A stretch of 64,000 bases of DNA from Streptomyces avicenniae. GTDB taxonomy: Bacteria > Actinomycetota > Actinomycetes > Streptomycetales > Streptomycetaceae. The position numbers and the translations under genes are program-made. Numbering within the stretch: position 1 is the first letter of the stretch; the number at the start of each line of letters is the position of its first letter. The notes under the pieces are model-generated. The model saw only the letters and a program-made list of their open reading frames with translations. It did no database searches and had not been told where the DNA came from. Positions 1-64,000 of this stretch are shown here, piece by piece. The stretch lies in assembly GCF_000719135.1 (NCBI RefSeq), contig NZ_JOEK01000009.1, positions 1-64,000 on the forward strand, in the 5' to 3' direction.

Positions 1-1
1 T

Positions 2-3000
2 GAGCGGGCGAGCGCGCCGCCGCCGGACGAGGAGGCGGTACGGGCGGCGACCCGTGACCGTCAGGCCGCCGACGAGGCCCAGGCCGCGGCGCAGGGCCGG
101 GTGGACGAGGCCCAGGGCAATCTGGACGCCGCCCGCGAACTCGCCGCGCAGGCGCGGGAGATGCGGGAGGAGGCCGCGCGGGAGGCGGCCCGTGACATCG
201 ACGAGGCGTCCGACGCCGGAATCCAGAACCGCAGTTGGTGGCAGAACCTCGTGCGCTGGTTCACCGACGCCTGGGACACCATCGTCGCCATCTGCAAGGT
301 CATCGTCGCCGTCCTCGGCATCATCGTCCTGATCATCGGCGGCCCGCTCGCCTGGGTCGTCCTCGCGGCAGCCGTCGTCGTCCTCGCCGACACCCTCATC
401 AAATACGCGCGCGGCGAAGGCTCGCTGCTGGACGTCGCGTTCGCCGCCCTGGACTGCATCCCGGGCATGCGCGGCCTCACCAGTCTCGGCGGACTCGTAC
501 GAGGAGTGCGCGGCCTCGCCACCACCGGCCTTCGCGGCATCGCCGTGGGCGTGCGCGGGCTCGGGGAGAGCATCCGGCGCATGAGCCGCAGCGTCCGCGG
601 CCTGTCCCTGTGCGGCGACCCGGTGGACATGGCCACGGGCGAACTGGTCATGTCGGCCACCGACGTCGAACTCCCCGGCGTCCACCCGCTGCTCCTGGAA
701 CGCCACCACCGCACCGGTGTGCGCACCGGCCTGCTGTTCGGGCCGAGTTGGGCGGGCACGCTCGACCAACGCCTCGTACTGGACGAGCGCGAGGCCCGGC
801 TGCACACGGCCGACGGCATGGTCCTGCGCTACCCGGTGCCGCCGCCCCACTGCGCCGTGCTGCCCGTCGAGGGCCCGCACTGGCCGCTCCTGTGGGACGG
901 CGAGTCCGGCGGCGAGATGACGGTGCGGCAGCGCGGCACCGGCCTGACGCTGCACTTCCGGCCGGTCCCCGGCCGCCCCGCCGCCACCCTGCCGCTCACC
1001 GCGATCAGCGACCGCAACGGCAACGCGTTCACCCTCACCTACGACCCGGCGGGACTGCCCGCCGAGATCACCCACCACGGCGGCTACCGCGTCGGCGTCA
1101 CCTGCGCCGACGGCCGGGTCACGCGGCTGACCCTGCTCAGCGACCCCGACGAGCCGACCCTCGTCGCCTACGGCTACGACAGGGCGGGCAATCTCGCCGA
1201 GATCGTCAACTCCTCAGGGCTGCCGCTCCGGATCGACCACGACGGCCGCCACCGCGTCACCGGCTGGGAGGACCGCAACGGCACCTGGTACCGCTACACC
1301 TACGACGACGCCGACCGCTGCGTCGCCACCCGCGGGGAGGGCGGCGTCCTCGACTACACCTTCCGGTACGACACCGGGGCGCGCGTCACCACCGCCGTGG
1401 ACTCCCTCGGCCACACGCGGCAGTTCGCGTTCAACGACTGCTACCAGCTCGTCGCCGAGACCGACCCGCTGGGCCACACCGTCCGGCAGGACTGGGACCG
1501 GCGCGACAAACTCCTCGCGCGCACCGACGAACTCGGCCACACCACCCGCCTGACGTGGGACGCGGCGGGCAACCTCACGGCGGTCGAACGGCCCGACGGC
1601 GCCACCACCCGCGCCCGCTACGACGAGCACGACCTGCCCGTCGAGGTGACCGGCTTCGACGGCGCCGTGCGCCGCGCGGAGTGGGACGCGGCGGGCAACT
1701 GCCTGTCCGTGACCGAGCCCACCGGCGCCGTCACCCGCTTCACCCGCACCCCGGGCGGCGCCCTCGCGACCCTCACGGACGCGACCGGCGCCGTCCAGCA
1801 CTTCACCAGCAACGCGGCCGGGCAGCCGGTGCGTTCACGCGACCCGCTGGGCCGCGTGACGGACATCGACTACGACGCGTTCGGCCGCGTCCGGCAGGTG
1901 ACCGACCCGCTGGGCGCCGTCACGCGGCACACGTGGACGGTGGAGGGCCGCCCCGCGTCCGTCACGCACCCGGACGGGGCCACGGAGCGCTGGGCCCACG
2001 ACGCCGAGGGCAACTGCCTCTCCCACACCGACGCCCTCGGCCGGACTACCCACTACGAGTACGGTCCCTTCGACCAGCTCACGGCCCGCACCACCCCCGA
2101 CGGGGCGCGCCACACGTTCGACCACGACACCGAGCAGCGCCTCGTACGCGTCACGAACCCGCTCGGGCTGACCTGGAGTTACACCTACGACCCGCTCGGC
2201 AGCCCGCTGTCCGAGACCGACTTCGACGGCCACACCGTCCGCTACACCTACGACGCGGCGGGGCAGTTGCTGAGCCGCGCCAACGCGCTCGGCCAGACCG
2301 TCGGGTACGCCTACGACGTCGCGGGCCGCCTCGTCACGACGACAAGCGACGGGGTCGTCACCGCCTACACCAACGACGCCGACGGCCGCATCCTCACGGC
2401 GACGGGCCCGGACGTCGCCCTCGCCTTCGCCTACGACGCCGCCGGGCGTATCACCGGCGAGACCCTCGACGGCCGCACCCTGCGCACCGTCCACGACGTG
2501 CTCGGCCGTCCCGTCGCGCGGACCACCCCCACCGGCGCGACGGCCACGTACGCCTACGACGCGGCGGGGCAGCGCACCACCGTGCGCGTCGCCGGGCGCG
2601 TCCTCACGTCGGCGTACGACGCGGCGGGCCGTGAGACCCGGCGCGGCCTGGGCGCGGCGGGGGTCGTGCTCCACCACGCGTGGGACGCCGCCGACCGGCT
2701 CACGGAACAGACCGTCACCGCCGCCTCGCCCGTCCTGCGCCGCGCCTACCGCTACCGGGCCGACGACACCGTGGCGGCCGTGGACGACGCGCGCACCGGC
2801 GGGCGTGCCTTCGACACCGACGCCGCCGGGCGCGTCACCGCCGTCAGGGCCGACGACTGGACGGAGACGTACGCCTGGGACGCGGCGGGCAACCAGAGCC
2901 GCGCGGCCTGGCCGGGGAGCGGCCCGGAGCCGGAGGCGCGCGGCGACCGTTCCTACGAGGGCACCCGCCTCACGCACGCCGGGGGCGTCGCGTACGAGTA

Positions 3001-4084
3001 CGACGCGGCGGGGCGCGTGGTGGTGCGGCGCAAGGTCCGCCTGTCGCGGAAGCCCGACGTGTGGCGTTACACGTGGGACGCCGAGGACCGGCTCACCTCC
3101 GTGACCACGCCGGACGGCACCCTGTGGCGCTACCTCTACGACGCTCTCGGGCGGCGCGTGGCCAAACGCCGTACGACGCCTGACGGTTCGGTCGCCGAGG
3201 AGACCCGCTTCACCTGGGCGGACGTGGACCTGGTGGAGCAGACCACCCTCGTCGCGGGGGAGGCCAAGGCGGTCACGCTCACCTGGGAGCGCGACGGCGC
3301 GCGGCCGGTGGCGCAGACCGAGCGGCGGCACCTCGCCGACGCGCCGCAGGACGTCATCGACGAGCACTTCTACGCCGTCGTCACCGACCTCATCGGTACA
3401 CCCACCGAACTGCTGGACGAGAACGGCGAGGTCGTCTGGCGTGCGGACGCCACCCTGTGGGGCCTCACCGCGCCGTCCCCCGGCGCCACGGCCCGCACGC
3501 CCCTGTGTTTCCCGGGCCAGTACGCCGACGAGGAGACGCAGCTGCACTACAACTTCCTCCGCCACTACGACCCCCTCACCGCCCGCTACGTCACGCCCGA
3601 CCCCCTGGGCCTGGACGCCGGCCCCAACCACCGTGCCTACGTGCCCGATCCGCTGTCCTGGTTCGACTACCTGGGCCTGCTGACGTGCGCACAGAACGCC
3701 GCGATCCTGCGGCGGAACCTGGCGGCGGAGAACCGCATCGTCGGACCGGGCCAGGCCGCGGCCCACATCGTGCCGTCCGGCTTCAACCGTGGTGGCGCGC
3801 CCGCGATGCGCCGCCTGCTGAGCCGCTACAACATCGACATCAACGACGCGGCCAACGGCATCCCGCTCGGGCACCCCACACCGCACAACTTCACGCACAC
3901 CAACCGCTTCCTGAGCCGCCTCGACCTGCGCCTGCGGCACATCGAGCGCAGGGGCCGTCTGACGGGCCGGGGCGCCCGCGGCATCCGCGCCGACATCCGC
4001 AGGGAGCTGCGGAGTGTCGGGCGCCAGGTCGAGAACGAGCTGAGGACCGGCAGGCCCGGCGCCAACGCATACTGGACCGCGTGA
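2..4084 (+). CDS. Rhs/YD-repeat polymorphic toxin, 5'-truncated by window edge
   Basis: The reading frame is open from the left edge, so the start is missing; about 1,360 residues are visible. In order: an Ala/Glu-rich probable coiled coil, two adjacent hydrophobic helices (near 290-410 nt), a DUF6531-like segment starting CGDPVDMATGE, then a long array of YD repeats (recurrent TYDxxG and DPLG-type motifs) ending in the Rhs core signature around DPLGLD and DPLSWFDYLGL. The last ~130 residues form a separate tip with AHIVP, NIDINDAANGIPL and HNFTHTNRF, resembling the AHH/HNH-type nuclease toxin family. The AHH triplet reads A-A-H here (His codon 3764-3766). Known family role: contact-dependent or secreted interbacterial toxin. 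A TGATG junction links it to the next gene, the usual place for immunity. The nuclease call is inferred from motifs. Confidence 0.9.
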   Translation, partial: ERASAPPPDEEAVRAATRDRQAADEAQAAAQGRVDEAQGNLDAARELAAQAREMREEAAREAARDIDEASDAGIQNRSWWQNLVRWFTDAWDTIVAICKVIVAVLGIIVLIIGGPLAWVVLAAAVVVLADTLIKYARGEGSLLDVAFAALDCIPGMRGLTSLGGLVRGVRGLATTGLRGIAVGVRGLGESIRRMSRSVRGLSLCGDPVDMATGELVMSATDVELPGVHPLLLERHHRTGVRTGLLFGPSWAGTLDQRLVLDEREARLHTADGMVLRYPVPPPHCAVLPVEGPHWPLLWDGESGGEMTVRQRGTGLTLHFRPVPGRPAATLPLTAISDRNGNAFTLTYDPAGLPAEITHHGGYRVGVTCADGRVTRLTLLSDPDEPTLVAYGYDRAGNLAEIVNSSGLPLRIDHDGRHRVTGWEDRNGTWYRYTYDDADRCVATRGEGGVLDYTFRYDTGARVTTAVDSLGHTRQFAFNDCYQLVAETDPLGHTVRQDWDRRDKLLARTDELGHTTRLTWDAAGNLTAVERPDGATTRARYDEHDLPVEVTGFDGAVRRAEWDAAGNCLSVTEPTGAVTRFTRTPGGALATLTDATGAVQHFTSNAAGQPVRSRDPLGRVTDIDYDAFGRVRQVTDPLGAVTRHTWTVEGRPASVTHPDGATERWAHDAEGNCLSHTDALGRTTHYEYGPFDQLTARTTPDGARHTFDHDTEQRLVRVTNPLGLTWSYTYDPLGSPLSETDFDGHTVRYTYDAAGQLLSRANALGQTVGYAYDVAGRLVTTTSDGVVTAYTNDADGRILTATGPDVALAFAYDAAGRITGETLDGRTLRTVHDVLGRPVARTTPTGATATYAYDAAGQRTTVRVAGRVLTSAYDAAGRETRRGLGAAGVVLHHAWDAADRLTEQTVTAASPVLRRAYRYRADDTVAAVDDARTGGRAFDTDAAGRVTAVRADDWTETYAWDAAGNQSRAAWPGSGPEPEARGDRSYEGTRLTHAGGVAYEYDAAGRVVVRRKVRLSRKPDVWRYTWDAEDRLTSVTTPDGTLWRYLYDALGRRVAKRRTTPDGSVAEETRFTWADVDLVEQTTLVAGEAKAVTLTWERDGARPVAQTERRHLADAPQDVIDEHFYAVVTDLIGTPTELLDENGEVVWRADATLWGLTAPSPGATARTPLCFPGQYADEETQLHYNFLRHYDPLTARYVTPDPLGLDAGPNHRAYVPDPLSWFDYLGLLTCAQNAAILRRNLAAENRIVGPGQAAAHIVPSGFNRGGAPAMRRLLSRYNIDINDAANGIPLGHPTPHNFTHTNRFLSRLDLRLRHIERRGRLTGRGARGIRADIRRELRSVGRQVENELRTGRPGANAYWTA

Positions 4085-4692
4085 TGAGCGAGACGACCCG
4101 CGAGCCGCTGTCCGTCCACCGCCTGCTGCCCGGCCTGCTCGGCGACAGGGCGACGTTCGGCCTGGACGACAGGTCGCTCGACAGGGTCATCGGCTGGCAC
4201 CTGGCCGGTGCTGACGCCGCGCGGCCCACCGCCGTGTCCGGCAGCTGGTACGAGGGCGCCACCGAGCCCAAGTCGGAGTTCCCCAGCGGCTTTCCGTGCG
4301 CGCCGATGCTCAGCCGCCGCCTGGTCGGGCTGCTGGGCGAGGGGCTTGCGGCGTCGGGCGACCTGCTGCCGGTGGACACCGGCGACCCGGAGGACGTGGG
4401 GGACGGCGCGTACTCCCTGCTGCTCGTCACCGAGGTCGTGGACTGCCTGGACGCCCGGCGCTCGTCCGCGCCACGCAGGGCGACGGGCGAGATCAAGAAG
4501 GCCGTGTTCCGGCCGGAGGCGGTGCCCACCGGCCTGGCCGCGTTCCGGGTGCCGCAGTACCCGGAGGGCGTCTACTGGAACGGCTGGGCGGCCGACCTGC
4601 TCACGGCCCGTCTGGGGGACGACCTGGAGGACCGCCTGTGCTGGTCGGAGGACCCGACACGCACCCCGCACCCGGACCCCTGGGCCTTCTGA
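4084..4692 (+). CDS. putative immunity protein for the Rhs toxin
   Basis: A 202-residue acidic soluble protein starts at an ATG that shares one base with the toxin stop codon. It has no signal peptide or membrane segment. I do not recognise the family with certainty; features include a Trp/Tyr-rich stretch (YPEGVYWNGW) near residue 160 and an acidic C-terminal half. Assignment rests on context: in polymorphic toxin systems the gene directly downstream of the toxin tip normally encodes the cognate inhibitor. An unrelated conserved hypothetical remains possible. Confidence 0.7.
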   Translation: MSETTREPLSVHRLLPGLLGDRATFGLDDRSLDRVIGWHLAGADAARPTAVSGSWYEGATEPKSEFPSGFPCAPMLSRRLVGLLGEGLAASGDLLPVDTGDPEDVGDGAYSLLLVTEVVDCLDARRSSAPRRATGEIKKAVFRPEAVPTGLAAFRVPQYPEGVYWNGWAADLLTARLGDDLEDRLCWSEDPTRTPHPDPWAF

Positions 4693-4708
4693 CCCGCCCG
4701 TCCCCCAC

Positions 4709-4837
4709 TCAGGTCCGTACCGCCACGACCCCGAACGCGGCACCTTCGGACACGCCGCGACGGAACCCGGCCGCCGCCAGCAGCTCGCGCAGCTCTGCGG
4801 CGCTCCGTACGGTCGCCTCGTCACCGGGGGCGGCCAT
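4709..4837 (-). pseudogene. remnant: C-terminal tail resembling a methyltransferase
   Basis: The minus-strand frame ending at 4709 reads RSAAELRELLAAAGF followed by GVVAVRT at the stop. This is the usual C-terminal shape of SAM-dependent O-methyltransferases (an xELLxxAGF helix then a final beta strand). Upstream of about 4837 the frame loses similarity to anything plausible and has no credible start. Probably a decayed gene end; the call is tentative. Confidence 0.35.
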
Positions 4838-4988
4838 GACGACGAAGGCGCTCGACCTCGCCGAGGAGATCAGCTCCCACCGCGCCACCGGACCCCTGCG
4901 CGAGCTGGCCGCCAGCATGGGCGAGCAGTCCGCGGTCCCGGCCGTGCGCGCCTTCCGTGAGCGGATCGCCACCACCATCGCCGCCTGA
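4836..4988 (+). pseudogene. remnant: C-terminal tail resembling an XRE-type regulator
   Basis: The frame from an ATG at 4836 encodes 50 residues beginning MTTKALDLAEEISSHRATG. It resembles the C-terminal repeat of Streptomyces XRE regulators (ALDLADxIGSxRAxxxLRELxxxL...VPAVxxFRERL). No HTH precedes it in frame. It abuts the methyltransferase-like tail on the other strand and looks like scar tissue from a deletion. Low confidence that it is expressed. Confidence 0.35.
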
Positions 4989-6191
4989 TCAAGCGGACTC
5001 CGTGCGCAGGGAGGAGGGCGGCCGGAGAGCGATGGGCTCCGCCACCGCGCCTCCACCTGGCGGACGGCGTGCCCTGGCGGGGAGGTGGCCGGGGCGTCGT
5101 ACGGGTTCCGGTTCGGGCAGCGCGGGCCAGTAGTGGTCGGTGAACAGGCGGGCGACGAGGGCGCCCCGGCTGGAGACGTCGGCCTTCGTGAAGATCGCCT
5201 TGAGGTGGTCGCGGACCGTGTGCGGCGAGATGAACAGCGCCGTGGCGATCTCGACGGTGGTCATCCCGCGCGCGGTGAGCTGGGTGACCTGGAGCTCCCG
5301 CGCCGTCAGCCCGTACGCCTCGGCGACGAGGACCGCGAGGTCGGCGGGCGTCGCGGGCTCGATGACGAGGGCCACCGGCCCGGGAGCGCCGCCGGGGCCG
5401 CTGAGTCCTGAGGCGTGGCAGGTCAGCCACCGGCCCTCGGTCGTCCGGATGCGCACGCGCGCGCTGCCACGGTCACGGCCGTCCGCGACGGCGCGTGCCT
5501 GGAGCGCCGTGCCGATCACCCAGATCGGCAGCCGCAGCCCCAGCGCGGTGGGGAACGAGGGCCCCTCCGGCAGGTGCGCGAGGTGGTGCCGTGCCTCGTC
5601 GTTGGCGGACACGGCCTCGCCCGACCCGTCGAAGAGGATCAGACCGGGCGCCGGGGAGTCCGTGCCGCGGGCGGAGGCGGACGGCCGGGTGAGCGTCCGC
5701 AGCCGTTCGGCGAGCGGGCGCGACAGGTCGGCGAGCAGCGCGGTCTCGTGGGGGAGGAAGGCGTCGGTGGTGCGGAAGAGGCTCACCAGGCCCCACGGCC
5801 GGTCGCCGATCCGGAGGGCGGCGCGCAGTTCGTCGTGCACGCCTTGGCCGCGCAGCAGGTGCCGGAACCGGGCGCTGCGGGCCGGGAGGTCGCCGGTGGC
5901 CGCGCGCAGTCCGGCCGCCGGGACGGCGCCGCGTGCCAGGTCGCGGAACGGCAGGACGTTCTCCTCCAGCAGCTCGCTGCGCCAGTAGGCGGCGCAGCCC
6001 TCGCCCGCGCCCATGTTCTCGACGAGCATCGGCGCGGTGATCAGGCCGGTCTCGGGGTCGGTGGCGGTCCACACGGCCGAGTGGAACGGCACCAGCCGCC
6101 GCAGCCTGGCGGAGACGCGGCCGAACAAGTCCAGTGCGTCGGCGGCCTGTTGCGCCGCCGCGAGCACCGGTCGGCGTCGATCCGTCGTCAT
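4989..6191 (-). CDS. LuxR-family transcriptional regulator with N-terminal GAF-like domain
   Basis: 400 residues from ATG 6191 (MTTDRRRPVL); the longer upstream frame has low-complexity composition and was rejected. Residues ~20-200 look like a GAF/sensor domain (LRRLVPFHSAVW, GDRPWGLVSLFR). A PAS-like section follows, then a C-terminal LuxR helix-turn-helix: LTARELQVTQLTARGMTTVEIA and ISPHTVRDHLKAIFTKADV. After it comes a Pro/Arg-rich tail of about 40 residues. No receiver domain, so not a classical response regulator. It is divergent from the FAD-binding gene at 6364, so that gene is a plausible target. Ligand unknown. Confidence 0.88.
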   Translation of the reverse strand: MTTDRRRPVLAAAQQAADALDLFGRVSARLRRLVPFHSAVWTATDPETGLITAPMLVENMGAGEGCAAYWRSELLEENVLPFRDLARGAVPAAGLRAATGDLPARSARFRHLLRGQGVHDELRAALRIGDRPWGLVSLFRTTDAFLPHETALLADLSRPLAERLRTLTRPSASARGTDSPAPGLILFDGSGEAVSANDEARHHLAHLPEGPSFPTALGLRLPIWVIGTALQARAVADGRDRGSARVRIRTTEGRWLTCHASGLSGPGGAPGPVALVIEPATPADLAVLVAEAYGLTARELQVTQLTARGMTTVEIATALFISPHTVRDHLKAIFTKADVSSRGALVARLFTDHYWPALPEPEPVRRPGHLPARARRPPGGGAVAEPIALRPPSSLRTESA

Positions 6192-6363
6192 GTGTGTCCC
6201 CCTGGCCGATCCGCCCGTCCCCGAGCCTGCCCGCTCGTCCTCACCCCACGGAACCCCTCGTTCGGGGGAGTCATTCCCCGCCGGTCCCCCGGGAGCGGGG
6301 GATGGGGCGCGCCGCCGGGGACGGGCAAGGTCGGTGCCACACGGACGACGGGAGAGGCAGCTC

Positions 6364-7800
6364 ATGGATATCGCGATGGTCGGTGGAGGCGCAGCGGCGG
6401 TCAGCCTGCTGGACGCGCTCGCCGCGACCGAGGGCGACGGCGCGGTCGGCGGAACGGGCACGGTGACGGTCTTCGAGCCGTCGCCGCACCTGTGGCGTGG
6501 ACGCCCGTACGGGCCCGACCTGGAAGCGGTGCTGGTGAACACGCCGCCCGCGCTGATGTCGGTGCGTGGCCGTGACGTCGGGCATTTCGCGGCCTGGCTC
6601 GGTGACCGGGGCTCCGATCACCTGGACCCGCTCCTCGGCCGCCCCTTGGTCCCGCGCGCGCTCTACGGCGACTATCTGGTCCACACCGCCGAGAAGGCCG
6701 TGGCGGCGCTGGGCGAACAGGGCTGGACGGTACGCGTCGTGGCCGCGCGGGTGACGGACGCCGCCGTCCGCGGGGGCACGCGCCTGGTCCTGCGCACGGA
6801 CGACGGGCAGGAGCACGAGGCCGACCGCATGGCGCTGTGCGTGGGCGGGGGAACGCCCGCGGACGTGTACGGACTCGGCGGCGCGGCGGGCTTCACGGCC
6901 GATCCCTATCCGCTCGCGGACACGCTGGAGCGCATCGCCGCCGCCGCCGACGTGACGGTCATCGGCAGCGGCCTGACCGCCGTGGACGTCGTCGTGGGGC
7001 TGGCCGCGCACCGGTACGAGGGACGGATCACCCTCCTGTCGCGCAGCGGGGTGCTGCCGTACGTGTGGCAGCGTCCGGTCGAGCGGCGCCCGACGCACGT
7101 GACCGTCGAGCGGGTGGCGGAGCTGCACCGCGCCCGGGGGCAGCTCGCACTCGACGACCTCGTCGGGCTGCTGCGTGAGGAACTGGCCGATGCGGGAGAG
7201 GACTTCGGCGAACTCGTCGCCCTCCTCGGCGGCACGCGGACGGACGACCCGGTCCGGCGCCTGCGGGAGCAGATCGCCGCGGTCGATGACCCGCGGATCG
7301 GGCGCCGCGTGCTCCAGGAGACGGCGCACACCGTCGGCCCCTACGCCTGGCGCCTGTTGCGCGAGCCGGATCGCGCGTGGATACGGCGTCACCTCCGGAC
7401 GGCGACGAGCGTCGCGTCGCCCATGGTCCCGGTGAACGCGTCGGTCCTGATGCGGCTCCTGGACTCCGGCCAGCTCACGCTCTCTTCGGGTGCGGAGGGG
7501 ATCGAGCCGGTGGACGGGCGGTTCCTGGTGCGGGACGGCGGGGGGCGGCGTACCGCGCATGCCGTCGTCAGCGCCGTGAACCCGCCCGCGCAGGCGGTCC
7601 CGGTGGCGGCCCGGGATCTGGTCCGTGCCGTGACGGGCGCGGGTCTCGCCACCTTCCATCCGTCGGGCGGGGTCGTCCCCGCCGATCCGCGCGTGCACCT
7701 GGTCGGTGACCTCGTCGGCGGCGGGCCGTTCATCACGTCCAGCGTCGCGGGCGTCGCCGCGCAGGCGGCGCGTACCGCGCGGGCGCTGCGCGCGGCCTGA
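6364..7800 (+). CDS. FAD/NAD(P)-binding protein (FAD_NAD_binding_9-like)
   Basis: 478 residues from ATG 6364, preceded by GGGAGAG. The N-terminus MDIAMVGGGAAAVSLLDAL is a Rossmann dinucleotide fold. A second nucleotide-binding motif (DVTVIGSGLTAVDVVVGL) lies near residue 200, as in flavin-dependent NAD(P)H oxidoreductases. The closest family I recognise is the uncharacterised FAD-NAD(P)-binding group that includes stand-alone proteins in actinomycetes. It is single-copy and divergent from the LuxR gene. Substrate cannot be inferred. Confidence 0.8.
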   Translation: MDIAMVGGGAAAVSLLDALAATEGDGAVGGTGTVTVFEPSPHLWRGRPYGPDLEAVLVNTPPALMSVRGRDVGHFAAWLGDRGSDHLDPLLGRPLVPRALYGDYLVHTAEKAVAALGEQGWTVRVVAARVTDAAVRGGTRLVLRTDDGQEHEADRMALCVGGGTPADVYGLGGAAGFTADPYPLADTLERIAAAADVTVIGSGLTAVDVVVGLAAHRYEGRITLLSRSGVLPYVWQRPVERRPTHVTVERVAELHRARGQLALDDLVGLLREELADAGEDFGELVALLGGTRTDDPVRRLREQIAAVDDPRIGRRVLQETAHTVGPYAWRLLREPDRAWIRRHLRTATSVASPMVPVNASVLMRLLDSGQLTLSSGAEGIEPVDGRFLVRDGGGRRTAHAVVSAVNPPAQAVPVAARDLVRAVTGAGLATFHPSGGVVPADPRVHLVGDLVGGGPFITSSVAGVAAQAARTARALRAA

Positions 7801-7816
7801 CGGCAGCGGCGGGCGG

Positions 7817-8434
7817 TCATGGGCGGAGGCGGGCGCGGAGTGCGCGGCGGGCGACGGGGCCCAGGCCGTCGATCACCTCCACCAGTTCGGCCAGGCGGCC
7901 CAGCGCGTTCAGCGCGTCGTCGGCCCCCGAAGGATCGACGCCGTCGAACAGTTCGAGCCCGATGAACCCGGCGCTCACGGCCCGCGCGAGCCCGGCGACC
8001 TCGACGTAGCCGGACAGCGGCGAGTCGGCCATCAGCCGCGTGATGGTCCGCTCGACCGGCTCGATCCACAGGTCGAGCGCCGCCGACGTCGCCTCGGCGA
8101 GCTGCGGGTCGGCCTGGGCACCGGCCAGCATCTGGGCGAGCACGGTGACGTTGCCGAGTTCCCGCTCCTCCGTGTGCAACCGGCGCCCCAGGGCGAGGAG
8201 TTCGCCGAGGCTCGCGACGCCGTCCAGCCCGTCCGTGAACCGCTCGACCCGCGCCCGGGTCGCCGCGAGGCAGGCGGCCTTCAGCAGCTCGTGGACGCTG
8301 CCGAAGTGGTAGAAGACGAGTGCCTGGTTGACCTGGGCGGTGGCGGCGATCGTCCGTGCGGAGGTGCCGGTGATGCCGTGCCGCCTGATCGTCTCGATGG
8401 CGCCGTCGATCAGTCGCTGTCGGGTGTCGGCCAT
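7817..8434 (-). CDS. TetR-family transcriptional regulator
   Basis: 205 residues. The N-terminal DNA-binding domain is classic TetR: residues ~5-50 read RQRLIDGAIETIRRHGITGT, SARTIAATAQVNQALVFYHF and GSVHELLKAA. The C-terminal ligand domain has a hydrophobic helix near AGLARAVSAGFIGLELF. It converges with the FAD-binding gene (16-bp gap) and diverges from the AlkZ-like gene at 8544, which may be its target. Ligand unknown. Confidence 0.93.
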   Translation of the reverse strand: MADTRQRLIDGAIETIRRHGITGTSARTIAATAQVNQALVFYHFGSVHELLKAACLAATRARVERFTDGLDGVASLGELLALGRRLHTEERELGNVTVLAQMLAGAQADPQLAEATSAALDLWIEPVERTITRLMADSPLSGYVEVAGLARAVSAGFIGLELFDGVDPSGADDALNALGRLAELVEVIDGLGPVARRALRARLRP

Positions 8435-8543
8435 GGCCTCACCGTAGATCGTCCGGGGCGGGGCGCGCCCACGGGGAGGGGGCGGGGGCCGTACCGTGGC
8501 GTGCCGGGTGTGGTGGTGTCGAGCGGGGACGGGGAGCGCGGCG

Positions 8544-9602
8544 ATGGGTGATCAGGCGGGTACGCGGGCGCTGCGGGCGCGTGCGCAGGCCATCGGCGGC
8601 GGGGTGCGGGAGGCGACGGCCGCCGGGGTCGTGCGGCGGGTCTTCGCCGTGCAGGCGCAGGACGCCACGGCGGCGGCCCTGGGTGTCCTGGCGCGCGGGC
8701 GCGACCTGGACGCTGAGGCGGTGCGGGCGGCGTACGAGGACGAACGCGCCGTCGTGCGGGGCTGGTTCATGCGCGGCACGCTGCACACCGTCCCGAGCGA
8801 GGACGCCGGTTGGCTGCTGCGTCTCCTCGGCCCCCGCGTCCTGGCCGGGACGGGGCACCGCTACCGCGACCTGGGGCTCGACGCGGATCTGCGGGAGCGC
8901 GCGGACCGGCTGCTGCGCGACGCCGTCGCGTCGGAAGGACCGCTCGGCCGCGCCGCGCTGACGGAGCGGCTGACCGCCCTGGGCGTCGCGCCCGAGGGCC
9001 AGGCGCCGTTCCACCTGATCCGGCACGCCGCGCTGAACGGCCTGCTGTGCCACGGCCCGTGGCGCGACGGGGAGGCCACGTTCGTGCTGTCGCAGGACTG
9101 GCTGCCGGGACCGCCCGACGCGTACGCGCCCGAGGGGGACGACGCGCTCGCCGAGCTGGCCCGCCGGTACCTGCGCGCCTACGCGCCCGCCGAAGCGGAC
9201 GACTTCGCCGCCTGGTCAGGGCTGCCCGTCACCTGGGCGCGGCGGGCGTGGAAGGCGCTGGACGCGGCCGGTGCCCTCGCCGCGCGGGAGGCACGTGAGC
9301 CGGACGCGGCGTCGGCGGCTCCCGACGTGCGGCTGCTGCCCGCGTACGACAACTACCTGCTCGGCTACCGCGGTCGGGACCTCGCCGTCCCCGCCGAGCA
9401 CGGGCGCCGCGTGTGGCCCGGCGGCGGGGTCATCCGTCCGACCGTGACGGTGGACGGCCTGGTGGTCGGCACGTGGCGGCGCGCGGGACGGCACGGGGTG
9501 GAGGTCGAGGCGTTCGGTCCGCTGTCGGCCGCCGTGCGGGAGGGCATCGACGCGGAGGCCGCGGCGGTGTCGCGGTTCCTGCGCCCGGCGGGCCGGGCGT
9601 GA
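8544..9602 (+). CDS. AlkZ-type winged-helix DNA glycosylase (HTH_42 family)
   Basis: 352 residues from ATG 8544 with GGGGAG upstream. The family (winged helix DNA-binding, formerly DUF1006) includes Streptomyces sahachiroi AlkZ, which unhooks azinomycin crosslinks, and E. coli YcaQ. The catalytic QxQ motif is present as Q37-A-Q39 in RVFAVQAQDATAAALG, the same numbering as in AlkZ. C-terminal LLPAYDNYLLGYRGRD and RPTVTVDGLVVGTWRR are also family hallmarks. Expected role: removal of bulky alkylated bases or interstrand crosslinks, or self-protection for a DNA-damaging metabolite. No obvious genotoxin genes are nearby. Confidence 0.85.
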   Translation: MGDQAGTRALRARAQAIGGGVREATAAGVVRRVFAVQAQDATAAALGVLARGRDLDAEAVRAAYEDERAVVRGWFMRGTLHTVPSEDAGWLLRLLGPRVLAGTGHRYRDLGLDADLRERADRLLRDAVASEGPLGRAALTERLTALGVAPEGQAPFHLIRHAALNGLLCHGPWRDGEATFVLSQDWLPGPPDAYAPEGDDALAELARRYLRAYAPAEADDFAAWSGLPVTWARRAWKALDAAGALAAREAREPDAASAAPDVRLLPAYDNYLLGYRGRDLAVPAEHGRRVWPGGGVIRPTVTVDGLVVGTWRRAGRHGVEVEAFGPLSAAVREGIDAEAAAVSRFLRPAGRA

Positions 9603-9610
9603 GGACGCCG

Positions 9611-9643
9611 GAAGGCGCCCGGGACCCTGTCCCGGACGCCTTC
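9611..9643. terminator. bidirectional transcription terminator hairpin
   Basis: GAAGGCG (9611-9617) pairs with CGCCTTC (9637-9643), and the stem continues inward as CCGGGA / TCCCGG with one mismatch and a 5-nt loop. It sits between two convergent genes (ends 9602 and 9666). No U-run, as is usual in Streptomyces. Confidence 0.75.
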
Positions 9644-9663
9644 CCGACCGACCACGCGGTCGG
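9644..9663. terminator. second small hairpin
   Basis: CCGACCG (9644-9650) and CGGTCGG (9657-9663) form a 7-bp stem immediately after the main hairpin. It may reinforce termination from either side. Confidence 0.45.
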
Positions 9664-9665
9664 TC

Positions 9666-10655
9666 CTACTCGTAGATCGCCCCCTGGATCTCGGGGTCGT
9701 CGATGTTGGTCTGGTCGTACCAGTGGAACGCGGTGTCGATGCTCTCCGGCAGTTCCTCGCCGTCGATGGCCGACAGGGCGGCGATGACGAGCTGACGGCC
9801 CATGTCCACCGGGTCCTGGGTGACGGCGCCGGTCATCTCGCCGCTGGTGATGGCGTCGATCTGGGCCTGGCCCGAGTCGAAGCCGACGACGACGAGGTCG
9901 TCCCGGCCGCTCTCCCGGACGCCGTTGATGACGCCGATCGCGGAGCCCTCGTTGGAGGCGTAGATGCCCGACAGCTCCGGGTTGCTGCGGATGATCGACT
10001 GGGCGATCTCGGCCGACGCGAGCTGGTCACCGCCGCCGTACTGCGGTTCGAGCACGGTGATGCCGGGGGCGTTGGCCTCCATCCACTCCAGGAAGCCGTC
10101 ACGGCGCTGCTGTCCTGAGAGGCTGGTCTGGTCGTGGACGACGAGCGCGACCGTGCCCTCCCCGCCGATCTCCTCCGCCATGTGGGAGGCGGCCTCGGCG
10201 GCGGCGGCGCTGTTGTCGGTGGCGACCGTCGTCACGGGCACGTCGCTCTCCACGCCGGAGTCGAACGCGACGACCGGGATGTCCTGCGACTGCGCCTGCT
10301 CCAGGAGCGGCGCGGCGGCCTGCGAGTCGAGAGCCGCGAAGCCGAGGGCGTCGGGGTTCCTGGCCAGTTCGTTGGTCAGGAGGTCCATCTGGCCCTCGAC
10401 GTCCGCCTCGGTGGCGGGGCCGACGAACGTGACCTGCGCGCCCCGGGCCTCGGCCTCCTCCTCGGCGCCCTGCTTCACCGCCTGCCAGAACTGGTGCTGG
10501 AACCCCTTGGAGACGATGGAGATCGTCGGCCCGTCGCCGGAGCCGCCGCCGTCGGCGCCGCCCGACCCGCCGCCTTCGCCGTCCTCGGCGCAGGCGGTCG
10601 TCAGTACCATCAGGGCCGCGCCGATCACGGCGACCGTGGTCCTTCTCAGCTTCAT
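9666..10655 (-). CDS. sugar ABC transporter substrate-binding lipoprotein (RbsB-like)
   Basis: 329 residues. The signal peptide ends in a lipobox (LMVLTTAC, Cys about residue 21), followed by a Gly/Asp/Ser linker and a periplasmic-binding-protein type I fold (peripla_BP_4): ISIVSKGFQHQFWQAVKQGA, AALDSQAAAPLLEQA, VVAFDSGVESDVP. It captures a monosaccharide outside the membrane for the permease and ATPase encoded upstream. It is last gene of the minus-strand fucose operon, 34 bp after the permease. L-fucose or a related 6-deoxysugar is inferred from the adjacent catabolic genes. Confidence 0.9.
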   Translation of the reverse strand: MKLRRTTVAVIGAALMVLTTACAEDGEGGGSGGADGGGSGDGPTISIVSKGFQHQFWQAVKQGAEEEAEARGAQVTFVGPATEADVEGQMDLLTNELARNPDALGFAALDSQAAAPLLEQAQSQDIPVVAFDSGVESDVPVTTVATDNSAAAAEAASHMAEEIGGEGTVALVVHDQTSLSGQQRRDGFLEWMEANAPGITVLEPQYGGGDQLASAEIAQSIIRSNPELSGIYASNEGSAIGVINGVRESGRDDLVVVGFDSGQAQIDAITSGEMTGAVTQDPVDMGRQLVIAALSAIDGEELPESIDTAFHWYDQTNIDDPEIQGAIYE

Positions 10656-10689
10656 CGCCAGATCTCCTTCGTTCTGGTCGGGGACGTTC

Positions 10690-11691
10690 TCATTGCAATT
10701 CCTTCCGGACCTGGTCCGTGTAGACGGCGACGAGGATCACGCAGCCGAGGATGACGTTCTGCCATTCCTGCGGTATGGACATGATCTGGAGGCCGTTGTT
10801 GAGGACGGAGATGATCAGGGCCCCGATCAGGGTGCCGATGATCGAACCCTTTCCGCCGGACAGCGACGTGCCGCCGATGACGACGGCCGCGATGGCCTGG
10901 AGTTCGTACCCCATGCCGGTGGCGGGCTGGGCCGAGCCGAGCCGGGCGGAGATCAGTACGCCGGCGAGGCCGGTGAACAGTCCGGCGAAGACGTAGATGG
11001 CGATCTTCCAGCGGCGGACGTTGATGCCGGACAGGCCGGTCGCCTCTTCGTTGCTGCCGATGGAGTAGGTGTAGCGGCCGAGGACGCTCTTGGTGAGCAG
11101 GACCCCGGCGATGATCGCGACGACCACCAGGATGAGCACGGCGTTCGGGATGTCCACGCCGGGGATGAGACGGCCGGTGGACAGGTCGGTGTAGCCGTCC
11201 ACCTCGTTGAAGTAGATCGGGGTGCTGTCGGACACCACGAGGGCGAGGCCCTCGGCGACGAGCATCATCGCCAGCGTCGCGATGAACGGCGGGATGCCCA
11301 GCACCGCGATGTTGAAGCCGTTGATCAGCCCCATGAGGCCGCCGAAGAGGATCGTCAGCGGTACGCCGACGGCCAGCGGCAGCCCCGCGTTGACCATGAA
11401 CACACCGGCCATGACGGCGCACAGCGCCATGCCGGTGCCGATGGACAGGTCGATCCCCGAGGTGATGACGACGAAGGTCGTGCCGATCGCCAGCGTCCCG
11501 ATGACCACGGTCGAGAACAGGATCGAGATGAAGTTGTCGTAGGTGAAGAAGAACTCGCTGGCGAAGGCGAAGTAGGTGTAGATGACGATCAGGCTGGCGA
11601 AGGCCAGGAGTTGCTGGAGCCGGCTCTTCAGCGCGGCGCCCTTCCCGTTCTCCTCCTGCCGCGTGAACGCCGGCGCTTTCGCGGTTGTCAT
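10690..11691 (-). CDS. sugar ABC transporter permease (RbsC-like)
   Basis: 333 residues from ATG 11691, which overlaps the stop of the ATPase gene (ATGA). It has about eight to ten hydrophobic helices and the family signatures GIDLSIGTGMALCAVMAGV and IGGTSLSGGKGSIIGTLIGAL typical of BPD_transp_2 permeases for ribose, xylose and rhamnose. A longer frame upstream is the shadow of the ATPase gene. It forms the membrane channel with the neighbouring ATPase and binding protein. Confidence 0.92.
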   Translation of the reverse strand: MTTAKAPAFTRQEENGKGAALKSRLQQLLAFASLIVIYTYFAFASEFFFTYDNFISILFSTVVIGTLAIGTTFVVITSGIDLSIGTGMALCAVMAGVFMVNAGLPLAVGVPLTILFGGLMGLINGFNIAVLGIPPFIATLAMMLVAEGLALVVSDSTPIYFNEVDGYTDLSTGRLIPGVDIPNAVLILVVVAIIAGVLLTKSVLGRYTYSIGSNEEATGLSGINVRRWKIAIYVFAGLFTGLAGVLISARLGSAQPATGMGYELQAIAAVVIGGTSLSGGKGSIIGTLIGALIISVLNNGLQIMSIPQEWQNVILGCVILVAVYTDQVRKELQ

Positions 11692-13277
11692 GGCTGCCCT
11701 GCCTTCTTCTCCGGAAGACCGGCCGCCTCCGTGGGGGCGCCGGCGATGAGCCCGAGTTCCACGGCGTCGGCCGGGACCTCGTCGGGCCGCAGCGTCGCGT
11801 AGTGCATGATGCTCTCCTGGGTCGCCTCGTCGGCTTCGAGCACGCGGGTGACCCGTCCCTCGCTCATCACCACGACGCGATGGGACAGGCGCAGGACCTC
11901 CGGCAGCTCGGACGAGATCATGATGATCGACTTGCCTTGCGCGGCCAGCTCCCGTAGGAGCTGGTAGATCTCTTCCTTGGCGCCCACGTCGATGCCGCGT
12001 GTCGGCTCGTCGAAGATGAGCACGTCGCAGTCCTTCACCAGCCACTTGGCGATGACGACCTTCTGCTGGTTGCCCCCTGACAGGTGCTTCGCCGTCTGGT
12101 GGGCGGAGGGGGTCTTGATGCGCAGCTTGCCGATGAGCTGTTCGGCGGTGGCCCGCAGCGCGCCGTCGCGGACGAAGCCGCCCTGCGTGAAGCGGTCGCG
12201 CAGCGCGCTCAGGGCGATGTTGGCCTTGACGTCCTGCTCCAGCAGGAGGCCGTAGCGCTTGCGGTCCTCGCTGAGGTAGCCGATGCCGAGGCGGGCGGCG
12301 TCGGCCGGGTTGGCGATGCGGACCTGCTTGCCGCGCAGGGTGACGGTGCCCTGCTGGACGGGGTCGGCGCCGACGAGGGCACGGGCGACCTCGGTGCGCC
12401 CCGCGCCCATCAGCCCGGCGAAGCCGAGGATCTCGCCCTGGCGCAGTTCGAAGGAGACGTCGGTCAGGAGCGCCTTGGTGGTGAGGCCGCGGACGTCGAG
12501 CAGGACCTCGCGGTCGGGGCGGACGTCCTCGGGGGTGGCGTCGGTGGCGATGGCGCGGCCGACCATCCGGCTGATGATCTCGGGCGTCCCGGCCGTGGCC
12601 ACGTCGAGGGTGTCGATGTACTCGCCGTCGCGGATGACGGTGACGCGGTGGGCGATGCGCTTGATCTCCGCCATGCGGTGGGAGATGTAGATGACGCCGG
12701 TGTCCGGGCGGACGAAGCGGCGTATCAGGTCGTGCAGGGTATCGACCTCGGCGTCGTTGAGCGCGGCGGTCGGCTCGTCCATGATGAGGACGCGCGGCTC
12801 GTACGACAGGGCCTTGGCTATCTCCACCATCTGCTGGTTGGCGACGGTGAGTCGGCCGACGACCGCGCGCGGGTCGAGGGGCAGGCCGAGCCGGTCCAGC
12901 AGTGCGGTGGCGTCGGCGTTGAGCTTCCGGTCGTCGAGCAGCAGCCCGGCGCGGCGGGGTTCGCGGCCGATGAAGATGTTCTGGGCGACCGTCAGGTCGG
13001 GCACCAGGTTGAACTCCTGGTGGATGATGCTGATGCCGAGTTGGGTCGCGTGTCCGGGTCCTGTGGGCGCGTAGGGCTCGCCGTCGAGGCGGAACGCGCC
13101 GGCGTCGGGGACGTAGATCCCGGACAGGAGCTTCATCAGCGTGGACTTGCCCGCGCCGTTCTCGCCCACCAGGGCGAGGACTTCGCCGGGGCGCAGGTCG
13201 AGCCGCATGTCGTGCAGGGCCCGGACGCCGGGGAAGCTCTTCCCGACGCCCTCGACCTCCAGGAGCGCTTTCGTCAT
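11688..13277 (-). CDS. sugar ABC transporter ATP-binding protein, tandem domains (RbsA/MglA-like)
   Basis: 529 residues from ATG 13277 with GAGAGG upstream; a GTG at 13295 overlapping the previous stop is the alternative. Two ABC domains: the first has Walker [10 protein letters not shown] and Walker [12 protein letters not shown]. The second has the degenerate [14 protein letters not shown] typical of this family and the signature [15 protein letters not shown]. It energises monosaccharide uptake. Third gene of the operon, translationally coupled to both neighbours. Confidence 0.93.
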
Positions 13278-13291
13278 CGTCAGCCTCTCGT

Positions 13292-14167
13292 TCACCGGAC
13301 CGGCTCCCGCAGACCGTAGACCCGGGTGCCGGTGCCGGACAGCACCTGGGCCCGCTCGGAGGCGGACAGTTGGGCGATCAGGGCGGAGGTGACCTCCCAG
13401 GTGCGCGGGTAGCCGCCGTGCGGGAGCGTCATCGGCCAGTCGCCGCCGTACATCAGGCGTTCGGGGCCGAAGCAGTCGAACGCGGTCTCGGCGGCGGGGC
13501 GCGCGGTGTCGGCGGTGAAGGGGACGCCCGGGGTCTGGAGTCCCGAGAGCTTCGCGACGACGTTGGGGCGTTCGGCCGCCGCGCGCAGGGCGGTCTGCCA
13601 GGACCTGAACTCCTCGGCGTCGGCAGGGGGTTTGCCGAGGTGGTCGATCACGACGGTGAGCGCGGGGGCGGCGTCGGCGAGCGCGGCGACGCCGGTGAGG
13701 TGGCGTGGCCAGGCGTCGGGGACGTCGAGGGGCAGGCCGCGGCGGGCGAGGAGCCCCAGCGACCGCCGGACGGCGGGCAGTTCGAGGAAGTCGTCGCGCG
13801 GGTCGTCGTGGACGAGGTGGCGGATGCCGCACAGCGCCTGGTGCTCCTGCCAGCGGTCGAGCTGGCGTCCCGCGGTGGCGGTGTCGTCCAGGCGGACCCA
13901 GCCGACGACGCCGAGGATCCACGGGTGGCGTGCGGCCTGCGCCAGCATGAACGCGGTGTCCGCCTCCGAGTCCTCCGCCTGGACGAGGACGGCGCGTCCG
14001 ACCCCGGCCGCGGTGAGCTGGGCGTGGGCGGCCTCCGCGGTGAAGTCGGCGTGCAGCGGCCCGTCGGGGGGCAGCCACGCGTACGTGCTGACGGAGCGGT
14101 CCCACAGGTGGAGATGGGTGTCGAGGACGGGTTCCGCGCCCCCGTCCTGCGGGAGTTCACTCGCCAC
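13292..14167 (-). CDS. amidohydrolase-2 family lactonase, probable L-fucono-lactonase
   Basis: 291 residues. The DTHLHLWD motif near the N-terminus (metal-binding HxH), internal [24 protein letters not shown] and C-terminal [15 protein letters not shown] define the amidohydrolase_2 family containing L-fuconolactonase and 2-pyrone-4,6-dicarboxylate lactonase. In the non-phosphorylative fucose pathway the enzyme opens L-fucono-1,5-lactone to L-fuconate. It overlaps the dehydratase gene by 11 bp and precedes the transporter genes, so it is co-expressed with them. Substrate is inferred from context; a related deoxysugar lactone is possible. Confidence 0.85.
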
Positions 14168-15437
14168 GGGAGTACTCCAGGATGGACTGCGGGAGCATCT
14201 CGGTCCCGGCGCCCGGTGCCTTGGGCGCGTAGTAGTGGCCGTCGCGGACGTCCACCGGGGTGACGAAGTGTTCGTGGAGGTGGTCCACGAACTCGATCAT
14301 GCGGCCCTCGGTGGTGCCGGAGACGGCGATGCCGTCGAACATCGCGAGGTGCTGCACGGCCTCGCACAGGCCCACGCCGCCCGCGTGCGGGCAGACGCGG
14401 ACGCCGAACTTGGCGGCCAGGAGGAGTATCGCGATGTTCTCGTTGACGCCCGCGACGCGGGTGGCGTCGAGCTGAAGGACCGACAGGGCCTCGGCCTGGA
14501 GGAGCTGTTTGAACAGGACGCGGTTCGCGCCGTGTTCACCGGTCGCGACCGGGATGGGCGCGATGGCGCGGGCGATGGCCGCGTGGCCGAGGATGTCGTC
14601 GGGGCTGGTCGGCTCCTCGACCCAGGCGATGTCGTAGGGCCGCAGCGCCTCGATCCAGCGGATGGCGTCGGGGACGTCCCAGCGCTGGTTGGCGTCGATG
14701 GCGAGCTGGATGTCGGGGCCGATGGCCTCGCGGGCGATGGCGAGGCGCCGCTTGTCGTCGGCGAGGTCGCCGCCGACCTTCAGCTTGATCTGGGAGAAGC
14801 CCTCGGCGACGGCCTCGCGGCACAGCCTGGCGAGCTTCTCGTCGTCGTAGCCGAGCCAGCCGGGCGTGGTGGTGTAGGCGGGGTAGCCCTCGTCCAGGAG
14901 GCGGGCCTCGCGTGCGGCGCGGCCCGGCTCGGCGGCGCGGAGGATGGCGAGGGCCTCGTCGGGCGTCAGCGCGTCCGTGAGGTAGCGGAAGTCCACCAGC
15001 GCGACGATCTCCTCGGGCGTCAGGGACGCGAGGAGCTGCCACAGGGGCTTGCCCGCGCGCTTGGCGCGCAGGTCCCACAGGGCGTTGACGACCCCGCCGA
15101 TGGCCATGTGCATGACCCCCTTCTCGGGGCCGAGCCAGCGCAGCTGCGAGTCGTGCACCAACTCGCGCCACACGCCGCCGAGATCGTCCAGCGTCTCCGC
15201 CACGTCGCGGCCGACGAGCCGGCTCTCCAGGAGTTGGAGTGCGGCGACCTGCACGTCGTTCCCGCGGCCGATGGTGAAGACGAAACCGTGTCCCTCCAGG
15301 CCGTCGTCCGCGTCGGTGACCAGCCGGACGTAGGCGGCCGAGTAGTCCGGGTCCGGGTTCATCGCGTCGGAACCGTCCAGCGTCTGCGAGGTGGGGAACC
15401 GGACGTCGTGGGCGTGCATGGCGAGAAAGCGGGGCAC
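14157..15437 (-). CDS. L-fuconate dehydratase (enolase superfamily)
   Basis: 426 residues from GTG 15437, which has AAGGGAG at 7-nt spacing; GTG 15443 lies too close to that site. Enolase-superfamily chemistry is visible in order: IKLKVGGD (catalytic Lys pair), [22 protein letters not shown] (metal ligands), [12 protein letters not shown] and [14 protein letters not shown]. The N-terminal [27 protein letters not shown] is characteristic of L-fuconate dehydratase. Reaction: L-fuconate to 2-keto-3-deoxy-L-fuconate plus water. First gene of a five-gene operon with the lactonase and the ABC importer. Promoter region carries a perfect palindrome at 15476-15492. Confidence 0.93.
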
Positions 15438-15475
15438 GGACACACTCCCTTGTATGATCTATATCACGTGGACGA

Positions 15476-15492
15476 TAGACATCCGATGTCTA
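15476..15492. promoter_or_regulatory. palindromic operator between the divergent fucose operons
   Basis: TAGACAT (15476-15482), CCG, ATGTCTA (15486-15492) is a perfect 7-bp inverted repeat in an A/T-rich pocket between the dehydratase and hydrolase genes. Its size and 3-bp spacer fit a FadR/GntR dimer site. A related sequence lies upstream of the GntR gene (18061-18077), and GATAGAC recurs at 15550-15556. Confidence 0.7.
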
Positions 15493-15582
15493 GCGCGTCA
15501 AGACTCGCGTCGTGCTGCTTTACTGCCCTAACATGCGCAGGTTCAGCCTGATAGACCCGATCAATGACGCGAGGAGTACACG

Positions 15583-16449
15583 GTGAAGCTCGCCCGTCTG
15601 GGCCCACCCGGCCAGGAGCGGCCCGTTGTCGTCAATGCCGGAGCCACGTACGACCTGACCGGACTCACGACCGACATCGACGGCGCCTTCCTCGCCTCGG
15701 GAGGACTCGCCGCCGTCCGCGCCGCGCTCGACGCGGGCAGCCTGCCGGAGCTGCCCGGCGCGGACGCGCTGCGCGTCGGAACCCCCGTCGCCCGGCCGAG
15801 CGCCGTCATCTGCATCGGCATGAACTACGCGGCGCACGCCGCGGAGTCGGGCGCGACGCCGCCCGAGGTGCCGCCCATGTTCCTGAAGACGCCCAACACC
15901 CTCGGCGGCCCGGACGACCCGGTCGCGATCCCCCCGGGCAGCGAGCGCACCGACTGGGAGGTGGAACTCGGCGTCGTCATCGGCACCCGCGCCCTCTACC
16001 TCGACGCGCCGTCCGACAGCCTGGCGCACGTCGCGGGCTTCGTCCTCGCCAACGACGTCTCCGAGCGCCGCTGGCAGCTGGACGAGTCCGCCGGGCAGTG
16101 GAGCAAGGGCAAGTGCGGCCCCGGCTTCACGCCGCTCGGCCCCTGGCTCGTGACCCCCGACGAGATCGACCACACCGCCCTGCGGCTGCGCAGCTGGGTG
16201 GGCGGCGAGCCCCGGCAGGACTCCACGACCGCCGACATGATCTTCGGCGTGGAGTACCTGATCTGGCACCTGAGCCAGTACCTCGCGCTGGAGCCGGGCG
16301 ACGTGGTCCTCACCGGCACGCCGGAGGGCGTCGCCCTGTCGGGCCGCTTCCCCTACCTCTCCCCGGGCGACGTCGTCGAGGTGGAGATCCCGGGCCTCGG
16401 CCGCCAGCGCCAGGAGTTCGTCGCGACGGAGAAGAAGGTGTCGGCATGA
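15583..16449 (+). CDS. FAH-family 2,4-diketo-3-deoxy-L-fuconate hydrolase (probable)
   Basis: 288 residues from GTG 15583 with GAGGAG six bases upstream. Fumarylacetoacetate-hydrolase fold: CIGMNYAAHAAESG, MFLKTPNTLGGPDD, DWEVELGVVIG (acidic metal ligands), GKCGPGFTPLGPW, and DVVLTGTPEGVAL. In the non-phosphorylative fucose pathway this family cleaves 2,4-diketo-3-deoxy-L-fuconate to pyruvate and L-lactate. It is divergent from the dehydratase and overlaps the SDR gene by ATGA. Specificity is inferred from the locus. Confidence 0.88.
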   Translation: MKLARLGPPGQERPVVVNAGATYDLTGLTTDIDGAFLASGGLAAVRAALDAGSLPELPGADALRVGTPVARPSAVICIGMNYAAHAAESGATPPEVPPMFLKTPNTLGGPDDPVAIPPGSERTDWEVELGVVIGTRALYLDAPSDSLAHVAGFVLANDVSERRWQLDESAGQWSKGKCGPGFTPLGPWLVTPDEIDHTALRLRSWVGGEPRQDSTTADMIFGVEYLIWHLSQYLALEPGDVVLTGTPEGVALSGRFPYLSPGDVVEVEIPGLGRQRQEFVATEKKVSA

Positions 16450-17201
16450 GTGAGTTCGACGGCCTCGTGGCCGCGGTGACGGGCGGCGCCTCCGGGATCG
16501 GCGCCGCCGTGGTGAGCGCCCTGCGGGAGCGCGGCGCGCGCGTCGCGGCCCTCGACCTGACGGCCGTCGCGGACGAGGAGGGGCTGCTCGGCGTCCGCGC
16601 GGACGTGTCGGACGACGCCTCCGTACGGGCCGGGGTGGACGCCGTCGCCGCGCACTTCGGCGGCCTCGACATCGTGGTCAACAACGCGGGCATCGGCGCC
16701 CAGGGCACCGTGGCGGACAACGACGACGCCGAGTGGCTGCGCGTCCTGGACGTGAACCTCCTCGGCATGGTCCGCACGAGCCGCGCCGCGCTCCCCCACC
16801 TGCGCCGCTCCCGCGCGGCGGCCATCGTCAACATCGGCTCCATCGCGGCCACCGCGGGGCTTCCCCAGCGGGCGCTGTACAGCGCCACCAAGGGCGCGGT
16901 CGCCGCGCTGACCAGGGCCATGGCCGCCGATCACCTGCGCGAGGGCATCCGCGTCTCCTGCGTCCACCCCGGCACCGCCGACACCCCGTGGATCGGGCGG
17001 CTGCTCGGCAACGCGGACGACCCGGCGGCGGAGCGCGCCGCCCTCCAGGCCAGGCAGCCGCACGGCAGGCTCGTCTCCCCCGAGGAGATCGCCCACGCCG
17101 TCACCTACCTGGCCAGCCCGCTCGCGACGTCCACGACGGGCGTCGGCATCGCCGTGGACGGCGGCATGCAGGACCTGCGGCTGCGCCCGCCCGGCAGCTG
17201 A
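16446..17201 (+). CDS. short-chain dehydrogenase of the fucose pathway
   Basis: 251 residues from ATG 16446, coupled to the previous stop. SDR hallmarks: TGGASGIGAA (NAD(P) binding), NNAG in IVVNNAGIG, the catalytic Ser in NIGSIAATAG and the YSATKGAVAAL active site. It could oxidise 2-keto-3-deoxy-L-fuconate to the 2,4-diketo acid, or L-fucose to the lactone. Only one dehydrogenase is encoded here though the pathway needs two, so one oxidation must be provided elsewhere or this enzyme is bifunctional. Confidence 0.9.
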   Translation: MSEFDGLVAAVTGGASGIGAAVVSALRERGARVAALDLTAVADEEGLLGVRADVSDDASVRAGVDAVAAHFGGLDIVVNNAGIGAQGTVADNDDAEWLRVLDVNLLGMVRTSRAALPHLRRSRAAAIVNIGSIAATAGLPQRALYSATKGAVAALTRAMAADHLREGIRVSCVHPGTADTPWIGRLLGNADDPAAERAALQARQPHGRLVSPEEIAHAVTYLASPLATSTTGVGIAVDGGMQDLRLRPPGS

Positions 17202-17243
17202 CCCGGGCGGGCCCGGGCTCTCCCGCCGCCGCGCGGGGGAGCC

Positions 17244-17927
17244 TCAGCTCGGGTCGATCAGGACCTCGCGGAGCCACTGCTCGACGCCCGCGATGTGGAC
17301 GGTGGCGAGCGCGGCGGCGAGGCCGGGCTGCCGCCTGCTGAGCGCCTGCACTATGGCGCGGTGCTCGCCGACCGTCCGCTCCACCACGCCCTCCTGCGTG
17401 AGGCCGCGCCAGGTCCGCGCGCGCTGCGTGCGGCCCGACAGGGTCTCGACCAGCGACGCCAGCACGGCGTTGCCCGAGCCGGCGGAGATACGGCGGTGGA
17501 ACTCCAGGTCGTTCTCGACCAGTTCGTCGATGGTGGGCGAGTCGCCGAGCGAGTCGAGCAGCTCGGTGAGCGCCTCGATGTCGGCCTCCGGCATCTTCAG
17601 CGCGGCCATCTCGGTCGTCGCCGGTTCGATGACGCGGCGGGCCTCCAGTATCTGGAGGACCGTGTCGTCGCGGTGGAAATCGACCACGAAGCTCATCGCG
17701 TCCATCAGCAGCGACGGCTCCAGGCTGGTCACGTACGTCCCGTCGCCGCGCCGGACGTCGAGCACGTGGATCAGCGCGAGCGCCCGTACGGCCTCGCGCA
17801 GCGAGTTGCGCGACAGGCCCAGCCGTTCGGCGAGGTCGGGCTCCCTGGGCAGCCGGTCCCCCGGGCTCAGCTCGCCGCTCACGATCATCTGCTTGATCGC
17901 CTCGATGGCGTCGTCGGTCACCGACAT
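17244..17927 (-). CDS. FadR/GntR-family regulator of the fucose genes
   Basis: 227 residues from ATG 17927 with GGGGAG upstream. N-terminal winged helix: GDRLPREPDLAERLGLSRNSLREAVRAL then VRRGDGTYV. A C-terminal FCD all-helical ligand domain follows, with ELVENDLEFHRRI and VGEHRAIVQAL. It is adjacent to and convergent with the hydrolase-SDR pair. Probably represses both fucose operons through the palindrome at 15476 and responds to a pathway intermediate; that role is inferred from position. Confidence 0.92.
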   Translation of the reverse strand: MSVTDDAIEAIKQMIVSGELSPGDRLPREPDLAERLGLSRNSLREAVRALALIHVLDVRRGDGTYVTSLEPSLLMDAMSFVVDFHRDDTVLQILEARRVIEPATTEMAALKMPEADIEALTELLDSLGDSPTIDELVENDLEFHRRISAGSGNAVLASLVETLSGRTQRARTWRGLTQEGVVERTVGEHRAIVQALSRRQPGLAAALATVHIAGVEQWLREVLIDPS

Positions 17928-18293
17928 CGCGCTCTCCCCTCGTCCCCCGGCCGGGCCTTCCCGGCGGGCCTTCGCACGGCGCCCCCCGGGTTTCCTCACC
18001 GGGGGGTCGGCCGCCCGGCGGGGGCGTCCTCACGGAAGCGGGCCACGCCGTCCCAGGCACGATACATCGGATCTTTCCTCGCCGCGGTGGACGGCGCGAG
18101 GGCGGCGGGCCGCCCGTGGCCAGCGGATACGCGCCCACGGCCGCGCGGCGCTGCGGCGGCGCGCTCGCGGCCCATCCCACCAGGAAACGGACGAGGTCGC
18201 CCATACGCCACGGCGGGCGCCGCGGGACCCGTTTCCCGCGGGCGGACGCGTCGTTGGGCCCGGAGCATGATCCGCCCGGCATTGGAGGAGACA
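17928..18293. other. divergent intergenic region between GntR and acetyltransferase genes
   Basis: 366 bp with no credible gene. It contains Arg/Pro-rich shadow frames only, the GntR ribosome site at its left end, a candidate GntR operator at 18061-18077, and GGAGGAG at its right end serving the acetyltransferase. Confidence 0.6.
18061..18077. promoter_or_regulatory. possible second GntR operator (autoregulatory)
   Basis: ACATCGGAT at 18064-18072 matches nine consecutive bases of the palindrome at 15476-15492 (reverse orientation), and 12 of 17 positions match overall. It lies 134 bp upstream of the GntR start. The right arm is degenerate, so this may be a weak site. Confidence 0.4.
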
Positions 18294-19145
18294 GTGCGGA
18301 ACTTCGAGATCGGCACGGCGGGAGCCGGGGACCTGGCGACCCTGCGGGAGTGGGCCGCGGACGAGGGCTGGAACCCGGGCGACCGCGACCTCACCGCCTT
18401 CCAGGCGGCCGACCCGCGCGGCTTCCTCGTCGGACGGCTGGACGGCGAGCCGGTGGCGTCCGTCTCGGCCGTGCGCCACGGGCCCGGCTTCGGCTTCCTC
18501 GGCCTCTACATCGCCCGCCCGCAGGTGCGCGGGCAGGGCTACGGGATGCGGATGTGGCGGGCGGCCATGGACCGCCTCGGCGGGCGGAACGTCGGCCTCG
18601 ACGGCGTCGTCGCGCAGCAGGAGAACTACCGCAGGTCGGGCTTCCACCACGCGTGGAACCACCTGCGGTACGAGGGGACGGTCCCGGTCAGCGCCGCCGA
18701 GGTGCCCGGGGGCACGGTCCTCGTGGACGGGCGCTCGCTGCCGTTCGCCGTCCTGGCCGACCACGACCGCCGCCACTTCCCCGGCGAGCGCGACGCGTTC
18801 CTCTCGCAGTGGGTGACGCAGCCCGCGCACACGTCGCTCGCCGCCGTGGGCGACGGCGGCCTGCGCGGCTTCGCCGTGGCGCGCCCGGCCGCCAGGGGCA
18901 CGCGGGTCGGGCCGCTGCACGCGGACTCGGAGGCGGTCGCGCACGCCCTGCTGACCGGCCTCGCCGCCACCGCGCCGCCCGCGCCGCTGGTGCTGGACGT
19001 CCCCGACGTCAACGCCCCGGCCCTGCGCCTGGTCGAACGCCTCGGGTTCACACCGGTGTTCGAGTGCGCCCGCATGTACACCGGCCCGGTGCCCGACACG
19101 GACACGTCGGGCGTCTTCGGCGTGACGAGCATCGAGGTCGGCTGA
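18294..19145 (+). CDS. GNAT acetyltransferase with C-terminal YitH-like domain
   Basis: 283 residues from GTG 18294, chosen for the GGAGGAG at 6-nt spacing; ATG 18267 is the alternative. Residues ~5-125 form a GNAT fold: LGLYIARPQVRGQGYGMRMW is the acetyl-CoA binding loop (RGQGYG). The C-terminal half (FAVARPAARGTRVGPLHADS, ALRLVERLGFTPVFECARMYTG) matches the Acetyltransf_18/YitH region. Substrate unknown. It stands alone, with the ECF sigma gene 90 bp downstream. Confidence 0.88.
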   Translation: MRNFEIGTAGAGDLATLREWAADEGWNPGDRDLTAFQAADPRGFLVGRLDGEPVASVSAVRHGPGFGFLGLYIARPQVRGQGYGMRMWRAAMDRLGGRNVGLDGVVAQQENYRRSGFHHAWNHLRYEGTVPVSAAEVPGGTVLVDGRSLPFAVLADHDRRHFPGERDAFLSQWVTQPAHTSLAAVGDGGLRGFAVARPAARGTRVGPLHADSEAVAHALLTGLAATAPPAPLVLDVPDVNAPALRLVERLGFTPVFECARMYTGPVPDTDTSGVFGVTSIEVG

Positions 19146-19235
19146 CGGCCCCTCCGTCCGCCCGGGGCCCGACCGCGTCACGGTGAACGTTTCCGCCCGC
19201 TCCTCCGTCATAGGACGACCGAGGAGAGGACGAGG

Positions 19236-19781
19236 ATGCGCGGACAGCGCGAGGCAGGGACCGGGTCCGAGGAGGAACCCCCGCCGGTCCGGGAGCAGAC
19301 CGAGCGGATACGGGCCGTGCTCGCCCTGGGCGGGGTGCCCTGGGGCGATCTCGACGACGGCCTCCAGCAGGTGCGGCTCAAGCTGCTCACCGAGGAGGCC
19401 GGGCCGGGCCGCGGCGTCCGCGACCGTGACGCGTGGTCGGCCGTGGTCGCCTCGCGCGTCGCCGTGGACTGGCACCGCGCCAGGGCGAGGGAGGCGGGTC
19501 TGCGCGCGCGGCTGGCGGCCCGCTGGGAGCGGCACGGGGGCACGGAGCACCCGCAGGAGGATCTTCCGCTCGCCCTCTCCGTGGCGAGGGGTCTGGAGAG
19601 CCTGTCCAGGCCCCAGCGACAGGTGATCACCTTGCGGTACTACATGGACCTGAGCGTCGCGGAGATCGCCTCCCTGCTGGGGATTCCGGAGGGCACGGTC
19701 AAGAGCCGGCTCCACTCGGCCGCCGCCGCGCTGCGGGGCCGACTGACCGAGAAGGAGGGGGATTTCCGTGGACGTGGATGA
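19236..19781 (+). CDS. ECF-type RNA polymerase sigma factor
   Basis: 181 residues from ATG 19236 with GAGGAGAGGA upstream. Region 2 is diverged (DDGLQQVRLKLLTE, WHRARAREAG). Region 4 is clear: LESLSRPQRQVITLRYYMDLSVAEIASLLGIPEGTVKSRLHSA. It overlaps the next gene by 14 bp, the arrangement expected for a sigma factor and its regulator or dedicated partner. The signal is unknown. Confidence 0.9.
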   Translation: MRGQREAGTGSEEEPPPVREQTERIRAVLALGGVPWGDLDDGLQQVRLKLLTEEAGPGRGVRDRDAWSAVVASRVAVDWHRARAREAGLRARLAARWERHGGTEHPQEDLPLALSVARGLESLSRPQRQVITLRYYMDLSVAEIASLLGIPEGTVKSRLHSAAAALRGRLTEKEGDFRGRG

Positions 19782-20418
19782 CGGCGGACTGACACCGCGT
19801 GAGACGGACCGTCTGCGCACGGCGCTCGGGATCATCGGCGCCGAGGCGGGGCGCGGGGAGCCCGCCGACGCGCTCGCGCTCCGCGGGTCACGGCGCGCGG
19901 GGCGGCGGGCGGCGCTCGCCGTGGCGGCGGCGGTGGGCACGGCGGCGCTGGCCGTGGGCGTCACGCTCACCGGCGGGTCCGGGGGAGGCGGTCCCGCCGA
20001 GGGGGACGGGGAGGGCGGGGGCGGGGGCGTGGGGCTCACCGTGGCGGAGGCGATCGCCTGCGCGGCCTTCGTCGGGGAAGGCGAGGTGACGGGCATCAGG
20101 CCGTCGGCCGAGAGCGGCAGGATCGTCCTCGGCCTCGACGTCCGTGAAGCGCTCGTGCCCGCCGGGGAGGGCGGCCCGGTGGAGCTAGACATCCTGGAGC
20201 CCGACCCGGCGACACAACTGCGGGTGGGGCAGCGCGTGTTCGTCACCGTCTACGAGGACCGTGACGCCCCGGCGGACTTCGCCCTGGACGGCGAGGTGCC
20301 GGGGACGGCCGAGGTGTACAGGGACGCCCTGCCCGCGGCCGAGGGACTGGCGTGCCCCGAGTTCTGGACGGACCGGGAGGACCCGGACGCCGCCGTCGTG
20401 GGGGTGGACGGCGGCTGA
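19768..20418 (+). CDS. single-pass membrane protein, putative anti-sigma partner
   Basis: 216 residues from GTG 19768 with AAGGAGGGGG upstream, overlapping the sigma gene. N-terminal ~50 residues are cytosolic (PRETDRLRTALGIIGAEAG). One transmembrane segment follows (AALAVAAAVGTAALAVGVTL), then a Gly-rich linker and an acidic extracellular domain of about 130 residues with two cysteines (AIACAAF, LACPEFW). No zinc-binding anti-sigma HxxxCxxC motif is seen, so anti-sigma activity is suggested only by position and topology. Its last 169 bp overlap the convergent methyltransferase frame. Confidence 0.75.
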   Translation: MDVDDGGLTPRETDRLRTALGIIGAEAGRGEPADALALRGSRRAGRRAALAVAAAVGTAALAVGVTLTGGSGGGGPAEGDGEGGGGGVGLTVAEAIACAAFVGEGEVTGIRPSAESGRIVLGLDVREALVPAGEGGPVELDILEPDPATQLRVGQRVFVTVYEDRDAPADFALDGEVPGTAEVYRDALPAAEGLACPEFWTDREDPDAAVVGVDGG

Positions 20419-21209
20419 CCGCCGCGGTGGCGGCCCCGGGCGGGGGGTCGGCCGGGCGCCGTGCCCGCCGCGAGGAACACGGGGACGGCGACGAACAGCC
20501 GGTCGGTGGCGGCGCGTTCGCGCTGCTCGGCGAGCCAGCCGTCCACCCGCTCGCGCGGGAAGGCCCCGGCTAGCGCGGCTAGCTGCACTAGCATCGGCAG
20601 CGTCGCGGGCCCGGTGGACACCACCGTGCGGACCTCGGCCGTCACCGCCAGGAACCCGGCCTCAAGCAGGAGCGTGCGGTGACGGCGGGCGGCGCGGGGG
20701 GCGGTGACGGCGTCGGCGCGGGCGTGCACGAGGGCGCGGGTGAGCGCCGGGTCGTCCGAGTCGATGACGACCGTGTCCCAGTCCTGTCCGAGCAGCACGG
20801 CCCGCCCGCCGGGCACCAGGACGCGGCGCGCCTCGGCCAACGCCCGTGCGGGCTCGCGCAGTTCGTGGAACACCTTGTCGGCCCGCCAGCCGTCGAGCGA
20901 CGCGTCGGCGAACGGCAGGCCGTACGCGTCCGCGACGCGCACGTCCGCGCCCGGCCAGCGGTGGCGGGCGACCGCGAGCGTCTGCGCGTCCGGGTCAACT
21001 CCGGCCGCCCGCAGGCCCCGCGCGTCCAGTTCTGCGACGGCACGGCCCGCGCCGCAGCCGACGTCCACGACGCGCGCCCCGGGCGCCGCGCGCAGCAAGT
21101 CGTAGGAGTACGCGCGCAGTTCCTCGGCGCCTGGCAGGCGTTCCGCGGCGTCGAGGCGGGCGAGGAGGTCAGGTTCGTGAGCGTGGAGCTTCCCTGTGCG
21201 GCTTGTCAT
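20250..21209 (-). CDS. SAM-dependent class I methyltransferase with extended C-terminus
   Basis: 319 residues. The SAM motif VVDVGCGAGRAVAEL, acidic VDPDAQTLAVAR and post-motif RVLVPGGRAVLLGQD show a Methyltransf_11-type Rossmann fold; substrate unknown. The natural domain seems to end near FLAAGTAP. The last ~65 residues are low-complexity (Ser/Pro/Ala) and antisense to the sigma-partner gene, which suggests loss of the original stop codon or a tail without function. It is divergent from the MerR gene and a likely target of it. Confidence 0.85.
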   Translation of the reverse strand: MTSRTGKLHAHEPDLLARLDAAERLPGAEELRAYSYDLLRAAPGARVVDVGCGAGRAVAELDARGLRAAGVDPDAQTLAVARHRWPGADVRVADAYGLPFADASLDGWRADKVFHELREPARALAEARRVLVPGGRAVLLGQDWDTVVIDSDDPALTRALVHARADAVTAPRAARRHRTLLLEAGFLAVTAEVRTVVSTGPATLPMLVQLAALAGAFPRERVDGWLAEQRERAATDRLFVAVPVFLAAGTAPGRPPARGRHRGGQPPSTPTTAASGSSRSVQNSGHASPSAAGRASLYTSAVPGTSPSRAKSAGASRSS

Positions 21210-21224
21210 GGGAGGCAGACTGCG

Positions 21225-21244
21225 ACTTCATGTCGGCATGAGGT
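21225..21244. promoter_or_regulatory. MerR-type dyad upstream of the MerR gene
   Basis: ACTTCATG (21225-21232), TCGG, CATGAGGT (21237-21244) is a near-perfect inverted repeat (7 of 8 pairs). It lies in the short gap between the divergent methyltransferase and MerR genes, as expected for a shared MerR operator. Confidence 0.5.
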
Positions 21245-21252
21245 CAAACGGG

Positions 21253-21669
21253 ATGGGCATCGGCGCCCTGGCGGAACGGTTCGGGCTGGGGACGCACGTG
21301 CTGCGGTACTGGGAGGAGCGCGGGCTGCTCGCGCCGTCCCGTGACGCCGCCGGACGCCGCCGTTACGGCGAGGAGCACGTCACGCGGGTCGCCGTCGTCC
21401 TGCGCGCGAAGGAGGCCGGGCTGTCCCTCGACGTCATCCGTGCCCTCGTCTCCCCCACGGAGCCGGGGCGGCGCGGCGAGGTCCTGCGCGGGGAGGCCGA
21501 GGCGCTGCGCGCCCGTGTCGCCGCCGGGCGGGCCGCGCTGGAGCTGGTCGAGTGCGCCATGGGCTGCGAGCGGGAGGACGTCACCGGCTGCGCGCACTTC
21601 GTGCGGGCGGTGGCGGAGCGGACCGGCGCGGACGCGGCGGCCCCGCCGGGGACGGGTCCGCGCCGGTGA
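21253..21669 (+). CDS. MerR-family transcriptional regulator
   Basis: 138 residues from ATG 21253 (GAGG nine bases upstream), which places the HTH at the N-terminus as usual for MerR; ATG 21238 is an alternative. MGIGALAERFGLGTHVLRYWEERGLL is the winged-helix signature. A dimerisation helix with AEALRARVAAGRAALELVE follows, then two cysteines (AMGCEREDVTGCAHF) that could sense a thiol-reactive compound or metal. It is divergent from the methyltransferase, which it probably controls. Confidence 0.9.
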   Translation: MGIGALAERFGLGTHVLRYWEERGLLAPSRDAAGRRRYGEEHVTRVAVVLRAKEAGLSLDVIRALVSPTEPGRRGEVLRGEAEALRARVAAGRAALELVECAMGCEREDVTGCAHFVRAVAERTGADAAAPPGTGPRR

Positions 21670-21684
21670 GCCGCCGCCGGTGGC

Positions 21685-22275
21685 TCAGGGTGGGCCGCTC
21701 CCGTCGCGCGTGCGGATGAGGAGTTCCGCCGTCTTCTCCGGCAGTGTGATGCGGCCCGCGAACGCGTACCCGGCCGCCTTGAACGCCCGGATGGACGCGG
21801 TGTTCAGCTCGTCGGGCTCGGCGACGACCCGGGTGCAGTGGCGGTCGGCGGCGAACAGGCCGTCGGCGATGTCCCGCAGCAGTCCCCGGCCGAGGCCCCT
21901 GCCGAGGCGGTCGGCGTCGCCGATGGCGATGTGCACGCCTAAGTCGCGCGGGTGGCAGGGGTAATGACCGGCGAGGCGGTCGCGGGCGACGCGGTACACC
22001 TCGATGTACGCGAGGGGCGTCCCGTCGCGGCCGACGAGGCAGGGCAGGGAGTGGTTCCCGGCGCGCTGGGTGGCGAGTTCGTCGGCCCAGCGCTCGCGTG
22101 GCCAGTCCTGGTGCCAGAACGCGGCGACGTGCGCGCGCGTCATCCACCGGTGGACGGTGTCCAGGTCCTCGCCGACGGCGCGTGCGGGGCGGGCGGTCCA
22201 GCCGTCGGGCAGCAGCGGCACCGGCGGGCCGGGCACCAGGTCGTCCGCCGGGGGGTCCGTGCGCGGCCCGGTCAT
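21685..22275 (-). CDS. siderophore-pathway GNAT acyltransferase (IucB/AlcB-like)
   Basis: 196 residues from ATG 22275, coupled (ATGA) to the upstream synthetase stop. It matches the Acetyltransf_8 family: HRWMTRAHVAAFWHQDWP near residue 40, LPCLVGRDGTPLAYIEVYRVARD, and LGRGLGRGLLRDIADGLF as the CoA loop. In NIS siderophore routes this family acylates an N-hydroxylated diamine. Last gene of the minus-strand siderophore operon. Confidence 0.9.
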   Translation of the reverse strand: MTGPRTDPPADDLVPGPPVPLLPDGWTARPARAVGEDLDTVHRWMTRAHVAAFWHQDWPRERWADELATQRAGNHSLPCLVGRDGTPLAYIEVYRVARDRLAGHYPCHPRDLGVHIAIGDADRLGRGLGRGLLRDIADGLFAADRHCTRVVAEPDELNTASIRAFKAAGYAFAGRITLPEKTAELLIRTRDGSGPP

Positions 22276-24071
22276 TCGCCCGTCCCCTTCAGGGGGTTGG
22301 GGGCGTCGTAGTAGACGGACTGGGCGTCGAGCGGGGCGAGCACCTCGTCGATGCCGTGGAGCCGCGTGAACAGGTTGCTCTTGCTGGGCAGGGTGGCGGC
22401 CTCCAGCCAGCGGCGGGGCAGCCGGTCGCCCTCGGGCCCGGCCTGCGCGAGGGCGGGCAGGGCCGCGCGGAGCCGGGCGGCGAGCACGGCCAGCAGGGCG
22501 GGCTCGGACGCCAGGCCGTCCACGGCGAGCGCGCCGACGACGGCGAGGGCCTGGTTGCGCAGCAGGTAGTAGGAGAGGCGGTCGTCCACGAGGTGGTCGT
22601 CCACGACGGCGAGGGTCGAGGACGCGTCGCCGGAGACGGCCAGCAGGCGCGCGAGGTGGGAGGCGGCCAGGTAGTAGCCCTGGTTGTCGCGGAACGCGCC
22701 GCCGGTGACGCGGCCTTCGGCGTCGAGGCGGACGAGGGTGTTCTGCTGGTGCGCTTCGAGGCCGATGCCGGTGGACGCGTACAGGTGCAGCATGGGGACG
22801 AGGACCCGGTCGGTGTAGTCGGCCGTCCACTGCTCGGCCGCTCCGGGGCCTTGTGCCGCGACCAGGTCGCCGAGGCGGCTGCGGCCGAGTCCTGGCCGGG
22901 GCGCCACCAGGCCCGCGAGACAGCGGAGTTCGGCGACGTGCGCGGGCACCTCGCGGACGGCGACGTCCAGGCCCGTGACGTCCGGCCCCTCGGGGCGGCC
23001 GGGTTCGTCCACGGCGAGCCAGGCGGGGTCGCGGGTGACGGTGAAGCCGGGGTGGGCGCGGAAAGTGGCGGCGCCGAGACCGGCGGCGAGCAGCCGGTCG
23101 ATCTCCAGGCCCCGGCGCAGCTCCGTACGGGTGGACTCGCGGCGGGAGTTGGTCAGGCGCAGGCCGAGGGAGAGCTTCAACATGACCGCCTCGCCCGGCC
23201 GGTAGAGCGTCCGGACGCTGGAGGTGGGCCACCAGTGCGGGCCCAGCTCGCCCAGCGGCTGGAGGGCGCCCGAGTTGACGAGGGCGGCGATGCGCGGGCG
23301 GTGGAGGAGGTCGCGGGCCTGCCAGGGGTGGGCGGGGACGAGGACGCGCCCGGGCGGGGCGGGCGTCCCGGCGAGGTCGGCGAGGAGTTCGACGCAGTCG
23401 CGGCCGTCCAGGGAACGGGAGGGGGTCACCGCGTCGTGGGAGACGACGGCGGGGTCGGCGGCGAACCAGTGCAGCCGGAAGGAGCCGCGCAGTTCGGGCG
23501 AGAACGCGGCGGCGTCGCGGTCGGAGATGCCGTCGCGGCTCTTGGGCGCGGGGTGGTGCAGGTGGCCGAGGGTCAGGGCCTGTTCCGCGTCGAGGAAGCC
23601 GTCGATGGCGGGCGGCGGGGCGGGTGCGGCGCGGCGGGCGGCGATGAACACGGCGACGCGGCGCACGGATTCGGCGGTGCGCTCGACCAGGTCGGCGACC
23701 TCGCCCGACGGCACGCCGCCGTCACGCCGTCCGCCGGAGACGGCGGCCTCGGTGGCGAGGAGGGCGAGGGCCGTGACGGGGTCGGCGGTCGTCCCGAGGC
23801 GCCCGCCGGGGCCGTGCAGGGTGACGGGCCCGAAGCGGTGCCAGCCGGTCGGGGACCAGTGGGTGACGGGGGCGGTGAGCGTCAGCCCCGACGCCGCGAG
23901 TTCGACGCGTACCTGCCCGGACGCCGGGGCGGCCGGGTGCTCGTTCAGCCAGCACCTGAGCAGGGCTTCGAGGTGGGCGTGCTCCGCCGCCGCGCGGGCG
24001 TCGGGGTGGTGCAGCGGGTCGGCCGTGGGCGTGGGGGCCAGGGCGGGGGCCGGTGTCGGGGTGGGGCTCAA
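22272..24071 (-). CDS. NIS siderophore synthetase, IucA/IucC family (second copy)
   Basis: About 599 residues. The start is taken as TTG 24071, which has AGGAG nine bases upstream; no ATG/GTG lies in frame near it. After a Pro/Thr-rich N-terminus come family motifs: VPAHPWQARDLL (nucleotide binding), PTSSVRTLYRP, KLSLGLRLTNSRRESTRTEL, EAHQQNTLV and C-terminal FhuF-like SKSNLFTRLHGID. These ATP-dependent synthetases condense a carboxylate such as citrate with an amine. It is paired with a second synthetase upstream, as in aerobactin-type pathways that make two amide bonds. Confidence 0.92.
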   Translation of the reverse strand: MSPTPTPAPALAPTPTADPLHHPDARAAAEHAHLEALLRCWLNEHPAAPASGQVRVELAASGLTLTAPVTHWSPTGWHRFGPVTLHGPGGRLGTTADPVTALALLATEAAVSGGRRDGGVPSGEVADLVERTAESVRRVAVFIAARRAAPAPPPAIDGFLDAEQALTLGHLHHPAPKSRDGISDRDAAAFSPELRGSFRLHWFAADPAVVSHDAVTPSRSLDGRDCVELLADLAGTPAPPGRVLVPAHPWQARDLLHRPRIAALVNSGALQPLGELGPHWWPTSSVRTLYRPGEAVMLKLSLGLRLTNSRRESTRTELRRGLEIDRLLAAGLGAATFRAHPGFTVTRDPAWLAVDEPGRPEGPDVTGLDVAVREVPAHVAELRCLAGLVAPRPGLGRSRLGDLVAAQGPGAAEQWTADYTDRVLVPMLHLYASTGIGLEAHQQNTLVRLDAEGRVTGGAFRDNQGYYLAASHLARLLAVSGDASSTLAVVDDHLVDDRLSYYLLRNQALAVVGALAVDGLASEPALLAVLAARLRAALPALAQAGPEGDRLPRRWLEAATLPSKSNLFTRLHGIDEVLAPLDAQSVYYDAPNPLKGTGE

Positions 24072-24223
24072 CGGGACACTCTCCTGGGATGCGCGGGGCG
24101 CGGCCGACGCGGGCGTCACCGGTGGCGGTCGCGCCCTCGGCCGGGCTGGGGGTGGGGGCACGGTGGGGCCGCGTGCGCGCGGGCGGGCTGCCCTGCGGCG
24201 CGCACGCGGCCCTGCCGGGCGGG

Positions 24224-26074
24224 TCAGCCTGCGAGCGGGTTGGGGTGGGTGCCGTTGGGGTACAGCGCGTGGCGCAGCGCGCGGTCGGTGTAGCGGGTGA
24301 CGACGAGCCGGTCGCGGTTGAGGCCGTAGCGCGGGATCTCGGGGACCAGCAGGTCGTACGCGGCGAACCGGTCGGCGAGTTCGGGGAAGCGGGCCTGGAA
24401 GGCGAGGATGGTGGCGCGGACCATGCGCCAGAACGTCGTCTCGGGTACGCCGAGATGGTCGGCGCACAGGGGCGCGAGGTAGCGGAAGTGGCCGACGAAG
24501 ACCTGGTCCATGACGTGCTGGCGGATCACGGAGGGGTGCTTGCGCGGCAGGATGTGGCCGTGGCTGTCGGGGTCGGGGCCGCGTTCCGGGACGTCGTCGA
24601 AGGAGACGCAGACGTCGTCCACGAAGTCCTTGAGGTAGAGGCGTGCCGGGGTGTCGTCGGCGTCGTAGCCGAGCAGGGTGTTCTGGCCGTGGGGGTTGAA
24701 GGTGACGCCGTACCGGTAGAGGACGTGCAGCAGGGGGTCGAGGAGGGTGGTGAAGAGCCGCTGGAGCCAGTCCTCGGCGGCGAGCCCCGAGGCGCGGACG
24801 AGTTCGGCGACGAAGGCGTCTCCCGAGCTGTCCACGTGCAGGAGGGAGGCGAACGTGCGGACGCGTTCGCCGCTGTCGGCGCGGGAGGAGACGGACTCGC
24901 GCCATATGCAGCCCAGCGTCTCCAGGTGCTGGTAGGGGACGTCGGGCAGGGCGTCGAGGTAGGGGTGGCGGACCGTGACGGAGGCGACTTCGCCGAGGAA
25001 CACGGTCCTGGTCTCCTCGGCGAGGAGCTTGTCGCGGTCGAGCAGGCCGCGCAGCCACTCGGTGACGACGGGGGCGCCGGACGTGCAGTGCGGGGGGATG
25101 CCGCGCCACACCAGGGTGTTGAGGATCTTCAGCGGCAGCTTGACGTCGTAGCGCCCCGGCGTGGTGATGTTGGCCATGGTGCGGATGGACTGGCCGGGCA
25201 GGTACGCGTCGGGGCTCTCGCCGAGGGGCACGATGCGGCGCTGGGCGATGTCCGCCGCGTGCAGGGTCTGCACGACGTGGTCCCACTGCCAGGGGTGGAC
25301 GGGCATCCACACGAAGCTCTCGGGCGCCAGGCCGGCGTGTTCCAGGACGGCGGTGAACCTGGCCCTGGTGTCCTCGTCCAACTCCCTTTCCAGGACGGCG
25401 CGTTCCGACAGCTCTGACGTGCCGCGGAACTCGGCGAGGCCGCGGTGGACGGCGATCCAGCGCAGCCGGACGGGCCGCGCCGACTCGGGCGCGTAGGCGC
25501 GGACGTCGGTGGCGGAGAAGCCGATGCGTCCCTTGTTGGCGACCAGCAGGTCGTGTCCGGTCATGCGGCATTCGAGCGCCGTGTGGTCCAGGGCGCGCAA
25601 CTCGGCGGCGGTCTCGCCGCCGTGGGTGGCGCGGGCGGCGTCCACGGCCTGGGTGGCGGCGAGTTCGGTGAGGTAGGTGGCGACGGTGGCCGCGTCGGTG
25701 CCGAGGGTGGACGCCGCGTCGATGAGGAACCGCTGGACGTCCCAGGCGGGTTCGGCGATGGCGTTGCCCAGCATGCTCGTGGCGGTGCGGGTGACGGTGG
25801 CGGGATCGACGCGCAGCCAGCCGAACGCGCCGGGGCGGGCGGCGAACGCGTAGGTGGTGCCGCTGTCGAGATCGACCCGGTAGCGGCCCTCGCCCGTGCG
25901 CTGCGCGGTGAGCATGTCCTCGAAGCACCACTCGCCGAGTGCCTTGGCGAGCAGCCGGCGGCCTGACGCGCGCCAGGCGGCCGGGGCGACGTCCGCCAGG
26001 TCGGGTACGGGGTGGGCGGGCGGTGCGGGCGTGGCCGCCTGTCGGTCGTCGCTGCTGCTGGGGCGCCTGGGCAT
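24224..26074 (-). CDS. NIS siderophore synthetase, IucA/IucC family (first copy)
   Basis: 616 residues from ATG 26074 (GGAG upstream). A longer GTG start at 26134 would lie against the iron box and was rejected. Motifs: MPVHPWQWDHVVQTLH, PTPGRYDVKLPLKILNTL-like stretch, HPYLDALPD, GVTFNPHGQNTLL, KDFVDDVCVSFDD and FWRMVRATILAF. Function: ATP-dependent amide formation on citrate or a similar acid during siderophore assembly. First biosynthetic gene after the transport genes, 125 bp downstream of the permease, with its own iron box. Confidence 0.93.
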   Translation of the reverse strand: MPRRPSSSDDRQAATPAPPAHPVPDLADVAPAAWRASGRRLLAKALGEWCFEDMLTAQRTGEGRYRVDLDSGTTYAFAARPGAFGWLRVDPATVTRTATSMLGNAIAEPAWDVQRFLIDAASTLGTDAATVATYLTELAATQAVDAARATHGGETAAELRALDHTALECRMTGHDLLVANKGRIGFSATDVRAYAPESARPVRLRWIAVHRGLAEFRGTSELSERAVLERELDEDTRARFTAVLEHAGLAPESFVWMPVHPWQWDHVVQTLHAADIAQRRIVPLGESPDAYLPGQSIRTMANITTPGRYDVKLPLKILNTLVWRGIPPHCTSGAPVVTEWLRGLLDRDKLLAEETRTVFLGEVASVTVRHPYLDALPDVPYQHLETLGCIWRESVSSRADSGERVRTFASLLHVDSSGDAFVAELVRASGLAAEDWLQRLFTTLLDPLLHVLYRYGVTFNPHGQNTLLGYDADDTPARLYLKDFVDDVCVSFDDVPERGPDPDSHGHILPRKHPSVIRQHVMDQVFVGHFRYLAPLCADHLGVPETTFWRMVRATILAFQARFPELADRFAAYDLLVPEIPRYGLNRDRLVVTRYTDRALRHALYPNGTHPNPLAG

Positions 26075-26138
26075 GAAGCGGCTCCGAGGGTGGGTGGGGT
26101 GGGGCCGACCGGGCTGCGGCCCGGAAACCGACACAAGA

Positions 26139-26157
26139 TTAGGTTAGGCTTTCCTAA
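26139..26157. promoter_or_regulatory. iron box (DmdR/IdeR operator) before the siderophore synthetases
   Basis: TTAGGTTAGGCTTTCCTAA matches the consensus TTAGGTTAGSCTAACCTAA at 17 of 19 positions. It lies 65 bp upstream of the first synthetase start, so synthesis should be repressed by iron. Confidence 0.9.
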
Positions 26158-26199
26158 TATTCAATGCCGTCAGGTGTCCGCCCGTCACGAACCGTCACC

Positions 26200-28260
26200 T
26201 CACGGCCGGTCGGGCGAGCGGCGCAGCAGCCACACGAGGTAGGGCGCGCCGAGCACGGCCGTCATCATGCCCACCGGGATCTCGGTGGGGGCGAGCAGCC
26301 AGCGGCCCAGGGCGTCGGCGGACACCACGAGCACCGCCCCCAGCGCGGCGGCCAGCGGCACCGTCCTGCCGGTGGCGCCACCGGCGAGCCTGCGCGCCAG
26401 GTGCGGCGCGACGAGCCCGACGAAGCCGACGGCGCCCACGGCAGCCGCGGTGCCCGAGGCCAGCACGGCGGCGGCGCCGAGGACGAGCAGCCTCGCGCGG
26501 CCGAGGTGGAGTCCGAGCGCCTGGGGCGCCTCCTCGCCGAGCGCCAGCAGATCGACGGGCCGCGCCGCGAGCGTCAGCGCGACGGCGGCCAGCGCGGGCA
26601 GGATCAGCCAGCTGAGCGCGTCGTAGTCCCGGCCGTAGGTGCTCCCGGCCATCCACGTGAGGGCGGCCGAGATGTTCATCTGCGCGCTGACGACGAGGAC
26701 GTTGACCAGGCCCATGGTCGTCGCGGCGATGCCGAGGCCGACCAGGACGACGCGGGTCGGGTCGAGCCCGGCCGCCCCCGCCCGACGTCCGCCGGCCGCC
26801 AGCAGCAGCACGAGGCCGAGCGCCACCACCCCGCCGACCCCGGCGGCCAGCGGCAGCAGGAACGCGGGTGCGGAGGGGATCACGAGGATGACGAGCACGG
26901 CGCCCGCCGAGGAGCCCGCGGTGACGCCGATCAGTCCTGGTTCGGCGAGCGGGTTGCGCACCACCGCCTGCACCGCGACGCCCGCCACGGCCAGGCAGGC
27001 GCCCGCGAGGGCCGCGACCAGGATGCGGGGCAGGCGGTAGGAGACCACCGCCTCGGAGAGCTGGTCGCCCGTGCCGAGCAGCGAGGGCACGATCTGCCCC
27101 CAGCCGACCGTGACGTCACCGGCCCGCAGGGCGAGCACGGCGGCGAGGGCGAGCGTCAGCACCGCGCCGCCGAGGACGAGCGCGTACCCGTACGGGCGGC
27201 GTCGCCCCGAGACGGTGACGGCCGCGCCCGTCTCGGCGTCGCCCGTGGACACGCGGCGTGCCAGCGCGACGAAGACGGGGCCGCCGATCAGCGCCGTGAC
27301 GACGCCCACCGGCAGCTCCCCGTAACCGGCGGACGGGGGGAACACGATCTGGGCCGTCGCGTCGGCGCCCAGGACGATCACGGCCGCCAGCAGTCCCGAC
27401 ACCGGGACGAGGAGGGCGTGGCGGCGTGCGGCGAGCTTGCGCGCCATGACCGGCGCGATCAGGCCGACGAAGCCGATGGGCCCGGCGAGCGACACGGCGA
27501 GGGCCGCCAGCAGCACGGCCACCAGGAGGGCGGCGCCGCGCACCCGGGGCACGCTGACGCCCATGGCCTGCGCCGTCTCGTCCCCGAGGGAGAGCAGGTC
27601 GAGCGGCCGGACGAGCAGCGGGACGCCGAGGAGGACGACGGCGACCGTCACGCCGAGCACGGCGGGGCGTTCGAGTCCTGACTGCATCAGCGTCCCGTTG
27701 CCCCAGAAGAACAGCCCCTGCGTGGCGTGTTCGTCGAGGATCTGGAGGAACTCGGCGGCGGCCGTGCCCGCCATCGCGACGGTCGCGCCCGCCAGCAGCA
27801 TCCGTCCCGGGGTGAGCACGCCGCCGCTGCTGAGCAGCAGGACGACGCCCATCGCCAGGAGACCGCCGAGGAACGCCGCGCCGCCCGAGGGGACGGGGCC
27901 GAGGCTGACGCCGGTCCAGGCGACGAGCACCACGGCGAGGTAGGCGCCCGCGTTGACCCCGAGGGTGTCGGGCGCCGCGAGCGGGTTGCGGGTCGCCCCC
28001 TGGATGAGCGCGCCCGACACGCCGAGGGCGACGCCGACGACGAGGCCGGTGAGCGTCCTGGGCAGCCGGGAGCCGACGAGGACGTCCTGTATGTGCTGGT
28101 TCCCCTGCCCGGCGAGCTGGGACAGCACGTCGCCGAACCCGACGTCCGACGCGCCGAGGCTGAGGTGCAGCGCGGCGACCAGGCACAGCGCGAGCGGCAG
28201 GGCGCCGCCCGCGAGCCAGGCTCGCGGGCGGCGCGCGGCCGGTGGGGCCGCGACGGTCAT
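26200..28260 (-). CDS. fused FecCD-type ferric-siderophore permease (FhuB-like)
   Basis: 686 residues from ATG 28260, overlapping the binding-protein stop (ATGA). Two tandem FecCD units, each about ten helices: first with GVSGALIQGATRNPLAAPDTLG and AGPIGFVGLIAPVMAR, second with VAGVAVQAVVRNPLAEPGLIG and VGFVGLVAPHLARRL. Fusion of both permease halves is the E. coli FhuB arrangement; most actinomycete systems use two separate genes. It imports the ferric complex with the ATPase and lipoprotein encoded upstream. Confidence 0.95.
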   Translation of the reverse strand: MTVAAPPAARRPRAWLAGGALPLALCLVAALHLSLGASDVGFGDVLSQLAGQGNQHIQDVLVGSRLPRTLTGLVVGVALGVSGALIQGATRNPLAAPDTLGVNAGAYLAVVLVAWTGVSLGPVPSGGAAFLGGLLAMGVVLLLSSGGVLTPGRMLLAGATVAMAGTAAAEFLQILDEHATQGLFFWGNGTLMQSGLERPAVLGVTVAVVLLGVPLLVRPLDLLSLGDETAQAMGVSVPRVRGAALLVAVLLAALAVSLAGPIGFVGLIAPVMARKLAARRHALLVPVSGLLAAVIVLGADATAQIVFPPSAGYGELPVGVVTALIGGPVFVALARRVSTGDAETGAAVTVSGRRRPYGYALVLGGAVLTLALAAVLALRAGDVTVGWGQIVPSLLGTGDQLSEAVVSYRLPRILVAALAGACLAVAGVAVQAVVRNPLAEPGLIGVTAGSSAGAVLVILVIPSAPAFLLPLAAGVGGVVALGLVLLLAAGGRRAGAAGLDPTRVVLVGLGIAATTMGLVNVLVVSAQMNISAALTWMAGSTYGRDYDALSWLILPALAAVALTLAARPVDLLALGEEAPQALGLHLGRARLLVLGAAAVLASGTAAAVGAVGFVGLVAPHLARRLAGGATGRTVPLAAALGAVLVVSADALGRWLLAPTEIPVGMMTAVLGAPYLVWLLRRSPDRP

Positions 28261-29261
28261 CCGACGTCCAGCGCCGTCGCCGCCTCGTCCAGCAGCTGGA
28301 GGGCCGACAGCGGGCCGCCGAACAGCCACTGCCCGGGGTCGAGGGCGGTGACGCGGTCCTCCTGGACGAACTCCAGGCCCTCCCAGACCGGGTTGCCCGC
28401 GAACGCGCCGGTGAACGGGTCGTCCGCGCCGCTGGCCACGTAGAAGAACTCGGCCTCGGGCGCGACGTTGGTCAGGCCCTCGACGCCGACCGTGGTCATG
28501 CCCCACTCGTCGGCCTCGCCCTCCCAGCCGTTCTCCAGGCCCGCGAGGTTCAGCACCTGGGCGGAGAAGGCGTCGTCGGTGAGCATGCGGACGGAGGCGC
28601 TGCCGTCGAGCGTGAACCCCTGGCCGAGGGCGTAGGTCTGCCCCTCGGCGCCCGCCGCCGCGAGCCGTTCGCCGAGGTCGGCCGCGGCGGCGTCCATCCG
28701 GTCCAGGACCTCGACGGCGCGGTCCTGCGCCCCGACGGCCTCGGCGAGTTCGGTGAAGTTCGTCCGCATCGTCTCCATCTGCGGCTGGGGCGTGTAGGCG
28801 AAGGAGACGACGGGGGCGATGTCCTGCAACTGGTCGAAGCTCGCGGCGAGCCGGTCCTCGTCGCCCACGATGATGTCGGGTTCCAGGACGCGTATGCGCT
28901 CGATGCTGGGCTCGTTGCGCAGGCCCACGTCGGTGACGTCGCCGGGGAGTTCGGCGCCCTCGGCGGTGAGCCAGTCCCCGTAACCCGCGTTGTCGGCGTT
29001 GCCGACGGGGGTGATGCCGAGGGCGAGCAGTTCCTCGGTGTAGACCCATTCGAGCGACACGACGCGGACGGCCGGGTCGTCCAGGGTCACGTCGCCCCGC
29101 GCCGTGCTCACGACGATGCCGCCGCTGTCCTGGCCGCTTCCGGCGCCGTCGGCGCCGTCGCCGCCGCTCTCGCCCGCGGTGTCGGAGCCGCAGGCCGCGA
29201 GGGCGGCGAGGAGGGCACCGGTGGCGCCGGCTGTCGTCATGAACCGCAGTAATCCGCGCAA
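28257..29261 (-). CDS. ferric-siderophore-binding lipoprotein
   Basis: 334 residues. Lipobox LLAALAAC (Cys about 24), Gly/Asp/Ser linker, then a FhuD/FepB-type fold: RVVSLEWVYTEELLALGITPVG, LEPDIIVGDEDRLAASFDQL and C-terminal GQWLFGGPLSALQLLDEA. The start is TTG 29261 with AAGGA about ten bases upstream; the internal ATG 29240 has no ribosome site. With the TTG start the fourth codon is the rare leucine codon TTA (29250-29252), making translation depend on the bldA tRNA in Streptomyces. Confidence 0.92.
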   Translation of the reverse strand: MRGLLRFMTTAGATGALLAALAACGSDTAGESGGDGADGAGSGQDSGGIVVSTARGDVTLDDPAVRVVSLEWVYTEELLALGITPVGNADNAGYGDWLTAEGAELPGDVTDVGLRNEPSIERIRVLEPDIIVGDEDRLAASFDQLQDIAPVVSFAYTPQPQMETMRTNFTELAEAVGAQDRAVEVLDRMDAAAADLGERLAAAGAEGQTYALGQGFTLDGSASVRMLTDDAFSAQVLNLAGLENGWEGEADEWGMTTVGVEGLTNVAPEAEFFYVASGADDPFTGAFAGNPVWEGLEFVQEDRVTALDPGQWLFGGPLSALQLLDEAATALDVG

Positions 29262-29331
29262 GGGAGGTCGTTCCTTTCCAGGGTTGTCAGGTGGTCGCAG
29301 TCGCCCGGCGGGGTGTGCGCCGGGCAGCTGT

Positions 29332-30132
29332 TCAGTGCGTGCCGGAGCGGGACCGGCTGGGGAAGCAGGCCAGATAGCCCGTCCCCGGGTCGCGGACGAC
29401 GCTGACCTCGATGCCGAAGGCCGCGTCGATGACCTCGGGGGTCAGCACGTCCTCCGGGGCGCCGGTCGCGACGACGCGGCCGTGGGCGGTGACCAGGACC
29501 TCGTCGGCGTAGGCGGCGGCCTGGGTGAGGTCGTGGAGGACCACGCCGCAGGCGATGCCGTGCTCGGTGGCCAGCCGCTTGACGACGTCGAGGACCTCGA
29601 ACTGGTGCCGCAGGTCGAGGAAGGTGGTGGGCTCGTCGAGGAGCAGGACCCCGGCGCGCTGGGCCAGCACCGTGGCCAGCCAGGCGCGTTGGCGCTCCCC
29701 GCCGGACAGCTCGTCGAGCCGCCGGTCGGCCAGGGGCGCCGCGTCCGTGACGTCGAGGGCCCAGCCGACCGCCTCGGTGTCCTCCGCCGTGTGGCGGCCG
29801 AACACGCCGCGGTGGGCGTAGCGTCCGTGGCGGACGAGTTCGCGCACGGTGACCCCGGCGGGGGTCAGCGACGACTGCGGGAGGAAGGCGAGGCGCTGGG
29901 ACAGCACGCGGCGCGTCAGGGTCCCCGGCGCCACCCCGTCCACCGTCACCGTTCCCCCGATCGGCGGGAGAAGCCCGGCCACGGTGCGTAACAGGGTCGA
30001 TTTCCCGCAGCCGTTGGGGCCGACGAGCACGCTCACCGCTCCCGCGCGCAGCGTCAGATCGACGCCGCCGAGCACCGGACGTCCCGCGTGTCCGACATCG
30101 AGCTTCTCGGCCACCAGCCGCACGCCACCCAT
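29332..30132 (-). CDS. ferric-siderophore ABC transporter ATPase (FhuC-like)
   Basis: 266 residues from ATG 30132 with GGGGGAG upstream. Walker A GPNGCGKST, Q-loop region LAFLPQSSLTPAGVTVRELV, signature LSGGERQRAWLATVLAQ, Walker B VLLLDEPTTFLD and switch His in VLHDLTQAAAYADE. Typical FepC/FhuC length. First gene of the iron-uptake operon, directly behind the iron box at 30182. Confidence 0.95.
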   Translation of the reverse strand: MGGVRLVAEKLDVGHAGRPVLGGVDLTLRAGAVSVLVGPNGCGKSTLLRTVAGLLPPIGGTVTVDGVAPGTLTRRVLSQRLAFLPQSSLTPAGVTVRELVRHGRYAHRGVFGRHTAEDTEAVGWALDVTDAAPLADRRLDELSGGERQRAWLATVLAQRAGVLLLDEPTTFLDLRHQFEVLDVVKRLATEHGIACGVVLHDLTQAAAYADEVLVTAHGRVVATGAPEDVLTPEVIDAAFGIEVSVVRDPGTGYLACFPSRSRSGTH

Positions 30133-30181
30133 GACTCCCCCGGTCCCTTCCCTCGGCCGCACGGATGCGTCACTCTACAGC

Positions 30182-30200
30182 TTAGGTAAGGGAAACCTAA
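30182..30200. promoter_or_regulatory. iron box before the siderophore uptake genes
   Basis: TTAGGTAAGGGAAACCTAA has perfect outer arms (TTAGGT / ACCTAA) and matches the DmdR/IdeR consensus at about 16 of 19 positions. It lies 50 bp upstream of the ATPase start. Confidence 0.85.
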
Positions 30201-30358
30201 CTTCGCCTGGGTGAGGCGGCGTTGACGCGCCCCCTTTCCCGACTCGCGCGCCGGGCAAGGCATATGAGTGACCGTCACGAATCGGTCGGTAGGCCCGTGG
30301 CATCCCGTGCGCCGCGTGGTGGACGGCGTTCGGCGAGGTCTCGGCATAATGGCGCCCT

Positions 30359-31243
30359 GTGGATCTGGTCGCGGCATGCCGGGCGTTCGTCAGTGTGAGC
30401 GAGCGGGGGAGCTTCACCGTCGGCGCGGCGGCGGCCGGGATGGCGCAGTCCGTCGCGAGCCGCCGCGTCGCCGCGCTGGAGCGGCACCTCGGGGGGCGGC
30501 TGCTGGAGCGGTCAGCGCGCACGGCGGGCCTCACCCCGTTCGGCCGGGACATGCTGCCGCTGACCCGGCGTCTGGTCGAGCTGGCCGACCGCTTGGAACA
30601 GGAGGCGGAGACCGCCAGGGACCGGCCGCTGCGGCTCGCCGTCCCGCTCACGTGCTCACCCGCCGCGCTGGCCCGGCTCATCGCCGAGGCGCACCGAGCC
30701 GGGATCCCGCTCGACCCGCGCCCCGGCGCACCGGCGGAGCGCGCGGACCTCGTCGCGTCGGGCGAGGTGCACGGCGCGCTGCTGGCCGTGCCGCCGGGCG
30801 AGGCGGAGTGGCGCGTGCCGCTGGGGCTCGCCGTCGCCGACGACCCGGGCGGCGGGCCGCTCTGGCTGGACACGCTGCGCCCCGGCAGGGCCGACCGCGA
30901 GCGGCGGCCACGGCACGTGCGGGTGCAGCCCGAGGACGACGTGCTGCACGTGCGCGATCCCCTCGCCCGCCTGGGCGACGCCGTGGGGTTGCGTCCCGCG
31001 CAGGTCGCCGTGGCCCGTACCCAGGCGGCAGCGGCGGCGGACGTGCTCGGCCGGGGCGACGCGCTGCTGTGCTCCCCCGGGGAGGCGGCGGAGCTGCGCC
31101 TGCACTGGCGGGCCCTCGGTGAATCCCCTGGCCTCGCCCGGGGGTTCACGCTGGCGGCGGCCCAGGACGCGGACGACGACGCGGCCCGCGTCCGCCTGGC
31201 GTGCGCGCGGGCGCTCGCCCGCTGCCTGGGGGCGGCGGCGTGA
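30359..31243 (+). CDS. LysR-family regulator, BlaA-like
   Basis: 294 residues from GTG 30359. N-terminal LysR helix-turn-helix: CRAFVSVSERGSFTVGAAAAGMAQSVASRRVAALERHLGGRLLER. A compact effector domain follows. The stop overlaps the start of a penicillin-recognising protein gene (GTGA), and a beta-lactamase gene follows. This reproduces the gene set of the Streptomyces cacaoi blaA-blaB-blaL system, in which BlaA is the LysR activator of the beta-lactamase. The functional match is inferred from the shared gene set. Confidence 0.9.
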   Translation: MDLVAACRAFVSVSERGSFTVGAAAAGMAQSVASRRVAALERHLGGRLLERSARTAGLTPFGRDMLPLTRRLVELADRLEQEAETARDRPLRLAVPLTCSPAALARLIAEAHRAGIPLDPRPGAPAERADLVASGEVHGALLAVPPGEAEWRVPLGLAVADDPGGGPLWLDTLRPGRADRERRPRHVRVQPEDDVLHVRDPLARLGDAVGLRPAQVAVARTQAAAAADVLGRGDALLCSPGEAAELRLHWRALGESPGLARGFTLAAAQDADDDAARVRLACARALARCLGAAA

Positions 31244-32157
31244 GCGCCGGTCACGGACGGCTGCTGGCCGAGCTGCGCCGGGCCCTGGACGACGGCGGGC
31301 TGCGCGGCTCCTTCCTCGTGCGCGACCTGGAGACGGGCGACGAGCTGGGCATCGACCCCGACCGCGCGTTCCCCGTCGCGTCCCTCGTGAAGGTCCCGCT
31401 CGCCCTCGCGACGCTGGAGCGCATCCGCCGGGGCGAGCTGGACGGCGCGGCCGTGCTTGAGGTGCCGCCGGGGCGCATCACCACGCCGGGGCCCACCGGC
31501 GTGAGCCGGTTCCGCCACCCCGCCCGCATCGCCGTGGACGACCTGCTCTACCTCAGCACCTCCCTCAGCGACGGCATGGCCGCCGACGCCCTGTTCGGGC
31601 TGACGCCGCCGGACGAGGTCGCCGAGGTCCTGCGCGGGTACGGGCTGCGTGGCATCACGGTCCGGCACACGATGGCGGAGCTGACGGACACGCCGGTGGA
31701 GCGCTTCGACGCCGCGCAGGCACACCTCGCCCACGCGCTCGCGATCGACGCGGGGACGCCCGGCGGCGGCCATCGCGTGCCGCAGCTGGACATGGCACGC
31801 GCCAACACCGGTTCAGCCCGCGCGTTCGTTGACCTGCTCCAGGCGGTGTGGACGCGGCCGTCGCCCGTGCACGCCGACGTCGCGGCGCGGCTGCGCACGC
31901 TCATGGCGGACAACCTGCTGCGGCACCGGCTGGCACCCGACTTCGCCTCCGACGCCTCCACCTGGTCGTCCAAGACGGGCACGTTGCTCAACCTGCGTCA
32001 CGAGGTGGGGGTCGTCGAGCACGCGGACGGCCGGAGCTACGCGGTGGCCGCGCTGACGGAGTCGCGGGTGGCGGCGGGCAGCCAGCCGGGCGCCGACGCG
32101 CTCATGGGGCAGGTGGCCAGGCGGCTGCGTGACCGGCTGCGGGCGGCGACGGCCTGA
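31240..32157 (+). CDS. cytoplasmic penicillin-recognising protein, BlaB-like sensor
   Basis: 305 residues from GTG 31240, overlapping the LysR stop. It resembles class A beta-lactamases but has no signal peptide. The active-site motif is S48-L-V-K51 ([13 protein letters not shown]). The second motif is S-D-G ([10 protein letters not shown]) instead of S-D-N, and the third is K-T-G (SSKTGTLL). Asn loss in SDN and the cytoplasmic location suggest it binds rather than efficiently hydrolyses beta-lactams or cell-wall fragments. In S. cacaoi the equivalent BlaB is needed for beta-lactamase induction. Confidence 0.85.
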
Positions 32158-32171
32158 GCGCCCGGGGCCGT

Positions 32172-32188
32172 CATGCCGGATCGGCATG
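32172..32188. promoter_or_regulatory. LysR-type palindrome upstream of the beta-lactamase gene
   Basis: CATGCCG, GAT, CGGCATG is a perfect inverted repeat containing a T-N11-A LysR box (T32174, A32186). It lies 95 bp upstream of the beta-lactamase start, a plausible BlaA-type operator. It could alternatively be a weak terminator for the preceding gene. Confidence 0.55.
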
Positions 32189-32282
32189 GGGCGGCGCGCC
32201 CGCGTCTTGGACACGGAGGCCGGTGAGCTGGAGGGTGGTGCCGTGCCCGGGGCGTTCCCGGGAGTTCGGAGGTTCTCCATCC

Positions 32283-33218
32283 ATGACGACCATGCATCGC
32301 GCACGGCGTGCCACCGCCTGGGTGGCCGGGCTGCTCGTGCTCGTGACGCTGCAGGGGTGCGGGCGGGAGGAGGCGCCGTCGCCGCCCGGGGCTCCCGCGG
32401 CGTCGGCTGAGGCGTCCGCACCGTCCGCCGAGTCCACCGGACGGGCGTTCCGCGCGCTTGAGCAGGAGTTCGACGCGCGGCTCGGCGTGTACGCGCTCGA
32501 CACCGGCACGGGCCGCGAGGTCGCCCACGGGGCGGACGACCGGTTCGCGTACGCCTCGACGTTCAAGGCGCTCGCCGTGGGCGCCGTGCTGCGGGAGCGC
32601 GGCACGGAAGGGCTCGCCGAGGTGGTCACGTACACGGAGGCCGACCTCGTCGCCAACTCGCCGGTGACGGAGAACTTCGTGGACACCGGCATGAGCCTGC
32701 GTGAACTGTGCGCCGCCACCCTCTGGTACAGCGACAACACGGCGGCCAACCTCCTCCTCGACGCGCTCGGCGGGCCCGACGGTCTGGAGGCCGTGCTGCG
32801 CGAACTGGGCGACGACGTGACCGAGATGGACCGCTACGAGCCGGACCTCAGCGACGCCGTGCCGGGCGACATCCGTGACACCAGCACCCCGCGCGCGATG
32901 GCGGACGGCCTGCGCGCCTTCCTGCTCGGCGACACGCTGGAACGGGACGAACGCAGGCTGCTCAGGCGGTGGATGACGACCAACACCACCGGCGAGACGC
33001 TGGTCGCCGCCGGGGTCCCGGGCACCTGGGACGTGGCGGACAAGAGCGGCACCGCCGGGTACGGGGGGCGCAACGACATCGCCGTCCTGTGGCCCGACGA
33101 CGGCGGCGACCCGATCGTCCTCGCGGTCATGTCGAGCCGCGACCGGGAGGGCGCGGAGCGGGACGACGCGCTGATCGCCGAGGCGGCGGCCGTCGCCGTC
33201 GCGGGCCTGGGCCGCTGA
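32283..33218 (+). CDS. class A beta-lactamase
   Basis: 311 residues from ATG 32283. The signal peptide ends near LQGC, so it may be secreted as a lipoprotein (Cys26). Active-site motifs: S92-T-F-K95, S150-D-N152, E186-P-D-L-S190 and K-S-G in [11 protein letters not shown]. The omega-loop Asn usual after ExxL is Ser here. It hydrolyses beta-lactams outside the membrane. It is last gene of the LysR/BlaB-like module, with a LysR-type palindrome upstream. Confidence 0.95.
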
Positions 33219-33249
33219 CCGGCCCGGCCCACGGTGTGGGAGGCGGAGG

Positions 33250-34437
33250 TCAGGGGCCGAGCAGCGCGGGCAGATGCGTGGGGTCCAGGGCCTGCTCGAT
33301 CACCATGAACGCCGCCCCGAGCACGGCCGCCCGGTCGCCCGCGTGGGAGTGCACGATCCGCAACTCCTGGCTGGCGAGCGGCAGTGACCGCTGGTAGACC
33401 ACCTCGCGTACCCCGGCGATGAGATGCGCGCCCGCCTGGGACAGGCCGCCGCCGATCACGATCACCGAGGGGTTGAAGAAGCTGACGGCGGTGGCCAGCA
33501 CCTCCCCGATGGCGCGCCCCGCCTGCCGGACGAGCGCCACGGCGGGCATCGACCCGGCGCGGGCCAGCGCGGCGACGTCCGTGCTCGTGTCGGCGGGGAT
33601 GCCCGCCGCCGTCAGCCGGGCGGCGATCGCCGCGCCGCCCGCGACGGCCTCCAGACATCCGGTACTCCCGCAGCGGCAGACAGCCCCGATGCCGCTTTGC
33701 AGCCGCACATGCCCCATGTCACCCGCGACGCCCTGGGATCCGCGGTGCAGCTCGCCCCCGGCGATCAGGCCGCTGCCGATGCCGGTGGCCACCTTGACGA
33801 AGATCATGTCGGCGCGATCCGCCCAGTGGGTGCGGTGCTCGCCGAGCGCCATGATGTTGACGTCGTTGTCCACCAGGACGGCCGTGTCGAGCCGCTGCCG
33901 GACGAATCCCGGCACGTCGAAGCCGTCCCAGCCCGGCATGATCGGCGGGTTGGTGGGCCGCCCGGTGGCGTGCGCCACCGGGCCGGGGAGCCCGATCCCG
34001 GTGCCCAGCAGGTCCGAGGGGGTGCGCCCCGCGCGGGCCAGCAGCGCCGCGCCCTGTTCGCAGACGTGTTGCAGAACGGTCCGCGGCCCCTCGGTCACTT
34101 CGAGTGCACGGTAGTCCTCCGCCAGGACGGCGCCCAGCAGATCCGTGACGGCCGTACGGACATGCCGCGCGCCGACGTCAACTGCCAGTACCGCGCGGGC
34201 AGTCGGGTTGAAGACGAACATCGAGGGCGGTCTGCCGCCGGTGGAGCGGCCGTTGTCGGTGCGCCCGACGAGCCCCGACTCCAGCAGCACGTCCACGCGT
34301 TCGGCGACCGTGGAGCGGGCGAGCCCCGCCTCGGTGGCGAGTTCGGCCCGCGTCCTCGGCCGTCCGTCGCGCAGGAGGTGGAGCACGGCCGCGGTGCCCG
34401 CGGCGGGCCCGGCGGACACAGGTCCGGTCCGTCTCAT
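33250..34437 (-). CDS. ROK-family transcriptional repressor (NagC/XylR type)
   Basis: 395 residues from ATG 34437 with GGAGGAG upstream. N-terminal winged helix (TRAELATEAGLARSTVAERVDVLLESGLV), then the ROK fold: VLAVDVGARHVRTAVTDL, DNDVNIMALGEHR, GIGSGLIAGGELHRGSQGVAGDMGHVRL and the zinc motif CRCGSTGCLEAVAGG. It binds a sugar or sugar phosphate. It is divergent from the exported isomerase-like gene and its downstream secreted sugar enzyme, which are probable targets. Confidence 0.94.
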   Translation of the reverse strand: MRRTGPVSAGPAAGTAAVLHLLRDGRPRTRAELATEAGLARSTVAERVDVLLESGLVGRTDNGRSTGGRPPSMFVFNPTARAVLAVDVGARHVRTAVTDLLGAVLAEDYRALEVTEGPRTVLQHVCEQGAALLARAGRTPSDLLGTGIGLPGPVAHATGRPTNPPIMPGWDGFDVPGFVRQRLDTAVLVDNDVNIMALGEHRTHWADRADMIFVKVATGIGSGLIAGGELHRGSQGVAGDMGHVRLQSGIGAVCRCGSTGCLEAVAGGAAIAARLTAAGIPADTSTDVAALARAGSMPAVALVRQAGRAIGEVLATAVSFFNPSVIVIGGGLSQAGAHLIAGVREVVYQRSLPLASQELRIVHSHAGDRAAVLGAAFMVIEQALDPTHLPALLGP

Positions 34438-34833
34438 GAGGTCTCCTCCACCGCAATTCGCCAAAGCAGCCCGTTGCTTACGCTACAGCAGGGTCTTCTT
34501 TACGCGAATGGGCCGCGAGTTGCACCAGGTGAAGCGGGACTTTCTATTGACGGCCGGTAAAAGTGTTCCTACGTTGTCCGCCATGGCAGCGCGGTCGGTG
34601 CCCGGAACGGCCTGATCGCCACCGCGTGGACGTGGGCGACGTCCACCCGCCGTGCTGCCCGTCAGTGCCCCCGTCCCGTGCCCCACGACCCCACTGACCG
34701 CACCGGCACGCGCCACCACCGCACGCCGCTCCCCCCTCGACAGCCCCCGACGTCCGTCCAGTTCCCCGACGTCCATCCGAACCACCCCGTCGCGGCCGGT
34801 GCCGCACGAGGCAATGTCTTCACAGGAGCCGCC
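34438..34833. other. regulatory region between ROK repressor and exported sugar enzyme
   Basis: 396 bp without a normal gene. It holds the ROK ribosome site at its left end and two near-identical TTACGC elements (about 34477 and 34501) roughly two helical turns apart. It also holds a sigma-70-like promoter at 34547-34575 and a 10-codon frame starting at ATG 34583. Then comes a roughly 220-nt leader ending in AGGAG before 34834. Confidence 0.6.
34547..34575 (+). promoter_or_regulatory. sigma-70-like promoter for the sugar enzyme operon
   Basis: TTGACG at 34547-34552, a 17-bp spacer, and TACGTT at 34570-34575 form a strong vegetative-type promoter. The ATG at 34583 lies where transcription should begin, so a leaderless decapeptide (34583-34615) may head this mRNA. 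Confidence 0.7.
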
Positions 34834-35784
34834 ATGTGTTACGGATTCTCCGACCACCAGGCACACGCCGCCGCGCAGACGGGAGGGACGGGCCGACGCG
34901 CGCTGCTGCGCGGCGCCGTCGCCGGTGCGGTCGGCCTCGGCGCGACCGCCGCGCTCACCGGGACGGCGGAGGCCGGCTCACGTGGGCGTGGCAGAACGCT
35001 CGTGCCCCGTGACCTCATCAGCATCCAGCTCTACAGCCTGCGGGACGACCTGAACGGCGAGGCCGGGTTCGACGCGACGCTGCGCTCCCTCGCCAGGACG
35101 GGGTACCCGCGCGTCGAGCAGGCCCTGGGCTACTTCGGCCGCTCGGCCGCCGAACTGCGCGCGTTCTACCGGCGTCTCGGCCTGCGCTGCACGTCCAGCC
35201 ACGACGGGATCAGCGGCGACGACGCCGCGTTGGCGACGAAGATCAGCAACGCCCGTACGCTGGGCCAGTCGTACATCAACGTCCCCTACCTGGACTCGCC
35301 CAACCTGGACGACTGGAAGCGCTACGCCGAGCAGATGAACCACGAGGCCGCGGCTGCCCGCCGCGCCGGTATCCGCTACGGCTACCACAACCACGCGCAC
35401 GAGTTCACCCGCGACCTCGGCGGCGGCGTCACCCCGTGGGACGTGCTCACCAGCGAGCTGGACCGCCGCCTCGTCCACCTGGAGATCGACATCTACTGGG
35501 TGGTCACCGGCGGCATCAACAGCGGTGACGGCGTGCGCGACCCGGAGCGCTTCGCCATCGACGTCATCCGCAGCGCCCCGCAGCGCGTCCGCCAGTACCA
35601 CGTGAAGGACCGCGACCCGGTGACCGGCGACATGGCCGACCTGGGCACCGGCATGATCGACTTCGCCCGGATCTTCCGCGCCCACGCGGTCGAGGAGTAC
35701 ATCGTCGAGAACGACACCCCGGACGTCACGCCGCTCCAGACGGCGCGCGTCGGCTACTCCTACCTGCGCAACGTGCGCTGCTGA
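34834..35784 (+). CDS. Tat-exported sugar phosphate isomerase/epimerase-like protein
   Basis: 316 residues from ATG 34834 with AGGAG upstream. The N-terminus carries a twin-arginine signal (TGRRALLRGAVAGAVGLGATAAL). The mature part is an AP-endonuclease-2/xylose-isomerase TIM barrel: ISIQLYSLRDDL, VEQALGYFG, TSSHDGI, YGYHNHAHEF, LEIDIYWVVTGG and QYHVKDRD. Expected to act on a sugar outside the membrane, folded with its metal in the cytoplasm before export. It precedes a secreted PQQ-type dehydrogenase by 133 bp and likely shares the ROK-controlled promoter. Exact reaction unknown. Confidence 0.88.
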   Translation: MCYGFSDHQAHAAAQTGGTGRRALLRGAVAGAVGLGATAALTGTAEAGSRGRGRTLVPRDLISIQLYSLRDDLNGEAGFDATLRSLARTGYPRVEQALGYFGRSAAELRAFYRRLGLRCTSSHDGISGDDAALATKISNARTLGQSYINVPYLDSPNLDDWKRYAEQMNHEAAAARRAGIRYGYHNHAHEFTRDLGGGVTPWDVLTSELDRRLVHLEIDIYWVVTGGINSGDGVRDPERFAIDVIRSAPQRVRQYHVKDRDPVTGDMADLGTGMIDFARIFRAHAVEEYIVENDTPDVTPLQTARVGYSYLRNVRC

Positions 35785-35917
35785 GCGTCTCCCCACGACA
35801 CGACGGCACCACCCCGCCGACCGTTCGCCCCGGTCGGCGGGCGCACGACCCGTACCACCCCGGCGGGCGGTTGACCGCCCGCCGGGCCGCACCACTTGGC
35901 ACGTCTGAAAGGTCGTC

Positions 35918-38047
35918 ATGCGCACCACCCCCACCCTTGCCGCGACAGCGCTCGTGGCAGCGGCGCTGCTGGCATCTCCTCTCACCGCGGTCGCCCACGA
36001 ACCACCCCCCGCCGAACCCGCCCCGGCGGACGAGGCGTTCCAGAAGGTCGTCCTCAACGACACGCCGGGCGAGCCCATCGACCTGGCCGTCCTCCCCGAC
36101 TCCCGTGTCCTGCACACGACCAGGAACGGCCAGCTCTGGCTGAACGACCCGGACACCGGCCTGAACACCCTGGCCGCCGAGCTGGACGTCTACCTCCACG
36201 ACGAGGAGGGCCTCCAGTCGGTCGCCGTCGATCCCGGGTTCAACGGGGTCACCAACCGCTGGGTCTACCTCTACTACGCGCCGCCGATGGACACCCCGGC
36301 GGACGACCCGGCCACCCCCGACGTCAACGAGGGCGACGCGCCGGAGACCGGCACGCCGGAGGACTTCGCGCCGTTCGAGGGCGTCACCCGGCTCTCCCGG
36401 TTCCAGCTGCGCGGCGACAGGCTCGACCTCGGCTCCGAGCAGAAGATCATCGAGGTGGACGCCGACCGGGGGCTGTGCTGCCACGTCGGCGGCGACATCG
36501 CCTTCGACGGCGAGGGCAACCTGTACCTGGCCACCGGCGACGACACCAACCCGTTCTCCTCGGGCGGCTACGCCCCGATCGACGAACGCGCCGACCGCAA
36601 CCCGGCGTTCGACGCGCAGCGCACGGCGGCCAACACGAACGACCTGCGCGGCAAGGTGCTGCGCATCCGCGTCGGCCGGGACGGCTCCTACACCGTGCCG
36701 CGCGGCAACCTCTTCCGGCCGGGCACGCCGGACACGCGGCCCGAGATCTACCTAATGGGCCTGCGCAACCCGTTCCGCGTCGAGGTCAACAGGGACACGG
36801 GCGACCTGTACGTCGCCGACTACTCACCGGACGCGGGCAGCCCCAACCCCGACCGCGGGCCGAACGGGCACGGCAAGTGGTTCGTCGCCAGGGACGCGGG
36901 CAACCACGGCTGGCCGTACTGCGTGACGCCTGAACTGCCTTACATCGACTACGACTTCGCCACGGGCGAGTCCGGCGAGCCGTTCGACTGCGCCGCGCCC
37001 GTCAACGAGTCGCCGCACAACACGGGCCTCACCGAGCTGCCGCCCGTCGAGCAGCCCGACGTGTGGTACCCGGGCGCCGCGTCGTCCGACTTCCCCGAGC
37101 TGGGCACCGGCGGCGTCGCGCCGATGGCGGGGCCCGCGTACGACTGGAGCCCGCTGACCGCGTTCGACCGCACCCCGGTCGCCTGGCCGCGGTCCTACGA
37201 CGGCATCCCGCTCTTCTACGAGTGGACGCGCGACTACATCAAGGCGTTCCCGCTCGACCACCACACCGGTGAGCTGAGCGGCATCGAGGACGTCCTGCCG
37301 TCGATCGACTTCGCCGGGATCATCGACATGGAGTTCGGCCCGGACGGCGCGCTGTACGTCCTGGAGTACGGCAAGGGGTACTTCGCCCAGAACGAGGAGG
37401 CGATGCTCGCCCGCATCGACCACATCGGGCAGGGCGGCAACCACTCGCCGGTCCCGGCGGTCTCGGCCGACGTGACGACGGGGCAGGCGCCGCTGACCGT
37501 GCAGTTCTCCAGCGAGGGCACCGAGGACGCCGAGGGCGACCGGCTGCGCTACGCCTGGGACTTCGACTCCGACGGCCGCGTGGACTCACGCAAGGCCAAC
37601 CCCTCGCACACCTACGACGAGGACGGTGTGTACCGCGCCAGCCTCCAGGTGACGGACGTCGGCGGACGGCACCGTGGCCGCTCGGCGTCGGCCGAGGTCG
37701 AGGTCGTGGTGGGCAACCAGGCGCCGCAGGTCTCGTTCGTCTCCCCGGTGGACGGCCAGGAGTTCTCCTTCGGTGACGCCGTGCAGTTCGAGGTCGCCGT
37801 CACGGACGACCAGGAGGTGGACTGCTCCCGCGTCACGGTGACGTACATCCTGGGCCACGACGAGCACGGCCACCCGCAGTCGTCCGCCTCGGGCTGCTCG
37901 GGCACCATCCAGACCGGCCACCCCGAGGGCCACGAGGGCGAGGACAACCTGTCCGGCGTCTTCAACGCCACCTACACCGACCCGGGCACGGACGGCCTGC
38001 CGCCGCTGACCGGGAGCGCCGAGGTGATCCTCACCCCGGTGGACTGA
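35918..38047 (+). CDS. secreted PQQ-type sugar dehydrogenase with PKD domain
   Basis: 709 residues from ATG 35918 (GAAAGG upstream). A Sec signal peptide (LAATALVAAALLASPLTAVAHE) is followed by a six-bladed propeller of the GSDH/SGL type: GLQSVAVDPGF, CCHVGGDIAFDGEGNLYLATGDDTN, GKVLRIRV, IYLMGLRNPFR, HGWPYC and DMEFGPDGALYVLEYG. A PKD domain follows (APLTVQFSSEGTEDAEGDRLRYAW, about residues 510-590), then a C-terminal beta-rich carbohydrate-binding-like region. Acts outside the cell on sugars, presumably with PQQ or as a hydrolase-like binder. Ends in a strong terminator. Confidence 0.88.
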   Translation: MRTTPTLAATALVAAALLASPLTAVAHEPPPAEPAPADEAFQKVVLNDTPGEPIDLAVLPDSRVLHTTRNGQLWLNDPDTGLNTLAAELDVYLHDEEGLQSVAVDPGFNGVTNRWVYLYYAPPMDTPADDPATPDVNEGDAPETGTPEDFAPFEGVTRLSRFQLRGDRLDLGSEQKIIEVDADRGLCCHVGGDIAFDGEGNLYLATGDDTNPFSSGGYAPIDERADRNPAFDAQRTAANTNDLRGKVLRIRVGRDGSYTVPRGNLFRPGTPDTRPEIYLMGLRNPFRVEVNRDTGDLYVADYSPDAGSPNPDRGPNGHGKWFVARDAGNHGWPYCVTPELPYIDYDFATGESGEPFDCAAPVNESPHNTGLTELPPVEQPDVWYPGAASSDFPELGTGGVAPMAGPAYDWSPLTAFDRTPVAWPRSYDGIPLFYEWTRDYIKAFPLDHHTGELSGIEDVLPSIDFAGIIDMEFGPDGALYVLEYGKGYFAQNEEAMLARIDHIGQGGNHSPVPAVSADVTTGQAPLTVQFSSEGTEDAEGDRLRYAWDFDSDGRVDSRKANPSHTYDEDGVYRASLQVTDVGGRHRGRSASAEVEVVVGNQAPQVSFVSPVDGQEFSFGDAVQFEVAVTDDQEVDCSRVTVTYILGHDEHGHPQSSASGCSGTIQTGHPEGHEGEDNLSGVFNATYTDPGTDGLPPLTGSAEVILTPVD

Positions 38048-38065
38048 CCACTGTCCGCACCCCCC

Positions 38066-38104
38066 ACGCGTGCCGCCCGGTTTCCCCCACCGGGCGGCAC
38101 GCGT
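38066..38104 (+). terminator. rho-independent-type hairpin
   Basis: ACGCGTGCCGCCCGGT (38066-38081) pairs perfectly with 38089-38104 around a 7-nt loop. It ends the secreted dehydrogenase transcript 18 bp after its stop. A short CTTTCC follows. Confidence 0.9.
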
Positions 38105-38260
38105 CTTTCCTGGGGTGAGGTGTGCAGACAGGACCAGTCGGTTCTCCGGAAGCCGAGCCGGTACCCGACAACGCCGCCACCCCGGACTCGCACCGCGTGA
38201 CGGAAGCTACGCCGCACGCTCCCGGGAAGCGTGGCTTCTCGGACTCCGCGGCAAAGAACG

Positions 38261-39190
38261 CTAAGCGCCGCCTTCCGCTTGCTCCAGTGCCGCCCGGGCC
38301 TCGCTCGTCCACAAGGCGTACCTGTGCTCGGGCGGCAGGCTGTCCAGACCGTGTCTGAGGTGTTCGGCCGCCTGCCCCCGCCTGCCGAGGTTGAGGTAGA
38401 CGTGACCGATCGGCAGTGACAGCCATTCCACCGTCAGCCAGTACGACGTTCCGGGCACTTCACTGTCGGCCGCCTTGTCCCGCAGCTGCTCCATTTCCGC
38501 CAACAGCTTCTCGGCCTCCTTGCGGCGCCCGAGCACCGCCAGGGCCGAAGCGGATTGCGCACCGTTGACGACTTTCTGCCTGAGCGCATCGGCGCCGATG
38601 TGAGCCGCGGTGAAGTACCGATGAACGGCGCGCCATTGGCCCTTCTGCCGCGCGATGTTCCCTTTGAGGTTGTACGCCTGCGCGATCAGGGCGGGATTGT
38701 CGATGTCATCGGCCAGCTCGATGGACTCGTCGAGAAAGTCCCCCGCTCGCGCGTACTTGCCGATCTGGATGTTCAGCCATCCCGCGAATTGACTCGCTTC
38801 GGAAGCGACTTCGCACAGCAGATCACGATGAACGCCTTGAGTCCCGCGCAGCATGGTCAACAGCGCGTCACGCTGTGCCTCTGCCGCTCCGAGCAGCGGC
38901 ACCGGTCCCACCACGTCGTCGGCTCGCCGCTGGGCAGCCAGGGCCTCCGCGAGAACACGGACGGCCGCCTTGTCCGCCCGCGTCGGGTGCGCCGCCGCGT
39001 AGCTGACACGTTCGTCCTCGTCGGTGAAGTCCAGTGCGTCGGCCAGTGTGCGCACCAGGTCTCCTGACGGCTTCTGGATGCCACGCAGGGCGCGAGAGAT
39101 GTACGCGGCGTCGTAGTGGGTGCGGCGAGCCATCTCACGCACGGAGACGGCCCGCCGGGTCATGGCCGCCCTGATCTCCTCGATGTTCAC
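38261..39190 (-). CDS. XRE-family regulator with TPR-like C-terminal domain
   Basis: 309 residues from GTG 39190. The HTH covers residues ~1-60: AMTRRAVSVREMARRTHYDAAYISRALRGIQKPSGDLVRTLADAL. The remainder is alpha-helical with TPR-like repeats (NIQIGKYARAGDFLDESIELADD, AYNLKGNIARQKGQW, GHVYLNLGRRGQAAEHLRHGL). This resembles Streptomyces regulators that sense small peptides or proteins. A TTGACT-15 bp-TACGCT element ends six bases before the GTG, so the mRNA is probably leaderless. It is divergent from two small hypothetical genes. Confidence 0.85.
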   Translation of the reverse strand: MNIEEIRAAMTRRAVSVREMARRTHYDAAYISRALRGIQKPSGDLVRTLADALDFTDEDERVSYAAAHPTRADKAAVRVLAEALAAQRRADDVVGPVPLLGAAEAQRDALLTMLRGTQGVHRDLLCEVASEASQFAGWLNIQIGKYARAGDFLDESIELADDIDNPALIAQAYNLKGNIARQKGQWRAVHRYFTAAHIGADALRQKVVNGAQSASALAVLGRRKEAEKLLAEMEQLRDKAADSEVPGTSYWLTVEWLSLPIGHVYLNLGRRGQAAEHLRHGLDSLPPEHRYALWTSEARAALEQAEGGA

Positions 39191-39360
39191 ACTCTCAGCG
39201 TAGGGCCGACCACGACCAGTCAACAGTCAACGGCGGCCGGTCAACGGCGAAGCCGATGCGATGCGGCGAGCCGAAGCGTTCGATCACGACGAACGCACCC
39301 CCGCGGCCGTGCGACCGGCCCGGGGGCATGGGCGACCTGACGTGATGAAAACAGGTGACC

Positions 39361-39543
39361 GTGAATCAGGCTACGACGCCTGAAGAGGCGGGGAACAGCG
39401 GTTCGGGTGACGAGGACGCCACGATGTTCGTGGGCGGACAACTCGTGACGGATGCCGAGGGACGCACCGGCCGTGTGATGGACACCTTGGGTGGACACGT
39501 CTCCCTGCGGCCCGTGGGAGGCGTGAGGCGGGGGCGCGGATGA
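39361..39543 (+). CDS. small hypothetical protein
   Basis: 60 residues from GTG 39361 (AGG five bases upstream; GTG 39355 also possible). Acidic N-terminus, then FVGGQLVTDAEGRTGRVMDTLGGHVSLRPVGG, which resembles a short beta-barrel. Family not recognised. ATGA overlap with the next gene and divergence from the XRE regulator suggest a regulator-controlled pair. Confidence 0.7.
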   Translation: MNQATTPEEAGNSGSGDEDATMFVGGQLVTDAEGRTGRVMDTLGGHVSLRPVGGVRRGRG

Positions 39544-39911
39544 CCGACCCCGTGTTCGTCTGTGGCGCGCGCATCACCGTGCTCGCGCACCCCACCGCGC
39601 CACGCGAGGTGATCGGGATGAAGCTCAGGTGCCGCTGCGCCGAGCACCCCGCCACCACGCCGCATCACGATTTCGCCGGTGAGGCGGAGCGGCCGGGGCC
39701 GTTTGCCGTGTGGGCCAGGTGGCGGGACGAGACGTCACGCCCCGTTCTCGGGGAGCTCGCGGACTGCCTCCTGGAAGAGGGGCGGGAGGACACCCGGCGT
39801 TACTGCGTGCTCTTCTCCGGCCACGCGCCGCCGTGTTCCTGGCAGATCCACGACCCCGAGCAGCAGGCGGAATCGCTGCTCGCCGCACTCGGCATCGACT
39901 GGAGGGAGTGA
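39540..39911 (+). CDS. hypothetical protein, 123 residues
   Basis: Starts at ATG 39540, coupled to the previous gene. Contains four cysteines (FVCGAR, CRCAEH, LADCLL) plus YCVLFSGHAPPCSWQIHD. No family recognised; no signal peptide or membrane helix. Probably works with the preceding 60-residue protein. Confidence 0.75.
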   Translation: MTDPVFVCGARITVLAHPTAPREVIGMKLRCRCAEHPATTPHHDFAGEAERPGPFAVWARWRDETSRPVLGELADCLLEEGREDTRRYCVLFSGHAPPCSWQIHDPEQQAESLLAALGIDWRE

Positions 39912-39929
39912 CCGAGGGAGGAGTGGCAC

Positions 39930-40123
<194 letters not shown>

Positions 40124-40768
40124 CTACGGCCGGGTGAAGGTCATGTGCGTCACGCCGCTGGGGGTGGTCACGGACTCGACCTGGAAGCGTTCGTCCAGTC
40201 CTTCGAGCCCGTCCCACAGGCGCTCGCCGCGGCCCAGGACGATCGGGACGACGGCGATGTGCAGGTGATCGACGAGGTCCTCGGCGAGGAACTGGCGGAC
40301 CGTGGTCGGCCCGCCGCCGATCCTCACGTCCAGGCCGCCCGCGGCCTCGCGCGCCTGGCGGAGCGCCTCCTGCGGCGTGGCGTCGATGAAGTGGAACGTG
40401 GTGCCGCCCTCCATCTCCACCGAGGGGCGGGGGTGGTGGGTCAGGACGAACACGGGTGTGTGGAAAGGCGGGTTGGTCCCCCACCAGCCGTTCCAGTCAT
40501 GGTTCTCCCACGGCCCACGCTCGGCACCGAACTTGTTGCGGCCCATGATCTCCGCCCCGACACCGACGTTCCAGGTGTGGGCGACAGCCTCATCGACCCC
40601 GGTGCTCCCGTCCTCGTTGCCCTGCATCCGCTGGCAGGTCCTGGTCGGGAAGAACCATTCGTGGAGTCGATGACCGGCGTGGCCGAACGGATCTTCGAGG
40701 GTCTGCCCCTCACCCGTGGCGAAGCCGTCGATGGAGACGGAGAAGTTGTGCACCCTCACACGGGACAT
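40124..40768 (-). CDS. dihydrofolate-reductase/RibD-C family protein
   Basis: 214 residues from ATG 40768 with TAGGAG upstream. Motifs: MSRVRVHNFSVSIDGFATG at the N-terminus, MGRNKFG, PVFVLTHHPRPSVEMEGGTTFHF and RIGGGPTTVRQFLAEDLVDHLHIAVVPIVLGRGERLW, typical of the RibD C-terminal fold that binds NADPH. Many Streptomyces paralogues have unknown substrates. It is divergent from an HxlR regulator with two shared operators between them. Confidence 0.9.
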   Translation of the reverse strand: MSRVRVHNFSVSIDGFATGEGQTLEDPFGHAGHRLHEWFFPTRTCQRMQGNEDGSTGVDEAVAHTWNVGVGAEIMGRNKFGAERGPWENHDWNGWWGTNPPFHTPVFVLTHHPRPSVEMEGGTTFHFIDATPQEALRQAREAAGGLDVRIGGGPTTVRQFLAEDLVDHLHIAVVPIVLGRGERLWDGLEGLDERFQVESVTTPSGVTHMTFTRP

Positions 40769-40793
40769 GGCGTGGCTCCTACCCTCGATGGAT

Positions 40794-40814
40794 GTGATTG
40801 CTAACTGCAATCAC
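40794..40814. promoter_or_regulatory. HxlR operator 1
   Basis: GTGATTGC (40794-40801), TAACT, GCAATCAC (40807-40814) is a perfect 8-bp inverted repeat, located 26 bp upstream of the reductase start. Confidence 0.8.
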
Positions 40815-40837
40815 CTGCGGGGACGAGCGTAGGCTCG

Positions 40838-40858
40838 GTGGTGGCAGAATGCAATCAC
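40838..40858. promoter_or_regulatory. HxlR operator 2
   Basis: GTGGTGGC, AGAAT, GCAATCAC has the same geometry as operator 1 and matches it in 14 of 16 arm positions. It lies just before the ribosome site of the HxlR gene; the centres are 44 bp apart, about four helical turns. Confidence 0.7.
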
Positions 40859-40869
40859 TGGAGGTGGGC

Positions 40870-41391
40870 ATGCGAGACGAGCCGCGGTCCGGGTGTGCGA
40901 TCAACGCGGCGGTGGAGGCGCTCGGGGACCAGTGGAGTCTCATCGTGCTGCGCGACGTGATCTTCGGTGGGCGCCGCCACTTCCGCGAGCTGCTCACCCA
41001 CTCCACGGAGGGCATCGCGTCGAACATCCTCAGCAGCCGCCTCAAGGCCCTCGTCGTCGGTGGTCTGCTCACGCAGGAGGAGGCCGGGCGCGGACGACGC
41101 GCGACCTACAGCCTCACCGAGGCGGGCATCCAGACCGTCCCGCTCATGGTCGCGCTCGGCTCCTGGGGGATGCGCCACCGCCCCACGTCCCACGAACTGA
41201 CAGTTCGCGCACGCCTGTTGGAGGAGGGTGGGCCGTCCTTCCAGGAAGACCTGATGGACGAACTGCGCGAGGTGCACCTCGGCATCCCCCGCCCGCACCC
41301 CGACCGCCCGCTGGCCTCCACAGCCCTCCGGGCAGCCTACGAACGCGCCCTCGCGGAGGCGCCTGATCACCAAGGGACGCCGTCCGCCTGA
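40870..41391 (+). CDS. HxlR-family transcriptional regulator
   Basis: 173 residues from ATG 40870 with GGAGGT upstream. The winged-helix domain reads CAINAAVEALGDQWSLIVLRDVIFGGRRHFRELL and GIASNILSSRLKALVVGGLL, the standard HxlR signature including the first Cys. The C-terminal extension of ~60 residues is longer than in minimal family members. It probably represses itself and the divergent reductase through the two palindromes. Confidence 0.93.
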   Translation: MRDEPRSGCAINAAVEALGDQWSLIVLRDVIFGGRRHFRELLTHSTEGIASNILSSRLKALVVGGLLTQEEAGRGRRATYSLTEAGIQTVPLMVALGSWGMRHRPTSHELTVRARLLEEGGPSFQEDLMDELREVHLGIPRPHPDRPLASTALRAAYERALAEAPDHQGTPSA

Positions 41392-41448
41392 GACGGAGCG
41401 GCCGGATGGCGACGGCGCGCGGGACGGCCGAAGCCGGGGCGCCGGGGG

Positions 41449-41868
41449 CTACGCGAGGATGTCGCCGTCCACGTAGACCCAGGCGCCGTCGTAGCGCGTG
41501 AAGCGGCTGCGTTCGTGGAGCGCGCCGGGGCGGCCCGCGGCGCGGTAGTGGGCGCGGAACGTGACGGTGCCGGTGGCGTGGAAGGCCGTGCCGTCGTCGG
41601 CGGCCAGGATCTCCAGGCCGGTCCAGCGCGTGCCCCCGTCGAGGTCGAGCACGGCGGGACGCGTGTCCGGGTGCCACGTGCGCAGCAGGTAGGCGGCGTC
41701 GCCCTGGACGAACGCGCTGTAGCGCGAGCGCATCAGCGCCTCGGCCGTGGGCGCGGCGGCCTCGCCCCGGTGCGCACGGCCGCAGCAGGCCGCGTACGCC
41801 TCGGGTCCGCCGCAGGGGCAGGCGGTGGGCGGCTGGGGGCGGGGGCTGCGTCGGGCCATGGTGACCAT
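41449..41868 (-). CDS. YchJ-like SEC-C motif protein (UPF0225)
   Basis: 139 residues from ATG 41868 (ATG 41859 is equally possible; neither has a clear ribosome site). An N-terminal SEC-C zinc motif (CPCGGPEAYAACCGRAH) is followed by the NTF2-like YchJ domain: TAEALMRSRYSAFVQGDAAYLLRTWHP and GLEILAADDGTAFHATGTVTFRAHYR. Family function is not established. Single gene next to the RiPP regulator. Confidence 0.92.
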   Translation of the reverse strand: MVTMARRSPRPQPPTACPCGGPEAYAACCGRAHRGEAAAPTAEALMRSRYSAFVQGDAAYLLRTWHPDTRPAVLDLDGGTRWTGLEILAADDGTAFHATGTVTFRAHYRAAGRPGALHERSRFTRYDGAWVYVDGDILA

Positions 41869-42076
41869 TGTGCCGGTGTGCGGGGTGGGCCGGGCGGGGC
41901 GGGTGTGTCCGGCCGGGGTGGTCCGGGGGACGGTTGTCGCCGCATGCCCGATCTGGCAGCAAGCTGCCTGCGCGGTCTGCAACTTGCGGACGCGACTGGC
42001 CCTCCACCGCCGGACTCAACGCGGGTAGCGTCGGTGCCCACGGCAGATTCCTGGCTCCGCTGAGCGCCGCAGGAGG

Positions 42077-43951
42077 ATGACGGATGACACTCCCCCCACC
42101 CCCGGCCCCCCACCTCCTTCCGCCGTCGCCCGGCGGACGGCGGTAGTGGCCGTGCGGTTCCAGATCCTCGGGCCGCTGAGCATCACCGACGGGACGGAAA
42201 CCGTCGTGCTCCAGCCGTCCAAGCCCGCCAACCTGCTGGCCGCGCTGCTGCTGCGGTCGGGCACCATCGTGTCGGCCGACCACCTCCAGCGGATGGTCTG
42301 GGGCGACGAGCAGCCCGCGACCGCCCGCGCCTCGCTCCAGACCTGCGTGCTGCGCCTGCGGCGCCTGTTCGCCAAGCACGCCGTGCTCGGCACCCCGATC
42401 GAGGCCGTGCCGGGCGGCTACCGCATCAGCGCCGACGCGCGCTCGCTCGACCTGGTGGACTTCCGCGAGCGCGCCAGGCGGGCCACGCGGTCGGACGGCG
42501 GGCCGGAGGCCGAACTCGTCGCGCTGCGCGAGGCGCTGGCGCTGTGGCAGGGGTCGCTGCTGGCCAACGTCCGCTCCGAGCTGATGCATCGGGACGAGGT
42601 GCCCCGGCTGCGCGAGGAGCGGCTGCGCATCGTGGAGCGCGTCTGCGACCTGTACCTGACGCTCGGCCACTGCGGGCAGGCGCTCGTGGAGCTGTGGAGC
42701 CTCACGCGGGCGCACCCGGGGCACGGGCGGTTCCGCGAGCAGTTGATCGAGGCGCTGTACCGCACGGGGCGGCAGACGGAGGCGCTGGCGGAGTACCGCC
42801 GGTTCAAGGGCTTCCTGTTGGAGTCGCTGGGCCTCGACCCGTCGCCCGGACTGCGGAAGTTGGAGCTGGCGATCCTGCGCGGGGACGACCTGGGCCCCGC
42901 CGCGGGGCCGCCCGTGCGGGCGCTGCCCGCCGCGCAGCCCGTCGCCGTACGGCGGGTGGAGCAGGCGCCGCCGCAAGGGCCGCCGCCCGTGCCGTGGTTC
43001 ACCGGCAGATCGGCGGAAGTCGCCGCGCTGACAGAGCGGTTGGGACGTGAGCCGGGCGGGGCCGGCGGCCCGGTGACCGAGTTGGTGTGCGGGGCGCCCG
43101 GCATCGGCAAGACGGCGCTCGCGCAGCAGGCGGCGTACCTGCTGCGGGACCGGTTCCCCGGCGGGCGGCTCGTGCTGCGCATGACGGGCCCCGACGGCGC
43201 GCCGCGTCCGGCCGCCGAGGCGGCGGCCGAAGTCGCCACGCTCCTGCCCGCGTTCGGCCGGGCGGGGGCGCCGCGCGCGCTGCTGGTGCTGGACGACGTG
43301 ACGGACGCGGAGCAGGCGCGTCCGCTGCTGCCGCCGGGCGGCGACGGCGCGGTGGTCGTCACGAGCAGGCTGGGCCTCGCCGGGCTGATCGCGACGCACG
43401 GCGGGCGGGTGCAGCGCCTCGACACGTTCCCGCCGCGCGAATCGCTCGACCTGCTCGCGTCCGTCCTGGGCGCCGAGCGGGTGGCCGCGGGGACGGCCGG
43501 TGCCGCCGCGCTGGCCGCCGCCTGCGGCCACCACCCGCTCGCGCTGGTGATCGCGGCGGCGCGGCTGCTGACGCGGCCCGCGCTGAGCATGGAGGACGGC
43601 GTGCGGTGGATCGCGGCCGACCCGCTGTCCCGGCTGTCCCTGGAGGACGACCCGCGCATGTCCGTCCCGCGCGTGCTGCGGGAGGCGCTGGGCCGACCCG
43701 ACGCCGCGCTCGCCGACGCGTTCCTGACCCTGGGCGGGCTGCCGTCCGCCCGGTTCGGCGCGGCCGACGCGGCACGGCTGCTGGGCCTGCCGGAGACGGA
43801 GGCGGACCGCGTGCTCGAACGGCTCGTGGCCGCGGGGCTGTTGGAGGACGGCCCGCCGGGCCCTTACCGCATGCACGGGCTGCTGCGCCTGTACGCGCGC
43901 CACGCCCGCCACGCCGGCAGTGACCGGCTCCGACCGAGACAGAAGGTGTGA
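42077..43951 (+). CDS. SARP-family activator with NB-ARC-like ATPase domain
   Basis: Up to 624 residues. ATG 42077 directly abuts AGGAGG, too close for initiation; GTG 42146 or 42152 (VRFQILGPL) would give the usual SARP N-terminus. OmpR-type DNA-binding domain: FQILGPLSITDGTETVVLQPSKPANLLAALLL and ASLQTCVLRLRRLF. Bacterial transcriptional activation domain: ARSLDLVDFRERARRA to LGLDPSPGLRKLELAIL. An ATPase half with P-loop GAPGIGKTAL and LVLDDV follows, but no long TPR array, so it is shorter than AfsR. SARPs activate antibiotic clusters by binding direct repeats near -35; a matching 11-bp-period repeat precedes the precursor gene. Confidence 0.92.
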   Translation: MTDDTPPTPGPPPPSAVARRTAVVAVRFQILGPLSITDGTETVVLQPSKPANLLAALLLRSGTIVSADHLQRMVWGDEQPATARASLQTCVLRLRRLFAKHAVLGTPIEAVPGGYRISADARSLDLVDFRERARRATRSDGGPEAELVALREALALWQGSLLANVRSELMHRDEVPRLREERLRIVERVCDLYLTLGHCGQALVELWSLTRAHPGHGRFREQLIEALYRTGRQTEALAEYRRFKGFLLESLGLDPSPGLRKLELAILRGDDLGPAAGPPVRALPAAQPVAVRRVEQAPPQGPPPVPWFTGRSAEVAALTERLGREPGGAGGPVTELVCGAPGIGKTALAQQAAYLLRDRFPGGRLVLRMTGPDGAPRPAAEAAAEVATLLPAFGRAGAPRALLVLDDVTDAEQARPLLPPGGDGAVVVTSRLGLAGLIATHGGRVQRLDTFPPRESLDLLASVLGAERVAAGTAGAAALAAACGHHPLALVIAAARLLTRPALSMEDGVRWIAADPLSRLSLEDDPRMSVPRVLREALGRPDAALADAFLTLGGLPSARFGAADAARLLGLPETEADRVLERLVAAGLLEDGPPGPYRMHGLLRLYARHARHAGSDRLRPRQKV

Positions 43952-43956
43952 CACGG

Positions 43957-46122
43957 ATGGCAACAGCGTTCGACGAGCTGGCCGGGGTCCGTCCGCGCAT
44001 CCGGCGCGACGTGCTGTTCACGCGGACGCCGGGCGGGGTGCTCTTCCACAACGCGGACGGCGGCTTCCATCTGGCCGGGCGGGGTGCGTACCGGTTCGCG
44101 ACGCTGGTCGTGCCGCATCTGGACGGTTCCCGGCCGCTGGCCGAGATCTGCGCGGGGGTGGGCGAGCAGCAGCGGGCGATGGTGGCGAAGCTGGTCGGCT
44201 CACTGCTGGAACGTGACTTCGCGCGCGACGCCGCGCCCGCCCGCGACGCCGAGGCCGGTCTCCCCGAGGCGGTGCGGGAACGGTTCGCCGCGCAGATCGC
44301 GTACGTGGACCACTACACGGACGACGCGCAGGCCCGGTTCGCGCGCTTCCGGGCGACGTCGGTGGCCGTGCTGGGCGAGGGCGAGGTGGCGGCCTGGTGC
44401 GCGCTGAGCCTGGTGCGCAACGGCTGCGCGCGGGTGGACGTCGAGGCGGACGCGCCCGCCGCCCGCGCCGAGGCGGACGAGGCGGCGGAGGCGGGCAGCG
44501 GCGCGCGGGTCACGGCGCTGCCGGGCGGCGGGGACCTGGCGGCGTACGACGTCGTGGTGGTGACGGGCGCGGACGCCCTGGCCCGTACGCGGCGGCTGCT
44601 CGACGACGGCCCGCCGCCCGGTCAACTCGTCCTGCCTGTCTGGACGTTCGGCGAGCTGGCGGTCGTGGGCCCGCGCGGCGCGGCCGACAGCGTGGGCTGC
44701 GTCTCCTGCGCGCTGCTGCGCTTCGGCGCCACACTCGACGCCGCGACGGCCGCCGGGCTGTGGAGCGAACTCGCCTCGGGCGCGCGGCCGTCGGAGGGGG
44801 CGCCCGGCGGGCCGCTGGCCGGTCCCGTCGCCGCGATGCTCGGCAATCTGCTGAGCTACGAGATCTTCCGCACGGCGACCGGCGCGCTGCCCGCCGAGAC
44901 CGACGGCCAGATCCTCGTGCAGGACCTCGACTCGCTCGACGTGACGGCCGAACCGCTCCGCCCGCATCCGCGCTGCCGCCGCTGCACGCCCGGCGCCCCG
45001 GCCGACACCCTCCCCGGCGCCCTGGCCGTGGCGCGGACGACGACGGTGGAGACGGCGCGCGACGCCGAGGAACTGGTCGCCGAGCTGAACCGGCTGAGCA
45101 CGGCGCTGGTGCGCCCGCACGCCGGGGTGTTCACGCGCTGGGAGGACGAGGAGCTGACGCAGATCCCGCTGAAGGCGGCCCGGCTCGAACTGCCGCTCGG
45201 CCCCGGCGGGACGCGGCTGATCGCCGCGTTCGACGTGCACCACCTGGCGGGCGCGCGGCGGCGGGCGCTGCGGGCCGCCGCGCTGGCGTACACCGAGCAC
45301 GCCGTGCCCGCCGCCGTCCTGCCGGGCGGTCCAGGGGAGCTGCCGGTGATGCGGCCTGGCGCGCTGACGTGCGGCACGGGGCGGGGCGCCGAGGGCGTCG
45401 CGGCCTGGTCGGCCGTGACGTCGCTGCTGACGAAGGAGCGGGCCGCCGTCCCGGCCGCCGCCGTGCGTCCCGCCGGGCCGCACAACCGTGACCTGGTCGT
45501 CCAGCGCGGCCCGGCCGGGGCAGGCGCAGGGGAGACGCCGCAGGAGGCGGCGGGGCACGCGCTGCTCTCGGCGTTGGCGCACGACGCGCTGCTGCGGGCG
45601 GTACGCGGCGCGGCGACCGTACGTCCAATACCGCCGCCGCCAGGCGACGGCGACGCCGAGCTGGTGTTCCTGCATCGGACGGCCGAGACGCTCGGCGCGC
45701 GCGTCGAGGTGCTCGACCTGGGCGAGGACGCCCGCTCGGGCGCCCACGCCGTGCTGGCGCGCCGCGCGGCGGACGACGAGGGCGGCGCCGAGTGGGCCGT
45801 CGCCTGCGACCTGACGGCCGGTGCGGCGGCGACGGCCGCGCTGCGCGACCTGCTGGGCACGCTCCAGGTCACGGCAGGGACGGGCACGCCGCCCGACACC
45901 GGCGACCCGCTGCTGCCCGACCTCGCGCCGGGCGCGATCGCCGTCACGGACCCGGCGGGACGGGCCGGGCCCGAGGCGACGTTCCCCGCGCTGCTCGACC
46001 GGCTGCGCGCCGCGGGCCGCGACGTGCTGTACGCCGACACGACGCCGCCCGACCTGCGCGCGGGCGGCCTGTACACGGCGCGCGTGCTGCTGACGTCAGG
46101 GGGCAGCGATGCGGACCGCTGA
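43957..46122 (+). CDS. RiPP leader-binding / E1-like (ocin-ThiF-type) cyclodehydratase partner
   Basis: 721 residues from ATG 43957 (AAGGTG upstream; GTG 43948 overlaps the SARP stop). N-terminal winged-helix leader-binding region (residues ~1-90: DVLFTRTPGGVLFHNADGGFHL). A ThiF-like core follows (SVAVLGEGEVAAWCALSLVRNGCARVDVEAD), with paired CVSC and CRRC motifs for structural zinc. The C-terminal ~350 residues resemble a TOMM-associated, YcaO-like or ligand domain without the ATP motifs. Known partners deliver the precursor peptide to YcaO. First enzyme gene of the operon, overlapping the next by 14 bp. Confidence 0.88.
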   Translation: MATAFDELAGVRPRIRRDVLFTRTPGGVLFHNADGGFHLAGRGAYRFATLVVPHLDGSRPLAEICAGVGEQQRAMVAKLVGSLLERDFARDAAPARDAEAGLPEAVRERFAAQIAYVDHYTDDAQARFARFRATSVAVLGEGEVAAWCALSLVRNGCARVDVEADAPAARAEADEAAEAGSGARVTALPGGGDLAAYDVVVVTGADALARTRRLLDDGPPPGQLVLPVWTFGELAVVGPRGAADSVGCVSCALLRFGATLDAATAAGLWSELASGARPSEGAPGGPLAGPVAAMLGNLLSYEIFRTATGALPAETDGQILVQDLDSLDVTAEPLRPHPRCRRCTPGAPADTLPGALAVARTTTVETARDAEELVAELNRLSTALVRPHAGVFTRWEDEELTQIPLKAARLELPLGPGGTRLIAAFDVHHLAGARRRALRAAALAYTEHAVPAAVLPGGPGELPVMRPGALTCGTGRGAEGVAAWSAVTSLLTKERAAVPAAAVRPAGPHNRDLVVQRGPAGAGAGETPQEAAGHALLSALAHDALLRAVRGAATVRPIPPPPGDGDAELVFLHRTAETLGARVEVLDLGEDARSGAHAVLARRAADDEGGAEWAVACDLTAGAAATAALRDLLGTLQVTAGTGTPPDTGDPLLPDLAPGAIAVTDPAGRAGPEATFPALLDRLRAAGRDVLYADTTPPDLRAGGLYTARVLLTSGGSDADR

Positions 46123-48079
46123 GGCGCCCGCGCCACCGGCCCCCGCCCGGGGCGGCGAGCCGGCGGACGCCCCGTACGGCGAGCTGTCCGCGCTGATCGG
46201 GCGGAGCCTGGCGAGGCTCGGCGCCGCACAGGCCGTGGACGTCGGGCCGCTCGGCAGACGCGACGCCTTCCGCGCCGCGCCGGACGCCGGTCCTGGCGTG
46301 CCCGTGCGGGTGTACGGGCGGCACGCGGTGGTCGGCCCGCTGCCCGGCGCGGACGGCGTGGAGGGTGCGAACGGCGCGGACGGCGCGCGGCCCTGCGCGC
46401 ACTGCCTCGAACGCCGCTGGCAGGCCGTCCGTTCGGTGGCGCTGCGCGAGGCGCTGGAGCTGGGCGACGGCACGCGCGCGGTCGGCCGCTCCCCGTACGG
46501 CACGCCGTTCGCCGCCGACGCGGTGGCCGCCGTCGTCGCCGGGCGGACGGCGGGCGAAGGGCCGCGCGCCGCCGTGCACCTGGTGGACCTCGCGTCGCTC
46601 ACCGTGCGCCGCTACCCGCTCGTCGCCGACCCCGAGTGCCCTGGCTGCGGCCTGCCCGAGCGCGACAGCGCGGAGGCGGCGGTCCTGACGCTCGACGCGG
46701 CGCCGAAGCTGCGCCCCGGCTCGTTCCGGACGCGGGAGATCGGAAGTTACGACCTGCCGACCGACGCGTACGCCAACCCGGTGTGCGGGGCGCTGGGCCC
46801 GTCCGTGGTGTACGACGTGTCGTCCACGTCCACGTCGGCGACCATCGGCAGCTTCACGCTGCGCTCGGGCGACTACCTGCGCGAGACGTTCTGGGGCGGG
46901 CACGCCGACACGTTCGCGGACAGTGTCCGCATCGGCATCCTTGAGGGCCTGGAGCGCTACGCCGGGATGCGGCCCCGCACGCGCGCCGCCGCCGTCCACG
47001 CCAGCCTCGACGCGCTGACGGCCGACGGCGCCGACGTCGTGGACCCGCGGCGCTGCGGCCTCTACTCCCCCGACTTCCACCGGCGCAACCCGCACATCAC
47101 GCCGTTCACGCCCGGGCGGGAGATCCCGTGGGTGTGGGGCTGGTCGCTGAGCCGGGGGCGGTCGGTGCTCGTGCCCGAGGTGCTGACGTACTACCACACG
47201 CCGGGGCTGGCCGGGCGTTTCGTGCAGGAGAGCTCCAACGGCTGCGCCTCGGGCGGCTCGACGGCCGAGGCGGTCTACTTCGGGCTGATGGAGGTCGTCG
47301 AGCGCGACGCGTTCCTCCTCGCCTGGTACGGCCGCGCGGCGCTGCCCGAGATCGACCCGGCGAGCAGCGAACGGCCCGCGACGCGGCAGATGGTGGCGCG
47401 CCTGGCGATGTACGGGTACGAGGCGCGGTTCTTCGACACGGCGCTGACGTTCCCCTTCCCCGTGGTGACGGGCGTCGCGGTGCGGCGGGACGGCGGCCTG
47501 GGCCGGATGTGCTTCGGCGCGGGCGCCGGGCTCGACCCGGAGGCGGCGCTCGCGTCGGCGCTGTGCGAGATCGCGACCGACGCGGTGAACCTCACGGGCC
47601 GCACGGAGCGCGAGGAGGGGCGGCTGCGCGCGATGGCGGCCGACTTCGACCGCGTGGCCGCGCTGCACGACCATCCGTTGGTGTACGGCGTCCCGGAGAT
47701 GGGCGCGCACGCCGACTTCCTGCTCGGATCGCCCGGAGCGCCCACGCCGCCACGGCACGGGCTGCGCGAACTGTTCCACGACGGGCGGACGTTGAGGCCA
47801 GCCGACGACGTGCGCGACGACGTCGCCGCGTGCGTCGCTGCGGTGACGGCGGCCGGGTACGAGGTGGTCGCCGTGGACCAGACGACGCCGCAGCAGAAGG
47901 ACTTGGGCCTGGCGACGGTCGGCGTGCTGGTGCCGGGACTGCTGCCGATCGACTTCGGCTGGACGCGGCAGCGCGCGCTCGGCATGCCGCGCATGCGCAG
48001 CGGGCTGCGGGAGGCGGGGCTGCGGGACCGCGACCTCCTGCCCGCCGAACTCAACCCGGCCCCGCACCCGTTCCCCTGA
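46109..48079 (+). CDS. YcaO-domain azoline cyclodehydratase 1
   Basis: 656 residues from ATG 46109. The N-terminal ~190 residues hold two CxxC pairs (C96-C99, C177-C180). The YcaO domain then shows the ATP-binding pattern ILEGLERYAGM, SSNGCASGGSTAEAVYFGLMEVVERDAFLLAWYG and VDQTTPQQKDLGLATVGVLVPGLLPIDFG. The protein ends in PAPHPFP, the Pro-rich C-terminus needed by azoline-forming YcaO enzymes. Function: ATP-dependent conversion of Cys/Ser/Thr in the precursor core to thiazolines and (methyl)oxazolines. A paralogue with the same ending lies at 56438. Confidence 0.95.
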   Translation: MRTAEAPAPPAPARGGEPADAPYGELSALIGRSLARLGAAQAVDVGPLGRRDAFRAAPDAGPGVPVRVYGRHAVVGPLPGADGVEGANGADGARPCAHCLERRWQAVRSVALREALELGDGTRAVGRSPYGTPFAADAVAAVVAGRTAGEGPRAAVHLVDLASLTVRRYPLVADPECPGCGLPERDSAEAAVLTLDAAPKLRPGSFRTREIGSYDLPTDAYANPVCGALGPSVVYDVSSTSTSATIGSFTLRSGDYLRETFWGGHADTFADSVRIGILEGLERYAGMRPRTRAAAVHASLDALTADGADVVDPRRCGLYSPDFHRRNPHITPFTPGREIPWVWGWSLSRGRSVLVPEVLTYYHTPGLAGRFVQESSNGCASGGSTAEAVYFGLMEVVERDAFLLAWYGRAALPEIDPASSERPATRQMVARLAMYGYEARFFDTALTFPFPVVTGVAVRRDGGLGRMCFGAGAGLDPEAALASALCEIATDAVNLTGRTEREEGRLRAMAADFDRVAALHDHPLVYGVPEMGAHADFLLGSPGAPTPPRHGLRELFHDGRTLRPADDVRDDVAACVAAVTAAGYEVVAVDQTTPQQKDLGLATVGVLVPGLLPIDFGWTRQRALGMPRMRSGLREAGLRDRDLLPAELNPAPHPFP

Positions 48080-48096
48080 GCTGAGGAGAGCAGACG

Positions 48097-49722
48097 ATGG
48101 GGTACGCCCACGAATACGCCGCCGCGATCATGCGGCGCGGACGCGTCCCGATGGAGCCGGTGGACTTCGTCCCCGACTGGGCCGACGGGCCGCGCAAGAC
48201 GAAGTTCTACCCCGGCACGGAGCGCCTGCCGCTGCCGGACGCGGGGCCCTGGCCCACGTCGGCCACCACGGGGCGCGGGCTCGGCGGCGACAGCCCGGAA
48301 CCGGTCCTGTCGGAAGGCGAGTTCGGGCTGCCGGAACTGGCGGGGCTGCTCGGCGACTCGTACGGGCTGACCGGACGGCGGCTCGGCGTGCAGGCCAACA
48401 CGGACCTCGACGCGCTGCCGTCCTACCCGCTGGCCAACTGGTCGCGCGGGACGGCCTCCGGCGGCGGCCTCTACCCGGTCGCCGTCTACTGGGTGTCGGG
48501 GGCGGGCGGCCCCGTGCCGCCGGGCGTCCACCACTACTCGCCGCGCCACCACGCGCTGCGGCGGCTGCTGACCGGCGACGTGACGGGCGAGGTCCGCGCG
48601 GCGCTCGGCGAGGGCGCGCCGGGGCCGGTCGGAGGGACCGACCAGTACCTCGTGCTCGGCGTCAAGTACTGGCAGAACGCGTTCAAGTACAACAGCTTCT
48701 CGTTCCACGCGGTGAGCATGGACGTCGGTGCGCTGCTGGGCAGTTGGCGGACGTGGGCGCGGGCGCGCGGGCTGTCCCTCGAACCGGCGCTGTGGTTCGA
48801 CGAGGCGCGGCTCGCGCGGCTGCTTGGCGTGCGCGGCGCCGAGGAGGGGATCTTCGCGGTGGTGCCGCTGCCCTGGGCCGGAGGGCGGGCGGCGACGGCC
48901 GCGCCGGTGGCGGCGGGTGTGGCGCGGCGGGACGTCGAACGGTCGCGGCGGGTCGTGGAGTTCGACGCGCTGCGCGCCATGCAGGAGGCGACCTCGGCGG
49001 ACGCCGCGCGGCGTCCGCCGCCGGGCGCGCTGGCCCCGGCGGCCGTCCGTCCGAGGAGCGGGGGGGCGGAGCCGCTGCCCGCGCCCGTGCCGCTGGAGAC
49101 AGGGCTGCGGACGGCGCTGCGGGCGCGGCGCAGCAGCTTCGGCCGGTTCGCGGCCGGACGCCCGCTGGAGGGCGGCGAGTTGGCGGCGCTGCTCGCCGCC
49201 GCGCACGGCGCGGCGCGGCTGGGCGGCGACGCGGAGGCGGCGGGCGCGGCGGACCTGACGCGGCTGTACGTGTTCGTGAACCACGTCGCCGGGATCGCGC
49301 CGGGCGCGTACGCGTACGACCCGGCCGGGGGCGGGCTGCTGGCCGTGAAGGCGGGGCCGCCAGGACCGTTCCTCCAGAAGAACTACTTCCTGGCCAACTA
49401 CAACCTGGAGGAGGCCGCCGCCGTGCTGGTCCCGGCGATCCGCACGCACGCCGTGCTGGACGCGGTGGGCGGCCGGGGCTACCGGCTGGTGAACGCGGTG
49501 GTCGGCGCCGTCGCGCAGGCCACGTACACCGCCTCCGCCGCGCTGGGCGTGGGCTGCGGGGTGGCGCTCGGCTTCGACAACATCGCGTACCGCGAGGAGT
49601 TGGGCATGCCGGACGACGACGGCGGCGGGGACGGGGACGGGGACGGCGAGCAGCCGCTCCTGATCATGATGGTCGGCCACGAGCGCCCCGCGCCTGCCGA
49701 CTTCCGCTACAGGATCGCCTGA
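48097..49722 (+). CDS. SagB-type FMN-dependent azoline dehydrogenase
   Basis: 541 residues from ATG 48097 with GAGGAGAG upstream. Two nitroreductase-like halves: N-terminal RGTASGGGLYPVAVYWVSG and KYWQNAFKYNSFSFHAVSMDVGALLGSW; C-terminal LRARRSSFGRFAAGRPL, YLFVNHVAG-like and NAVVGAVAQATYTASAALGVGCG. SagB enzymes oxidise azolines to aromatic thiazoles and oxazoles using FMN. Full double-domain length, so mature azoles are expected. An Asp/Gly-rich loop lies near the C-terminus. Operon gap to the next gene is 13 bp. Confidence 0.93.
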   Translation: MGYAHEYAAAIMRRGRVPMEPVDFVPDWADGPRKTKFYPGTERLPLPDAGPWPTSATTGRGLGGDSPEPVLSEGEFGLPELAGLLGDSYGLTGRRLGVQANTDLDALPSYPLANWSRGTASGGGLYPVAVYWVSGAGGPVPPGVHHYSPRHHALRRLLTGDVTGEVRAALGEGAPGPVGGTDQYLVLGVKYWQNAFKYNSFSFHAVSMDVGALLGSWRTWARARGLSLEPALWFDEARLARLLGVRGAEEGIFAVVPLPWAGGRAATAAPVAAGVARRDVERSRRVVEFDALRAMQEATSADAARRPPPGALAPAAVRPRSGGAEPLPAPVPLETGLRTALRARRSSFGRFAAGRPLEGGELAALLAAAHGAARLGGDAEAAGAADLTRLYVFVNHVAGIAPGAYAYDPAGGGLLAVKAGPPGPFLQKNYFLANYNLEEAAAVLVPAIRTHAVLDAVGGRGYRLVNAVVGAVAQATYTASAALGVGCGVALGFDNIAYREELGMPDDDGGGDGDGDGEQPLLIMMVGHERPAPADFRYRIA

Positions 49723-49735
49723 GAGGACGGACGGC

Positions 49736-52501
49736 GTGGACGGACGTGACGGTACGGGCGGCGGGCGCGGGCACCGCTGGGAGCTGGGCGAGCTGTTCAC
49801 CGCGCGCGTCGCGGGGCTGCCGCCCGAGACGGTGCACGGGCTGCGCGCGCCGGACAGCGGCGCCTGGGCGCGGGATGTCGTCGAGGGCGACGCCCGGGTA
49901 CGCGAGGCGGGCGGGCGGGTCGCGGACCTGCTGCACGGTCTCGTCGGCAGCAACGAGGACGACGACGCGCGGCGCGCCCTGCTGCGGCTGCGGCGCGAGG
50001 TGTTCAACAACCGCCTGCCGCAGGCGCCAGAGGAGGCCGTCGCGCTGGTCGCGCGGCTCGACGCCGGGGCGGGGCGTGCGCTGTCCGGCTGGCTGGCGGA
50101 GCGGGCGCGGCTGGCCGCGCGGGAGGCGGCGGGGCCCGCCGTCGTCGCCGCCGACCTGGCCCGTACGCGGGCGGCGCTGCGCGCGCTGGCCGGGGAGGAA
50201 CGGCTGCGCGCCGGACTGCTGTTGGCCTCGCCCTCGCTGGACGCCGAGCTGGACGGCCACCTCGCACGCGACCCGGGCACGGGCGGCCCGGACAAGCGGG
50301 CGCGGAAGACGGAGCGGTCGCTGCTCGCCTACCTGTACCGGACGGCGTGCAAGACCAGCCCGTTCAGCACCTTCACGGGCGTCGCGCTCGGCACCCTGGC
50401 CGACAGTGAGGGCGACGGGCGCGGGCCCGGCGCGCTGGAGGCGGCGGGCCCGTGGACGAGCCACCCCCGGCTGAACGTCGCCGTCCTCGGCCGGATCGCC
50501 GAGGTGATCGTCGCCGACCCGGCGCGCCGCGCGGACCTGCCGGTCGCCCCCGCGCCCGGCTGGGGCCGGGACGAGGACCGGGTGCGGTACGTGCGCCGCT
50601 GGGTGACGACCGGCGCGGACGAGGCGGCCGTCACGTTCGACACCGTGCGGGACCGGCTGTTCTTCCTGCGGCGCAGCGGGGTGCTCGACCGGATGCTGAC
50701 GCTGTTCGGCGAACGCCCCGGGCTGCGCTACGGCGAGGTGGCGCGCTGGCTGGCGGACGGCCTGGGGGAGCCCGTGCGGGACGTCGAGCGCTATCTCGCG
50801 GCGCTGTTGGACGTCGGGATGGTGCGCGTGCCGAGCCTGGACACGGGGGTGCACGACACCGATCCGCTGCGGGCGTTCCAGCGGTCGCTGCGGGCGCTGG
50901 AGCGGCCGTGGGCGCGGGAGACGGCGGACGCCCTCGACGGCCCGGCGCGCTGCCTCGCCCGCTACCCGGAGGCACCGCCAGCCGAACGGCGCGCGCTCCT
51001 GGCCGAGTTGCGCGGCCACCTCGCTGACGTGCAGCGGACGCTGGGCGCGCGGGAGCCGCGCGTGCCGCGCACCGTGGTGTACGAGGACGTGTCGGTGCCC
51101 TGGGTGACGGCGGACCGTGCGGCGTTCACGCGGGCCCTCGCTGAGCCGCTGCGGTCGGTGGAGCGGGTGCTGCCCGCGTTCGACCTGACGCTGCCCCAAC
51201 GGCTCACGTTCACGGGCTTCTTCGTCGCCAGGCACGGGCGTGGCGGGCGCTGCGACGACCTGGTGCGGCTGATCCACGACTTCCACGAGGACTTCTTCGA
51301 CCAGTACCTGTCGTTCACGGCGCGGCGCGACCGGTTCGACGCGCAGGGGCGGCACGTCCCTGAGGAGAACTGGCTCGGGCTGCCGCAGCTGAAGTCCCTG
51401 GACACGGCGCGGCAGGTGTTCCAGGACGGCGTGCGCGCACTGTGGGAGACGAGCGGTGCGGCCGGGGCCGGCCCGGACGGGGTGCGTGAACTGGAGCTTC
51501 CCGAGGGGCTGTTCGCCGAGACGGCCGCCGAACTGGACGGCCTGTCGCCGGGGACGGCGATCTCCGCGCACCACGTGCAGCTCGCGGACGACGAACGCGG
51601 CGGCGGCGAGCCCCTGGTCGTGCTGAACCGCTCCTACGGCGGCCTGTCGTTCCCGTTCAGCCGCTTCACCCACTGCCACGACGACGCGGACCTGGCCGCG
51701 CGCCTGCGGGCCCGCGCCCGCGCGCTCCGGCCGCCCGGCGCCGTCTTCGCCGAGGTCACCGGCGGACCTGTCACCAGCAACCTGAACCTGCACGGGCGCC
51801 TCACCGACCACGAGATCGTCTGCCCAGGTGAGACGAGCGACGCGCCGCCCGACCGCCGACTGCCCCTGGAAGACCTGACGTTGACCCACGACCCGGCCAC
51901 GGAACGGCTGGTCCTGCGCTCGGAACGACTCGGCCGCGAGGTGGTGCCGGTGTACCTCGGCTACCTGGTGCCCCTGGCACTGCCGGAGATCCCGCGCACC
52001 CTGCTGCTCCTGTCGCCGACGAGCATGGCGCCGCTCGACGTGTGGGGCGGCATCGCGGAGGGCGCGGCGTACGAGGGCGTCACGCGCCGCCCCCGCGTGC
52101 GGCACGGGCGTCTCGTGCTGGCCAGGCGTAGCTGGAGCGCACCGGCCGACGCGCTGCCGCCGCGCGCGGGCACGGCGCAGGCCGGGGGCGACGCCGCCTG
52201 GTACCTGGGCTGGCAGCGGTGGCGCCGACGGCAGGGCCTGCCCGAGCGGGTGTTCGCGACCGTCAAGGACGGCGGCGCGCGGGGCGCGACGGGCGCGAAG
52301 CCCCAGTACGTCGATTTCGACAGCCCGTTGTCGCTGCTGGCCTTCGAGGGGCTGCTGCGGCGCCCGGAGGCGCGGGTGGTGTTCCGGGAGGCGCTGCCGG
52401 ACGGGGACGGGCCGCGCGTCACGACCGGACGGGGCGCGCACGTCACGGAGTTCGCCGTCGAGACCGCGCGGGTGCCGCGCGGGGACGAGGAGGGGTCGTG
52501 A
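49736..52501 (+). CDS. LanB-type dehydratase, glutamylation subunit
   Basis: 921 residues from GTG 49736. Matches the lantibiotic dehydratase N-terminal domain: SLLAYLYRTACKTSPFSTFTGVALG (tRNA/Glu-binding core motif), RRSGVLDRMLTLF, FLVARHG-like FTGFFVARHGRG, LVRLIHDFHEDFFDQY and the C-terminal VFATVKDGGARGATGAKPQYVDFDSPLSL. Split LanB proteins of thiopeptide and goadsporin pathways transfer glutamate from Glu-tRNA to Ser/Thr. The elimination part is a separate, coupled gene (GTGA). Confidence 0.93.
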   Translation: MDGRDGTGGGRGHRWELGELFTARVAGLPPETVHGLRAPDSGAWARDVVEGDARVREAGGRVADLLHGLVGSNEDDDARRALLRLRREVFNNRLPQAPEEAVALVARLDAGAGRALSGWLAERARLAAREAAGPAVVAADLARTRAALRALAGEERLRAGLLLASPSLDAELDGHLARDPGTGGPDKRARKTERSLLAYLYRTACKTSPFSTFTGVALGTLADSEGDGRGPGALEAAGPWTSHPRLNVAVLGRIAEVIVADPARRADLPVAPAPGWGRDEDRVRYVRRWVTTGADEAAVTFDTVRDRLFFLRRSGVLDRMLTLFGERPGLRYGEVARWLADGLGEPVRDVERYLAALLDVGMVRVPSLDTGVHDTDPLRAFQRSLRALERPWARETADALDGPARCLARYPEAPPAERRALLAELRGHLADVQRTLGAREPRVPRTVVYEDVSVPWVTADRAAFTRALAEPLRSVERVLPAFDLTLPQRLTFTGFFVARHGRGGRCDDLVRLIHDFHEDFFDQYLSFTARRDRFDAQGRHVPEENWLGLPQLKSLDTARQVFQDGVRALWETSGAAGAGPDGVRELELPEGLFAETAAELDGLSPGTAISAHHVQLADDERGGGEPLVVLNRSYGGLSFPFSRFTHCHDDADLAARLRARARALRPPGAVFAEVTGGPVTSNLNLHGRLTDHEIVCPGETSDAPPDRRLPLEDLTLTHDPATERLVLRSERLGREVVPVYLGYLVPLALPEIPRTLLLLSPTSMAPLDVWGGIAEGAAYEGVTRRPRVRHGRLVLARRSWSAPADALPPRAGTAQAGGDAAWYLGWQRWRRRQGLPERVFATVKDGGARGATGAKPQYVDFDSPLSLLAFEGLLRRPEARVVFREALPDGDGPRVTTGRGAHVTEFAVETARVPRGDEEGS

Positions 52502-53556
52502 GCCCGACCGGAGCGTGGCAGGCTGTCCATGTCCATTACGCGGCCAATCCCCGGCCGTTGCTGCTGACCTGCGTCCGGCCGCTCGTCGCGGAGCTGACGG
52601 CGGACGGTCTGCTGGACGGCTGGTTCTTCATCAACTACTGGCTGGAGGGGCCCCACGTGCGCCTCCGCCTGCGCCCGGCGTCCCCCGCGGCCGAGCCGGA
52701 GGTCAGGGCGCGGACCGAGCGGGCCGTTGACCGCTTCCTCGCCGCGCGCCCGGCGCTGTACGAGGTGGACGCGGGCTTCCTCAACGGCTTCTACAACCAG
52801 CTGTTCGACATCGAGTTCAGCGGCGAGGACCGCGCGCCGCACCTCGACGGCGAGGGCCGGATGCGGCTGCGGCCCAACAACTCGCGTACCTGGGAGCCGT
52901 ACGAGCCCGAGTACGGCAAGTACGGCGGCGCGGCGGGCGTCGCGCTCGCCGAGTGGCACTTCCGGCACTCAAGCGAGCTGGTCATCGACGCGCTCCGCGA
53001 CAAGAACCTGCATCTGCGCACCGTCCTGCTCGGCACGTCGGCGCAGCTCATGATGGTGATGTCCGCCTGCTTCGTCGCCGAGGACGAGGCGCTGTCCGGC
53101 TACCTGGACGACTACTACACGTTCTGGCACCGCGCGTTCCCCGGCACCGGCTTCATCGGCAGCACGGCGTACGAGCGCAAGGCGGACGAGGTGGCGCCGC
53201 CGCTGGCCCGCTGGTACGCGCGGATCAGGGAGGCCGTCGCCGCGGGGGAGCCTGGGCGGCTGCCCGCGTTCCTCGCCCGCTGGGCCGCGCACTGCGCCGA
53301 ACTGGCCGCGCGCGTACGGGAGCTGGCGGACGGGGGCGGGCTCACGTTCCGCTCCTGGGACGGCGAGCGGGACGAGCGCGTGACCGACAGGGACGAGGCG
53401 CTGGTCCGGCTGCTCTCGCCTTATATGCACATGACCAACAACCGGCTGCACGTGACGATCCAGGACGAGGCGTACCTCGCGCACGTCCTGGGCCGGGCGC
53501 TGCGCCTGGAGCTGCCGCCGCGCGCGGCGGCCGGGCCCGCGGGGCGGGAGCGGTGA
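52498..53556 (+). CDS. LanB-type dehydratase, glutamate-elimination subunit (SpaB_C)
   Basis: 352 residues from GTG 52498 with GAGGAGGGG upstream, overlapping the previous stop. SpaB_C/thiopeptide-type domain: WQAVHVHYAANPRPLLLTCV, GWFFINYWLEGPHVRLRLRP near the N-terminus and SPYMHMTNNRLHVTIQDEAYLAHVL at the end. Retained Arg and His in these motifs match the elimination active site of NisB-type enzymes, so it likely removes glutamate to give dehydroalanine and dehydrobutyrine. The same fold can act as the thiopeptide pyridine synthase, but only one copy exists here. Confidence 0.9.
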   Translation: MSPTGAWQAVHVHYAANPRPLLLTCVRPLVAELTADGLLDGWFFINYWLEGPHVRLRLRPASPAAEPEVRARTERAVDRFLAARPALYEVDAGFLNGFYNQLFDIEFSGEDRAPHLDGEGRMRLRPNNSRTWEPYEPEYGKYGGAAGVALAEWHFRHSSELVIDALRDKNLHLRTVLLGTSAQLMMVMSACFVAEDEALSGYLDDYYTFWHRAFPGTGFIGSTAYERKADEVAPPLARWYARIREAVAAGEPGRLPAFLARWAAHCAELAARVRELADGGGLTFRSWDGERDERVTDRDEALVRLLSPYMHMTNNRLHVTIQDEAYLAHVLGRALRLELPPRAAAGPAGRER

Positions 53557-54659
53557 GCGCCCCCGGGTCCCTGGCGGGCCTGCGGCCCCGGCTGCGGCCG
53601 GGCGTCCTCGTGAGCGAGCCGCTGCTGTCGGGGCCGCGCACCGTGCACCTGGTGCGGGAGCCGGACAGCGGGCGGATCTTCGAGGTCGGCCCGCGCGAGC
53701 GGTTCCTGATGGAGCGGATGGACGGCGCGCGGACGCTGGACGAGCTGGGCGGCGCGTACGCGCGCGAGTTCGGCCGCAGGCTGGGCGAGGCGAACTGGCG
53801 GCAGTTGCTTGCGCTGCTCGGCGGACGCGGCCTGCTGGCGGGCGGCCCGGCCGGGCGGCCCGCGGCGGACGACGCGCCGCCGACGCCGCGCGGGGTGCTG
53901 CGCGGCAGCGTCCGCCTGGTCGCCGACGCGCACGCCACCGCGGGGCGGCTGCACCGCGCGGTCGGGTTCCTGCTGCGGCCGGTCCCGGCCGTCGTGCTGC
54001 TGGCGCTGCTGACCGGCATGACGGCGGCGCTGGCCTGGCACCTGCCGGAACTGGTGGACGGCGCGGCGTCGGTGTTCCGCAACCCGGCGCTGCTGCTGGC
54101 GGTGGCGACGGCGCTGTGGTGCAGCACGGCGCTGCACGAGTTGGGCCACGCGGTGACGGCGCGGCACCACGGCGGCCGGGTCGGCGAGATCGGCCTGCGC
54201 TGGCGGCTGCCCGTCGTGATCATGTACTGCACCGTGGACGACTACCCGTTCCTGCGCACGCGGTGGCGCCGCATCGCGGTGGCGGGCGCGGGCGCCGTGA
54301 CGAACCTGCTGTTCCTCGCGCCGTTCTTCGTGTGGTGGCTGCTCTCGCCCGAGGGCGACACGCGCGCCGCGCTAGCGGGGCTCCTGTTCCTCGGCACGCT
54401 CCAGGCACTAGCAATGCTCGTACCACTGCCGCCGCTCGACGGCTACACCATCGTCGGCCAGGCGCTGGGCGCCACCCGGCTCGCGGCGTCGAGCCGCGCC
54501 TACCTCGCGCTCGCGCTGCGCCGCGCCCCCGCCGCGGCGGCCTACCCGCGCCGGGCGCGGACCGCGTACACGCTGTACGGCCTGTGCGCCCTCTCGGCGG
54601 GCGCAACGCTGCTCGCCGCGCTAGCACTGCTCGCCAACGCGCTGCTGACAGCGTCGTGA
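53553..54659 (+). CDS. membrane M50-family metalloprotease with PqqD-like N-terminus
   Basis: 368 residues from GTG 53553, overlapping the previous stop. Residues ~1-100 look like a PqqD/leader-recognition winged helix (LVREPDSGRIFEVGPRERFLMERMDGARTLDEL). Then about five to six membrane helices carry the zinc site HELGH (LHELGHAVTARHHGG) and the second motif LPPLDGYTIVG, as in site-2 proteases. Candidate for leader-peptide removal at the membrane, or for export and self-protection; this is inferred from the position between modification enzymes and exporter. Confidence 0.88.
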   Translation: MSAPGSLAGLRPRLRPGVLVSEPLLSGPRTVHLVREPDSGRIFEVGPRERFLMERMDGARTLDELGGAYAREFGRRLGEANWRQLLALLGGRGLLAGGPAGRPAADDAPPTPRGVLRGSVRLVADAHATAGRLHRAVGFLLRPVPAVVLLALLTGMTAALAWHLPELVDGAASVFRNPALLLAVATALWCSTALHELGHAVTARHHGGRVGEIGLRWRLPVVIMYCTVDDYPFLRTRWRRIAVAGAGAVTNLLFLAPFFVWWLLSPEGDTRAALAGLLFLGTLQALAMLVPLPPLDGYTIVGQALGATRLAASSRAYLALALRRAPAAAAYPRRARTAYTLYGLCALSAGATLLAALALLANALLTAS

Positions 54660-54678
54660 CACCGTGAAGGAGACACCC

Positions 54679-55641
54679 GTGGCCCACCCACCCCGGTCCG
54701 CAGGACAGGACGACGGGACAGGCGCGCCCGCGCCGCCCCCGGCGGTCGTGCTGGAGGACGTGCGCAAGACGTACGGCGACGTACGGGCCGTGGACGGTGT
54801 CTCGTTCACCATCGCCCGGGGCGAGTTCTTCGGCCTGCTCGGGCCGAACGGCGCGGGGAAGACGACGCTGATCGAGATCATGGAGGGGCTGCGCAAGGCG
54901 GACGCGGGCACGGTCGGCGTCCTCGGCACCCCGCCCTGGCCCCGCGACACGGCGCTCCTGCCACGGCTCGGCGTGCAGACACAGGCGTCGGCGTTCTTCG
55001 TACGCCTCACCGCGGCCGAGCACCTGCGGACCGTCGCCGCGCTCTACGGCGCCGACCACGACGCGGCGGCACGGACGCTGCGCACCGTCGGCCTCGACGA
55101 GCAGGCGGACATACGCGTCGAGGACCTGTCGGGCGGGCAGCGCCAGCGCCTCGCCATCGGCGCGGCCCTCGTCCACGACCCCGAGCTGATCTTCCTGGAC
55201 GAACCGACCGCCGCGCTCGACCCGCAGGCCCGCCGGTCGCTGTGGCGGGTGCTGCGCGACCTGAAGCGCGCGGGCCGCACCATCGTCTACACGACGCACC
55301 ACCTGGACGAGGCCGAGGCGCTGTGCGACCGGGTCGCGATCATGGCCAAGGGCCGCGTGACGGCGCTGGACAGCCCGAACCGCCTGATAGCGGGCAGCAG
55401 CGCGGTGACCCGGCTGCTCGTCCCCGCCGACCGGCTGGACCTGGGCGCCGCCCGGGAGTTGCCCGGCGTGCTGCGGGCCGACCTGGACGGCGACGTCGTC
55501 GTGCTCCAGGCGGCGGACGCGGGGCCGGTCCTCGCGGCCGTCGCCGAGGTCGCCGGGCTCCAGGGCGTGCAGACACGCACGGCGACGCTTGAGGACGTCT
55601 ACCTCGGCCTGACAGGACAGACCGTCGGGGAGCAGCTGTGA
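54679..55641 (+). CDS. ABC exporter ATP-binding protein
   Basis: 320 residues from GTG 54679, chosen for AAGGAG at 6-nt spacing; GTG 54664 is also in frame. Walker A GPNGAGKTTLIEIMEGL, signature LSGGQRQRLAIGAALV, Walker B LIFLDEPTAALD and switch His in VYTTHHLDEAEALC. DrrA/CcmA-like exporter family. Coupled to the permease gene (GTGA). Probable export of, and self-resistance to, the peptide product. Confidence 0.94.
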   Translation: MAHPPRSAGQDDGTGAPAPPPAVVLEDVRKTYGDVRAVDGVSFTIARGEFFGLLGPNGAGKTTLIEIMEGLRKADAGTVGVLGTPPWPRDTALLPRLGVQTQASAFFVRLTAAEHLRTVAALYGADHDAAARTLRTVGLDEQADIRVEDLSGGQRQRLAIGAALVHDPELIFLDEPTAALDPQARRSLWRVLRDLKRAGRTIVYTTHHLDEAEALCDRVAIMAKGRVTALDSPNRLIAGSSAVTRLLVPADRLDLGAARELPGVLRADLDGDVVVLQAADAGPVLAAVAEVAGLQGVQTRTATLEDVYLGLTGQTVGEQL

Positions 55642-56441
55642 CCACCGCACGGGCCGCCCGCCCGGCCGACCGAGGAGCCACCGGCATGAGCGCCTACACC
55701 GCGCTGCGCGGGGCGGGGTACCGGGCGTACACCCGGGACCGCACCACGCTGTTCTTCACGTTCGCCTTCCCCCTGCTGTTCCTCGTCGTGTTCGGGCTGA
55801 TCTTCAGCGGCCAGGAGGTCGAGGAGAGCGGCAGGCCGTACATCAGCTACATCGCGCCAGGCGTGCTGTCGTGGGGCGTCGCGAACGCGGCCGTGTTCGG
55901 CATCGGCTTCACGCTGATGCAGTGGCGCCGCGACGACATCCTGCGGCTGATCAGGATGACGCCGACGCCGCTGGGCGCCGTCCTCGGCTCCCGGTACGTG
56001 CTGGCGGTGGGCATCGGGGCGGTGCAGGGCGTGGTGTTCGTCGCCGTCGCGATGCTGCCGGGCTTCGGCCTCGCACTCGACGCGGGCTGGCCGCTGGCGC
56101 TGCCCCTGCTGGTGCTGGGCGTCTCGGCGTTCCTCGCGATCGGCGCGATCGTCGGGACGTACGCGCGCACGCCGGAGGCGGTGGCGGCCGTCGCCAACTG
56201 CCTGATGGTGCCGATGGCGTTCCTGTCCGGCTCGTTCTACCCGCTGGACGCCATGCCGTCGTGGCTCCAGACCGTCTCGTGGGTGCTGCCGCTGCGGCAC
56301 CTGAACGACGGGGTGTCCGCCGCGCTCACCGGCTCGGGGGGCCTGGGGGACATCGGGCTGGCCGCCGCCGTGCTCGTCGCGTTCACGGCGGTCCTCGGCG
56401 TCGTCGCGTTCCGCACCTTCCGCTGGAGCGACCGGCCATGA
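55638..56441 (+). CDS. ABC-2 type exporter permease
   Basis: 267 residues; GTG 55638 overlaps the ATPase stop, though ATG 55686 (MSAYTALRGAGY) may be the true start. Six hydrophobic helices: FFTFAFPLLFLVVFGLIF, GVANAAVFGIGFTLM, VQGVVFVAVAMLPG, LPLLVLGVSAFLAIGAIVG, VANCLMVPMAFLSGSFYPLD and LAAAVLVAFTAVLGVVAF. Pairs with the preceding ATPase. ATGA overlap with the second YcaO gene. Confidence 0.92.
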   Translation: MTTARAARPADRGATGMSAYTALRGAGYRAYTRDRTTLFFTFAFPLLFLVVFGLIFSGQEVEESGRPYISYIAPGVLSWGVANAAVFGIGFTLMQWRRDDILRLIRMTPTPLGAVLGSRYVLAVGIGAVQGVVFVAVAMLPGFGLALDAGWPLALPLLVLGVSAFLAIGAIVGTYARTPEAVAAVANCLMVPMAFLSGSFYPLDAMPSWLQTVSWVLPLRHLNDGVSAALTGSGGLGDIGLAAAVLVAFTAVLGVVAFRTFRWSDRP

Positions 56442-58363
56442 CTGTCACCGCACCGCCACGGGAGACGCCGGGCGCGGCGCCGCTCGCCGAGGGCCGCGCC
56501 CTGCTCCAGGCCGCGCTGCGGCGCCGCTGGACGGACGGCGGCCGTCCGGGACCGGCCCCGCACGTCGTCCCGCTGGGCGCGGCCGACGTCCTCACGCCAG
56601 GCGCCGATCCGCACGCGGACGAGCGGCCCGCCGCCTTCTTCCACCTCGCGGCGCGCGCCGTGCTCCTCGGCCCCTGGGGCGGCGGGACGGGCGCCGCGTG
56701 CGGGCAGTGCCTGGCGATGCGCTGGCAGCGGCTGCGCACCCGCTCGGAGCGCGAGGCGCTTGAGGGCGGAGCGGAGCCCGTCGGCGCCACGGGCTGGCCG
56801 CTCGTCACGGCGCACGCGGCGGACGCCGTCTGGGCGGCGGCGCGCGCCGTCGCCGCGCGGGCAGGGCTGCCGGGGCCGTCGCGCGTCACGCGCATCGACC
56901 TCGCGACGCTGGCCCTGGTCACCGTCCCGCTGCTGCCGGAGCCGCTGTGTCCGCACTGCGTCACGCCCCGCCCAGCCCGGGCCGAGGACGGCGTGCCCGA
57001 CCTGTCGGGCGCGGTCAAGCCGGAGCCTGGCACCTACCGGGTACGGCCCACCGGTGCGTTCACGCTGCGGCCCGAGGCGCTGGCCAACCCCGTCTGCGGA
57101 GCCCTCGGCGCCCGCACGCACCTCAACCCGGCCTCCACGACGACCGCGCCCGTCTCCGGCAGCAACTTCGTGCGCGGCTACGCGGGGCTGAACGACGTCA
57201 CGTGGAGCGGCCAGGGCGACAGTTACGCGACGAGCCGTACGCTCGCGTTCCTCGAAGGTCTCGAACGCTACGCCGGGACGCACAACCGGCGCGGCCTGCT
57301 GCCGGTCACCGCCTCCTACCGCGACCTGGCGCGCGCCGCGCGGGGCGGCGGCGTGGGCGTGCTCGACCCGGCCGACTGCGGCTTCTACGCACCGGAGACC
57401 TACCGCGACGACCCGATGGTGGCGCCGTTCGACCCCGACCGCCCGATCCCCTGGCTGCACGGCTACTCGCTGCGCGACGAGCGGCCGGTGCTCGTGCCCG
57501 CCAGGCTGGTGCACTACGGCGCGGGCCTGGCCGCCGACAACTTCGTCTTCGAGTGCTCCAACGGCTGCGCCACCGGCGGCCATCCGGCCGAGGCGGTGCT
57601 GCACGGGCTGCTCGAACTCGTCGAGCGCGACGCGTTCCTCGTCGCCTGGTACGGCCGCCGCACGCCCGGCCGCATCGACCTCGCGTCCTGCCGCACGCCC
57701 GCGATCCGCGCCGCGCTGGACCGCGCCGCGCTGCTCGGCTACGACGTGCACGCGTACGACACCCGCGCCGACCTGCCGGTGCCCGTCGTCACGGCGCTGG
57801 CCGTGCGCAGGGACGGCGGCCCCGGGCTGCTGTCCTTCGGCGCGGCGGCGGGCTTCGACCCGGAGCAGACCGTGGCGGGGGCGCTCGGCGAAGTCCTCAC
57901 CTACATCCCGCACCTCGCCTTCCAGGTGGGGGAACGCCGGGCCGAACTCGACGCGATGGCCGACGACTTCGGGCTCGTGCGCCAACTGCGGGACCACGCG
58001 CAGCTGTACGGGCTGCCGCGCATGGCACGGCACGCGGAGACGTTCCTCGCGCCGTCGCCCGCCCGCCCGTTGGGCGAGGTCTTCGCCGACTGGGAGCGCG
58101 TACGGCCCCGCACCACGGACCTGGGCGACGACCTGCGGCTGCTGCGCGACGAGTTGGCGGGGGCGGGGCACGACGTGCTCGCCGTCGTCCAGACGACGCC
58201 GGAGCAGCGGGCGGCAGGGCTGCACACGGTCGCCACGCTCGTGCCGGGGCTGCTGCCGCTGGACTTCGGCTGGGCGCGGCAGCGCGCCCTGCTGATGCCG
58301 AGGCTGCGGGCGGTCGGCGGCCAGGACGCGGGGCGCGACCCCGTGCCGCACCCGTTCCCCTGA
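56438..58363 (+). CDS. YcaO-domain azoline cyclodehydratase 2
   Basis: 641 residues from ATG 56438, coupled to the permease. Architecture copies cyclodehydratase 1: N-terminal region with CGQC and CPHC pairs, then the YcaO domain with FLEGLERYAGT, CSNGCATGGHPAEAVLHGLLELVERDAFLVAWYG and VVQTTPEQRAAGLHTVATLVPGLLPLDFG, ending in PVPHPFP. Both enzymes keep the ATP-binding acids and the Pro-rich C-terminus, so both should be active. Separate roles (thiazole versus oxazole formation, or different core segments) are plausible. Last gene of the operon before the shared terminator. Confidence 0.94.
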   Translation: MTVTAPPRETPGAAPLAEGRALLQAALRRRWTDGGRPGPAPHVVPLGAADVLTPGADPHADERPAAFFHLAARAVLLGPWGGGTGAACGQCLAMRWQRLRTRSEREALEGGAEPVGATGWPLVTAHAADAVWAAARAVAARAGLPGPSRVTRIDLATLALVTVPLLPEPLCPHCVTPRPARAEDGVPDLSGAVKPEPGTYRVRPTGAFTLRPEALANPVCGALGARTHLNPASTTTAPVSGSNFVRGYAGLNDVTWSGQGDSYATSRTLAFLEGLERYAGTHNRRGLLPVTASYRDLARAARGGGVGVLDPADCGFYAPETYRDDPMVAPFDPDRPIPWLHGYSLRDERPVLVPARLVHYGAGLAADNFVFECSNGCATGGHPAEAVLHGLLELVERDAFLVAWYGRRTPGRIDLASCRTPAIRAALDRAALLGYDVHAYDTRADLPVPVVTALAVRRDGGPGLLSFGAAAGFDPEQTVAGALGEVLTYIPHLAFQVGERRAELDAMADDFGLVRQLRDHAQLYGLPRMARHAETFLAPSPARPLGEVFADWERVRPRTTDLGDDLRLLRDELAGAGHDVLAVVQTTPEQRAAGLHTVATLVPGLLPLDFGWARQRALLMPRLRAVGGQDAGRDPVPHPFP

Positions 58364-58386
58364 GACCGGGCACCCGAGCACGACGA

Positions 58387-58422
58387 CGGCCCTCCCGGCG
58401 CGGTGGAGCACCGGGAGGGCCG
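58387..58422. terminator. bidirectional terminator between RiPP operon and precursor gene
   Basis: CGGCCCTCCCGG (58387-58398) and CCGGGAGGGCCG (58411-58422) form a perfect 12-bp stem with a 12-nt loop. It lies between the convergent YcaO 2 gene (end 58363) and the precursor gene (end 58442). Confidence 0.88.
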
Positions 58423-58441
58423 CGTCACGCGGTGGCCTGGA

Positions 58442-58618
58442 TCAGGCGCTGCACGAGGTCGTGCTCGTGGTGCTGGAACAGGTCGAGGTGGAGGAGCAGG
58501 ACGTGGAGGCGGCGAGGACGACCTCGGCCTCGTCCGAGTAGTCCGAGATCTCGAAGGTCTCCGACTCCAGCTCCAGGATCTCGTCGGCGAGCGTGGACAG
58601 CTCCGGCTTGTGCGACAT
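58442..58618 (-). CDS. RiPP precursor peptide (Ser/Thr/Cys-rich core)
   Basis: 58 residues from ATG 58618 with the strong ribosome site GAGGAGG. Residues 1-37 are an acidic leader (LADEILELESETFEISDYSD, then EAEVVLAA) like those of thiopeptide and goadsporin-class peptides. Residues 38-58 (58445-58507) are the predicted core: ten Ser, seven Thr, three Cys (41, 47, 56) and a terminal Ala. Nearly every core residue is a substrate for azole formation or dehydration. It is transcribed opposite to the modification operon and ends at the shared terminator. Cleavage after Ala36 or Ala37 is inferred. Confidence 0.9.
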   Translation of the reverse strand: MSHKPELSTLADEILELESETFEISDYSDEAEVVLAASTSCSSTSTCSSTTSTTSCSA

Positions 58619-58714
58619 GACGCCTCCTCGGGTCGGGGCGGGCGCCGGTGTCACCGGCTGCGGCCCGCCGCCGTCCCATTGCAGCGCGCCCCGGCGGCAG
58701 GACGGCCCCGGTTC

Positions 58715-58733
58715 CGCTGACAGGTCGCTGACA
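58715..58733 (-). promoter_or_regulatory. 11-bp-period direct repeat, candidate SARP box
   Basis: On the minus strand TGTCAGCG occurs twice with an exact 11-bp period (plus-strand CGCTGACA at 58715-58722 and 58726-58733). Two direct repeats 11 bp apart upstream of a target gene are the known SARP operator layout. It lies about 100 bp upstream of the precursor start; no clear -10 was recognised. Confidence 0.5.
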
Positions 58734-58753
58734 CCCGGTGTCAGCGACCTGTC
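58719..58753. promoter_or_regulatory. perfect 35-bp palindrome between precursor and M20 peptidase genes
   Basis: Arms GACAGGTCGCTGACACC (58719-58735) and the exact complement (58737-58753) flank a single C. It is nearly centred in the divergent 226-bp gap: 118 bp to the precursor start and 109 bp to the peptidase start. Consistent with a dimeric regulator operator serving both genes. Confidence 0.7.
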
Positions 58754-58844
58754 CCCACGGCGCGCGGCGGGCGGGGCATGCTGCGGGGAGGCGGAGGCAC
58801 GGGAAGGCCGGGGAACGGCCGGGGACGGCGGAGAGGAGCCGGGC

Positions 58845-60098
58845 ATGGGCGTCGCACCCGACGTGCTGCGGGCCGCCGTCGAGCTGTATCTCGCCCTGCA
58901 CACGCACCCGGAGCCCGCGGGCGCCGAGGAGCGGACGGCGGCGCGGCTGGCCGCCTGGCTGCGCGCGGACGGGTACGACGTCACCACCGGCGTCGGCGGG
59001 CACGGTGTCGCGGGGGTGCTCAGGCGCGGCGACGGGCCCGTGGTCATGCTGCGCGCCGAACTCGACGCGCTCCCGGTGCGCGAGGAGACGGGGCTCGCGT
59101 ACGCGAGCGCGATCCCCGGGATGATGCACGCCTGCGGCCACGACCTGCACCTCGCCGCGCTGGCGGGTGCGGCCCGCGCGCTCGCCCGGGACGGGGAGTC
59201 CTGGCGCGGCACGCTCCTGGTCGTCGGTCAGCCCGCCGAGGAGACGCTCACCGGCGCGCGGGACATGCTGACGGCTGGCCTGTACGGCCTGTGCGGCGTG
59301 CCGGACGCGGTGCTCGCGCAGCACGCGGCGCCGCTGCCCGCCGGGACGGTGGCGCACGCCCGCGGGCCGGTGCTGGCGGGCAGCCGCACCCTGGACGCCG
59401 TCCTCCACGGCACGGGCGGCCACGGCGGCACGCCGCACCTGACGGTCGATCCGGTGCTGGCAGCGGCGGCGGCCGTGCTGCGGCTCCAGGGGATCGTCTC
59501 GCGGGAGACGGCGCCGTCGGAGCAGGCGGTGCTGACGGTCGGCCGCCTGCGGGCGGGCGAGCTGGCCAACGTCGTCCCCGACCGGGCAGAACTGTCCTTG
59601 AGCCTGCGGGCGTTCGGCGAGGAGACGCTGGAGCGGATGACGGACGCGGTGCGGCGCGTGCTGCGGGCGGAGAGCGACGCGTCGGGCTGTCCGCGCCCGC
59701 CTGAGCTGACGGTCACGGCCCGCTCCCCCGTGCTCGTGCCCGACGCGGAGCTGACCGGGCGCGTACGGGCCGCGCACGCGCGGCGGCTCGGCGCGGGCGC
59801 GGTGCTGGAGTGGCAGCCGTCCACGGCGGCCGAGGACTTCCCGTGGTTCGGCCCGGCGGGGGCCGAGCTGCACGGCGGCGCGGCGGTGCGGACCGCGTAC
59901 TGGATGCTCGGCACCGTCCGGGCGGCGCGCTGGCGTGCCGCGCGTGAGCCGGGCGCGCCGCCGCTGCCCGGGAACCACTCACCGGCGTTCGCGCCCGACG
60001 TGCGCACGGCGCTGCCGACCGGCATAGGGGCGCTGGCGGACGCGGCCAGGGAGGCGCTGGGGGCGGGCGTGCCGTCACGGAGGGTGGGCGCGGGGTGA
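58845..60098 (+). CDS. M20-family metallopeptidase / amidohydrolase
   Basis: 417 residues from ATG 58845 with GAGAGGAG upstream. M20D motifs: VVMLRAELDALPVREETGL, MHACGHDLHLAALAGAA, VGQPAEETLTGARDML, HGTGGHGGTPHLTVDPV (lid domain) and AAEDFPWF. Family members hydrolyse N-acyl or peptide bonds and need two metal ions. No signal peptide. Divergent from the precursor gene with a shared palindrome, so it may trim or deacylate the peptide, degrade the leader, or confer self-resistance; role inferred. Confidence 0.9.
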   Translation: MGVAPDVLRAAVELYLALHTHPEPAGAEERTAARLAAWLRADGYDVTTGVGGHGVAGVLRRGDGPVVMLRAELDALPVREETGLAYASAIPGMMHACGHDLHLAALAGAARALARDGESWRGTLLVVGQPAEETLTGARDMLTAGLYGLCGVPDAVLAQHAAPLPAGTVAHARGPVLAGSRTLDAVLHGTGGHGGTPHLTVDPVLAAAAAVLRLQGIVSRETAPSEQAVLTVGRLRAGELANVVPDRAELSLSLRAFGEETLERMTDAVRRVLRAESDASGCPRPPELTVTARSPVLVPDAELTGRVRAAHARRLGAGAVLEWQPSTAAEDFPWFGPAGAELHGGAAVRTAYWMLGTVRAARWRAAREPGAPPLPGNHSPAFAPDVRTALPTGIGALADAAREALGAGVPSRRVGAG

Positions 60099-60105
60099 GG
60101 GTCCG

Positions 60106-61101
60106 TCAGATCCAGCCGCGCTCCCGGGCGAGCAGCGCGGCCTGCGGCCGGGTGGACGCCCCTAGCATGCGCATGACATCCGCAAGGTGACGCCGGTAGG
60201 TGCGCACCGAGACGCCCAGGTCGCGGGCGCCCGCCTCGTCCTTGCCCACGGTGCACATCAGGTGCAGCACGCGCAGTTCCGCGTCCGACAGTCCTGGCCG
60301 CCGGTCCGCCGGGGGGCGCACGGCGAGGGAGACGTCCTCGGCCTGCTCCCAGATGCGTTCGAACAGCCCGGCGAGGCTCGCGACCAGGACCCCGTCCCGC
60401 ACCAGCAGCGCCCGCCGGGTGGCCTGCCGGGGGTCGAGCGGCATGAGGGCGGCGCGCCGGTCGTAGACGACGACGTGGTCCGACATGTCGGCGGCCACCC
60501 GCACCCGGGCGCCATGGTGGACGAGTTCGCCGAGGTAGGCGGCGGTGGGCTCGTGCGCGAGCGCGGCGGCCGTGACGACCGTGCGGCGGCGCACGCCACG
60601 GCGCAGCGCCCTGACGTCGCGGGCCGTCACGCTCCCGGCGTGCTCGGGCGTGAGGCGGACGCGGGGTTCGGCGGAGACGATCTCCTCGCGGGCGAAGAAG
60701 GCGAGGTCGTCCATCCGGTCGTGGATGGCGCTGCCGCCGTCGAGCTGTTCGACGGCCTGGCCGGGGGCGGTACGGCGGGCGGTCTCCGCGCGTAGCGTGT
60801 CCAGGACGTGGCGGTACTGGGTGATGCGCTGGATCTCCTGGTACATGGCACGCAGCCGCAGCTCGCTGAGCCGGGCGAGCGCGGTCTCGGGGTCGGCGGC
60901 GGTGGTACAGCCGGGGGTCTCGCCGGGTCTGAGCAGGCCGAGGCGCGTCAGGCGGCCGAGCGCGCCGCGTACGGCGTCGCGGTCCGCGTCGAGTATCAGG
61001 TGGAGGCCGTCGGCGGCCGTGTCGGGGTGGCGCAGGAAGTGGCGGTACACGGACTCCTCGGTCGGGGAGACGCCGAAGTCCGCCAGCTCGTTCGCATGCA
61101 C
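60106..61101 (-). CDS. LuxR-type regulator with TrmB-like N-terminal domain
   Basis: 331 residues from GTG 61101, which has AGGAG eight bases upstream; longer starts are Arg/Pro-rich. Residues ~1-75 look like a winged-helix TrmB-like domain (GVSPTEESVYRHFLRHPDTAADGL, LGRLTRLGLLRPGE). A middle domain handles sensing (ERRVRVAADMSDHVVVYD-like region). The C-terminal HTH reads LSDAELRVLHLMCTVGKDEAGARDLGVSVRTYRRHLADVMRMLGA. This type is common beside Streptomyces RiPP clusters. Candidate regulator of the 58719 palindrome. Confidence 0.88.
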   Translation of the reverse strand: MHANELADFGVSPTEESVYRHFLRHPDTAADGLHLILDADRDAVRGALGRLTRLGLLRPGETPGCTTAADPETALARLSELRLRAMYQEIQRITQYRHVLDTLRAETARRTAPGQAVEQLDGGSAIHDRMDDLAFFAREEIVSAEPRVRLTPEHAGSVTARDVRALRRGVRRRTVVTAAALAHEPTAAYLGELVHHGARVRVAADMSDHVVVYDRRAALMPLDPRQATRRALLVRDGVLVASLAGLFERIWEQAEDVSLAVRPPADRRPGLSDAELRVLHLMCTVGKDEAGARDLGVSVRTYRRHLADVMRMLGASTRPQAALLARERGWI

Positions 61102-61301
61102 GTCTGACACTCCTGTGGGGGCTGCCCGTTCGGGGAGGCACGGGCGGAGAGCGGAAGGCGCCGGGGGGTGGCCCGGGGTCCTGATGTTCCTGCCCGTTCG
61201 GGTCCGGCGCCGAACACGCGGGCGACCACCGCCCGAACGGCGCACGGCCGCCGCGTCGCGGCGGCCCCCGGCGCGGGGCGGGGGGTACCGTCACGCGACG
61301 G

Positions 61302-61314
61302 AATAGTTCCTATT
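61302..61314. promoter_or_regulatory. AT-rich inverted repeat upstream of the propeller gene
   Basis: AATAG, TTC, CTATT lies in the 291-bp divergent gap between the LuxR gene and the secreted protein gene. In such GC-rich DNA an A/T-rich dyad is a likely promoter or operator element. No other feature was seen in the gap. Confidence 0.4.
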
Positions 61315-61392
61315 GGCACATTTCCGTATTTTTCAGCCATGGGTGTGACGGACCGGCAGGACCGGCGCGCGCCCACCGTCCCGAGGGGATAC

Positions 61393-62562
61393 ATGAGCCG
61401 AACCACCCGCGCCGCGCGACCCGTTCACCGTGGACGCACCGCCCACCTGACGCGGGCCGCCGTCACGGTCGCCGCACTCGCCCTGGGCTCGTCCCTGGCC
61501 GCGCCCCCCGCCGCGGGCGCGGCGGCGCCCGAGCCGTCCGCCGTGTTCGTGCAGGACAACGACCTCGAAGGCAACGCGATCATCGCCTACGAGCGCGCCC
61601 ACGACGGCACGCTCACCGAGCGCGCCACCTACCCCACCGGCGGCGAGGGCGGCGCGCTCGACGGCGCGGTCGTCGATCTCCTCGCCTCCCAGGGCTCGCT
61701 GACGTACGACCCGGGGCACGAACGCCTCTACGCGGTCAACGCGGGCAGCGACACCCTCACCGTCTTCCACGTCAGGGGCACGGAGCTGAAGCGCCTCCAG
61801 GTGCTGCCCACCGAGGGCGACTTCCCCGTCAGCGTCACCGCGCACGGCGACCGCGTGTACGTGCTGAACGCGCTCGGCGGCGGCAGCGTCCAGGGGTACG
61901 CGTACGAGGACGGGCGGCTCGCGCGCGTCCCCCGCGCGCACCGTGACCTCGGCCTCGACCCCTCGGCCACGCCGCAGTTCCTCAACACGCCAGGACAGGT
62001 CGGGTTCACGCCGGACGGCTCTGCGCTGCTCGTCACCACGAAGAACAACGGCGACCGCGTGCTGCACTACCGGATCGACGACCGCGGGCGGCTCGCGGCG
62101 CGGCCCGTCGTCACCGAACTGCCGGACGCCGCGCCGTTCGGCTTCGCCTTCGACCGGGGCGGGCGGCTGGTGCTCGCCGAGGCGGGGCCAGGCGCCGTCG
62201 CGCTGTTCGACCTCACCCGCGGCGGCCGTCTGCGCCTGGTGGACGAGCAGGTGACGGGCGAGGCGGCGACCTGCTGGGTGGCCGCGGGCGGGCGGTTCTT
62301 CTACGCGTCGAACGCGGGCAGCAACACGGTCACCACCGTCCGCGGCGACCGCGGCGGGAACCTGACGTCGCTGGGCAACACGCCGACGGGGACGGGGCCC
62401 ATCGACGCGGCCGTGTCGCCGGACGGACGGCACCTCTACGTTCGGACGGGCGGCTCCTCGACCGTGGACGTGTTCGCCATCGGGCGTGACGGGAAGCCTG
62501 CCCCGGCCGGTTCGGTGCCCGTGCCGGGCGGCGTGGGCGGCGAGGGCATCGCCGTCGTCTGA
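61393..62562 (+). CDS. secreted seven-bladed beta-propeller (lactonase-like) protein
   Basis: 389 residues from ATG 61393 with GAGGGGAT upstream. A Sec signal peptide (TRAAVTVAALALGSSLAAPPAAGAAA) is followed by repeated blades: LYAVNAGSDTLTVFHV, RVYVLNALGGGSVQGYAY, VGFTPDGSALLVTTKNNGDRVLHY, FFYASNAGSNTVTTV and AAVSPDGRHLYVRTGGSSTVDVFAI. This resembles the lactonase/YncE group. Enzymatic activity is not established. Ends in a terminator hairpin. Confidence 0.87.
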   Translation: MSRTTRAARPVHRGRTAHLTRAAVTVAALALGSSLAAPPAAGAAAPEPSAVFVQDNDLEGNAIIAYERAHDGTLTERATYPTGGEGGALDGAVVDLLASQGSLTYDPGHERLYAVNAGSDTLTVFHVRGTELKRLQVLPTEGDFPVSVTAHGDRVYVLNALGGGSVQGYAYEDGRLARVPRAHRDLGLDPSATPQFLNTPGQVGFTPDGSALLVTTKNNGDRVLHYRIDDRGRLAARPVVTELPDAAPFGFAFDRGGRLVLAEAGPGAVALFDLTRGGRLRLVDEQVTGEAATCWVAAGGRFFYASNAGSNTVTTVRGDRGGNLTSLGNTPTGTGPIDAAVSPDGRHLYVRTGGSSTVDVFAIGRDGKPAPAGSVPVPGGVGGEGIAVV

Positions 62563-62591
62563 CGGGAAGGACGGCGCCGAGGCGCCGCGCG

Positions 62592-62625
62592 CCTGCCGCG
62601 TTCCCGGGGAAGGGGACGCGGCAGG
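62592..62625. terminator. terminator hairpin between convergent genes
   Basis: CCTGCCGCGTTCCC (62592-62605) pairs with 62612-62625 through 14 positions with one T-G wobble and a 6-nt loop. It lies between the propeller gene and the convergent cyclodeaminase-family gene. Confidence 0.8.
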
Positions 62626-62644
62626 TGGGGGGACGGTCGCTCGG

Positions 62645-63598
62645 TCAGGAGATGCCGAGGCGGTTCATCGCCACGCAGGCGAGGGCGACGTCGCAGGCGG
62701 CGACGCCCTGGACGACGCCGAGGATCGTCTCGTCCGGGTCCGTGCGGCCGGGCAGCAGACCGGCGGCCACGTCGGGCAGCGAACCGGTCAGCCGCTCGCG
62801 CAGGACCGCGGGCTCCATCCCGTCCGCGAGCCACGCCCCGATCGACCCGACCTCGCGGGCGTAGTCGAGGTCGTCCACGTACAGCCGGTCGGCCGTGCGG
62901 CCCGCGCCGGTGAGCACGTCGGCGGCCAGCTCGGCGCCGCCGCCGAGGCCGAGGACCGTGCCGCCGGGCAGCAGATGCCGCCCGTGCACCACGGGTTCAC
63001 GCGAGGACGTGACGGCCACCAGGATGTCGGTGCCGGGCGCGGCGGCGTCCAGGTCGGTGCCCGCCGTGACCTGCACGCCGAGCCCGGCGGCCTCCGCGGC
63101 GAACTCCGCCGCCGACTCCGCCCGCCGCGCCACGACCCGTATCTCCCGCAGCGCGAACGCCTCCGCGAACACGGCGGGCATGAGACGGCCGATCCGCCCC
63201 GCGCCGACCACCGTCAGCACGCCGCTCTCGGGGCGGGCGAGCATCCGCGCCGCCACCGCGGCGGACGCCGCCGTCCGCAGCCGGTACAGCCAGCTCTCCT
63301 CGACGGCGACCAGCGGGCGGCCCGAGTCGGTCTCCAGCACGAGGCACCAGCTGTTGCGCCCGCCGGTGTGGGTGGGGGTGACGCGCACGCCCGCCACGCC
63401 GTACCGGTCGAGCAGCGCGCCCTTCAGGCTGAAGCCGTGCGGGACGCCGCCGAGCCGGGTGATCGTCGGGGACGACAGGGAGAGACGGGCCGAACCGAGG
63501 TCGGCCCATGCCCCCTCGACCGCCTCAAGCGCGTCGGCGACGGTGATGACCGAGCGGACGTCGGCGTCGGAGACCAGGGGGATGCCGGGCGCGGTCAT
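62645..63598 (-). CDS. ornithine cyclodeaminase / mu-crystallin family protein
   Basis: 317 residues from ATG 63598, overlapping the stop of the upstream gene (ATGA). Motifs: LVSDADVRSVITVADALEAVEGAW at the N-terminus, GVRVTPTHTGGRNSWCLVLETDSGRPLVAVEESWLYRLRTAA, the NAD(P) loop TVVGAGRIGRLMPAVFAEAF, DILVAVTSSREPVVHG and YVDDLDYAREVGS. The family includes ornithine cyclodeaminase, alanine dehydrogenase and SbnB-like enzymes; which applies here cannot be told. Coupled to an unidentified gene. Confidence 0.9.
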   Translation of the reverse strand: MTAPGIPLVSDADVRSVITVADALEAVEGAWADLGSARLSLSSPTITRLGGVPHGFSLKGALLDRYGVAGVRVTPTHTGGRNSWCLVLETDSGRPLVAVEESWLYRLRTAASAAVAARMLARPESGVLTVVGAGRIGRLMPAVFAEAFALREIRVVARRAESAAEFAAEAAGLGVQVTAGTDLDAAAPGTDILVAVTSSREPVVHGRHLLPGGTVLGLGGGAELAADVLTGAGRTADRLYVDDLDYAREVGSIGAWLADGMEPAVLRERLTGSLPDVAAGLLPGRTDPDETILGVVQGVAACDVALACVAMNRLGIS

Positions 63599-64000
63599 GC
63601 CGTCTCCCCCGTCCCCGCCGCACCGGCGGCCCGCACGACGGCGACGCACAGGCCGCCGCCGTCGTGCGCCTGGTGCACCGAGTTGGCCGAGATGAACATC
63701 CGGCCGGTGCCGAGCACCGAGCCCGCGACGCCGCTCATGACGGTCCTGATGTGCTTGTCGGGGTCGATGTGGCTGGTGAGGACGGTGGTGCGGGCGCCGC
63801 GCAGCGTGCCGTCGTGCCGGTGGCCCGCCTTGACGAGCAGCGCGGCGACGCGGCCGGGGTCCGCGACGGTGCCGTCCGCCGTCAGCCCGGCCCCGGCTGC
63901 GGCCAGGACGCGGCGGATGCCGGGGGCGTCGAGGACGTCGTCCAGCAGCCCGGAGGCGATCCGCAGGTCGCCGCCGGCGCCTGGCCTGTTGCCCAGCACC
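63595..64000 (-). CDS. unidentified protein, cut by the right window edge
   Basis: About 134 residues are visible; the frame is open to the edge and GTG 63999 is not certain to be the true start. Recognisable text includes TTVLTSHIDPDKHIRTVMSG, LGTGRMFISANSVHQAHDGGG and LCVAVVRAAG at the C-terminus. I do not recognise the family. Its stop overlaps the cyclodeaminase-family start, so the two are probably co-translated and share a pathway. Confidence 0.65.
   Translation of the reverse strand, partial: VLGNRPGAGGDLRIASGLLDDVLDAPGIRRVLAAAGAGLTADGTVADPGRVAALLVKAGHRHDGTLRGARTTVLTSHIDPDKHIRTVMSGVAGSVLGTGRMFISANSVHQAHDGGGLCVAVVRAAGAAGTGETA

Follow-up and report, generated by a model that had tools for sequence, protein, structure and literature searches.

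Spongiicolazolicins A and B, which comprise 29 and 28 residues, respectively, are produced by Streptomyces pacificus CWH03 and, in excerpts of PMC8838263, have no reported activity against the bacteria tested. In an extract of PMC11767043, the title of a cited reference terms S. pacificus spongiicolazolicin-producing. Passages of PMC10676384 describe these compounds as peptides containing azoles and dehydroamino acids and group them with goadsporin and the split LanB proteins. According to an extract of PMC11583998, the tripeptide blocks into which spongiicolazolicin B fragments closely resemble the Dha/Dhb-azole-X blocks of nostatin A. In the formation of goadsporin the azoles are introduced first, and Dha formation depends on an azole in the position that follows (PMC5303826, in extract). 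Other RiPP pathways, those of epipeptides and pearlins, also employ M50 proteases (PMC10885120, in extract).

The window analysed here is the whole stretch of 64,000 nucleotides from Streptomyces avicenniae (contig NZ_JOEK01000009.1, positions 1 to 64,000). Positions 42077-61101 hold thirteen genes: twelve intact genes for enzymes, transport and regulators, and the gene of a 58-aa precursor on the minus strand.

Gene content and proposed biosynthesis

The family labels were obtained from Pfam and NCBIfam profile scans of the cluster proteins and the start codons were picked among the in-frame ATG/GTG. All the genes named in the preliminary description were found in their place as open frames, with labels backed by family matches. 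Internal stops are absent from the thirteen frames and their GC3 lies between 0.93 and 0.98. None of the thirteen genes contains a TTA codon, so that no hint of developmental (bldA) control comes from there.

Ten genes are placed one after the other on the plus strand. The first (42077..43951) encodes a SARP/AfsR-like transcriptional regulator of 624 aa with a BTAD domain (PF03704, 118 bits) and is also the first of the ten collinear genes in relatives. The second (43948..46122) encodes the F protein, a ThiF-like leader-binding protein. Its earlier description as an E1-like leader-binding protein is borne out by TIGR03882 (41.8 bits, cut-off 36.9), but the protein is more complex, carrying a degenerate C-terminal YcaO-like half (residues 486-714); it also matches TIGR03693 (80.9 bits, below the cut-off) and, partially, PF02624 (56 bits). 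The third and the tenth genes, YcaO1 (46109..48079) and YcaO2 (56438..58363), encode fused C-YcaO cyclodehydratases that are 45% identical. YcaO1 matches TIGR03604 (296 bits, cut-off 219) and TIGR03882 (104 bits), and YcaO2 matches TIGR03604 (288.8 bits). Both contain the E..ER and SNGCASG motifs and a Pro-rich C terminus (PAPHPFP in YcaO1 and PVPHPFP in YcaO2). The meaning of these motifs comes from the YcaO literature. In the alignment the E..ER and SNGCA motifs are lost from the YcaO-like half of the F protein, which is probably inactive as a cyclodehydratase for this reason.

Between the two YcaO genes are those of a SagB-type azoline dehydrogenase (48097..49722; TIGR03605, 108.7 bits, cut-off 78.4), a LanB-type glutamylation protein (49736..52501; PF04738, 152 bits) and a LanB-type glutamate elimination protein (52498..53556; PF14028). 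The solved relatives of the glutamylation protein, by sequence, are 6ec7/6ec8 (141 bits), which we take to be TbtB, and the goadsporin protein 9jhq (70 bits). The two LanB genes are followed by those of an M50 intramembrane metalloprotease with a HELGH motif (53553..54659; PF02163, 36 bits, cut-off 27; daptide M50 model, 102.7 of 300 bits), a DrrA-like ABC exporter ATPase (54664..55641; PF00005, 101 bits) and an ABC-2 exporter permease (55638..56441; PF01061, 93 bits). A PqqD-like leader-binding domain, suggested by eye at the N terminus of the M50 protein, was rejected, as none was matched in the Pfam scan up to E 10.

The precursor gene (58442..58618, minus strand) encodes MSHKPELSTLADEILELESETFEISDYSDEAEVVLAASTSCSSTSTCSSTTSTTSCSA; it is supported by TIGR03892 (48.0 bits), by its homologues and by a GAGGAGG upstream. 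The conserved 21-residue core, STSCSSTSTCSSTTSTTSCSA, is encoded at 58445..58507 of the same strand. Beyond it are an M20-type amidohydrolase/peptidase (58845..60098, plus strand; TIGR01891, 239 bits, cut-off 154) and a gene previously labelled as a LuxR regulator (60106..61101, minus strand). The latter gene is present, but its GerE helix-turn-helix match of 17.4 bits lies below the Pfam cut-off of 23.5, and the protein is referred to here as LuxR-like. Six of the nine flanking open frames matched Pfam; the matches include HxlR and RibD_C on the upstream side, and a lactonase-like and an ornithine cyclodeaminase-like frame on the downstream side. No RiPP enzyme was matched by any of the nine in that scan.

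The azoles and dehydrated Ser/Thr that had been predicted from this gene set are supported by the family matches. In the proposed route, the F protein would bind the leader and present the core to the two fused YcaO cyclodehydratases, which would form rings from Cys, Thr and Ser and the residue before each. The presence of two YcaO proteins with intact motifs suggests that they may share out Cys and Thr/Ser between them. Then, SagB would oxidise these heterocycles, giving thiazoles and (methyl)oxazoles. The LanB glutamylation protein would load glutamate from Glu-tRNA on some of the Ser/Thr standing before an azole, and the elimination protein would remove it to yield Dha/Dhb. Subsequently, the M50 protease would cut the leader off and the ABC pair would export the peptide, which the M20 protein may trim. 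The order of these steps, from leader binding to export, is proposed by analogy with goadsporin. Expression would be controlled by the SARP regulator and, in some strains, also by the LuxR-like protein.

The core can be read as S-T followed by six triplets (SCS, STS, TCS, STT, STT and SCS) and a final Ala. On this reading, dehydration at each first place would produce a Dha/Dhb-azole-X repeat. A fully dehydrated repeat is unlikely, because dehydrated residues are less common in the spongiicolazolicins than in nostatin A (PMC11583998, in extract). The middle places 7, 10, 13, 16 and 19 are always S/T/C in 37 distinct tails, and so are most other places; the first middle place, 4, departs from S/T/C in five of the 37, where it falls outside a recognisable core. 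The triplet register is weakly supported.

Recurrence of the gene order in relatives

Relatives were collected by comparing the LanB glutamylation protein with genome contigs using six octapeptide patterns. A total of 118 stretches matched, 98 of them being relatives, and the best 80 were kept; many of these loci are shortened by contig ends. All ten genes from SARP to YcaO2 were matched in 61 of these best 80 loci, and in 60 of the 61 they are collinear on a single strand. The sole non-collinear case (L049) belongs to a contig that stops before YcaO2, and its YcaO2 match is a cross-match. Given this recurrence of the gene order, a chance arrangement is ruled out and the gene set is genuine.

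Sixty-four loci extend at least 2.5 kb beyond YcaO2. Behind YcaO2 the M20 gene keeps its position in 61 of them, and the precursor stands directly behind YcaO2 on the opposite strand in 57. The opposite orientation of the precursor had been correctly reported for the window, but it is the usual arrangement and not a distinctive one. Of the remaining loci, four (L036, L055, L060 and L082) have the precursor on the plus strand, upstream of SARP, and one (L074) has two divergent precursors, partly missed by the BLAST threshold; no precursor was obtained from L042 and L071. The LuxR-like gene was matched in only 33 of the 80 loci, five of these at about 30% identity, and is therefore regarded as a variable edge of the cluster.

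The search with the precursor protein returned 81 homologues among 102 candidates, in genera that include Streptomyces, Kitasatospora, Micromonospora, Dactylosporangium, Catenulispora, Actinokineospora and Nonomuraea. Loci from S. griseus, S. lavendulae and S. globisporus are among the relatives. Spread by plasmids was considered and rejected, as the LanB protein gave only six matches in plasmid records, all below 60% identity; the best of them, from Streptomyces sp. NBC_00316, belongs to a distant relative whose annotated stretch has no second YcaO.

The preliminary description had proposed a new cluster with no described counterpart. This does not hold: the core genes, their order and a near-identical peptide core are common to dozens of Streptomyces genomes, and the same order, the opposite precursor and the identical 21-aa core occur in S. 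pacificus CWH03. The cluster is not a new kind, and as a common family with a likely named product it is not worth chasing as a new RiPP class.

Conservation of the core and its possible role

A set of 70 precursor copies was gathered from 66 sources (65 of the 80 loci and the window). The 21-aa core is identical in 34 of the 70, window included, and these 34 copies have 34 different DNA spellings, which differ by a median of 9 (1 to 19) of the 63 bases; at several places Ser is encoded by TCN in some copies and by AGC in others. Changed cores are found in the Micromonospora and S. varsoviensis loci. A text search of the open-access literature returned no papers containing pieces of the core.

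For the codon comparisons, five sources with plus-strand copies only were excluded and one minus-strand copy was taken per source (61 rows); 58 rows remained once three without the leader motif DY.D..EVVLA had been discarded. In the core, an amino-acid change was counted in 3.7% and a silent change in 28.7% of the comparisons (ratio 0.13). The ratio is 0.31 for the 24 residues preceding the core in the same rows. For eleven protein genes of these loci, which had been picked by LanB similarity, it is 1.02 to 1.82, each gene being represented by 51 to 57 loci. Of the 4,956 stretches of 21 residues that those proteins contain, only four reach the conservation of the core, all of them in the elimination protein. 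The mean identity is 96.3% for the core and 95.0% for the leader segment, whose rows were chosen by motif. The Nei-Gojobori method does not single out the core (pN 0.124 vs 0.038 in the leader, with pS of about 0.24 in both), an outcome attributed to the Ser TCN/AGY switches being booked as replacement changes; the codon-level count was used for this reason. Taken together, the contrast between the ratios, the differing DNA spellings and the count of equally conserved stretches point to an old core held by selection, rather than one that spread recently. Weighing against this are the nearly equal amino-acid conservation of the leader segment and its choice by motif, the picking of the loci by LanB similarity, the Nei-Gojobori outcome and the changed cores of the Micromonospora and S. 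varsoviensis loci.

The useful point is this frozen core, which makes the physiological role of the peptide in its producers a testable question. Antibiotic cores usually vary between producers, whereas this one hardly does. A tentative reading, which we hold possible rather than probable, is that the peptide is no weapon but serves Streptomyces and related actinomycetes as a frozen and widespread chemical signal or structural agent, much as goadsporin promotes morphogenesis. The reading as a signal comes from the core being kept letter for letter while the biosynthetic proteins drift to about 50-75% identity, as would be seen for a message to be recognised by all its receivers. It is the only part that would raise interest, and it draws on conservation and on a second-hand report of inactivity: the frozen core and the lack of antibacterial activity reported in excerpts of PMC8838263 may leave a conserved signalling-like role open.

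Product assignment and comparison with known systems

The preliminary description had proposed comparison with the spongiicolazolicins, and this comparison largely answers the question. In the CWH03 genome, locus L044 (contig 13, NZ_BLLG01000013) matched all thirteen queries, with identities of 53-91% and in unchanged order. Its precursor ends in AAEVVLAG followed by the core, a stretch of precisely 29 residues that shortens to 28 if the first Ala is left off; the corresponding 29-residue end in the window is EAEVVLAASTSCSSTSTCSSTTSTTSCSA. For the latter, with an assumed 6 or 7 azoles and 0 to 7 dehydrations, the calculated M lies from 2491.889 to 2637.989 (2509.900 with 7 azoles and 6 dehydrations, [M+2H]2+ 1255.957), and the 28-residue form with 7 and 6 would have M 2380.857, the cleavage site being likewise assumed. 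L044 is also the only CWH03 locus with both split LanB halves, the other two matches being unpaired (PF04738 in a 1016-aa frame on contig C16 and PF14028 on contig C1, neither with a partner). The matching genes and core are observed, and from them we infer that L044 is the source of spongiicolazolicin. The thirteen-gene cluster of the window is, consequently, quite likely to make a linear peptide of the spongiicolazolicin type with azoles and dehydrated Ser/Thr, given the genes, order and core shared with its relatives.

The main reservation on this assignment is a second azole-type locus of CWH03 on contig C1, which could be the true source. It carries a YcaO, a C protein, a SagB, a PF14028 protein and four other precursors. 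If it made spongiicolazolicin, the window's cluster would still belong to the same family as L044, and the product of that family would be still undescribed. This is improbable, since C1 has no PF04738 match, its cores are rich in Gly and show no repeated S-[C/T]-X triplets, and the product lengths of 29 and 28 fit the L044 precursor. Still less probable is a thiopeptide cluster, in which the PF14028 protein would act as a [4+2] pyridine synthase closing a macrocycle. The precursor does exceed the cut-offs of two thiazolylpeptide models, NF033400 and TIGR03892 (48.0 bits, cut-off 25; 'thiazolylpeptide-type bacteriocin'), the F protein, fused YcaO, SagB and LanB are as in thiopeptides, and the solved relatives of the PF14028 protein by sequence are the pyridine synthase TbtD and TsrE. 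However, thiopeptides need an elimination protein plus a cycloaddition enzyme, and the whole genome to which the window belongs contains one PF14028 match, which reaches 90.1 bits against a cut-off of 325 in the TbtD/PbtD pyridine synthase model NF045556. PF04738 is likewise over its cut-off only at this cluster, with one weak sub-cut-off match on C4. With one PF14028 protein in the genome, a separate pyridine synthase is absent, and a thiopeptide macrocycle is probably not formed.

A goadsporin cluster is the least credible of these readings and can be considered extremely improbable. SagB, YcaO and the split LanB are common to both clusters, and among the solved relatives of the LanB protein a goadsporin protein comes second; yet the LanB protein is nearer to 6ec7 (141 vs 70 bits), and the window's cluster has two YcaO proteins vs one in goadsporin. 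No acetyltransferase or peptidase-ABC fusion was matched at E 0.001 in the thirteen proteins (for the ABC ATPase, among the best 25 of its 194 NCBIfam matches). Three filings were accordingly rejected: thiopeptide, as no dedicated [4+2] pyridine synthase stands beside the elimination protein; goadsporin, as the N-acetyltransferase and peptidase-ABC are unmatched; and dehydrazole, as the scanned cluster proteins have no DUF4135 match.

The spongiicolazolicin-type assignment can be set against the described systems. The dehydrazoles (carnazolamide) also place azoles beside Dha, but rely on a LanMbC dehydratase with DUF4135 and on a leader that resembles nitrile hydratase (PMC10676384, in extract); neither DUF4135 (PF13575) nor such a leader was matched among the scanned cluster proteins. 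The coryneazolisins, which are predicted only, have two YcaO (D) proteins, lanthipeptide-like dehydratases and no [4+2] enzyme; they belong to Corynebacterium and have one discrete and one fused YcaO, whereas both are fused in the window (PMC4603692, in extract). Goadsporin (GodA-H) is a linear azole/Dha peptide made with YcaO, SagB and split LanB (PMC5303826, in extract). A GodH-type acetyltransferase and peptidase-ABC are unmatched among the thirteen proteins of the window's cluster, which has in addition the F protein, a second YcaO, the M50 and M20 proteins and another core. The thiopeptides (thiomuracin, Tbt) share the precursor family, the F protein and a related LanB, and differ in the separate pyridine synthase that the genome of the window lacks. 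The probable spongiicolazolicin locus L044 differs at two places before the core (EAEVVLAA in the window, AAEVVLAG in L044) and is alike in the thirteen genes, their order, the opposite precursor and all 21 residues of the core.

Precursor position, copy number and core sequence

In a group of five relatives of the window cluster (L036, L055, L060, L070 and L082), the precursor gene is encoded on the + strand and precedes the SARP regulator gene, near positions 600-1400 of the locus, and the precursors of this group display a shifted cysteine pattern (CTSTSSTSTSSSTCSTTSCSA). The number of precursor copies per locus also varies, with three copies in locus L007 and two in L056, and within each of these two loci the cores differ slightly from copy to copy. 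The same cluster in Streptomyces varsoviensis (L074) encodes two divergent cores, STSCDSSSCSSSTTSTTSTCA and STSCTSCSTTSSTTSCTSCCA, and represents the principal exception to the frozen 21-residue core, whose sequence is identical in 34 of 70 precursor copies.

Incomplete and distantly related clusters

The locus of Streptomyces sp. sk2.1 (L021) retains the cluster genes as far as the ABC ATPase. This cluster is probably decayed, since no match to the permease, the second YcaO or the precursor was found at the locus, within 10 kb of flank. A distant cousin of the window cluster is carried by a Streptomyces plasmid (L102; NZ_CP108024.1, 313090-335732) and comprises two leader-peptide-binding (F/C-type) proteins, SagB, a split LanB and ABC genes; the annotation of this region contains no second YcaO gene behind the ABC pair.

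Additional YcaO and azole-type loci

The Streptomyces avicenniae genome contains, outside the window, an additional YcaO domain within a long open frame (G000:C20:44582-45643). The spongiicolazolicin strain CWH03 has a second azole-type locus (L090; contig C1:36000-55000), where no match to the LanB glutamylation family PF04738 was detected. This locus encodes a YcaO, a C protein, a SagB fusion and a PF14028 (LanB elimination family) protein, together with four tandem precursors containing ELEVLP leaders and Gly-rich cores.
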